Assembly (NCBI GenBank): GCA_002917775.1
Contig: KZ627159.1
Span: 853,253 to 899,625, forward strand
Direction of reading: 5' to 3'
DNA length: 46,373 nt
Origin: Glaciozyma antarctica PI12
Lineage: Eukaryota > Basidiomycota > Microbotryomycetes > Kriegeriales > Camptobasidiaceae
The notes beneath the pieces were generated by a model, which saw only the letters and a list, made by a program, of their open reading frames with translations, did no database searches and was not told the DNA's origin. The number at the start of each line of letters is the position of its first letter. Within the stretch, counting starts at the first letter, position 1. Below are positions 1 to 46,373 of the stretch, piece by piece. The translations under genes and the position numbers were made by a program.

Positions 1-478
1 ATCACGACCGCATACGCAGGAAACATGCTGACAGCACCGCAGAGCAAGCGCAGGAACTCATGGGACTGGGGGAACCCAAATCAGCGCTCGCTCGCTCAAA
101 TCCGCGCGTCTGGCCTGATCTTGCTGAGCTGCTCTCCGACCCAAGTCGAGGCGTTTCCTCACGAAAGGCTCGTCGATCACGACCGCATACACAGGAAACA
201 TGCTGACAGCACCGCAGAGCAAGCGCAGAACTCATGGGACTGGGGGAACCCAAATCAGCGCTCGCTCGCTCGAATCCGCGCGTCTGGCCTGATCTTGCTG
301 AGCTGCTCTCCGACCCAAGTCGAGGCTTTTCCTCACGAAAGGCTCGTCGATCACGACCGCATACGCATTAATCATGCTGCCAAAACCGCAGAGCAAGCGC
401 AGAACTCATGGGACTGGGGGAACCCAAATCAGCGCTCGCTCGCTCGGAATCCGCGCATCTTGCTGATCTGCTTTTCCA
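1..478. repeat. 175-bp direct tandem repeat, about 2.6 copies
   Basis: Three head-to-tail copies begin at 1, 176 and 350, each starting ATCACGACCGCATAC. Copies 1 and 2 are nearly identical over 174-175 bp. They differ by one extra G in copy 1 and a few substitutions. Copy 3 matches for about 100 bp, then has a short deletion and fades by about 478. The array runs off the left edge, so its full length is unknown. The 174-bp period is a multiple of three, so a frame stays open through it on the plus strand with a 58-residue period. I see no domain in that frame and do not call it a gene. Confidence 0.9.
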
Positions 479-1102
479 CCTACAGCAGGCCAAGCTCACG
501 CACACAAGGACACCCCTCGATCGGTCGTGCGCCCCCTGACGCTCCTCAGACCGGAGCCCCCCGACACCCGCAGCCTCGCCGTTTCGCAACCCGTTCCAGC
601 GCGTCTAGCCACGAGTGACCAAAGCAGAGACGGTCTCCCCAATAAAACCACAGAAGAGGCTGCGCAACGCTCCTCCAGGTGCGGCAGACGACGGAGGCAG
701 CACGGAGAGTCGTGTACCGCATGCTGACGATCAGCTCGTATTCGCCGTAGTGCCAGCAAGGGCGAAGACCTCAAGAAGGATCTCGCTCGGGAGGGATTGG
801 ATGGGCGATGCGCGGTGGGTATGACTCCAAGGGAAGGATGGCCCACGTTGGGCGCGGGGGAGCCGAGCAGCGAGCTGCAAAGAGGGAGGTCAGAGCTGAG
901 GCGGATGCTGGCCTAGCTCAAGGAACAAGCTTACTCTGATGTCCACAGCGAGAAGATTCCTCGCAAAAAAGACGCTGAGGGAGCAGGGGAGCTGGAGGAG
1001 AAGAAGAGGCGACGACGGCGGCGGCGCTCCTCTCCCTCCCCCCCCACTCGCTCGTTCGAGCTCCTCCCTCCCCAACGACCTCCGTACCCTCAAGCCTTCA
1101 AC
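479..1102. other. intergenic region and 5' flank of CAND1
   Basis: No gene is supported here. The right part (about 1030-1080) is a C/T-rich tract just upstream of the CAND1 start, typical of promoter or 5'UTR sequence in GC-rich basidiomycetes. Short open frames are scattered on both strands without family resemblance. Confidence 0.5.
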
Positions 1103-4100
1103 ATGTAAGCCCAACCTCCAGTCCTCCCCCACCAGCCCGAACGGCGCCAGCTCCTGTGGGGGCCGTGGCAGCCGAGGTGCGAGCTCGCCAACAGGCGGAG
1201 CTTCCCGACACTCTCCCGCAGGCACTCAGCTGACGGGGACCGCCGCGTTGGACGTTGTACTTGCCTGGGAACACGCCGCCGACCCCTCAGCGTGAACGGT
1301 GGTGCTGGGAAGGTGGCCGCTGTTAGCTCGCACGCGCCCGCTCGTCTGAAGGACGGGCAGAGGCCTTGAGGCAGGATTACACCGTCTAGCAGCTCTGTGG
1401 GCCGTACTGGTAACCAGTCATCACCGGCAGCACCCACACCCCGAACCTAGCTCACTGGCCTCGCTTCTCTCCACAGGTCGGCCAAGAACTCGTACACGAT
1501 CCAGCAGCTGCTGGTCAAGGTGTGTACACCATTCCCTTTCTTTGCCGATCTAGCTAACGCGTGCCCGACAGATGAAGAACCCCGACGCCGACCTACGGTA
1601 CGCTTCTCTTCCCGCTGCCGCGAGCGCGTGCTGATGCCCAAGTGACAGGTTCATGGCTCTCAACGACTTGATCTCGGACATCCAGCGCTCGGGAGACCAG
1701 TTTGGGGTGGACGAGGCGACGGAACACTCGGTGGTCGAGCAGGTGTTGGCGCTTATGAACGATCTGAATGGCGAGGTCAAGAACCTGGCGGTCAAGGCGT
1801 GAGTCCGCGTTTCGGGTTGAGCTGGGTGCCGTGGAGATTGGGAGGGAGGGGAGCTGATGGAAGACATGTATCATGGTGGAGCGATCTTGTGCATGCGGGA
1901 TCGGAGGTGCGGCTGGAGTTGGACTGCGTTCCCAGCGCTTTCAGGACCGGGTCGATTGGGCGCTGGTCGCGAAGTGCGGGTGCTAAGCTCCTCGTACTGT
2001 TCTCGTCGATGCCTAGCTGCTGCGCTCCGAAGCAGAATGGCTAGCATCAGTGGGACGGGGCAGGAGCTCGCCTCCCACGCTCCCCGGAGCTGGTCTCCTG
2101 CACCAAGTTCTGCCCGCACCGACTTGGGAGGATCATAACCCCAGAACCGACCGCTTCCCTCCACAGTCTCGCAGCCCTCGTCAAGCATGTCACCGACTCG
2201 CGAATCCAGACCATCATCGACCGCCTCATAGCCTTTACGGCCAGCAAGGACGAAGGCGTGCGTGACATTGCTAGTCTCGGTGAGCCTTCTTTCCTGTCTC
2301 TCCAGCGACGGAAGACTGACTCGTATCTCGTAGGCCTCAAGACCGTCGTCGCTGAGATCGCTCCTGGCTCGAGTCTTGCCAGCACGGCTTGCACAAAGCT
2401 CGCACCCAAAGTCATTGGCCAGCTCGAGAGCGTACGCACCCCCCCTCGATCCGTGGGGACACTCGCTTACATCTCTCTCGTTCTCAGACTGTCTCGTCCT
2501 CCGAGCTTCTTATCGACTCGCTCGACCTCCTCTCCGATATCCTCTCCCGCTTCGAATCCACCGTCCGCAACATGCCTCCTCTCCAGACTTCCGTTCTCAA
2601 GGCCGTCACTCCTCTACTCGACAACAGCCGAGCTGCAGTCCGAAAACGCGCGGTCGGAACTCTCGGTAGGTCGCCGACTTGCGAACGTGCCGAGTCAAGC
2701 TGACGCCTTGCCTGCAGCAATCCTCATCTCCTCCTCCGACGCAACCCTCTTCACCACTCTCATCACTTCCACCGTGCTCAAGTCGCTCAAGGGATCCGAC
2801 TCGGAGAAGATCAAGACGTCCGTTTCCCTCGTTGGAGCTCTGTCGAGGTGCGTGGGCCATTTTTCGTTGCCCGGCAAAGATGCTGATACCCGCTTCGCAG
2901 GACTGCACCGGTCAAGATGGGCAAGAAGGCCAAGGACATCGTTCCTCTCGTCCTTAAGGCTTCGAAGGCCGAAGATGATGAGCAGCGCGAAGGAGCGTTG
3001 CAGGTGCGTTCGTGTAGCGACCTCGCTCGAACTCAACTGACTCTCCCATTAGACCCTCGAGGCCCTTGTCCTCAAGTGTCCCACTGAGGTCGCGCCTTCC
3101 ATGACGCAAATCGTCGAGCTTGGAACGACACTACTGAAGTACGATCCCGTGCGTCTTTCGCTGGCTTCCTCGCATCGTATAGAACTAATAGCTCTCCTTC
3201 TATAGAATTACGCTTCCGTGGATGACGACGATGTTGAAATGGACGGCATGTCGGATGAGGAGGACGCGGAGGACGACGATGACTTTGGCGACGAGTACGT
3301 TTCGTCTCCACCTCCGCGACAGCACGGTGGCTAACGCAGGCCCAGGTACTCGGACGACGACGACACGTCGTGGAAGGTCCGCCGTGCGGCGACCAAACTT
3401 CTCTCCGCCTGCATCTCCACCCGTTCCGACCTCCTCAGCTCCTTCTACCGCACCATCTCCCCCGCCCTCATCGCCCGCTTTGACGAGCGCGAGGAGACTG
3501 TTCGGGTCGAGATCTGGGCAACGTACACCACCCTCCTCGCTCAGACCAAGGTCTGGGGAACGTCCAACTCGCACGCGACGACCGGTGGCGAGAGCCCCTC
3601 TGGACGGCTCAAGAGGAAGCGCAGCTCGAATCAGATGGAGACCGACGAGGGGTGCGTCGACCTACCGCGTGTCGCTGGAGGACACCGACTGACCTCTGTT
3701 TCGCAGGCCTCTCGCTCTCCTGCGCTCGCAGACTCCCGCCATCGCCAAGTCGATCATCAAGCAGCTTACCGCCAAGTCGCTCGGAACTCGCCAGGCCGGC
3801 TTCGTTACTAGTCGACGAGTTGATCTCCGTACTCGACGGTGGACTCGAGACCCAGATACCCGGACTCGTGGCGAGGATCGAAACCGCCCTCAAGGTCTCC
3901 GACAGCGGTCTCTCGGGAGCAGCGACGACGCTCAAGATCGAGGTCCTTTCCTTCCTCAGCCTCTTCTTCCGCACCCATCACGCCAAAACCTTCATCGACG
4001 AACTCGCCAAGATCGTACCCCTCCTCCTCGCAGCCATTGGCGACAAGTTCAACAAGATCGCCGCAGAAGGCTTCGTCGCCGCTACCGACCTCGTTCGCGT

Positions 4101-6608
4101 CCTCCGCCCTGTCACGGCCGTCTCCGCCGTCTCGCCAGCCATCGGGACGCAGCTCACGGCTATTTACGACGCGACGATGAAGCGCCTTGCGAGCACGGAT
4201 GCCGACGAGGAGGTCAAGAGCAGGGGGATCGTGTGCCTCGGCGCGCTCCTCTTCCACGCGGGAGACCTCCTCGCTGGGGACTTTGACACGTCGCTTGGAT
4301 TCCTCCGCGATAGGCTCAGGAACGAGGTCTCGCGTCTCGTCACCGTCAAGGTCGTCGGAGAGGTCGCCGAATCCCCCGTCTGCAAGGGCGCCAAGTTCGA
4401 CGCATGGATCCAGGAGTGCCTTGTCGAGGTCTCCGCACTCCTCCGCAAGATCCACCGCCCTCTCAAGGTCGCCTCGTTTGGCTGCATCTCCGCCTTGCTC
4501 GTTCGTTCGGGAGCCGGTCTCCCTGCGACGACGTCGAAGGTGCTCGTTACGGACCTCCAACCCCTCATCAACGATGCCGACATCAACCTCCTTCCCCTCG
4601 CCCTCAACGCCATCGCCACTCTCCTCGTCCACGACCCCTCCGTCATCAAGCAGGTTCAGGCCTCCATCCTCCCCCGCATCTTCGAGCTCGTCCAGTCGCC
4701 TCTCCTCCAAGGACCGTCGCTCGAAGGTCTCCTCGCCTTCTTCGCCGCCTTCGTCCGCGCTGGAGCCAACCCTCTTCCCCTCGTCGAGACTCTGACGCAG
4801 TCGTCCGAATCCGTCAAGAAGACCGTCGAGGCGAGCGGTACGCAGAGCGGGATGCAGTCCCTCGCTACGTCGAGTCGCTGCATCGGAGTCATCCTGCGCG
4901 AAGCTCCTCAAGTTGCGGAAGGAATCGTCGGAGACTATTCGGCCAAGATTCAGGTTCGTCCTTTCGGCTGCGACCAGTGTATTCTCGCTGACGCCTGACT
5001 TCCCGCAGAGCTCCAAGTCGTCTCCCGCTACCCTCATCCTCGGGCTACTCACGCTCGGAGAGATAGGACGAGTCGTGTAAGATCACCTGCCTCTTCAGTA
5101 CCCTTCGCTTGGCCTGACGATTCTCCTCCGCAGCGACTTTGGATCGCAGACCAAGACCTTCGCAAAGACGATCGAGCTCTTCAGTGCGTCGTCTGAGGAC
5201 GTTCGCCGATCTGCAGCCTTCGCTGCTGGCAACATCGCCGTTGGGAACCCTGCCGCCTTCCTTCCCGCGATCTTGCAGCTCATTCAGACGGACGACAAGA
5301 AGCGGTACTTGGCGCTGCAGGCTCTGAAGGAGGTGCCTACTCGTACTCGCTCGCAAGCCGACCTCAACTAAGCTCCCTTTTCTCCAGGTCATCAGCCACA
5401 GCCAGCCCGCTGCGTTGGCCGAGATCTCCGACACGCTTTGGGTTCCGCTCTTCGAGAACTGCCAGGCGCAGGAGGAGGGCACGAGGAACGTCGCGGCCGA
5501 CTGTCTCGGTCAGCTCACCGTCACCAACCCCTCCAAGTACCTTTCTCAGCTCCAGGCGCGCCTCACCGCCGACTCTCGCTACACCCGCGCGACCGTCATC
5601 GCTGCTATTCGCTTCACCTTCACCAACGACTCGACGACGTACGACGAGCTCCACGCGCCCCTCATCGTCGAGTTTTTTAAGCTTATCCACGATCCCGACC
5701 TCGTACGTTCTCCTTTGCGCCTCAGGGAGCTTCTCGCTGACCGATTACTGCGCAGGGTGTTCGCCGACTGGCCCTCTCGTCCCTTAACTCCGCCGCGCAC
5801 AACAAGCCCCACCTCGTCCGCGACCACCTCCCGACTCTCCTCCCCGAGCTTTACGGTCAAACCGAGGTTGACGAGTCTCTCATCCGCATCGTCGAGATGG
5901 GTCCATTCAAGCACAAGGTCGATGATGGGCTCGACATCCGAAAGGTTCGTCTTGCGTTGGCGTGCGTCTACGCGGTCGCTCATGATTTTTTTCCTAGACT
6001 GCGTACGAGTGCATGCATACGCTGCTCGATACTTGCCTCAAGGAAATCGAGATCCACGAGTACCTCCGACGTGTCCTCCTTGGTTTGTCCGACGAGGAGG
6101 AGGTCAAGAAGCTCTGCTACCTCATGCTCGTCAAGCTGGCTCAGATCGCCCCTACCGCCGTCACCCAGCGTGCGTCCCGTCTTACGCTGACGATCTGACG
6201 AGAGGGCTGACGACCTCATGCAGGTCTCGACGATTCGGTCGCTGCGTTCACCGAGACGCTTCAGACAACGCTCAAGGAGAACGCCGTCAAGCAGGAGACT
6301 GAGCGATTGGCCGAGCTCCAAAAGGCTGCGTTGCGCTGCATGGCTGGTCTCAACCGCCTCGCTTCTCCCAGTACGTCCTTGCCTTGACCATTTTTCTGTC
6401 GCGCTCTAACGCGACTCACAGGCACGACTCCAAAGTTCACCGGATTCATCAACTCGGTCGTCCTCGCCGGCAAGATGGCGAACGACGTGAGTCCTTCGCA
6501 GCGCGTTATTCAAGCCTCATTTGACGCCATTCCCAGTGGAAGGAAGTCTCGCAGAGCTCAGCGGCATCGTACCGTTTCGGAGTCGTCGATGCGATGGACG
6601 AGGATTAG
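1103..6608 (+). CDS. CAND1: Cullin-associated NEDD8-dissociated protein 1 (CAND1/TIP120), 21 exons
   Basis: This is a HEAT-repeat protein that binds unneddylated cullin-RBX1 and exchanges F-box/SKP1 substrate modules on SCF ligases. Landmarks match CAND1 throughout: [12 protein letters not shown] near the N-terminus, [18 protein letters not shown], an acidic loop (3206-3294) followed by [28 protein letters not shown], and the C-terminal [16 protein letters not shown]. Introns are 1105-1476, 1520-1571, 1598-1648, 1799-2166, 2280-2333, 2432-2487, 2666-2717, 2848-2900, 3004-3052, 3149-3205, 3295-3345, 3652-3706, 4954-5008, 5077-5133, 5333-5387, 5703-5755, 5945-5997, 6170-6223, 6371-6421 and 6487-6536. 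The start codon itself is split by intron 1 (AT|G), giving [15 protein letters not shown]. Near 3801-3811 the frame changes between TRQAGF and [10 protein letters not shown], as if one base were extra. No intron of normal size fits there, so this is a sequence error or a true lesion. The stop is TAG at 6606-6608. Confidence 0.95.
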
Positions 6609-6745
6609 GGGATCTTGTGTTGGTGGGGTGGGCTTCGCAGTGTTTTCGCAATTTCTGTTTGCATTCTTCGTATCGGGTTCGATCTTCCTCTGCTCAACAA
6701 GCTGCTCCCTCCTCGCTTCGCCTTTCAAGCACTAACGAACATCGT

Positions 6746-8992
6746 TCACTTCCCAAGACTAACAGAAGCCAACTCCTCACTGATCCCCTCCGCCTCATTC
6801 GCCTTCCTCCTCCTCTCCGCAAGCTCATCATCTTCGTCCAGCAACGTCGCAGCCGAGCTCGCCTCGACTCCCTCCCTCCTCTCCTCATTCTCGTCCCCCT
6901 TCTCCCTGAGGAAGACCACCATCTTGTCCATCGCCGCGTCCATATCGGCTTCTCCAAACTCCTCCGCAAGCTGGCGCAGGATAATGGCCGTGAGCCCAAG
7001 CTTCTCCTTCGAAATCGCACTCGCGTCCGCTTCGAGCTTCGCCAACCACGGCATCGGTCCCTCAAACGCCTTCTTCGCGAGCTTCTTCAGCGCCTTGCGA
7101 TGAGCTTTGTCGGGAATTTCGAAGGGCGAGCCGCGGAGGACGACGCCGAAAAAGACTCCGGCCAGTTCGAACAGCTTGTCGGGCTTGCAATCGGGCGATA
7201 GCAAGCTGCGGAAAGTCGAAGACACGCTCAGGACTAGGAGGAGGTGCAGGGAGGTAGTCGAAGGCATGTAGAAGGGAATCGGCGCTGCGGTGGGAGTCGA
7301 CGGGTCGAAAAGGAAGTAGGGCGTGGAGGACTCGGAGCTGAGGGGTTCGGCGAGCAAGGCGGAGCATCGGCGTGCAAGGGCGGGGGATGGGGAGAGCTGG
7401 AATCGTCCCGAGCTGCAAGATGAGAAAACCGTCAGCGCGTACTCCGTGAGAGAGAGAGGAGAGAGGACGGACGTGTCGTGATGGTACCTCCCCACGAGTT
7501 GCGCCACCAGTGCGAGCGACGTGGGCGAAGGGAGCTCCAGGTGAGGTGGCGGCCTCTTGAGCGGCGGAAGCGCATCTAGCAGCTGAGCCTGCGAAAGTCC
7601 GAACGCCTTCGCGAGCTGCTCGCACATCGCTCGCTCGCACATCGCTCCATCTCCCAGCATGCCCGCCCTCGGATCCCTCTCGGCCTTGACGCTCACCATC
7701 GAGAGCTCGACGAAGAAAGTGGCGACGTCCTTGGCTTCGCGCGTCGCCAGCGCACGATCTCTGACCTCTATCGACGGGTCGCCGGCGGACCCCTGCGTCG
7801 ACAAGAGAACGATCGATCGGCCGCCGGCGTCGATGAAGACCCAGAGAGCGTCGAAGTGCCTGATCTCGTCGAGAATGGCGGTAAGGAGAGGACTATCGTC
7901 GGGTCGGGCAGAGCGAGGGGAGTTGACGGGAGGAGTACGGAGGGCGATAGGAGTGAGAGGCTTGCCGCAGACCGCCTTGTGCGATTTCCAGTCCCTCCTC
8001 TTGGTATTCCCTGCGAAGACAAGGGCTGTTCAATCAAGCGATTCTGGAGAAGTGAAGACAGCCATACCTAGAGCAGTAGCTCACGAACCTGCCGCGAGGC
8101 TCGCAGGCTCCGCACTGCTGCATCTTCTTGCCAGGGGATGCTGAATTCCACTGGTCAGTCAAAGGCAGCGGGGAGCTAGAAAGCAGGTTAAACTCACCCG
8201 CAGTGAAGCAAACCGTGCAGCGTAGCTTGGAGTCGTCGCCCGGCGGAGCACCAGCGAGCTGAGCTCGGCGATGGTCGTTCGGTGAGTGCCGTCCTGGAAC
8301 CGGCAAGTCGCGTCAGCTCAGCAACGGCTAGAAGGAGAAAGGCAGTCCAAATACGAGGACATTGATGCACACATAGGCAAAGATCACGAGAAGCATGTGG
8401 CGGAGAAGAAGGTCGGCCTCCTCGAGAGCTCGCTCAGCTGGAGCCTTCGCGAAGATGTCCTCGACCACGAGATTGGTAGCTTTTTCGAGCGAAGAGTGGC
8501 GGAGGTAAGGGAAATCGGTAGAGTCGGACTTGAGATCAAAGTGGCGAATGAGTTGGAAGAGCCCAATTCCGTCCTGAGCTGAGAGTCGCGCGATGATGAT
8601 CTCCGGGCAGAGCAAGCGGTGACGCATGATGTCCAGCTCGTCTAGTCCTTGGAGGCCAAGCGTCTTTTTGAGGGCCTCAAGAATAACGCTACGACGTGCG
8701 CCGAGGGAGAGGCGAGAGAACTGCTTCGCGTGGTCGAATCCTCCCGCGTCGGTGAACGCGCACGCTCTCCCGATAAGCTGTCCCGTCGCCACAATAACCC
8801 ATCTCAGACGGTTGAGGCGATCGAGACCCGTGTCCCGATCTTCTGAGCGACGAGGGACGGCGCGATGAGACGGAGAGGAGGGCCCGGCGAGAACGTCAGC
8901 CAAGAGTCTCTTCGCCTTCTCGTCCAGCTGCCGATGTCGGAGCGAAAGTCAATCTTGGAAAGCTCCTCGGCGGCTAAGGATAGGGTGACCAT
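6746..8992 (-). CDS. MYND zinc-finger family copy 1 (type I C-terminus), probably damaged
   Basis: The N-terminal module lies at about 8400-8740 (LCPEIIIARL, TDFPYLRHSSLEKA, EEADLLLRH). The finger begins with CTVC (about 8205-8220), continues with QQCGAC and SYCSR, and ends KSHKAVCGK. The type I C-terminus follows (RDRALATREAKDVATFFVEL, then LAKAFGLSQAQLLDALP, LVAQLVG, and STPYFLFDPST after a 75-nt intron at 7413-7487). The likely start is the ATG at 8992, by resemblance to the start of copy 9. The frame changes near 8935, between the first finger pair and QQCGAC, and just before KRRDW. The expected Cys after SYCSR reads as Tyr (EYQ). The role is unknown; MYND fingers usually bind proline-rich partners. 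It is convergent with CAND1, 137 bp away. Confidence 0.7.
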
Positions 8993-10357
8993 GAGGCCAG
9001 GGCGCGCTTAGAAGAGGGCGGCGAGGGGGCTAGTCGGAGGGTGACTCGGAGGGACGGCGGGGAGAGGTCAGCGACGGGTGGAGAAGCTGCAGAAAGTAGA
9101 GAGCTGCCAGTCAGGAAGGATCCTGTATCGTGCGTAGAACGCGCTCGTACGTGGCGGTGAGTGGCTAGGCTTGAGGTCGTCGCTGGGCAGCAGGTCGCAC
9201 TAGCAAGAGTTCGAGCTCGCTGGGGGCAAGCGGGTCAGCTCGGCAGCATCCAGGCAGGAGATGAACGTACGTGTGTAGACTTGGTGAGTCTCTGGGCCAA
9301 GCAGCGATCCGGAGCGAAAGTGGTCGAAGGCAGAGAGACGACGAGCTGGCGCGGACGCAGGTCTTCCTCTCTCCGCTGTGCTTCACCTGCTGCTACGCCG
9401 GTCTATACACACTCACCGCGCCACCAACAGCAGGCCCGACCGGCCCGACCGACGACACTCTCCTCCACCTAACCCAACTCGAACGAGAGCAGCGCGTCCC
9501 CTCCCTCTCCTCCCTGTCCCCAGTCCCCAGTCCCCACCTCCCATCGACCTCGACCTCCCCACCAGTGTTCCTTGTTCGGTAAGGCTCTCTCTCAAGGTCC
9601 TCCTAGCCGCAGGATCGCCATCTTGAGACGGACGTGGGCGAACTGCGTGGAGAGCTTGCCGGCGTCGAGGTGTCAGAGGAGGAGCGGGAGCCGGCTTGCA
9701 ATGGCGAATTGGAGCAGCTTAGAAGGATGTATGATACGAGGCTGTATTCGGACTTGCTTTTGGGGCTCAAGGACCGGCTGGGAAGCGGCTGCAGCTGGGG
9801 GGGCCGGGGAGGGGCGGAGGTGGCAGACGCCAGCTCGCGTTCGCCTTGGACGGTAGAGCTGCCCAGTGCTAGGAGGTCTGCGAGGGATAGGAACTGATCT
9901 ACTGGTGAGCGGGAACAGCTTGAGCCGCTCCAATCGCCTCAGCTCCTCGCCGCCTGCTTCGAATCGCTGCTTGCGCGCCGACCGACTGCTCTCTTCGAAG
10001 AAGCTCCTCCGCACCTTCACCGGCGGCTGCAGCACCTACGCTAGGAAGATCCACACAAGGCGGTGTCGTGGAATGTGCGAGTACGCTAACGGATCTACAG
10101 CCTCGACAGAAGCGCTTCCGCCACGCTCCCCACGATCTGCTCTCCCTTCGCATCCTCTCAGCCTAGGTTCCACTCTCGCCAACTGGCGTGACCTGGCGTC
10201 ACTGTTAGATCTCGCACTGTTCTCTCTCAGCGCGCTTCGACCGCACTCTGCAGCGGCTTCGGCTTCGTCAACAGCCAACTTCCAGTCGCAATGCAGAAAC
10301 AAGCCCTTTCCCCCCTCCTCGCTGATCTCACTCAGCCTTTAAAGGATCCCTTCGCCT
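8993..10357. other. intergenic region between MYND copies 1 and 2
   Basis: About 1.4 kb without a gene I can support. A plus-strand frame at 9634-9897 has a charged, coiled-coil-like start (GELRGELAGVEVSEEE, then LEQLRRMYDTRLYSDLLLGL). It sits after a possible 5' splice site near 9583, so it could be a small unrecognised gene or a relic. The block 9410-9560 is C-rich simple sequence. Nothing else stands out. Confidence 0.35.
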
Positions 10358-11686
10358 CTAATTTATCGTCGTGGTCAGCGAGATAGGGGAAGAGAACGGA
10401 CTCCGAGTGGCTTCAAGTTCCTTCTGCCCCGGCCCTGCCGTCACGTATCAGCTCGCTGCTACACCACGCTTGAGGAAAAGAATCACAAGTACCCGCCTCC
10501 TTCTTCGCAAGGAAATTCCGAGCCCACCACGGCGAATTGGCCTCAGCCTCCTTCATCGCCCTCCTCAACCTGTCCTCGGCAATCTCAAACTCGTTCGACA
10601 ACTGCTTGACGATGAGCGCTTCGGTGCACCAATCTGCCTTGGTCGTACGCATCAAGGTCGCTTCGAAGGCCACGACGACCAAGAGCGCAAAAGCGCCGGC
10701 GTTGACCTCGGCTTTTGTCTCGATCGCTGCCTTCCTGAGCGCCATGATCTCGTCGTGCTATTCCTGCGAAGTGGAGCGCGCCGGGACGCCGATGACGCGC
10801 TCGCGGTAGGGCTGATGATGTGCCACAAAAGTTTGAGGTGGCTGTAGTAGTCGAGGAGTTGACGAACGAGGAAAGGGTTGAGGTGGGAGGAAGGGAGGTC
10901 CGTAGGAGTGTTGTAGAGGGGGACAGTCGAGGATTCGCTGGCAATTTTTCCGCAAGTACCCTTGTGCGAAGGTCGATCGGCGATCTGGCATTGCCTGTTG
11001 CGTGATGCGAGGTCAGCCAAGTCGGGAGATGAGAGAGCGCCACGCACCTCGAACAGCAGCGAGCTTTGCGACCGACGGTGAGGCACTTGCTGCAATAGGA
11101 GAGCTTGCCTGCGCTGTACTGCGAAGCTGTAAGTCGTGAAAGAACGTCAGAGGGTTATGCGAAGGATTCAAGGCGAAGAGAGGGCGCACCCAAGGCCCCG
11201 CACCTCAAGCAGAATCCACTGTGAGGAACGGGCTCTGGTTCCTCCTTCGCCACCGGTCGACGTTGAACGTCGGAGGTCTCTTCCCTCTGCAAGTGACAGG
11301 CGCATCAGCGAAGCGTCTTCGGTTCAACTCGAAAGGGACTCACAATCTCCCTCAGGACGTTGAAAGCAAAATCCATCAAGTAGCCGTGGCGCATCACCAA
11401 TTCAATCTCCTGCAGAGCGCGAACGCTCCTACTCCTCGGCTGGAGAGATCCCTTCTCGTCGACCTCGATCCCGTAAACACGCTCCCACTCCGCATGCCGA
11501 ACGACCGAATAGTGGTCCGGCCGGTCCTCCCGAGGACAGGAGCGCATTAACGAGCTTGAAGAAACCTTCTCCCTCTCCTCCCGCCATGTTCCCCAACCCT
11601 GCCATGTTCCCCAAGCTCAGAGCGCGATTGACGGACGCCCGTTGTCCCAACGCCAAGTGACAGAAAAATACGTCTATGAAATGCAA
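10358..11686 (-). pseudogene. MYND zinc-finger family copy 2 (type II C-terminus), 5'-truncated pseudogene
   Basis: This relic lacks the first part of the N-terminal module. Similarity begins at ALSLGNMAG, about 40-80 bp from the end of the SQR gene (11716). An 18-bp tandem duplication doubles LGNMAG (about 11582-11620). Recognisable blocks are GEGEGFFKLVNAL, then in another frame HYSVVRHAEWERVYGI and LVMRHGYLMDFAFNVL, the finger (CLRC, YCSKC, CCSR, QCQ, SHKGTCGK), and the type II tail with KQLSNEFEIAEDRLRRAMKEAE. There is a frame change between NALL and the HYSVVRHAE block. A second frame change comes after LLWHII, and a TAG lies in frame just before HDEIMALRK. The last exon appears to end at TAG 10358-10360 after an intron with donor GTACTT. 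Confidence 0.75.
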
Positions 11687-11715
11687 TGAACGACAAACAG
11701 CTACGACACACGCGC

Positions 11716-13542
11716 CTATGTATCCTTCATGTACGAAATCGGGCGGAAAGGTCCCCTAGGTCCAAACCAAGTTCCCTGCGAAAAACGCGCATCAGCGACT
11801 CGCATAAGAACGACGACTAAAGACGAGAACGAACCTTGATAAAGGTGTTCCAGTAGCAGATTGGGAAGAAGTCCCTGCGCGCAAGTGCGTATAAGCTTCT
11901 GGAAAGGCGAGATGGAGGAGGAAGGGACGCACTTCTTGAGCCAGTAGAAGAACGCGTTGGGCTTGTCCTGCGATCCCATGATCGAGGCGAACGTCTCGTC
12001 GGGAACTCCACCGTACTTGAACTCGGCGAGCATGAGCTCGTTGTGTCCCGTCAAGAGCGGGCTGCGAGGAATGCGTCAGCTGTCGCCCCTCCTTTCGCAC
12101 CGAGTCGGGCTCACCAACTCGCGTAACCAGCTGCGAAAAGATGTTAATGGTGAATGAAGAAGCATCAAAGGGAAGTACGCACTGTACACACCCGCCAAAG
12201 GCTTGCCATCCATCTGCGCCCTCAAGTTATCGACCAACACCGGCGCCTGCGCCGTGATAGCCGCCGCCGTCTTGGAGTTGGGCAAGCTAGACGCATCCCC
12301 GAGGGAGAAGATGTTTTTGAACTCGACATGCTGCGTCGTAGCGGGGTTGACGGCGACCCATCCTGCTGCGTCGGCTGCGAGTGGCGTCAGCTCCTGCTTT
12401 CGCTCGTGACGGATCGGAGAGGACGAACCGATGGGAGAGCCCTTGATAAAGTCCATAGGACCTTGAGGAGGAACAACGTGAAGGAGGTCAAACGACTCGA
12501 CCACCTTCCCTCCGTCCGCGGTGGCGAACGTCGCTTCCCGCTTCGCGTTATCGATCGAGAGAAGGTTGTGGGAGAAGAGTCCTTCGACGTTGCGCTGAAC
12601 ACGGAGCTTCTCGAGTGCGGCCGAGTACTTGGGGACGCCGAACATCGCTGCGAGGCGGTTAGCGAGGTGGAGAGGGTAGCGAGGGAGGACGCACTGGGGG
12701 TACCGGTAGCGAAGGAGGGGTTGATGGCGTCGCGCGTGCCATCCTTCTTCCATTGCGAGATGGCCATCCACATGATCTGCGTGCGCTCGTCAGCTCCCCT
12801 CCCTCCACAGATCACAAGCGAGCGAAACGTACCTTCTGCGGTGCCCCAGCGCACTTGATGATCCCCGCCGGTTGCGTAAAGATAGCCTTGCCCTTCTTGA
12901 ACTCCTTAATGTTCCTCCACGCCTTCTCCACGCTCCCGTACTGGTAGATACTCGACACTGGTCCCCCAGGATCCTTCAATCCCTCGAGCAGTCCAGGAAT
13001 GGCGGAGAAGTTGGATTGAAGGCCGGGAGCAACGACGAGGTAGTCGTAGGTGATGGTGGAGGAGGGAGTGGAGAGCGAGTTGGTCGTGGGGGAGAAGGAG
13101 GAGACGGCGAGGGGATAGTGGGAGACGCCAGAGGGGATGAGAGTGGAGAGCTTGCGTCCCATCGCGCCTAGCTTGGCGAGTCCAGAGCCGCTGTTCAAGC
13201 ACAGTCAGCACCGTTACCGAGAGTCAGGCCCAATCCCAACGCACACAAGAGTCCATCCAGGCTGATCTACGCGCCACACAAACAGTCAGCTCCTCGATCC
13301 CTTCTCCGAGCTCCCAGACGCGACGGACAGTGATGCACCTCTGCAGGATCCACAATCGCAATCTCCCCATCCTTGAGCGGGCGTTTCTCGCCCTTGAACG
13401 CGCGTTGGAGCTGTGCGGCGACCGTGAGACCTGCCGTTCCTCCTCCGACGATCACGATCTTGTGGTGCGTCGACGGCGCGGTGGAGGCGTGTCGGCGGAG
13501 GAGGGAGGCGGTAGAAGGGATGGGAGCACGGCGGGCGAGCAT
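11716..13542 (-). CDS. SQR: Sulfide:quinone oxidoreductase, mitochondrial
   Basis: This flavoprotein oxidises hydrogen sulfide and passes electrons to ubiquinone at the mitochondrial inner membrane (the family of human SQOR and fission yeast Hmt2). The N-terminus is Arg/Ser/Ala-rich (MLARRAPIPSTASLLRRH), as expected for mitochondrial import, and is followed by the FAD-binding IVIVGGGTAGLTVAAQL. The motif HHYQPGWTLVG is assembled across introns 13267-13328 and one ending at 13191. Both redox cysteines are present: IKCAGAPQK and YASCPLLTGHN. SKTAAAITAQAPVL and the C-terminal GTWFGPRGPF also fit. A short intron precedes MFGVPKYSAALEKLR. All splice junctions I checked keep frame, so the gene looks intact. 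The stop is TAG at 11716-11718. Confidence 0.93.
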
Positions 13543-14273
13543 AGTGGCGTGCGTGTAAGGCTGGTGGTGGTGCTGAGCTGAAGGCAGAGGACGCCCAAAA
13601 AAGTTGAGAGAACTCCGAAAAGCACGCCTTCGCCCGGGCCGTCTCCGAGTGCATCTTTTGCGTCCTGTCGGATGGAGAGAGAGGGGAGGGAGGAGCAGCA
13701 GGGGGACACTGGAGGAGACTCTGCTAAGTGCTGAGGGGGGAGATACCGCGACGACGACGTTGGTGCGAAGAGGGTGGGATGGGAAGGTGTGCGCGCTCGG
13801 GGGCGAGAAGAAGGCACTGCTGGAGCTGCGAGAGAGCGGTGCGAGAGGAACTTTGGCAACACCGACGAACGGTGGCCAGGAGAGAGAAGGAGGGGAGAAG
13901 TGTAGGAACGCAGGAGAGATACCAGGAACGCCGCCGCCGAGGTCGCATTCCAGCAAGCACAGCAGGCAACTGGACGCGAGGGACGACGGGTCGTTCAAGA
14001 GCGGGCCGAGAGCTGTTCAAGGATGGAGAGAGAAGAGCGAAGAAGAGCAGCTGAGCGTCAAGCTGTATGAATTGCCGAGCAAAGCAGCAGAACCGCGCAT
14101 TGCACCATGTTCCAACCTCGTCAAGCAGGTCGCCTGCGTGCAGCGTCCTCGGTCCAAGCCATCCGAATACCAGTCAACTACCTAGACGCAGCAGCGAATC
14201 AGTACAGGCCCCGAACCAAAAGTCTGGCATCGACTCACCTCAAAATGATCGATCCCTGTCAGCCGCAGACGCC
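13543..14273. other. SQR promoter region
   Basis: About 730 bp between the SQR start and the end of the next gene on the same strand. No gene is supported. The stretch holds purine-rich sequence on the plus strand (13670-13900), so pyrimidine-rich in the direction of SQR transcription, as is common in promoters of these yeasts. I could not pick out a specific regulatory site. Confidence 0.4.
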
Positions 14274-15307
14274 CTACTTCAACCCAGCGAGGAGCTCAGG
14301 AATCTGAAGCTTGATCCCGCGAGCTTTGCACTCCGCGCTAACCTCCTCGTAGTGTGAATCGGACCTAGGTTTGCTCGCATAAAGGTAGGGAAGCCTGAGT
14401 CGCCTGAGCTTTGAGAGCGCTACCGTCTCCGCACGCAGTGCCGCTAGACCCTCCTCGATCGAGCTGTTCGTACTCCAGTGTTCCAATGCTGTAAAGATGA
14501 GCGCTACGGCATCCGAGGCTTCGACGTCCGCTTCGAAATGGCGAAGTGAGCGGCAGGCTCGAAGGAAAGGGTTGAAAGGCTGGAGGGTGGTCATGTTGTA
14601 TGTGGTCGCAAGGCGGAGAGTGACGAGATGCGGTGCCAGCGAGAGAAGGAAGGGGAGTATGGAGTGGCAGAGATCCGGACAGAGGAGGACTTCGAGAGTG
14701 GTGATGGAGGGCTGAAAGAGGAGTGGGGCGACTTGCGGCGGCCAATCGTCAAATTCGTCGGGTTGAACCTCGATGATGAGCTCCGAGAGGGAGAAGGGGA
14801 GGGCGGAGGGCAAATACGGCGTCCGAAACGAAAGAGTTGCCAGTGATCTGAAGAACCTTGAGCCCTGGTGGATCGTTGCGTGAGCTCAATACACGTTCGT
14901 CGGGGAGAAGACTCACCTGCGAGCTGCGGGAGAAACAAAACCCTTGGTTCCAAGTCCTCAAAGCAGTGCAGCTTGAGTTTCCGCACACCCCGGCACACCT
15001 CGAGTGCTCGTTGTGCGGGCCCGCTTCCGAGAGGAGTGCCCCCCGCTCCGTAAAGCTCCAAGGTCTCCGTCGCATAGCCCATCTCGACCGTCTCTCGGAT
15101 AAAACTTTCCGCTTGAACCGGCTGCACGAGCACCACCTGCTACCACATCATCGGCTGCACAACGCTTCGCCAGTCGCGGCACACCAGCCCGGCGACGCGA
15201 AGAGTCCGACAGCGAAGTCGAAATGCCGATAAGCCCTGGCCCGGGTGGAACGCGGCAAGGGAGAGGATATCGGTGAAGAGTTCGATAGGTAGAGATTGAA
15301 TCGGCAT
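14274..15307 (-). pseudogene. F-box/LRR-like protein gene with in-frame stop
   Basis: The ATG at 15307 gives MPIQSLPIELFTDILSLAAF, a typical F-box start, followed by RCRTLRVAGLVCRDWRSVV. F-box proteins recruit substrates to SCF ligases through SKP1. A TAG at 15140-15142 interrupts the same frame between QPMMW and QVVLVQP. Beyond it the frame continues with leucine-rich text (TETLELYGAGG, VRKLKLHCFEDL, LFLPQL). An intron with donor GTGAGT follows, then LKVLQITG. A frame change comes next, and the LRR part resumes with LPSALPFSLSELIIEV, ending at LQIPELLAGLK and the stop at 14274. The two breaks suggest a decayed gene; sequence error is the alternative. Confidence 0.65.
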
Positions 15308-16146
15308 GGCGGCGTTGGGGAGGAGGGAGGAGGGAGATTCGCGCGAAGAGGAGAGCTGCTCGGTGGAGGTGGAGTAAGTATGGCCCTTCCCCGCCCGCAC
15401 AGCTGAGGCGAGAAGTCACCTAGAGCCCGTACGAGCGATACCCGAGCAGTAGAGTCCTCGAGGTGTGCGCAGGAGGAAGAAAGGCGAACGAGCTGAAGAA
15501 CGCCGACTTGGCATCGGCGGCTCTCACCTCGACTTCGACGGCGACCGCGCGCACCGGGCTTGGTATAGGCTCTGGGAAGAGCAGGAGCAGTGAAGGAGAC
15601 CAGGTGAGTAGGCGAAGTGGGCGTGGAACGGGAGCTGGAGCGGCAGACAGCGGATGAGAGGGGAGGGGAGGGAGCTGATGGACCGGGAGCAGCAGCAGCA
15701 ACAGCACTCGCCAGGCGTTGGAGCTCTAACCTGAGCGTTCTGATGATCCTGGAAGCTTGGGTGCGGGTACTGCTCGCCTGTTCGCAGAGAACAGCGCCGC
15801 TCGTCTTGGAGGAGGAGAGGAGCGGCTGGGGGATGCTGGACCTCTGCGATAGACGTCTGCGCTAGGCAAACGATGCCTGGGGGCGGCGAGAAGTGGGCTT
15901 GGAACTTCTTCAAGCCAGAGTGAGGTGCAGGGCTTCGCAGGAGGGACTCTCGACGCTCGCCCTGGTCCTGCTTCCCCTGCTCCCCAACCACTCGAGCGTG
16001 CAGCACAGGAACTGACTCTGCCTCTTCAACGCAGACCGTCCCGAGTCGCAAGAAATCGCTCGCCACGCCCCCTCCTCAGCGTCCATCGTCTTCGCCCCTC
16101 TCCCGTTACCGTAGTCCAGCTGCTCTACCCCGTCGGATTGCGTGGG
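15308..16146. other. intergenic region between divergent genes
   Basis: About 840 bp separate the F-box relic (minus) from MYND copy 3 (plus). There are many short open frames but none with a recognisable domain or a plausible exon chain. It probably holds both promoters. Confidence 0.4.
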
Positions 16147-17458
16147 ATGTCGGTCAAGGTGTGCTCCAAGTGCTCGAAATCAAGTGAGTGACCTCAACGG
16201 CTACGTTGCGCCGTCCAAAGTTGCCTCGCTAACCTTTTCTCGCTTCGCAGTCGCGCAATTGCGCAAGGCCGACCCTGCGGCGACGCTCTTCTACTGTGGA
16301 GACTGCCTCAAGGTTGAGAGGAAGGTGCTCTATTGCTCAAATTACGCTGCGTTCTTCCTGGTTGCGGGCTCTTCTGACCCCAGCGCCTGCAGGAGCTGTC
16401 AGTCGGCGTCGCGAGCCGTCCACCGATCCCTCTGCGGCATCGCACTCGACCCCTCCCCTTCTTCTACCACCTCGCTCTTATGTCCCTCGTCAATCTCAAC
16501 TACCCCTCGCCGGCACCTTCCCAGCCAACGTTCTCGAGTACATCCACGCCACCGACTCTTTCTGGGCGATCTTGGACTCGGCAGGCGTCGCGCACCCCAT
16601 CAGCAAGGTGCAAGACGGGAAGAGGATACCCGCTGGCAGCATCGAAATGCGTGACATCGCGCTTTCGACGCGCGCGCCCGCCGACGTCGCGAAGTGGCTG
16701 CTTTTTCTGGCTCCCTTCGTCGCGCTGTTGATCGAGAGGCAGGGCCTTACGGTGGGGAACGGGCAGGTGATCGAGCAGCTATGCAAGATCTTCGAAGTTT
16801 CGAAGAAGCAGCTCGTTGAGGCCCTCCCTTTTCTGTTCGGAATCGCCAAGCTCTCTACCTTTCGGCCCTTTGGCGTCGGGTTCGCTCTCGTTTCCCTGCT
16901 CGGCGGTATTATTCGAGCTTGTAAGCGCCCCCCTTTTCTGCCTTCCAAAACTTTTGCTGACTCGCGGTCCTCAGTCCCAACACTCCCAACACCTTCATTC
17001 CTTCTCCGGCCCTCGCCCGCCAGTGCGCTGCCATCGCCGCCGACTACGAAAGCTCGACCGCGTACTTCATCTTTCCCTCCGACCTCTCCGACCTCTCCCA
17101 CCCACCTTTCCCCATTCCTGCCGCGTCTACGCCTGATCCCGATGACCCACAATTCCACGTCAGCGCCTCCCTCTTCACCGCAATCTGCCTTCCGACCTCG
17201 TCAGAACCGCTCGTGGAATTCATCCGCGCGATCACCCTTGCCACGGCGAGCGTATTCCCACTTCGCGGCCTGCGCAAAATCCAGATTGGCCAACTCCGCG
17301 CGGGGCCAGACTGGACACCGGAGGAGTCGACCGAGGTCCAGAACGTGGGCATGTACAGGGAGGCTATCGTGTTATGCGTGATGCAGCAGGCGGTGGAGGA
17401 GTTTGGAGAGGAGTTGGCGGAAGAGGCGTTCATGAGCCTTGGGAGGGAGGAGCCATGA
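16147..17458 (+). CDS. MYND zinc-finger family copy 3 (type I C-terminus, no N-terminal module), probably damaged
   Basis: The ATG at 16147 lies five codons before the first finger pair (MSVKVCSKCSKS), so this copy starts directly at the MYND domain, like copy 7. After an intron (donor GTGAGTGACC) come FYCGDCLKVERKVLYCS and SCQSASRAVHRSLCG. The intron expected inside YCS(K) lacks its donor GT, and the 51 nt up to the CAG near 16391 stay open. The frame changes between the finger and the C-terminal module (about 16440-16510). The type I module is clear: FPANVLEYIHATDSFWAIL, RDIALSTRAPADVAKWLLFL, KKQLVEALPFLF, then PSPALARQCAAIAA after an intron. The end is VEEFGEELAEEAFMSLG, stop 17456-17458. 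The last intron shows a one-base phase mismatch. Confidence 0.65.
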
Positions 17459-17965
17459 GGGGAGGAGGGGACTTTGCTGTTGACGCTGGAGTGGAGATAT
17501 CTACCTGACTTTATAACGTTCTAGGGCAGAATCGTTCGAAGCGAGGAGAGAGCAGAGTCTGATGGTGTTGCTTCGGTTCTTGCGAGTTCGGTGCGCGAGA
17601 GGGCGGGGGTTCAAGCGCCGCCCCAAACGAGCTTCGCAAGCCATTCATGGGAGGCCTTTCCGCTACCACGCAGACCTTCCTCCCTCTTTTTGCAGTCAAT
17701 GGAATGATTTGGCCTAAGCAAAAGGAATGAGAGAAGATCGAGAGAAGGCCCCGGCGCAGTGGGCACCAGCGCGAACTCGTTGTGGCGGGTTGTCTTCCTC
17801 CCACTCGCCACGACAGCTTCAAACAGCTGTGTGTCCAGCCAGCCCTCGTAACCGTGCGTGTAGGCTCTGGTTGGGAAGCCGCAAAGGAGGTCAAGCTGAC
17901 CTCCGTCTCACCGCAGCGCTCAGGCGCCCGCTCTCTGACTTTCCCCTCGACCTCAGCTCCTCCCC
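17459..17965. other. intergenic region between MYND copies 3 and 4
   Basis: About 500 bp between two plus-strand family members. No gene is supported; it presumably carries the 3' end of copy 3 and the promoter of copy 4. Confidence 0.4.
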
Positions 17966-20114
17966 ATGGCGCCTCGCCCGCGAAAGAAGCACACGAGGAA
18001 GCCCTCCCCCAGGCTCATAGCTAGCCCTCAGCCCATTCCTCTCCCCTCCAGGCCCGACCGAGCGTCGCCAACGCCAACGTCACCTCGCTCGGATCGGGTT
18101 CAGCAGCTCTTCGACCCCTTCGCGCCCATTTCCTTCCACTCCTACAACGGCGGTTTGCGAGCTTGAAACACGGTGTGGGAGAAGCGCCTCGCACGGTACT
18201 ACTCGCCGACGAATCCTCCGACGGTCTCAAACAGCAACGCCCACCAGTTTGCGTTTTACCTCGACGAGCAGCAATTCCAGCAGCGAGCCTGCGGGAGAGA
18301 TCATCTCGGAATTCTCGCTTGCCAGCTTCTAGCTCAGGTGATTGAGTGCGGAGGGATGGAGGAAGGTGTAGCGAGGCGCTGGAGGGCGAAGAGCCGGGTT
18401 GAGCGGGAGGAGATGATTCTAGCGGCTCTAGCGAGGACGCATGGAGGAACGAGCGAGCTAGATATCGAGCACGACGCTCACAACAGGGAAACCGCGCCCG
18501 AAATCACGCTGGAGAACCTCGCAGGGAACGACGGCGAGGGATTCATCAAGCTCGTTCAGGACCTCTTTCCCGACCCCAACTCCACCGACTCCTTCTCCAT
18601 CGTCCGCCATGCCGACTTTGAGCGCATCTACGGCTTTCAGCTGGACACGGACGCGCTCGTCCCGAGGAGCAAGATCATCCGCGCGTTCCAGGAGGAGCAC
18701 TTCCTTATTCGCCACTCCTACCTCCTGAACGTCTGTTCCACAGTGCTGAAGGCCATCGTAAGTCTATTTCCCTGATTTGCGTACTTTACGTGACACGCGC
18801 TGACAACGTCGCGCAGATCTCGAACCGTTTGCCTGCCAGGCGCTCCGCCTCGTCCGCGTTTACGCCGGCTGCACCCAAAACCGCCGAGAACGCTCCCATA
18901 TTTGCCTCTCAGAACTCTCCCGAGGAGATACGGCGTCACAACGAGTTGACCGAGTGGGCAGTTTTCGAAACTTGCACGAATTGCGGAATGTCGGGTGGGT
19001 CGTTCGTTCGGTCATTCGCTCGCTACCCAGATCAGCTGATACCGCATCCTGACAGCGAGCACGTTGCCTTCTCGCAAGCTTCTCTTCTGCGGAAAGTGCT
19101 CCAATATCGGTCGCAAGGTCCCTTACTGCTCAAGGTGCGCCTCGCCTTCTCTCGCTGCCCGTTCAACCGCTGACGGCCTCCTGCAGAAGCTGTCAAGTCG
19201 TCCACTTCCCCTCGCACAAGACATCTTGCGGCCAGCTCATCAGCCAAACGTCTTCTATCCCTATCTTCGACTCGTTCCCCTCGCGTGCGCCTTCAAAGCT
19301 CAACACCCACCTCACACACCAAGTCAGCTACCTCAAGACGCGTGAGAACTGCATCTGGGGCCTTTATCGCCCTGCCATCAGAATGTTCGGTCTAGGATCG
19401 TACTCGCTGTCACGCGCCGACCACGAGAAGCTCTTCGCGATTTGAGCGAAGGCGATCGAGACGAGGGACGATCTCGCGGTCGGGCAGCTCGCGGTGCTGG
19501 TCCTGATGATATTGCGGGAGATGCTGGCGGTGGACGACTGGCAGGGGAAGGGGATGCTGGAAGGCTATGAGGAGCACGAGGCGATCGAGCAGCTTGCGCG
19601 GGAGTTCGAGACGACGGCGGAGGAGATTGAAGCGCGTATCGAGCGAGCCGAAGGAGACCTCCCGGAATGGATCAACGCGGCCAGGGTTTCCAGCGAGGGG
19701 AGGATGCGAGTTATATTTTAGATCTAGTTCGTGATTGAACGCTGACTCGCGCTCGACCTTGCAGCAGGAAGGAGAAGGCTGATCTCGACATTATGGCTCT
19801 CAGCGAGGAACGCAAGAAGGAGCTCATCAACGAAGGTCGCTTCACCGACGCCATTCCAGGACTCTTCAACGAGAAGTTCTATGAAGGCGACGAGGCCGAG
19901 GGATTGCCGATTTTCGCCAAGTACGTGATGAACTTCGCGTGCCTCGGGTGAGTGCTCTCACCACCGCGTCCCTCGGCTTGCTCTGAAGTGCTTGCGGCGC
20001 AGGAACGAAGGTGGTGATTCGGAGGAGGTGCAGTTCGCGAGGCTCGTGAAGGCTGCGACAGCGGCTGGTATGTTTGTGGAGGAGGAGGGGGAGGGGAAGG
20101 AAAAAGGGCAGTGA
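17966..20114 (+). pseudogene. MYND zinc-finger family copy 4 (type II C-terminus), nearly full length, two in-frame TGA
   Basis: This copy best shows the whole type II layout. The N-terminus (MAPRPRKKHTRK) leads to YNGGLRA and VWEKRLARYYSP. The N-terminal module has EREEMILAALARTHGG, PEITLENLAGNDGEGFIKL and SIVRHADFERIYGF. Intron 18758-18816 follows, then CTNC, intron 18995-19055, FCGKCSNIGRKVPYCS, intron 19135-19186, and SCQVVHFPSHKTSCG. The tail has QLAREFETTAEEIEARIERAEG and a last part ending FVEEEGEGKEKGQ at TGA 20112-20114. TGA at 18164-18166 stands where copy 5 has Trp (RAWN). TGA at 19443-19445 stands where copies 2, 5 and 6 have Arg. The junction near 19700 also lacks a clean donor. 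A shortened or read-through product cannot be excluded. Confidence 0.75.
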
Positions 20115-20458
20115 GCGATGTCGACGGGCTTGCCAGAAATTCAGTTGCATTTATGTCCATTTAAATCCTGTGCTTTCGTAGCAAAGTAGGTGTAAACGTC
20201 TGGATTCGAGCTGGAAGGAGATGGACGTCGGCCGAGCGAGGGTAGGCGTCTTGCGAAGGTCGTCGACCGAAGCGAAGGAGAGGCCACGCGAGCTGGAGAC
20301 ATTAGAGAAGGTCATCCAAGCCTATCGCCTTCAGGGCTTGATCAAAGAGCAGAGATCCTCTCCTCGCCATGCGGTAGGTCGCACGCTCGCCCGCGAGTCT
20401 CGATTCCAGCTCCAACAACGACCTCATTCCGCCATCTTCGCTTCTGCCCTGCCGCCCC
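20115..20458. other. intergenic region
   Basis: About 340 bp between the end of MYND copy 4 and the end of the convergent surface-protein gene. I see nothing specific in it. Confidence 0.4.
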
Positions 20459-21399
20459 TCACCCCTTTTGTCTACCAGCAGATATCGTGCACCTCAACCG
20501 CCTCCGACCGACCCACGCACACCCCACCCGCAAAAGCAGGAGCAGCGCCAGCCCCTGCCCGCCCAGAACCTCGATCCTCGCCGCCGCACTCGGAAAGCTC
20601 CCGATGGCGATACGGATGGTCGAGCCTGTCGGTTGCGCAGAGATGCTGGTGAAGGAAGTAGGTGCGGGAGGAGGAGGGTTGGGATCCACAAGTCGGGCGG
20701 AGCGTAGTCGGAGCTGGTGAGAGCAGGTCAGCGAAGAGAGGGGCGGGGAACGCAACGAGGGCGTACAACCACTTGTCGCGAATAGTGAAAGGCACCCCAC
20801 TTCCGTCCATCACCTCGTACGCATCGAACTACGAGCGAGAGGTTCGCGAGCAGACTAAGAGGAACGCAGCGGAGAGGAAGGGACGCACGCTCACGCCCTG
20901 CACCTCACTATCGCTCAGCGCCGGCCCAAATACGAACGTGTAGTTCCCGCTGTCCTGCAGCGCGGCCTGAAGCACTGGTCAGCTTCGCGTCAAGAGAGAC
21001 TCGCCTGAGCAGCACGCACGAGCAACAACGTGATCGCAATCTACCCTCCACCCCACGCGCACTGCCGTCGTACCGCTGTATGCCCCGAAGACTGGATACA
21101 CGCTGTAGTCGGTCCTCGAGGTGGCAGTAGAACCTCCCTCTGAATGGGTTGCGCAGGAGAATCGCGCGGCGTCATGGTGGTTGCAGAAGGTCAGCGGGCT
21201 GGCGTGGGGAGGAGGGGAGTCGCTGACCGGTGAAGGAGAGGTGGAGGGAGCAGGCGGCCTCGTTCGTGCTGGAGGACTGCTGGGAGCTCCTGCCAATGTC
21301 GAGGGGATCGGTTGAATTGGTGCGCCAGGAACCGCCGTAGGCGACGGATGAGCCGGTGTCGTCGACGTTGAGGAGCTTGGCTATCGAGAGAGTGGCCAT
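20459..21399 (-). CDS. probable fungal cell-surface/secreted protein, exon structure unresolved
   Basis: The frame from the ATG at 21399 reads MATLSIAKLLNVDDTGSSVAYGG and then a Cys/Ser-rich stretch ending HLSFTG. The 'VDDT..S..Y.G.W' motif with a following FTG strand is typical of a large family of basidiomycete secreted or membrane-anchored proteins of unknown role (inference from memory of that family). Later blocks in the same direction fit downstream exons: LQDSGNYTFVFGPALSDSEVQG (20880-20965), DAYEVMDGSGVPFTIRDKWL (20760-20830), and GSTIRIAIGSFPSAAARIEVL (about 20560-20640). I could not settle the introns or see a clear signal peptide, so an upstream exon is possible. A relic is also possible. 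Confidence 0.45.
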
Positions 21400-21615
21400 G
21401 TTCCACCCGGTGAGGCGTGGTGGAGCCCTGAGGGTGAGGGGAGGAGGTCAAGAGACGACGCCGCCTTGTCGCCGTGGACCTCGCTCCCCCGCCATTTCTC
21501 GCTTCGCTCTCTGAGCTTTCTCTCTTTTAATGCAAGCAGAAGTACGCTCGAGTCGTTCGAGGATAAATAAATCATCGCGTTGAGCAAATCTCGTCCACCA
21601 GCAAGGCTCGCAGGC

Positions 21616-22585
21616 CTACTCGATCCTCTCCAACTCGCTCTCCTCCTCCTCCCCCCTCGACAGCCTCTCGAAAGCAGCCCTAACGACCCTCTTGACCGCC
21701 TCCTGCCTCGCCTTTGTCGCCCTGTGCCTCCTCATCCCCTCCTCCAAATCAACCAAGCTCGGCATGTCCGCATACTCGTCTCCCTCCTCCTCCTCCTCCG
21801 AATCGATGTCGTCAATCTTCTCGAGCGGCGGAGGCCCATCCTTGACAACTTGGTCAAGCGGGAAGAACCCCTTCCTGAGGGAGAGGCGGTCCTTGTTGAT
21901 GTTGGAGACCATGGCGCGCTTCGCTCCCGAGGGAGTGATGACGACCCACGGCCTGGTGATGGAGGGGATAGGAGCGTAGGGAGTTTCGTCGATCCAGTCG
22001 GCGAGGGACCAGGTGGGAGCGACCCAGGTGTCGGCGAAGGGGGGAGTGGCCCAGTCGAAAATCTCGGGCTGCGCGCGGTGGGGTTAGCTAGGTCGTCAGA
22101 AGGGATGGCGAGGAACGCACGTCGATGAGGGACTGAGAGTCGTAGTACGCGCTCTGCTGGAGGCGCGGCGCATTAGAGAGGCGAGTAACGCGTGCGGGAA
22201 GAAGGAACGCACGTCGCGGTCAGCTCCAGTCGGGTCGAGGAGGAGGTCGACCTTGTCCTCGAGTCCCCCGATAACTTGAACAAGCCGAGCGATTTCGTGC
22301 TGGTGCTTGTCTTCCTGCTTCTTGAGCGCCTTGTCAATCACAGCTTCGAGCATCTGCGTTTCGATCACGTCGCGTCAGCTAAATTGACTTTCGAGGAATG
22401 TTGAACGACGCGTAGTCGAAACGAGAACGCGGACTCACCTCGGCGCTCATGAGCTGGTACTTGGTCTGCGAGGCAGGGATAGTAGAGCGTGCTTCGGCGT
22501 AAGCCGAGTCGAGAAGGTCGAGGTGGTCCGTCGAGGGGCCTAAGTTGGCGGGGGTGGCTGGCGCGGCGGGGAAGTGGGAGACCAT
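21616..22585 (-). CDS. conserved-looking hypothetical protein with coiled-coil segment, 4 exons
   Basis: I do not recognise this protein. The ATG at 22585 gives MVSHFPAAPATPANLGPS; an upstream in-frame ATG at 22660 is an alternative. Exon 2 is a charged helix (MLEAVIDKALKKQEDKHQHE, then IARLVQVIGGLEDKVDLLLD) that looks like a coiled coil. Two short exons (QSAYYDSQSLID, then PEIFDWATPPFADTW) follow, with clean GTGCGT donors. The C-terminal part has PSITRPWVVITPSGAKRAM, an acidic run (DIDSEEEEEGDEYADMP) and a basic helix ending LERIE, stop 21616-21618. All junctions keep frame, so it looks like a working gene. Confidence 0.7.
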
Positions 22586-22882
22586 GGTTGAGAGAGTGGA
22601 CGTGGTTCGCGGGTGGATGACGAGGAAGGGAGGGAAGGGGGTGCTCTGGAGGTGATTCACTGGGAGGGAGGGAGTGGGAGGAGGAAGAGAGGGGTAAGAG
22701 GAAGATCCGCGCCTCTTATATTGCGGGATCGGCAGTGGCTGGTGAAATTAATAGTCAACTGACGAGCAGGTGGTTCACGCAGCGTCTAAAGAGAGCAGAA
22801 AGTAGTGGGCGTGCGAGCAGTACGGCAAAGTGTTTGGTGGTCCTGAGGGTATTGCACAACAACTGGATCTGCTCGAAGCGCA

Positions 22883-24261
22883 TCAGCTCGCTCGCTCGCT
22901 CCCTCGCGCGTAGTAGCTACTCACATCCTTCCCCCATACTACAAACAGCAATTCGCTCTCCACCCCTTCTTCTCCTGCGCCCCCTGCCCATTCCCAAGCC
23001 GCACGACCTCCCCTCCCTCCTCCCTCGCACCCAGCTCCTCCCTCTCCCACCTCCTCAACACCCTCCGCAACACCATACTCAAACACATACTCCACAACAA
23101 CCCCCGTCTTCGCCGACGTACAAAACCCCTTCACTCCCCTCTCTTCCCGCTCCAATCCAACCCCAGGGCCCACCACCCCACCCCCCTCTCGCGCCAGCTC
23201 ACTGATCCCATCAACCCCCTTCGATCGACCGAGCGTAGAGGGTGCTCGAGGAGGACTCGATGACATCCACATATCGACCCCTCGGGCACGCTCCCTCGCT
23301 TCCTCACTCGGGTCCGCATCGAGGTTGTTCTCGCACTCGCTGTGCTCGTGCACGTCCATAATGGTCTCGCCGTCTGACTCGTCAAAATCGGAGCGAGGGT
23401 CGGGGTTGGCGAAGTACGAGTCGGGAGGAGGGTGAGAGGGATTGGAGGGAGAGTCGAGGAAGGAGGAGAGGTGGAGGGAGGAGGAAGGGGTGTGGTAGAT
23501 CGAGGATTGAGTTGCGGAGGAACGCATCGTCGCTGCGAGGGAAGGGGCGAGGGAGACCTTCTTCGTCCGTGTCGGGAGGGGAGGTTCGAGAGCGGTGGGG
23601 GTGAGAGGTTCTGGCGAGGGGATGTCGTAGCCGTCCTCCTGCGGCGCGACGTCCTCCTCGAGCGGAGGTAGCAGTTCCCGCAGGACCTTCTTCACCTCCT
23701 TCTCGCTTACTTCCCTCGGTAGGTCCGTCTTGGTCCCCACCGCAACCCAGGCGAAATCCCTTAGCTCGTCCTCGTCGACGGGACAGCGAGTGCGGAACTC
23801 GTCGAACCAGGATCGGAGAGAGGCGAGAGAGGAAGGGGAGGTAATGGAGTAGAGGAGGAGGCAGGCGTCGGAACCGCGATAGAAGGAACTGCCGAGAGAA
23901 CGGAAGCGGTCCTGTCCTGCGGTCGTGCGAGGAGTCAGCGCGTTCGAGTTCGGAAACACGACGGGCCGACGAACCCGCTGTATCCCAGATGCTCAGTAGT
24001 ACTTGCGTACCATCTTAGATTCCCCGTCAGCTCAGTTCTAACCCGTCGAAAGAAGGACTCACCGACGACGACGGCCTTGGAGATAAAGTCGGCACCGATT
24101 GTGGCGCGGTAGCCGAGGGAGAAGGCGTTCGTGAGATACCGCTGTCGAAGGCAGGTCTTGCCTACACCTGCGTCGCCGATGATACAGATCTTGATGGTGC
24201 GAGGGGGTGGAGCGGAGGTGCCGGAGGGAGGGGTGCCAGGAGGGAGAGTGAGGGAGTCCAT
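22883..24261 (-). CDS. Rab7-like small GTPase with a large insertion in the G domain
   Basis: Three exons: 24261-24063, 24013-23975 and 23916-22883. After a Pro/Thr-rich start come G1 GDAGVGKTCLRQRY, switch I YRATIGADFISK, G3 WDTAGQDRFRSLGSSFYRG (assembled across an intron) and G4 TKTD. The switch and G3 text is closest to Rab7/Ypt7, which directs late endosome and vacuole fusion. The G5 block (CTSAKTGVVVEYVFEY) comes only about 185 residues later, after a Ser/Pro- and acid-rich insertion; ordinary Rabs have about 30 residues here. The C-terminus (SYYARGSERAS) has no prenylatable cysteines. It may therefore be a divergent Rab that is not membrane-anchored in the usual way, or the last exon may be misjudged. 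Confidence 0.8.
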
Positions 24262-24596
24262 GGAGAGTCGCTCAGGACTTGCTGAGTCGGGATACGGCTG
24301 GACAGGTTTGGCGATAAGTTGGTTCGTGTACTTTCAGCCGAATGGACCTGCAAAGAGGAGCGTGAGCACGCGGGGGTGCAGGAGCAACCTCGAGCTCGAG
24401 GTGAGCTCACCAGCTGTTCCGAGCCAGGTCTCAGCAAGCAGTGGTCAAACACTCGGGTTAGGCAAGCAGATATGCCGTGTAGATCTACGATACGCTCGTC
24501 CAAGCGAGTTCCGAGTCGAGCTGAGGATAGTGGGAGGAGGACAAGGAGCGTCGTCGTCGTTTCGTCTCTTGAGCAGCGACCAACACCTCCTCAGCC
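24262..24596. promoter_or_regulatory. bidirectional promoter region between Rab-like gene and OST5
   Basis: These 335 bp separate two divergently transcribed intact genes, so both promoters must lie here. I could not identify a TATA box or other defined element. Confidence 0.5.
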
Positions 24597-24958
24597 ATGG
24601 CTTCCTACCCAGAACTCCTCGTAAGCAACTGCTCTTGGTCCCAGCCGTGTCCCTCAGCTAACTCTGCCCCAACGAACAGCGCGAACACGCCTCCCTCCCC
24701 GCCTTCTCACCGCTCATCCCGACCTCCCTCCTCCAACCACTCTCCTTCACCTCCTTCGGCCTCGCCTTTATCCTTGCCTTCTACTTCACCACGTGCGATC
24801 CCTCGCCTGCAGACGGAGAGGGCTACAGCTGATAACTGGCGCGCAGATTACGGTCCAAAGGGTTCCCCAAGGAGGAGCTGGCGGTTGGAGCGGCAGCAAG
24901 TCTGGCAGGAGGGTTCGGGATGGTGTTTGCCTTCTGTGCGGTTGGAGTGAATGTGTAG
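24597..24958 (+). CDS. OST5: Oligosaccharyltransferase complex subunit OST5/TMEM258 homologue
   Basis: This small membrane subunit belongs to the ER complex that transfers glycans to nascent N-glycoproteins. Exons are 24597-24620, 24680-24792 and 24847-24958, and all junctions keep frame. The protein is about 82 residues: MASYPELL, a lumenal/cytosolic start, a first membrane segment (SFGLAFILAFYFTT), a short loop with SKGFPKEELAVG, and a second membrane segment (AASLAGGFGMVFAFCAVGV). Length, two-helix layout and the loop pattern match the TMEM258/Ost5 family. The stop is TAG at 24956-24958. Confidence 0.88.
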
Positions 24959-25669
24959 CTGGTCGTGGGAGTGGTGTGACGAGGTGAGTTGTGCTGGCGG
25001 AGACGTGGAGCTGGAGCTGACCTGGTTCCTGCAGGAGGATGCAGTAGAGCTGCTGTATTACAAGAGTATCCGGGCGTACTTCTGTGCCGTATACGCAGGT
25101 TGAGGAACTGCTAGCGTCTTGCTCCTCTCCTCTCGACCTCCCCTCAGCTCAACCAGCTCCACCTTCCGACCCACGATTTCTCCAGCCGCACAACTCAACC
25201 ACACCGGTCCTTTAGTCCTGAACTCAGCCGATGGTTCACACTCATCTAAGAACGAACCCCGACACGATCTTCCCGCCTCGCCCTATTCTCCGTCCGCAAT
25301 CTCGAGGTTGTCGAGACGATCGTTCCTCCTGCGCCCGCTGCGATGGCGATGGCACGGACTCTCCATCAGCAGAACGCGTGAGTTTATCGCTGCGTTGCGG
25401 AGACGAAGACCTGACGACTTTCAAGCACGACTCTCGTTATCGCGACGTAGCTAGCACCTTGTTGGAAAGCACGAACGACCAGCGAAGCACGATGGTGGAG
25501 CTGCATGGACGAACGCAATCAACGAATCGACATTGGCATCTCGCCTACTGGCTCCGAACTTCGAGCTTCGACATTCGCTCCTCCGTGTTCCCTATCTGCT
25601 TCGAATATCTCAGCTCCTATGTAGCCAACTCCGGGCGGGAAAAAAAAAAAAACTCACCTTCAAGCCGCT
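24959..25669. other. intergenic region with a 13-A run
   Basis: About 710 bp between OST5 and the convergent MYND copy 5. Open frames here lack any recognisable domain. A run of 13 A lies at 25640-25652, just past the stop codon of copy 5 (as T13 in its own direction). Confidence 0.45.
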
Positions 25670-27380
25670 GCGACCCTCAAGTCAAGCTTTGCGACGCCTT
25701 CCTCCAGCTCCGCCGTCTCCTGCCTTGGTGTCGCTTCCCTCGATTCAACTCGCCTCCCCTCCTCCATCAACTCCATCTCCTCGGGTTCCTCCCTGCGCCT
25801 CATCAGCTCCTCTCCTTCGTTCCAAACCAAGCGCACTCACTTTCTCTCCCTCGCAAACTCGCAGAACTCCGCCAACCACCTCGGCATCTCCCTCCCCGCC
25901 ATCTCGACAACTCGCCGCATCCCTCCCTCCTCCATCCCAAACTCCCTTCTCAACTGCCTTCTCACCGCCCCGTCCTCCATCCCCAACAACCTCGCAGCCA
26001 ACTCCACCGCCATCACGACGCACCCAATCGCGTACTCCTCCCTCTCGTGAATCGCCCGGTCCCGCAACGCGAACGCCTCGGCTTTCTCCTCCGCATCACG
26101 GAACGCCGGGCCAACGAAGATCGTTTCGGCCGCTGCGTGCGGCGGGAAAAGAGCCCAGAGCGCGTTGGGATCTTGAGCGGGGAGGTGGTGCTGTCGGAGG
26201 AGGAAAGGTGGGAGGGAGGCGGTGGGGAAAGAGGAAGTCGAGAGGAGGGGGAGGGGAGAGGAGAAGGGAGTGCCGCAGATGGATTTGTGGATTGGGTAGT
26301 GCAGCTTTTGGCATGTCCTATGCGGGAGTCAGTGGGAGTGAGAGGAGAGAGAGGGGGACGGACGGGGAGCAGTAGGGGACTCGGCGGTTGACAAGGAGGC
26401 AGTTGCTGCAGTACTGCAGGCGGTGAGTGAGGGAGAGGCGATGAGGTTGCACTAGAGACCGATGGTCAGTTTGCGTCGTTCAGTGCGAAAGAGGAGAACG
26501 GACTGGGGTCGCATGGCATGCCGTGCACCTCTCCACGGCGTCCTTTGCGTGAACCGCTGTGATGTACTCGATTTCGGGAGCCGCTCCAGTTAAGTAGATA
26601 GGTGAGATGTCGATAGGAGGAGCTCCGCGTGTTGGTCGCACCATGCCGGCTTCCTGCGACGAGGCGTGAGCGTGTTGCGAAGCGAGAGTCGAGCAAAGGA
26701 CTAACGAGGTTCTTCAGGACTTCGAAAACAAAGTGGAAGAGGAATTTGTGCCTGCGAAGGAGCTGCTTCTCCTGCCAAGCACGGAGACTGCTCCTCGGCA
26801 AGCTCGCTTCGGCGTCGTCAACGGGGAATCCATGCGCTCGTTCGAAGGCGGAGTTCCGGACGACCGAGTACTCGCGCTGTCGTTCCAGGCATGGCATCAA
26901 ACCGTCGACGAGCTTGAGGAACCCATCCCCACCTCCACCCGCCATCCCCTCAAGCGTAACCTCTGGCGCGAGCAACCGATCAGTTCCCTCCACCTCGGAG
27001 CTTCCCTCCGCCAGGTCCTCCAACACCTCGACGACAATCTCCTCCCTCTCCTCGCTCTTGAGGCTTCCCCACCGCTCCGCGTACGTCTCCTCGTCCACAA
27101 CGCAGAATACGACCCGCGTGAAGAGGTTCCAAGACTGGCTGCAGAGAACCTCGCTTCTCGCAAGCCGCTCGTCAGCGGCGCGATCGCTGGTAATGCCGCT
27201 GTCTTCGGGGGAGCTTGTGTTGGGAACTAGCAGAGGTGCGTCTTCGTGGTAGACGTAGGCGAGTTTCGCTTCCCATGCCGCGTTCCAAGCTCGAACGTTA
27301 CCGTCGTAGCGGGGCAGCGAGGGGTGAAGGTGGTCGGGAGCCGGTGGCGACAGCTCCGGCGAGAGATGCAGTGAGCTCAT
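25670..27380 (-). CDS. MYND zinc-finger family copy 5 (type II C-terminus), best-preserved type II copy
   Basis: The ATG at 27380 gives MSSLHLSPELSPPAPDHLHP, then RYDGNVRAWNAAWEAKLAYV. The N-terminal module has EEREEIVVEVLEDLAEGSSE, PEVTLEGMAGGGGDGFLKLV, YSVVRNSAFERAHGF and LLRRHKFLFHFVFEVLKNL. Intron 26655-26705 leads to the linker and the first finger pair CTAC. After a second intron come LQYCSNCLLVNRRVPYCS, then CQKLHYPIHKSICG. The tail carries LRDRAIHEREEYAIGCVV, RREFGMEEGGMRRVVEMAGR and, after a 52-nt intron, an acidic end (EEPEEMELMEEGRR) up to TGA 25670-25672. The only problem is a one-base phase mismatch across the first finger intron. An alternative acceptor 32 nt downstream would keep frame but shorten the finger. 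I see no in-frame stops. Confidence 0.75.
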
Positions 27381-27856
27381 TAGGTTGGTGAGTCGGGAGA
27401 AATACGAGGGAGCGACGAAGCCTCTGGGCGAAGGGGCGAAGTCCGCGGAATTGCTCCCCTCCTTGCCCTCTCGTCTCGAAGTTCTTCCAAAGCTTGGACG
27501 GACTCCAGAATTGACCAAAAACGTGCTCGAGGAACAAGCGAATGCGTATTCAGAGACTGCGGTCTACTTCTCGCCACCCCTCGACGTCGAAGCTCCACTT
27601 CTCGCCTCCTTCTTTTTCATCAAGCCACCAAGAGAGCCCTCATACGATCCGCACCCTCAGGATCCCCAGGCCAAAGACCGACCTCGCCGAGGCTCTTCTC
27701 AAGGCGCTCCAAAACCTCCTCGTCGTCCTTCGCAGGCCTGAAAGCTGCGAATCAGCGAAGTGCTCGAGATGACGATACGACGAAGTAGACGGACCCGTCG
27801 GTGGCCTTTCCCGCGTTGATGCAGAATTGAGCGATCTTCTGCTCCATTGGCGAGGG
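27381..27856. other. intergenic region between MYND copies 5 and 6
   Basis: About 475 bp upstream of copy 5 and downstream of copy 6, both on the minus strand. I see no gene. It probably contains the copy 5 promoter. Confidence 0.4.
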
Positions 27857-29530
27857 TTAGCCGGGGTTCTTGAGGCGTAGTCCCCACTCGTCGTTGATCA
27901 TCCCGCGCGAAACGAGGTCCTTCTCGCGCTCTTCCTCGCGCTCCTCATATTTGCGACTGCAACGGAGTCAGGTGTAGCCCCCGCGCAAGAAGAGAAATGG
28001 AACGCACACGTCGAGATCCACGTCGGTAACGAACTTAAAAAGCCACCCCGGCAAGTTCCCCTTCGCGAGCCGCATCGCCTTTTCGAGCTCCTCCGTCGTC
28101 ATCTCGAACTCCCTCCCGAGCTGCGCCATAATCTCCTTGTTCCCCATCCTCCTCACCATCTCCTGTGCTACCCCCCTCAACCCGGCGGCCATGTGCTGGA
28201 CCGGAGCGGCCGCAACGACGAGAGCGGCGAGGCACCCGATCGAGTACTCGTCCTTCTCGTAGACCGCGCGCTTGCGAATCTCGAGCATCTCCTTTCGCTC
28301 CTCGCAATCGCTCGAGGGGAAGTTGGGTCCGACGAAGAGGAGCTGGTCCTTCCAGAGGAGCGCCCAGGTGGCGATGTCGTCCTGCGCGAGACTTTGCATT
28401 TGGCGGAGGAGGAAGGGGTTCAGGTTCGAGGTGGGGGGGTAGTTGTTGTGGAGAGGAAGGTCGAGGTTTTTGGAGAGAGGCTTGCCGCAGAGACGCTTGT
28501 GGAAGGGGAAGTGGCGTTTCTGGCACTCGCTGCGACACCGTGTCAGCGAAAGGTAGACGAGCGAAAGGAGCGAAACTCACGCCGAGCGGTACGGAACCCT
28601 GCGGCCAATCTTAAGGCACTTGCTGCAGAACTGGAGCTTGGCCGTGTAGATTCTCGCGGAAGGACGAGATGCATTACGAGATCGTCAGGAGTCGTTTTCT
28701 GACGGTGAATCGAAAAGGAACGCACTCCGTGACTCGCAAGCTGAGCAGATCTCGATCCCGAGTGATCCGGGAGCGCTGCGAGCAGCGTTGAAGTTCTTGT
28801 GGCTCTAACCGATAACCGCTCGCTGCGACGAAGGGGGCGCTCTTCGCCGACGCCGGCCCTGCTCCGCCAAAAGCGCGAGGCGTCCGGTCGCGCTTTCTCT
28901 GCTGTTGTTAAATAGGGTCTCGTCAGCTTGGAGCTCGTAAGAAGTGGCGTTGAGCTTACCAGTCGTCGCAGCACGCTGAGCACGAAACCTTGGAGGTAAT
29001 GGAGGTATGAGTGTCGAATGATGAGCTCCTCGTCTTGACAGGCGCGAATAACCTTGCTGAGAGGGACGAAGTCTTCGGAGTCGTCCGGACGAAAGGCATG
29101 GACGCGTTCGTAGGCGGCGTTGCGAACGATGGAGTATCCGTCGGGGCTATCTTGACTCGGGAGGAGCGCTGTAATGAGCGCGATGAAGCCGTCTCCCCTC
29201 CCTCCCGCCAAGTTCGCAAGCGTAATCTCAGGAACCGTCGTCCGATTCCTGCTCTCCCACAGTCGCTCGAATTCGGTCGTCCCTCCATGGATCCTCGCCA
29301 GTACCTCGAGCACCATCTCCTCCCTCTCCCGCACCGTCTTTTCGCGCCACAGCTCAACGTACGTCTTTTCGTCGGGCGAAGACCACGCCGTGAGCTCGAA
29401 TAGGTCCCACGCTCCCGAAAAGAGGGCCTTGCGCCCCTCCTCGCGCGAGTTGAAGGCGAATTCGTCGAGATGGCGGGCTTCGAACTGCGCAGCAGCCCTC
29501 TCGGTGATGCGCGGTGGCGAATTGGGAGCG
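27857..29530 (-). CDS. MYND zinc-finger family copy 6 (type II C-terminus), altered finger and unclear 5' end
   Basis: The N-terminal module is clear (REREEMVLEVLARIHGGTTE, PEITLANLAGGRGDGFIALI, YSIVRNAAYERVHAF, IIRHSYLHYLQGF). Its first part is cut short: the text related to copy 4 begins at NCYAPNSPP directly after a run of ten A (T10 at 29537-29546, plus strand), preceded by a CAG acceptor-like site. The finger reads CSAC, FCSKCLKIGRRVPYRS, ECQKRHFPFHKRLCG; the Cys expected in YCS is Arg. The tail has EIRKRAVYEKDEYSIGCLAA, GREFEMTTEELEKAMRLAKG and a last exon RKYEEREEEREKDLV, stop TAA 27857-27859. One finger intron shows a one-base phase mismatch. It may be a damaged copy or start at an internal ATG. 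Confidence 0.65.
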
Positions 29531-29621
29531 TAGCAGTTTTTTTTTTCTGGGTTAAAGAGCCAACACTAGAGCGGCAGCGAGGACAGGACCAAGGTGTGCG
29601 TTTGGATTCCTGAGGTTCTCG

Positions 29622-31471
29622 TCAGCTAGGCTGAAGAGAAACCTCAGGCGACGTCGACTTCGAAGCTACCTCCCACGGTCTGCTTGAGAGTCCCCGCCAC
29701 TCGGGGCAGCTATCGACCGGCCTCCCATCCTCCCTCTCCGTAGGCAAAGGGCGCAGTCCTTGCACGGTCCCTTTGTTCCTCCGCCGGGGCCCTCGCGATC
29801 TGTCAATTCTCAAGCCCGCGCAGGCCGATTTCAAGCTACTCACCAAATAACGAGTCCAAAGGTCATCAATGCAAGCAGAACGGCCCTGCTTGAAGGGATT
29901 GCAAAGCTCGTTGGGAGCGGCGCTGGACCTCTCGCTCACCGAGCATCGCACTCGTCGACCCGCGTGATTTTTTGCACCTCCGACACGTAAATACGAAGAG
30001 CATCCCTCCAGAAGCGTATCCACCTCGGCCGCTTCGTCCCTCCTCCTCACCTCGCGCCACGCCTCGCGCACAAGCTCCCTCCCAAACTCCTTCTCCAGCT
30101 CCATGAACACCTCCCTGAAAAGCGCAGGCACGTCTCCCAATCCTGTCCAGGAACCGTTCGACCCAACTTCGCGCTTAAAAGTCGCCCTGAAAAGCGCAGG
30201 AGTGGACCCTGGCATCCTGTTCCACGGTTCATCCGCCTCGACCCTGCGCTTCTCAGCCTCCTCCGCCGACTTCTCAAGCGCCGACAAAGCTGCGAGATCG
30301 TGCGAGCTCCGACGAATAAAAGGTCGGCCGCTCTTGATGGTGTGGAGGACGGAGGGGAGGAGGCTGGAGAGGAAGGTGCGAGGCTCGCTGAGGGACATGG
30401 CGAGGATGGTGTGAATGTGCGCAATGTCCTCGATCCACTCCATATCGGTCGGCGTAATTTTGCGCTGATGATCTCGCCTCGGGAAGGAGAGGAGGGGGAT
30501 AGGGAGGGCTTTGGGATCGTCAGATTCGAAGAGGAAGAAGGGAATCATTGAAAGAGAGGCGGGGGAGTTTGCACGGCTGATTGCTCGGCATTGGCGTGCG
30601 AGGGCGGTAGAGGCGGTGACGATGCGAGGTGATGTAGGATTGCCGCTGCAAGTGTATCCCAGGTTTCGTCAGGAAGAATCGAAAGGTGCAAAGCGGACTA
30701 CGCACGGGTTAGAGAGCAGACCCCCGAGTTGAGAGACGAACGCGAACACATCACCCGTGGCCGCGCCGGTCACGATCTCCTCTATCGATGGCAGCGCCTG
30801 AATAAGCTCGTCCTCCGAGATATCGGATGCCCTCTCCAGCTGGCACTGCAAGCTGAGCAACGGATCTCCGAATTCGCTCCAAGAGAAGTTCTGCCCTTGG
30901 TGATCGGTGCAAGGCTCGCTCATCGCCATTTATATGAGCGGGCAGAGACGAACGAAGAACCAGGCGACATCGGCGGTAGCGTACGTCGCCAGCGCGCGAT
31001 CTCGAGCCTCCTTCGCCAGCTTAATCGTTGGGTCGCTCGAGGTGTCGCCGACGGTGGCCAGCCTGGCGAGCGCGCCCTCGGCGGTGGAGATTGCCCACAG
31101 AGACTTGTGAGGAGTGATGTAGTCGAGGATACTCGAGAGGAAGGGGTTGCTGGGCGGAGGAGTCGGGGCTGCCGGCGAGCTGCCGCAGGAAGGCTTGTGC
31201 GCACGCCAGCCCTTGCGCTGGCAGTTCCTGCGCACGCCAGCGGTCAGTCAAGGTACGCACGACGGGTTAGAAGAACTGGCGTACTCGGAGCAGTACAGCG
31301 CGTGGTGACCCCGGCCTTGAGGCAGCGAGCACAGCGCAACAGCTTCGCGTTCGGATTCGCGAGACGAAGCTCCTGGACTGGAGAGTGGCTCCGTCAGCGG
31401 CGTCTTCCGGTGGGCAGAGCGGACTTACTGGAGCGACTACAGCACGCACAGAGCTGAGGAGCTGAAGCCAT
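29622..31471 (-). pseudogene. MYND zinc-finger family copy 7 (type I C-terminus, no N-terminal module)
   Basis: The ATG at 31471 gives MASAPQLCACCSRSS, so the gene opens at the finger as in copy 3. After the first intron come NAKLLRCARCLKAG and, one base out of frame, HHALYCSE. The next exon has NCQRKGWRAHKPSCG. The type I part follows: NPFLSSILDYITPHKSLWAI, ARDRALATYATADVAWFFVR, and LCPLI, then an in-frame TAA at 30930-30932. Beyond it the frame continues with DISEDELIQALPSIEEI, FVSQLGGLLSNP, an intron, TALARQCRAISRA and ELEKEFGRELVREAWREV. Family members normally end near there (about 29990), but here the frame runs on to 29622. The frame change and the stop suggest a decayed copy. Confidence 0.7.
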
Positions 31472-31670
31472 ACGGACGAGTGGATGGGAGGGGATCAAGC
31501 TGGGCGAGCGAGGTTCGTGCTGCCTCACGCGCGGCCTGACTCCGCCGTCTCCGTCAATTTCGTTTCTCTCTGACGGTCCTCGTTACTCCTCGAGAGCTTC
31601 ACTCCAAGAAAAAGACGACTTGCCTCGCGTGCGGCAGTCCTTAGTATCGCAGCTCGATTCCCTCACCCTC

Positions 31671-33821
31671 TCACGCCTGCTTCGCTACCTCGCCCCCTCC
31701 CTCCACCGCGTTTCGCACCACCTCCGTCCCAAACGCCTCCTCCAGCTCAGCGCAAACACTCTCAAAAAGCAGCGATTTTACTCTTCCCACCCCAACGTCC
31801 CACCTCGTGCCCTCGTCCCTCTCCTTCTTCGCCTCAATCGCCACCGACGCCCACAGCGCAACGATATCCTCCTCGCTCCGTCCCTCAAACGACCAGCCCT
31901 GCTTTACACTGTGCAAAAGCTGCACGAGAAGCTTGTAAATCCACTTTCGAGGGTCGGACAGCGCGGCCATGTAGTAGCGCACGATGTGGAGCGCGTTTCG
32001 GACCTTCTGCCCGTTCTCGCCAGAGAGGTGCACGGTGTCGTCGTCGCTTGTGGGTGCGATGTAGGTGAAGAGAGGGATGGGTCGTACGTCGAGGAAGGGG
32101 GAGGTGAAGAGGAAGTAGGGAGATGAGGGCGTGTGGAGCCGAGTTCGAGCCAGCGCGTGACATTGTCGGGCGTGAGGAATGGAGGGAGTGAGAGTGCGAG
32201 GTGTCGGAGGAGAGGTACTGGGGGGAGCAGTAAAATTAATGGGGAGTGAGTGCGAGAGTTGAGAACCTACGCACGGGTTGGAGAGAACGCCACCGAGTTG
32301 AGAAATGATCGTGAGCGCCGTCCAGAGGTCCCGGTCCTCGATGGCGTCCATCGCCGGCAGCTCCGCGACAAGATCCTCCTCCGATATCGAAAAAGCTTGC
32401 CCGAGCTGAGCCAAAATGCCTTCATCCATCTCCGGCAACGGTTCCTCAGCAAGCTCAATGGTGGGGCAGAGCTGAAGGAAGAAGCGCGCGACGTCGACTG
32501 GACTACGCGTCGCCAACGCTTGATCGCGAGCCGGCGCGGCGGGGTCGTTTATTGCCAGGCCGTAAAAGATGCTGCTCAGGCGTCCGCCACTGGTGACGAT
32601 GACCCAGAGGCACTTGTCACGGCTGACGATGCCGGTGATGACGGAGAGGAGGGTTCGAGGCGTGCAGGGGGTAGAGATGGCTTCGCTGGAGGACGGAGAG
32701 AAGACGGGAGTTGGGACGAGAGGGGCAAGGGCCTTGCCGTAGGTGACTTTGTGCGTTCGTCGCGCCGCAAGCTGGCATTCCCTGGAACACGGGTCAGAGG
32801 TAGGTCCACGGGCTTGAAGGAGGAAGTAAGAACGTACCTTGAGCAGTAAGGAACCACCCGGCCTATCGTACGGCACGTCGCGCAGTTGCGGAGCTTGCGA
32901 ACGTCGTTTGAGGCGCGAAGTCGAATCTCTGGGAGCAAAGCTCGGTCGGCTATCGCTGGGAGAAGAGTCGCGGAAGCGCACCTAAAACACCGCAATCATC
33001 GCAGGACTTGAAGTGACGAGTAAGCGCTTCTGCTGACGAGGCGCCGTTGGACTCCCCGCCGAGCAAGAACCGTTCTTCTTGAAGCATCACTTCCTGGTAT
33101 CCGTCCTGACGTTCAGGAAATCAGCTTGAGCTGGTCGTGTTCTGAGCGGTGTGCGTACCAGATTGGAGAGAACGCGCAGGGAGAACTCCACCAGGATCGT
33201 GTGGCGCCAAAGCAGGTCGTGCTCTTGACGCTCTCGCGCGTACCGAGATCTCGGAAAGTCCTCCTCCATGACCCAGCCACAGGCCTTCTCGATGCCAGCG
33301 TGTCGAAGATAGGGAAAGTCGGTGTCGGCGGCGTCGACGAGGAAATGCGAAGCGAGTTCGAAGAAGCCTTCGCCGCTCCCAGCGGTGAGCGCCTCGAGCT
33401 CGAGCTCAGGACAGAGAAGGCGACCGCTAGTGGATTCCACTTCTACTGCTCCTCCCCTCAGCATCACGTTCCGGAGCGCTGCAAGCACCGTCTCCTCCCG
33501 CTCCGCCTTCGAAAGCCTGGCAAACTTGATCGCGTGGTCCCTGCCAATGCCGCCTTCCTGGCCACGCGCAAGTACTTGAGAGGTGACGGCAGAGGAGCAC
33601 GATCACTTTGCGCGTCTTAGTACGCCACGCGATGGAGTCCTCGTCGAGGATATCCAAGAGGTCGGTGGGAGAGGGAGGCGGGCTGGGACGGCGCGGTCAG
33701 TCGCGAGCAACCGCTGGATGAGAAGCTCGGCGTTGTCGTTCCATTCGCGAGCGTCGGTGAGAAAGTCTGTAGAGTACTACGGCCTGACTCTGCGACGGCG
33801 AGACAGCTGGCGAGAGGTCAT
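31671..33821 (-). pseudogene. MYND zinc-finger family copy 8 (type I C-terminus), complete layout but broken N-terminus and finger
   Basis: The ATG at 33821 (MTSRQLSRRRR) is followed in the same frame by a TAG at 33777-33779, then TDFLTDAREWNDNAELLIQR. The N-terminal module shows KAEREETVLAALRNVMLRGG, LCPELELEALTAGSGEGFFE and TDFPYLRHAGIEKACGW, but needs two frame changes upstream of it. One of these could be a very short (29-nt) intron. From the finger on, all junctions keep frame: CDDC, intron, NCATCRTIGRVVPYCS, intron, RECQLAARRTHKVTYG. The last finger Cys is Tyr, and the usual aromatic after CQ is missing. The type I part is the best in the window (RDQALATRSPVDVARFFLQL, IIAQLGGVLSNP-like text, SSPYFLFTSPF), ending at TGA 31671-31673. 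Confidence 0.7.
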
Positions 33822-34841
33822 TCGGGAGGAGGAAGAAGAGCAACAACCGCGAGTGTTCCTCTTGAGCCCGTTCACTTCAGCCCACAGCCGCCCAGGTCAA
33901 GTCTCAGTTCATCCTTGGCACCGTACGCTCAGGCAAACGTAGGAGGAGTACTGCAGCAGCGAGGACCAGGTGAGTGGCGCTGCGGTTGGTGATGGGTGGG
34001 GGCTCTCAAGCGAGGACACACCGACGATGGAGGCTGGGGCGGAGGTGGCCGATCCTGCGGAGAGCTGCAGCGGCGCCGACTCGGCCTCATCAGCTCCAGC
34101 TCTTAGGAGTGTCGTACTCTCAGGCGCTGGGGCTCTTGGTGAGGTGTCGCCGCGCTGGAGGCGGTTGCTTTCGTCGGATCACTGGCGCGCTGCTTGCTGT
34201 CCCTCGCTCGAAGGGAGCGCCGGCAGTCTTGAAGCACTTCAGAGAAGGCCTTCGTATGTGTGGGGGCGGATGATGGTAGACGGCTGCTTCGAGGAGGAGG
34301 GAGGCACGCACGCCGCCCTCGTTCGTTCCCTTGCCCCCCTCTGAAGCTCAGGTGGGCGAGTCGTTGGCGCCAAGCAGCTTCTCCCTGGTCTGGTTCGAGC
34401 TCGACTAAGATGCTGCCGAGCTCGCCCACCGAATACTGCTCTCTTCAAGTATCGTCTCTCGTCTGGAACACAGTCGTGGTGTGGTTGTGGATGAGGGTGA
34501 GCAATTGCGGGCGAGCGAGGGCTTCTCAACAGTGTGGCGAAAGGCTCAACGACTCTTACTGAAGCAGCGAAGCTCTGGGACTCCCGAGCCGCTGTCCAAA
34601 AGATGCGCGCTGAACAGCAAGACTGACGCTCTCCTCCACAGTGACCCCCCTCTATGTCCCCTCCTCCCGCGAATCGACCAACCATCTCCGAATCCAACGC
34701 GCTCTTCGAACCTCAAGCTCTCTTCCGACGTACGATCCTCTCGAACCCTTCCACCTCGACCCTCTCCCTCGCCCTCGCTCTCCCCCACCCTCCACCAGCC
34801 TCCGAATCACCGTCAACCTGCCCACCTCCAACGCCAACCTT
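33822..34841. other. intergenic region upstream of the RanBPM homologue
   Basis: About 1 kb between divergent genes. A minus-strand frame from 34429 begins GELGSILVELEPDQGEAAWR but shows no recognised domain. Plus-strand sequence from 34654 (MSPPPANRPTISESNALFEP) reads like protein and could be a first exon of the RanBPM gene in a different frame. I found no intron that joins the two frames cleanly. Confidence 0.35.
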
Positions 34842-36909
34842 ATGGCCAACCAAAGCACCAGCGGATTCCATCTCGCCTCCTCGCGCCAACCCCCAGCGAT
34901 CGCACGACGTCTCGGTGGCATCCACACCCCTCCTATTACAGCCAGCGGAGCGAACCGCGTCCCTATCGTTGCTCGGAGGAGACCCTCGATGGCAGGAGGA
35001 CCGAGGACCGTCACCTACTCGAAGCCTTTCCCGCTGCCCAGCTACCTCCGCCACTCGAGCTACGCGGGGAGTTTCTTCACGACGCCGGGAGCCGAGTCGC
35101 CATTTGAGGCGAATGGAGCGGGGACGGTCGAGGGAGGAAGTTTGAGCGAAGGACTCGGAGCTGGAATTGGCGAGGGAGCGAAGGCGACGATCCTCCTGCC
35201 GACGTGCTGGGACGAAGATGATCGGTGCTCGCTCATCGAGCTAGGGAGTGATGGCTTGGAAGCCAGCTTTGCAGGTGCTTCGTCCGTGTTTTTGCGGGTG
35301 AGTATCAAAGGAGCTGATAAGATCTGCGCAGGCTCTGCGAAGAACGGCGACCGAGACGCAGCGGCTGTTCGCACGAACCGACCTATCCCTCCGCAGACTG
35401 GCGTGTACTACTTTGAGGTCACCGTTATCGACAAAGGACACTCGGGCTATATTGGTGCGCTCTCTCCCCCTCTGCAGTCGAGCCTCGCTGACGCGCGACC
35501 GCAGGAATCGGCCTATCTCACCGCGCCGTCTCTCTCTCGCGTCTTCCAGGGTGGGAGGACAACTCGTGGGGATACCATGGCGACGATGGACGTGCCTTTT
35601 GCTGCCTCGGGACGGGCGAGTCGTTCGGTCCCACCTTCACGACTGGCGACGTTATAGGGTGCGGTGTCGACTGGACGGAAGATGCGGGAGGCGCGAAGCT
35701 CAAGCGGGGAGGAGAGACGGCTGAGCAGGGCGCAAGGGTGTTCTTCACGAAGAATGGGGAGATGCTGGGTTCGTCTTCTCACTTCCATCGCAAAGATCGC
35801 GACCTAACGGACCTCACACGCAGGCTACGCGTTCTCTGGCCTCCAAGGCAACCTCTACCCCTCCGTCGGCCTCCGCACTCCTGGCGAAATCGTCACCGCC
35901 AACTTTGGCGCCACTCCCTTCTCCTTTGACATTGACGCTCTCGTGCGCAACCGCCAGCGCTCCATCCTTTCCGCCATCGCCTCGACCCCTCTCCCCCCCT
36001 CCCTCCTCCACGCCTCTCCTACTCCCGCTATCCCCTCCTTCCTCCCTCCCAGCGACAGCGAACGCCTCAACGAGACTCTCCAGTCTCTCATCGCCTCCTA
36101 CCTCATTCACCACGGCTACGCCTCGACCGCCCAATCCTTCCTCTCTCAAATCTCCCTCGAACGTCGCGAGCGAGCCACGGGGCTCATCCCCGGCGCTTCA
36201 GTCGACGAGGGACTTCCGGGAACGCTCGTCCCGAAATCGGATTCGGCGGCGAGGGGCGAGATCAGGAAGGCCTTCCTCGCGGGCGAAGCAGAGCGGGTCC
36301 TCGAGCTCACGCAGCGCTCGTACCCCGCCGTGCTGCTGGCGCAAGACGAGAGCGGCGGGATGCTGTTCAAGCTTCGTTTGCGAGCGTTTATCGAGGCGGT
36401 ACTCAGGTCGGGGAGGGATGGTGCGGAGGAGGAGAAGGGGAAGGGACGCGCGACGGATGAGGATGTCGAGATGGCCGACGCGGGGTCGTTAGGGCTCGAT
36501 GCACTGCTCGAGCTGGGGCGGGCGCTGCATGCAGATTATTCGGCGGACACGAGGCCGAAAGTCCAGGAGAGCTTGGGGCTCGCGTTCAGCTTGATGGCGT
36601 ACGAGCGGCCCGAGGACGAGGGAGGGAAGATTGGTTGGTTGCTGAGTGACGAGGCGAGGGAGGCATTGGCGGACGAGTGGAACAGCGCGATTCTCGGTGC
36701 GTTCGTCCTCACTCTCGAATGGGCTTTGCTCACCGTTCGTCGCTCGAGCAGTCTCACAATCTCTGCCGCCGAAACCTCATCTCGAAAGCTTGTATCGCCA
36801 CGCGGGGGCAACGATGAAGCTGCTGGGAGATCTCGGAGCGGGGAGTGCGGCGCTCGTCGACGTGCGCAAGGAGTTGCTGGTGCCTGGAGGAGTATATGGA
36901 GGATTATAG
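34842..36909 (+). CDS. GID1: RanBPM/Gid1 (Vid30) homologue: SPRY-LisH-CTLH protein of the GID/CTLH ubiquitin ligase
   Basis: This scaffold subunit of the GID/CTLH E3 ligase binds substrate receptors through its SPRY domain. Order in the protein: [17 protein letters not shown] domain ([82 protein letters not shown]), LisH ([20 protein letters not shown]), CTLH ([33 protein letters not shown]) and CRA-type C-terminus ([20 protein letters not shown]). Introns are 35275-35331, 35455-35504, 35769-35823 and 36697-36751, and all keep frame. I chose the ATG at 34842 because it is the first in the frame of the conserved part; the ATG at 34654 is in another frame. The stop is TAG at 36907-36909. It is convergent with the Argonaute gene, 143 bp away. 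Confidence 0.92.
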
Positions 36910-37052
36910 AGGAGGGATTCTTATCGCTGTCGTCTGTAGCTGTTGGAAGAACGATTAAGTCCTAGGTTTCCTGGAACGGGGTACTGCATTGCGAAAGGGA
37001 GAGGGTACAACTAAACAAGGGCACGAAGGGGTGGGAACGGAAGCAGGCGAAA

Positions 37053-40000
37053 TCACATGAAGTACAAGGCCTCGGCGTGGTTGACGTGGATAGCCTGCGT
37101 TCTCGTTAGCGTCGTTGTGCGGACTGAATGAGGAACAGCTCACCTTCCACCTCCCAGTGAACTCAGCCAGGCGAGCCTGGCGGAAGCGCTCCTCGCTCGC
37201 TCCCGAGTGCACCGTCGAGGTGTCGTCGTCTACCTGGCTCAACAGAACGCTGGCTTGCTGGCAGCAATGGTCTTCGTAATACGCCGGCGTAGCGTAGGAG
37301 ACAGAACGAGTGCAGCGTGCGTAGGAATAGCAGCTGCGATCGTCGTCAGCTTGCGGAGAAACGCCGAAGCAAGCAAGCGGCGCACAGGTTGTAGACGAAC
37401 GATTGGAAAACGTCCGCCGAGAAGCCGCTGTCGTCGACTAGGACGGTGTAGTGAGCCGAGCGTCCGGTCCCGAGGAGCGACGCGTGTGACTGGCAGAAAA
37501 AATCAAAATCGAACGGCGAAGTGATGTCGGTATCGACGACGGTCTGCGCAAGTTAAGCGTCAGCAAAGTAAGCGGTTAATTCGTGAAGAAGACTTGCGCC
37601 CGCCTTGACGTTCCCATTCTTCGGATCGGCGTCCTGCGGGTTTTTGGGGAAGAATCTGCGGTGAAGTCAGCGAGACCGCCTCTCCTCCGCCAAGGCCTCA
37701 CATACCTGATATGATGGCGCTTTCCGCAGACGATATAAGTGATGTTTCTGCACTCGAAAGACCAGCCAGTCACTCGCGCTCAACCCAGGCCAACGCACGG
37801 CTTGTAAGCTCGGTCAATCTTCTGGCACGCGAGGCGATTGGCGTTGACCTCTGCGGAGAAAGGAGGATAGTCAGAAAGGCTGTCACTCATGTGGGAGAAA
37901 AGAACGAACCAGAAGCGAGAACCTGAGGGAACTGTCCTTCGGAGACGCCATCGCGGAAGAAGATGATCTGCGACGACGTTGGCGTTAGAGACCGTCTCGA
38001 ATACAGCGGACACCAACGGGCCCTCTGCAGCCTCGCCCTGAACTTCTTGATCCACTGCGCCAGGAGGTCCCCGCACATGTCGTCCAACCTCGCGATGACC
38101 TCGACCCTCGCTGCGAAAGAACGAATCAGCCGATGTCTCGCGCGCAAAAGCCGGACGAACGCACAGGCCTGGAGGCGAATCGACGTCCCGTAGAGCATGA
38201 GCGCCTTGTCCATGGTCGCGACGACGGCAGCGATCGACGGCGAGAGCGAGCCTGGTGCGGGGTGGGTGACATCGGCACCGAAGACCATCGTGCGTTGGTC
38301 GAGGATGGGACCCAAGGAAGCGGGACTGAGGGTCGAGTTGGTTACCGAAAGCTTGACGTTGCTGAGGAGAGTCTGGGTCAGGGAGATCTCAGGCGGAGGG
38401 ACGAGAGGACTGACACCTTGAGAGCGAGGTTGCCGTAGTACTGTGGGTTGCCCTTCTTTGCCTATGTGTGGACGGGGTCAGTTGCCGATTCGAGACGCGG
38501 CTGGAGCACTCGTACCATCTTAATGAGCATGCACTGTGTCGCAACGCCCAGCTCGACATCACCGAATCGCTATCACTGCGAGTTAGCCCTCTCGCCGAAA
38601 CCAGGAATCGAGCGATGCACCTTGATCGCAGCGTAGCAACGTAGCAAGGCTTCCTCGCCAAGAAGCAGACGATGAGCTGCGGAGGGCCACCGAGGTTCGC
38701 CGCACGCGCGATTTCGCGAACGTAGTCCTTGATCTTGGGCGGCGTGACGCCCCTCGGGACATGGTGGATCGCAGGGCGTGAGTTCGAGATCTTGATTCCT
38801 ATCGGGAGGTCAGTTGTATCGGGAGGTCAGTTGAGGCTGATGGAAGGGGGAAGAGAACGAACCAGTCGCTTGGCAGCCTGCGATGAAGCCTTCCATCGAG
38901 CGCTGAGCGTCTTGAAGGGTAAGTATTGAGGGTTGTCGAAGACGAAGACGAGCCTGCGAGAGCATGCAATGAGCGACGCCTTCTCGAGTCGGAGGAGACG
39001 GAGACGGGAAACATACATCCGATCGATGGTCTTGGGGATCGCGAACTTCTGTCCGCGAAGGTCCTGAGCGAGCAGGACGTTAGGTCTCGCACACTAAAGC
39101 ACAGCAAGTTGAGCTCACCCAGACTCTGTCGCGAGGCGTGACTTTCCTGCGCAAGTGCATCAGCTTGCGTCCCCGAAGCGGCTGTGAGGAAACACGCACT
39201 TCATGTACATGATCTCAGGCGGAGGGAGGGCACGCGCTATAACCTCCATCGGCGTCGTGTTGATCGTGATCTTCCACTGCGTCAGTCTTTGAGGTGCATT
39301 AGCATCGGCGACCGGCGCCAAGCGCAGACAGCTCACCCTGAGGCAGCGTTGGTCGGGCGAATCGCTGCGATGCCGGCTTGGAGGAGGGGAATGCGGTCGC
39401 GAGGACTGCGAGACGTTTGTCAGAATCATACTCTGCGACGGGGGGAGGTAGAAAAACGCACGCGACGGTCGTGAACTTGAGGTTCTCGGCAGTCTGCGTC
39501 GGGTCGAGCCTGCCTATGTACTTCTGCCCTTCCTTGATGTCGCAGAGCTCGATAGGCCAGAGAGCGATGGCGGAGATCCTGAGAGGAGCAGTGGGTGAGC
39601 GGAGATGGGGACGAGCGGCGGAATGACGCACTTGACGCAGGGCTGTTGCGAGAGTTGGTTAGCGAGCGCGCGGGCAGATTCGAGAGAGCGAGGACGTACC
39701 CACTCGGGGTGCACGAAGGTAACGTTTTAGTGAGCCTTGAAGTACGCCTGTCCTCCCAACATCAGCTTCCGTCGTACTCACGCGGAACAAAAAAAGTGAA
39801 CGCACCGCAACGTTCGTCTTGGACCCGTTCTCCATCGAAAACTTGGAGTTGGTCGCACTCTGCCTCGACAACTCGCGAATCTTGCGCTTCTGAAACCTCC
39901 CATCCGGTCCCGCAATCTTGAGCACAATCTGCACGTTCCTCACGAACCTGCATCGTCGTCAGCTTCGTCTCGCTCCAATTCAAGAAAGCGGCGCACCTTC

Positions 40001-41191
40001 CCAACTCGATAGCGACGGCAGCGGGCAAACGCTCGGCGGCGAGGTCTCCTGGTCCGAAACGAGTCAACTTGCCGCGGGCGTAAGCGATGAGCGCGTCGGG
40101 GAGATTGCCAGGTCGGATTATTGGCTGGGACGTGATGTCGAGGTTGACAAAGACGCTTCCGTTCGGTCCTGGGCGGAAAGAGCTGCGCGGTGTTAGTTAG
40201 TGTCGAGCGCGAGGAGGGCAGGGAAGGAACGAACGTGTAGAAATCGCGATACATCTTCAATCCTTTGGAGAGAATTAAGACGTTCGCTTCGGCTGCGTTG
40301 GGAGGGAGGAAGAAGGAGGCTCCGCGATTGATGTGCGACATCATAGGGCCGTGTTGGACGACGACGTTGACTGCGAAGAGGGATCAGGATCTCGCTCTGG
40401 GAAGGATGGGGGCGAGACGAACGAGCTTGGATGGCGGAGAAGAGGTCGGCGGGGTCGACTCGGTTGCCATTGACGAAGGAGACGAGGAGGCCAAGGTCGA
40501 TGGGGCGAATCAGAGTGATCTGCGGGGCCCCGGGAATGAGCTCGGAACGCAGGGGGGGAGAAGAGCAACGCACCACGACGGTGAAGACGTTTCCCCTCCT
40601 TCCCGCATCTCCTTCTGCGAGCCCAAGGTCGACGGTGAACTCGCCGACGTCGGCAGGAAGCTTGACCGCTGCGAGAGAGTCAGCTGAGCCCGATGCGGTC
40701 CCTTCAGCGCCAACTCACGAGAGTAGGCCATCGCCCTTCCATCGTACGCCACGGCGACCGTTCCAAACGCATTTACACGGCGCGCCAGGTCGGCCCAGAT
40801 CGTGCGGTTCATGCGCTGAGGCCGTTTGGCGTCGCTAGGCTCGATTCGAACCTGCGCACGAGAGCTCAGCGGAAGCATGGGAGATGGCAAGGAGGACTCA
40901 CGTCGTAGTGGTAGCATGTTAGCTTGGGTGGAACGACGCTGAACGTGTTGACTCGGACTGGGAACTTGCGGCCCTTGCTGTGGGGGAGGGGAAAGGAGAC
41001 AAGGCGTCAGCACCGTCTCTCGGTCTCCTCTCAGAGCAAGTGGCCCCGCCAAGACAGTGTCCTCCCATAGTGATGCACGGCTGGACCATAGGGATACCAG
41101 CGGCGAGTACTGAACAGGAACAGGAGACTCACGTTCCGAACCCAGGTCGGGTCATCTGCGCCTCGGGAGGGGCAAGAGACAGGCGTTGCAT
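37053..41191 (-). CDS. AGO: Argonaute, interrupted by an in-frame stop in the PAZ region
   Basis: This is the small-RNA-guided effector of RNA interference. The ATG at 41191 gives MQRLSLAPPEAQMTRPG, then KGRKFPVRVNTFSVVPPKLT (N domain) and WADLARRVNAFGTVAVAYDG. The linker includes SHINRGASFFLPPNAAEANV. PAZ: FVRNVQIVLKIAGPDGRF, ending PIELCDIKEGQKYIGRL. PIWI: FGADVTHPAPGSLSPSIAAV, SRVEVIARLDDM, IIFFRDGVSEGQFPQVL, YIVCGKRHHIRFFP, CTRSVSYATPAYYEDHCC. The expected DEDD slicer residues are all visible. The C-terminus ends EALYFM, stop 37053-37055. Exons are numerous and short. A GC-AG intron lies at 37544-37597. A TAA at 39727-39729 falls in YFKAH-stop-NVTF, where relatives have Tyr. A one-base frame change lies near 38630-38640 and a one-base phase mismatch at the intron near 38800-38865. 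It is a decaying gene or carries sequence errors. Confidence 0.88.
38800..38833. repeat. 17-bp perfect tandem duplication in an Argonaute intron
   Basis: TATCGGGAGGTCAGTTG occurs twice in a row (38800-38816 and 38817-38833). In the Argonaute direction each unit carries CAACTGACC, which includes a branch-point-like CTGAC, just before a TAG acceptor. The duplication therefore gives this intron two possible branch/acceptor blocks. Confidence 0.85.
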
Positions 41192-42111
41192 CCTGCCTGT
41201 AAGTGTGGACATGCTGCTGCGATCTGCTGAGGCTGCTGTGGATGGCTGAGGGACGAGGTGGCGAGGGGGAGTCTGGAGGGAGGTGGCAAGAGACACCGCC
41301 GGTCGTCTTCCGCTGTGTTCAGGTCGTTCTCCCTCAGCTTTCCACGGAGACTTTTCCTAGTTCTCCGACAGCTACCAGAGCCAGGGCGGTCGACCAAGTC
41401 ACTCGAGTCAAAATCGCAGCTGCCCTTGAGCCTCGCGTCGCGACGGGTTGGCCAGGGCTCGCTCACCTCGCTCCTCGTTGTCCTCCTGCTCGTTTACTCT
41501 GTTATACTTCAGATTCATTAGAGGTCCACTTCCAAAGCTACATCGTACCGAACACCAACCTCACCCGAAGTCTCACCCGAAGCCGTTCGCTCGCCCTCAA
41601 GCCGAGCGTCGGTCTTCCTTCTGCCATCACCTCGTCGTAACCGCCGCCGCCACCGCCACTACTCCAGCATCTCGTAGCGCCTACGCGGGCTTATCGCACC
41701 GCCCTCCTCCCACCGACGCTCACCACAGGTCGAGGATCCATAAGCGCGGCGCCAAGTTCCTCCGCCCTCGATGCCTGCCACGACACGATCGTGAGTCGTT
41801 TCTCCAGATCAAGGAGGACACGGAGAGGATACGGGGGGTCTCTGTGTATCAGGCTGGCGGCTGTTCCGCTTCACCGCTGGCAGTGTTCCGGAGCTGACAC
41901 CTTCTCTTCTATCACAGCGGTGCTGCCCCTCCTTCCTCTGGAAACGGTCGATCAAGCTTCAAGAAGCGCGGTGTCAAGTTCCTAAGGGCCCTGGTTCCCG
42001 GCGTCGCTCGTCCGTGAGTGGACTCTTCCCGCTTACCCCACACGGACGTGCGGAGGATGGAGGATTGGTGGAGCTCGTACGGTTGGGCGGGAGCTGTCGG
42101 GGCTAGTCTCG
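41192..42111. other. region between Argonaute and the second F-box gene
   Basis: About 920 bp upstream of both divergent genes. Plus-strand sequence at 41740-41780 (HKRGAKFLRP) and 41955-42000 (FKKRGVKFLRALVPGVA) encodes two similar short basic stretches. These could be 5' exons of the F-box gene or a small duplication. I could not build a convincing exon chain. Confidence 0.35.
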
Positions 42112-42189
42112 ATGGGCCAGGATGAAGCTTCAGATACGACTGGACTCTGCTCTCTCCCTCACACACCTCTCGAGACTCCACCCAAGCTG

Positions 42190-43250
42190 ATCCACGTCCC
42201 CGCCGATCCAGCACAGCACCGCCTCCCTCCTCGACCCACGTCTACGCCCCCAGTCTCCCCCCCGAGGTCGTCTTTCACATCCTCTCGTTCGGAACAGCAC
42301 CATCTTCAACAGGCGAACTCCCCCTCGCCGCCACGTACGACTTTCTCACCACCGCCGCCCGCATCTCCCGCTGCTGGACCGCACCCTCGCAGTCCCTCCT
42401 CTGGGAGCACATCGACCTTCCTTCTCAATCTCAGGCGAGAAAGTGGGTACGGAGTGAGGCGCAGGGGAGGTGGAAGACGGCGGGCTTGGCGATGGGACCT
42501 GGTGAGGGCAAGGCGAGGGCTTGGAACGATGGGCTGGTCAAGACGGTGCTGGAGCGGACCGAGGAGCTTGATACGCTGTGCCTGAGGCGAGTTGAGATGG
42601 ATCCCGAGGTGCTCTCGCTACCGAACCTTTGTCGTGCGTCGTTCCTCTTCCATTCCCCTCGAGTTTCGCAGCTAACGACGACGACGACCGAGCAGACCTC
42701 TCGACGCTGTACCTTCGCTCCGCCGTCCTCTACTCCCCTACCTCGACCCCCACGACGTCACTCCTTCAAACTCACCACCGTAAGTCTCCACTGGGCGTCC
42801 CTCCCTCCTTCCCTCCTCCACTCCCTCCTCTCCACCTCTCTCCCCTCTCTCCGTTCCCTCACTTTCCAATCCTCTCACAACCTCATCTCCTTCTCCCGAT
42901 CCACTATCGCCCTCTTCCCCCTCCTCTTTCCGAACCTCACTTCCCTCTCCCTCTCAGCCGATTGTCGTCCCCTCTTCCCTCTCCTGCCGACCGCGACGTC
43001 GTTACTCCGATTATCGTTCGGGTACTTCCTCACGGACCATGTCATCGTCCAAGTGCTCGAATCGCTGCATGCGCCTTTAGAGGTGGTGGAATTGGAGGAC
43101 CCGAGGAAGTTGGGAGTGCTCGGGAGGTGTTTGGGAGTACCGGGGTTGAAGAGGTTGAAGGCGGTCGAGTTGGGGTGGAGGGGGAGGAAGGAGGGGATGG
43201 GAGAGAGCGAGGTGTGTAGGGAGAGGGGAGTCGAGGTGCAGTGGTCGTAG
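42190..43250 (+). CDS. F-box/LRR-like protein, start not resolved
   Basis: An F-box begins at about 42262 (SLPPEVVFHILSFG, then DFLTTAARISRCWTAPSQSL, LWEHIDL), so the product likely recruits a substrate to an SCF ligase. Downstream come ERTEELDTLCLRRVEMDPEV and LSLPNL, an intron with donor GTGCGT near 42632, and leucine-rich text (LSTLYLRSAVLYSP; SLPSLRSLTFQSSHNLISF; FPNLTSLSLSADC; SFGYFLTDHVIVQVLESLH). The C-terminus is EVCRERGVEVQWS, stop at 43248-43250. The start lies upstream in another exon or is lost: the ATG at 42112 is in a different frame from the F-box. The short exon around 42690-42780 also needs a frame change to join the last part. Confidence 0.7.
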
Positions 43251-43511
43251 GGAGCTGCTTTGGAGGTACATAGATAGATCTGCTTGTTATAGATTTTGCG
43301 TTTCGCTGTCATGTGCCCGGTAGCGAGCCCGGGGTGCTTCGTTGGCCGATCTTTCAAAAGCCACGCGATACGAAGCTGCTGAACAGGAGAAGTGAACGAC
43401 CAGCGAGGTTGAGAGGAGCTCAGTGCATCAGAATCAGACCTGAGCGGGCGAGACGAGGGCCGAAAGAGCAGAGCAGAGCAGCCTCCCGCGCAATGCCGAC
43501 AACAGCTCAGA

Positions 43512-44067
43512 TTACACGATCGTTCCATCTACCACCAGCTCCCTGATCCTTTTGATCGACCCCTCCACCCCAGCTCCAACCTTCGCGTTCAGCGCCTGAG
43601 GACTCAGATCATCCCCCGGCGCGACCATGGGGAGTCCATTCGCAAAGCTGTACGTGAGGAATAGCTCGCCCTTCTCGTTGTACGAGACGAGGTTGATGAT
43701 CCTGAACCCAGCTTCGTGCTCAAAGTAGACCTGCGCAAGGGCTCAGCAGTGAGAAGAGGGAGGAGAGGGAGAGGAACGCACGATCGACTCGGCGTGAGAC
43801 TCGATAAGCTCCGTCTTGAATGGCCCGTCTCCGAACCTCACTCTGCGCTCAATCTGCTTCCCGTCAGCTCCCAATTCCTCCGCAGCACGCGTGAAGACGC
43901 ACCTTGTTCCCCTCATCCTTGACAAGCTCGCAAGCAGTGATCGTTGGCACGAACGTCTGCGGCTTGCGTGCTTTGATATCGAGTCCGGCCCAGACCTGCG
44001 CAGCGGTGAGGATGGGAGTGGCACCGGGAGGGTTGATGAGGCGGCTGGCGGCGAAAGCAGGAGCCAT
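43512..44067 (-). CDS. DUF1857/AtaL-like SRPBCC-fold protein
   Basis: The ATG at 44067 gives MAPAFAASRLINPPGATPIL, then TAAQVWAGLDIKARKPQTFV and PTITACELVKDEGNK. Two short introns follow (donors GTGCGT) before RRVRFGDGPFKTELIESHAE and VYFEHEAGFRIINLVSYNEK, GELFLTYSF. The end is GSIKRIRELVVDGTIV, stop TAA 43512-43514. The 'NPPG.TP.LT..QVW.GL..KAR.P..FVP.I..C' pattern is that of the fungal DUF1857 (AtaL-like) family, a START/SRPBCC-type small-molecule-binding fold of unsettled function. Length and frame are normal, so the gene looks intact. Confidence 0.85.
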
Positions 44068-44705
44068 GCTGTCGGAGATGGGGCGGCGAGGGGAAGCTGG
44101 GTGTGGTGTGGTTAAAAGTGGAGCTTCGTGGCGGTAGGTTCAGCTGCTAAGGACGGCCTTCGCAGAGTTCGTGGAGAGCTGGAGACAGACCGGTCGTCAG
44201 CAGGAGCTCCGAGTGGCCGAGATGGACGACTCCGAGGTGGAGCAGGCGCCTCTGGGACCGCAGGCTCAGCGAGCTCCAGCGTGTAGCTAGTCCACTCGGT
44301 TTGTGCAGCGCCCACCCAGAACGAACGTGAGGGACTCACGTTCAGAGGGTGACAGCGAGGTCGCGACGTCGCCAACTTGGACGGAGGTCTCCAACTAAGC
44401 GTGTAGAGTAAGCTGGCGGAGGTGGCTGCGGTTTGGCGGAGAGCTTCTGCTGGGAAGGCGTGGATTCGGCGACGCGGGAGGTGTGGCAGGGTGTGGCGGA
44501 GGGCGGGAGAGGTCAAGACGGCATCACGACCAATGCTCCTCTTGTCCTCCGCAGACTCGCTCCCTTCGCTCGTCTGTGTCGCCTAGCTACGCTCGTGAGT
44601 TCAAGCAGACCTCTTGCATACCGCAGAGCGAAGGACCAACGCCTCGGGCAAAGGCTGAAGCTCGTTGGCGACGCTGACTCCCTCTCTCCAGCTCCAGACG
44701 CGCTC
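44068..44705. other. intergenic region upstream of MYND copy 9
   Basis: About 640 bp between divergent genes. The plus-strand frame of copy 9 stays open back to about 44433 with an in-frame ATG there, so a longer N-terminus is possible. That extension shows no resemblance to other copies. Confidence 0.4.
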
Positions 44706-46373
44706 ATGCTGCCACTCGACGCCAAGGCAGACCCTCGCTTTCGAAGCTTGAACGAGAACATCGAGTCTTACATCGTGAACGCGCTCGCCGAGGCCTCCAG
44801 CCGTCCCTTCCGACCAGCCAAAAACCCTCCTCACATCCTCGCCACCGGCCTTACCGAATCCCATATCGCCTGCCGATTGCATGGAAGAAGAACAGTCGTT
44901 GAGAACTCGCAGATCATCAAGCTCGTGCTCGAGAGTAGCCAGCTCAGCGGATTCGACCTCGAAACGCAGTACGCTCAGCGGACGCAGGCCGAGCGCGAGG
45001 TCGTCGTCCTCGAAGCGCTTAGGATCACGATATTCATCAGCGGAGACGCCAGGAAGCACGCCGCTGTTGCCCGTGGTTTTTGTCCCGAGATTTCTCTCGA
45101 GGTGCTCACCGCCGGGCGTGGAGAAGGTCTCTCTGAGCTTATCAAGCACTTTTTGCGGTGTGATGCAGCGACCGACCTCCTCTACCTGCGGCACGGTGGA
45201 CTGGAGCACTTGCATGGATGGGTCATGGAGGATGACATTCCGAGATCTCGAGGCGAGCGTGCTTTGCAGGAGGGCGCGCTGCTTAATCGCCACCGACTTC
45301 TGAGCACCTTTGTTTTGAACGCGCTGTGGCTGCTGGTGGGGTCCGCTGTGACAGTTCATCGACTGAGCTGATGCATTCCTACGCACGGAACGGTCACAAG
45401 ACGCCTCTTCCTCGAGACTGGGACGACTTGGATGATTCCGAGGACCTTCCAAACGACGCGTGCCACTTCTGCAATATCTCCCGTGCGCGTTCGCTCCCAG
45501 CTATCGTTATTTCTCGCTAACTATAAGTGCTCTTATTCCAGAAACTACGCTTCTGCAAGGCCTCCGCCAAGCTCCTTCACTGCGGCAAGTGCTTCGCGAA
45601 GGGGAGGAAAGTGTCGTACTGCTCAAAGTTCGCCGACTTCTGCTCGCTCACCACGTCTGCACCTCTGACTGTCGACATTTCTCGTCTGCAGGTATTGCCA
45701 GAAGAAGGATTGGAGCTCGCACAAGATCACTTGCGGCAAGGAGCTCGCTCTCGTTGTCGACACTCCCGTCTTCTCCTCCCTCGCGTCCACTTCTCCTAAT
45801 CCGTCGCCTCCTCGAAAACGAAAATCAGAACATCCTCGCTTTCATCCACATGCATGGAAGCGCCTGGGCCGTCATCGATATCTACGGCAATCCTTTCGGG
45901 ACCAGCAGCCGCGGAGACATGCCTAACATTGACCAGATGGTCTTCCGGCCGAAGACCAGCCGAGCAGCAGCTCTCTCGACCCGCAAGCTCTCCGACGTCG
46001 CCACATTCTTCGTCCTTCCTTCCCCACTGATGGAAATTGTCCTCGAGCTTTCGTCGGCGGTGCCGCAGCGCTCGACACCCACTCGTCAGCCGACCAAATT
46101 TCAGGACGGCGCTCTCCTCATTCAGCTGGCGAGGGCGTTCGAGATGGAGAAGGACGACTTCATCAATTCGCTCCCTTCTCTCGCTGAGCTTCTGGCGCAC
46201 GATGGCGCAGATGCTCGGGACTTTGTCGGACTTGTTGCTCAGCTCGGTGGAACGTACTCAAGCCAGTGAGGGCCATCCATCACTCCGTTCTGATACTACT
46301 GCTGACTCGAGATTCGCAGCCCCAACACCTTCATCCCCTCCCCAGCCCTCGCACGCCAATGCGCCGCCCTCGC
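44706..46373 (+). CDS. MYND zinc-finger family copy 9 (type I C-terminus), cut by the window edge
   Basis: The ATG at 44706 gives MLPLDAKADPRFRSLNENIE, similar to the start of copy 1. The N-terminal module has AEREVVVLEALRI, FCPEISLEVLTAGRGEGLSE, TDLLYLRHGGLEHLHGWVME and ALLNRHRLLSTFVLNALWLL. Then come HSYARNGHKTPLPRDWDD and the first finger pair CHFC, an intron with donor GTGCGC, LLHCGKCFAKGRKVSYCS, an intron with donor GTTCGC, and YCQKKDWSSHKITCG with all expected ligands. The type I part follows (PNIDQMVFRP, STRKLSDVATFFVLPSPLME, LARAFEMEKDDFINSLPSL, FVGLVAQLGGTY), an intron, and PNTFIPSPALARQCAAL at the edge. The linker intron would be only about 32 nt, the first finger intron fits best with a weak AAG acceptor, and the frame shifts between the finger and the type I part. 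Confidence 0.75.

Follow-up and report, generated by a model that had tools for sequence, protein, structure and literature searches.

An old and dispersed MYND-finger family with two Pfam-unmatched flanking modules, and its dense positional cluster in Glaciozyma antarctica PI12

The stretch of DNA analysed here (46,373 nucleotides, hereafter the window) covers positions 853,253-899,625 of the 959,274-base contig C14 of Glaciozyma antarctica PI12, whose 20 Mb genome is assembled in 18 contigs. It has a GC content of about 60%, and the introns in its gene models are of the GT-AG type with a median length of 55 bases. The genome is fungal: two fatty-acid synthase beta fragments have fungal-type FAS beta chains as their best PDB matches, and a search for phenylalanine ammonia-lyase (PF00221) found none. 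Combining a self-comparison of the open reading frames with spliced models and finger exons read by hand, we found nine related, intron-rich loci with a MYND-type finger, labelled c1-c9. All-versus-all comparison of the window open frames of at least 40 residues grouped exons of an N-terminal module (N-module) for seven loci and exons of the finger or of a C-terminal module (C-module) for all nine. The initial gene finder fused genes and was therefore retuned and then guided by homology; the retuned and homology-guided model sets disagree in places, and the model end points and small exons given below are uncertain.

The common layout is an N-module followed by the finger and the C-module. The C-module is found in all nine window loci, with two invariant columns (Leu and Trp), and its form separates two subfamilies: it is short in subfamily A (c2, c4, c5 and c6) and longer in subfamily B (c1, c3, c7, c8 and c9), with a second lobe read in c1, c3, c7 and c8. 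The A/B split is also seen on the N-module tree with a support of 95/98, while c3 and c7, for which an N-module was not found, are placed in B by the C-module alone. The preliminary description of this DNA had credited nine members with the full three-part layout; the nine loci are real, but the N-module is present in only seven of them.

Four of the nine window fingers read as intact. Three of these belong to subfamily A, namely c2 (10332..11616, minus strand; second half of the N-module seen, short C-module), c4 (17966..20114, plus strand) and c5 (25660..27380, minus strand), the latter two with both flanking modules. The fourth, subfamily B locus c9 (44412..46269, plus strand), has an N-module and the first lobe of the C-module; the frame changes 3' of its finger, where either a weak intron or a break may apply, and the gene may extend beyond the window edge. 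The remaining five fingers have lost a ligand, the frame or a splice donor. In c1 (6746..8948, minus strand; N-module at 8355-8720 in the model, finger at about 7960-8258, two-lobed C-module) the finger frame is broken and ligand Cys6 is replaced by Tyr. Locus c6 (27857..29728, minus strand, both modules present) carries Arg for ligand Cys5, c8 (31671..33821, minus strand, with N-module and two-lobed C-module) carries Tyr for the last ligand, Cys8, and in c7 (29840..31471, minus strand) the frame is broken within the finger. Finally, c3 (16147..17458, plus strand) has all finger ligand residues, with a finger intron that has no GT donor, keeps the frame open and reads as an insertion; this intron, at about 16342-16392, looks as if it had turned coding. 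The frame breaks in the window fingers may be assembly errors.

It had been proposed that the copies sit in both orientations between housekeeping genes. Both strands are indeed used, but c5, c6, c7 and c8 adjoin one another, as do c3 and c4. A and B neighbours stand side by side on the same strand three times (c1-c2, c3-c4 and c6-c7). The other genes that we could name encode a CAND1/TIP120-like protein (2037-6500), a pyridine-nucleotide-disulphide oxidoreductase (11716-13542) that we take to be SQR-like, a Ras-like GTPase (22755-24261), Ost5 (24597-24958), a SPRY-LisH-CTLH protein (34989-36909), an F-box-like protein just below the Pfam cut-off (42057-43250) and an AtaL-domain protein (43512-44067). 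An Argonaute gene with ArgoN, ArgoL1 and Piwi domains (37053-41191) lies inside the cluster; a second Piwi-domain locus is found about 11 kb to the left of the window, and the source genome holds six Piwi matches, on C14, C6 and C8. At the left edge of the window (1-615), overlapping open frames repeat each other over short stretches with 57-100% identity, forming a coding-like tandem repeat.

The N-modules are conserved at the protein level, both within the window and across contigs. The seven window copies give the consensus EREE.VLEAL...PEI.LE.L..G.G.GF...VRHA..ER..G...DD....PRS...RA.QE..LL.RH..L. Among 48 pairs of N-modules without stops, drawn from inside and outside the window and sharing at least 80 codons at 33% identity or more, differences are smallest at codon position 2 (0.40), intermediate at position 1 (0.45) and largest at position 3 (0.60). 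The seven window N-modules contain no stops in 994 codons, which at the local stop rate has a chance probability of about 3e-10, a rough figure given that the N-module rows were first chosen from open frames. Since there is both a codon-position bias and an absence of stops, the similarity of the N-modules goes beyond chance. The N-module is predicted to be all-helical in a low-confidence AlphaFold model. The models of the two flanking modules were built from window-only alignments and are both weak (pLDDT 59.5 and 47.1), and in the C-module alignment the first row includes about 19 residues translated from an in-frame intron; a Foldseek search of the PDB with both models found no fold match with an E of 0.001 or lower, which carries little information given such low-confidence models.

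What marks the family is its finger, in which nine residues separate zinc ligands 4 and 5. We read the finger in 22 loci, the nine in the window and 13 of the 17 outside (L025-L035, c0 and c10). With a pattern that fixed the spacing, the finger head with nine residues was found in 18 of the 22, the exceptions being c7, L029, L034 and c0; L029 has Gly for Cys5 at unchanged spacing, and c0 has one residue more. In seven other MYND-type loci of the source genome (an eighth, L008, was left out), the spacing read by eye is five residues in L001, L002, L004, L006 and L007 and seven in L003 and L005. The finger tail was found, by a pattern that required the Gln of the peptide-binding pair, in 20 of 22 loci; four positions further on, eight of these 20 tails carry Trp, five Phe or Tyr, six Arg and one His. 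Outside the window the tail pattern is seen in 12 of 13 loci, c0 having the head part and no tail, and most of these fingers keep their ligands in head and tail, although in some the first Cys pair could not be placed. At C9:686116, at the edge of L028, a C-module was modelled and no finger was seen.

According to the preliminary description the finger pattern was directly seen in the DNA. Single-frame finger patterns caught no full finger in the window because introns split it; the finger exons were read in spliced models or by hand. In a six-frame Pfam scan of the genome there are 31 zf-MYND matches, none of them on C14. Of the window models, c3, c4, c5, c6 and c8 were submitted to Pfam, with c1, c2, c7 and c9 left out: spliced c4, c5 and c8 score over the zf-MYND cut-off and c6 below it (20.4 against 22.7 bits), while the c3 model as submitted has no Pfam MYND match. 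All five family models from outside the window that were scanned are over the cut-off. The six-frame matches concentrate on C15 at 578-911 kb (11 of 31) and on C5 at 83-307 kb (5 of 31); the C15 loci that were read (L002, L006 and L007) have the five-residue spacing and no match to the family proteins, and are perhaps a second MYND group.

Counting and mapping the members, as had been suggested at the outset, yielded in the source genome 26 family loci on eight contigs and one dense cluster. The loci come from single-protein genome searches (matches at E 0.001 or better, merged by hand) and are distributed as 11 on C14, three each on C9, C10 and C11, two each on C1 and C8, and one each on C3 and C5. 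Automatic merging gave 25, with neighbours in the cluster fused, and four weaker matches of the automatic listing, C12 and C16 among them, were left out of the 26; the totals are minimum counts, and the family has at least 26 loci. Both modules are present in 19 loci, counting second-module matches up to E 0.1, the C-module only in four (c3, c7, c10 and C9:686116) and the N-module only in three (C1:224121, C9:128304 and C10:1103926). Ten loci lie within 43.5 kb (C14, 860.8-904.3 kb), i.e. the nine in the window and c10, 4 kb past its right edge. When 25 loci were placed at random in 20,000 trials, no 45 kb held more than four; the positional clustering is real. We also observed that, with neighbours counted once, 8 of 14 family positions are no more than 135 kb from a contig end, and 12 of 14 no more than 225 kb (binomial 0.009 and 0.0007, with cut-offs picked after seeing the data, and contig ends need not be telomeres).

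The cluster had been taken for a striking local expansion, a claim that found no support, given that the family is dispersed over 26 loci and the window copies are not one another's nearest kin. The N-module tree has 19 rows, seven from the window and 12 from elsewhere; a stop, entered as X, occurs in four of the rows. On this tree the window label needs seven changes, a number equalled or undercut in all 500 of 500 shuffles. The closest rows of window copies include loci on C10, C11 and at C14:760 kb. The tree has long end branches (median 0.88), and strong support is limited to two of its 16 inner branches, so that little weight can be put on individual pairings. A recent tandem array or local burst is rejected, as the window copies interleave on the tree with loci from other contigs. 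Assembly duplication, which the preliminary description had named as an outcome that would undo its proposal, is ruled out, since the modules are about 16-50% identical to each other. What can safely be concluded is an old dispersed family with one dense positional cluster.

The layout had been said to match no named family, and for the flanking modules this is supported by the Pfam-A and PDB searches. In five window and five outside models, zf-MYND is the sole Pfam-A family over the cut-off and neither flanking module has a Pfam-A match over it; at E 1, these ten models add sub-threshold matches to other zinc fingers and to short segments. Against PDB sequences, the N-module has no relative (three chance-level matches, the best at E 0.77) and the C-module has no match at E 10. 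Searched against viral and prokaryote contigs, the c4 N-module likewise had no relative, which is uninformative on fungi. The same ten models contain no catalytic Pfam domain, no SET domain match at E 1 or better and no Pfam match to the Mss51 C-terminal domain. Mss51 carries that C-terminal domain, so identity with Mss51 is rejected, and the lack of a SET domain rules out SMYD.

Comparison with known MYND proteins sets the family apart in several respects. Its finger is of the eight-ligand zf-MYND type (PF01753), with four of the nine window copies reading as intact, and the scores of members exceed or approach the curated cut-off; unlike zf-MYND, the family has a spacing of nine rather than five to seven residues from ligand 4 to ligand 5, a finger coded across introns and two Pfam-unmatched flanking modules. 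The best PDB match of the c4 finger is the DEAF-1 MYND domain (PDB 4a24, 2jw6), which shares its ligand order and has a CQ....H...CGQ tail; however, the match is weak (E 0.4), the DEAF-1 loop is shorter, and the family models scanned contain no SAND domain. In BS69/ZMYND11, too, a helical module, described as serving dimerisation and peptide binding, lies ahead of the MYND finger, but the N-module has no detectable PDB homology and the family models scanned have no chromatin-reader domain. With SMYD methyltransferases and Mss51 the family shares a MYND finger within a larger protein, and it differs from them in that its models lack SET or any other Pfam domain over the cut-off.

What these proteins might do is suggested by characterised fingers. 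DEAF-1, ETO and BS69 have MYND fingers that bind co-repressor or PXLXP peptides, contacts being made by a Gln and a Trp four residues later (PMC3555993, PMC4742278), namely Gln529 and W533 in DEAF-1 (PMC3555993) and Q546 and W550 in BS69 (PMC4742278). By analogy, we tentatively suggest, at somewhat less than even confidence, that the family members are modular intracellular adaptors whose finger would grip short proline-containing peptides. In such proteins the MYND-type finger with its longer ligand 4-5 loop would hold peptides on partner proteins in the manner of DEAF-1, ETO and BS69, the two flanking modules would dimerise or bind additional partners, and copies without a ligand or an N-module would have their binding changed or be losing it. 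We favour an adaptor with a partly diversified peptide grip because the Gln tail is kept in 20 of 22 loci while the second contact position varies. Protein-level conservation of the N-module, the Gln tails, the nine-residue spacing and the absence of a catalytic Pfam domain all count for this role. On the other side, the longer loop may alter the binding surface, and the two weak AlphaFold models without a PDB fold match count against the adaptor role as far as models of that quality can. Not every copy can bind peptides, because 7 of the 20 tails lack Trp, Phe or Tyr and 5 of the 9 window fingers are altered.

These altered fingers, two of them altered by frame breaks, bear on the main alternative, a birth-and-death family in slow decay in which some copies are functional and many, above all in the cluster, are pseudogenes or nearly so, with dead copies persisting in the cluster. 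The strict Cys/His head-plus-tail pattern points the same way, being found in 5 of 9 window loci (c2, c3, c4, c5 and c9) as compared with 10 of 13 outside, and several six-frame matches elsewhere contain a stop codon, with three at C9:686116 (these may be introns, and the spliced model at that locus is open). However, the N-modules of the window are free of stops and biased by codon position, most of the outside fingers that were read retain their head and tail ligands, and the frame breaks could be artefacts of assembly. We regard decay as rather unlikely.

Less probable again, and in our estimate improbable, is that this is a known MYND family under another name, for instance a general fungal one widespread in Basidiomycota. 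Published tallies do report numerous zf-MYND proteins in some Agaricomycetes and in Rhodotorula (PMC4469406, PMC10662464, PMC2644716). Microbotryum lychnidis-dioicae has 7, Sporobolomyces roseus 11 and Rhodotorula glutinis 26 (PMC4469406); two Microbotryum parents have 7 each (PMC7499883); R. sphaerocarpa has 7, where Rhodotorula averages 24.7 with a standard deviation of 15.1 (PMC10662464); and for Moniliophthora perniciosa the tally is 25 gene models (PMC2644716). A high MYND copy number in Rhodotorula-type yeasts is thus already known, as a domain tally. However, zf-MYND is all that Pfam-A returns over the cut-off for the ten models, the seven other MYND-type loci of the source genome lack the nine-residue spacing, and our search of the open-access literature, which found the zf-MYND tallies, found no description of the N-module/finger/C-module layout.

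A more elaborate version of the adaptor reading, in which A and B form an undescribed two-subfamily system, diversified over scattered sites close to contig ends, whose genes tend to adjoin, whose products are partners and whose fingers read variable sets of peptides, strikes us as very unlikely. A link to RNA silencing is less credible still and hardly to be expected: it is prompted by the Argonaute gene at 37053-41191 and the Piwi matches at C14:841967-842791, but it rests on neighbourhood where most other named neighbours are unrelated housekeeping genes, the six Piwi matches are confined to C14, C6 and C8 while the family is on eight contigs, and the Piwi match on C8 is more than 300 kb from the family loci of that contig.

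Beyond the domain tallies, what is new is that one old family, marked by two undescribed modules and its own finger signature, accounts for at least 26 loci of one genome. A six-frame Pfam scan misses the window members because introns split the finger. The signature and modules provide an annotation tag, and the loci a defined gene set for deletion, expression and partner studies.
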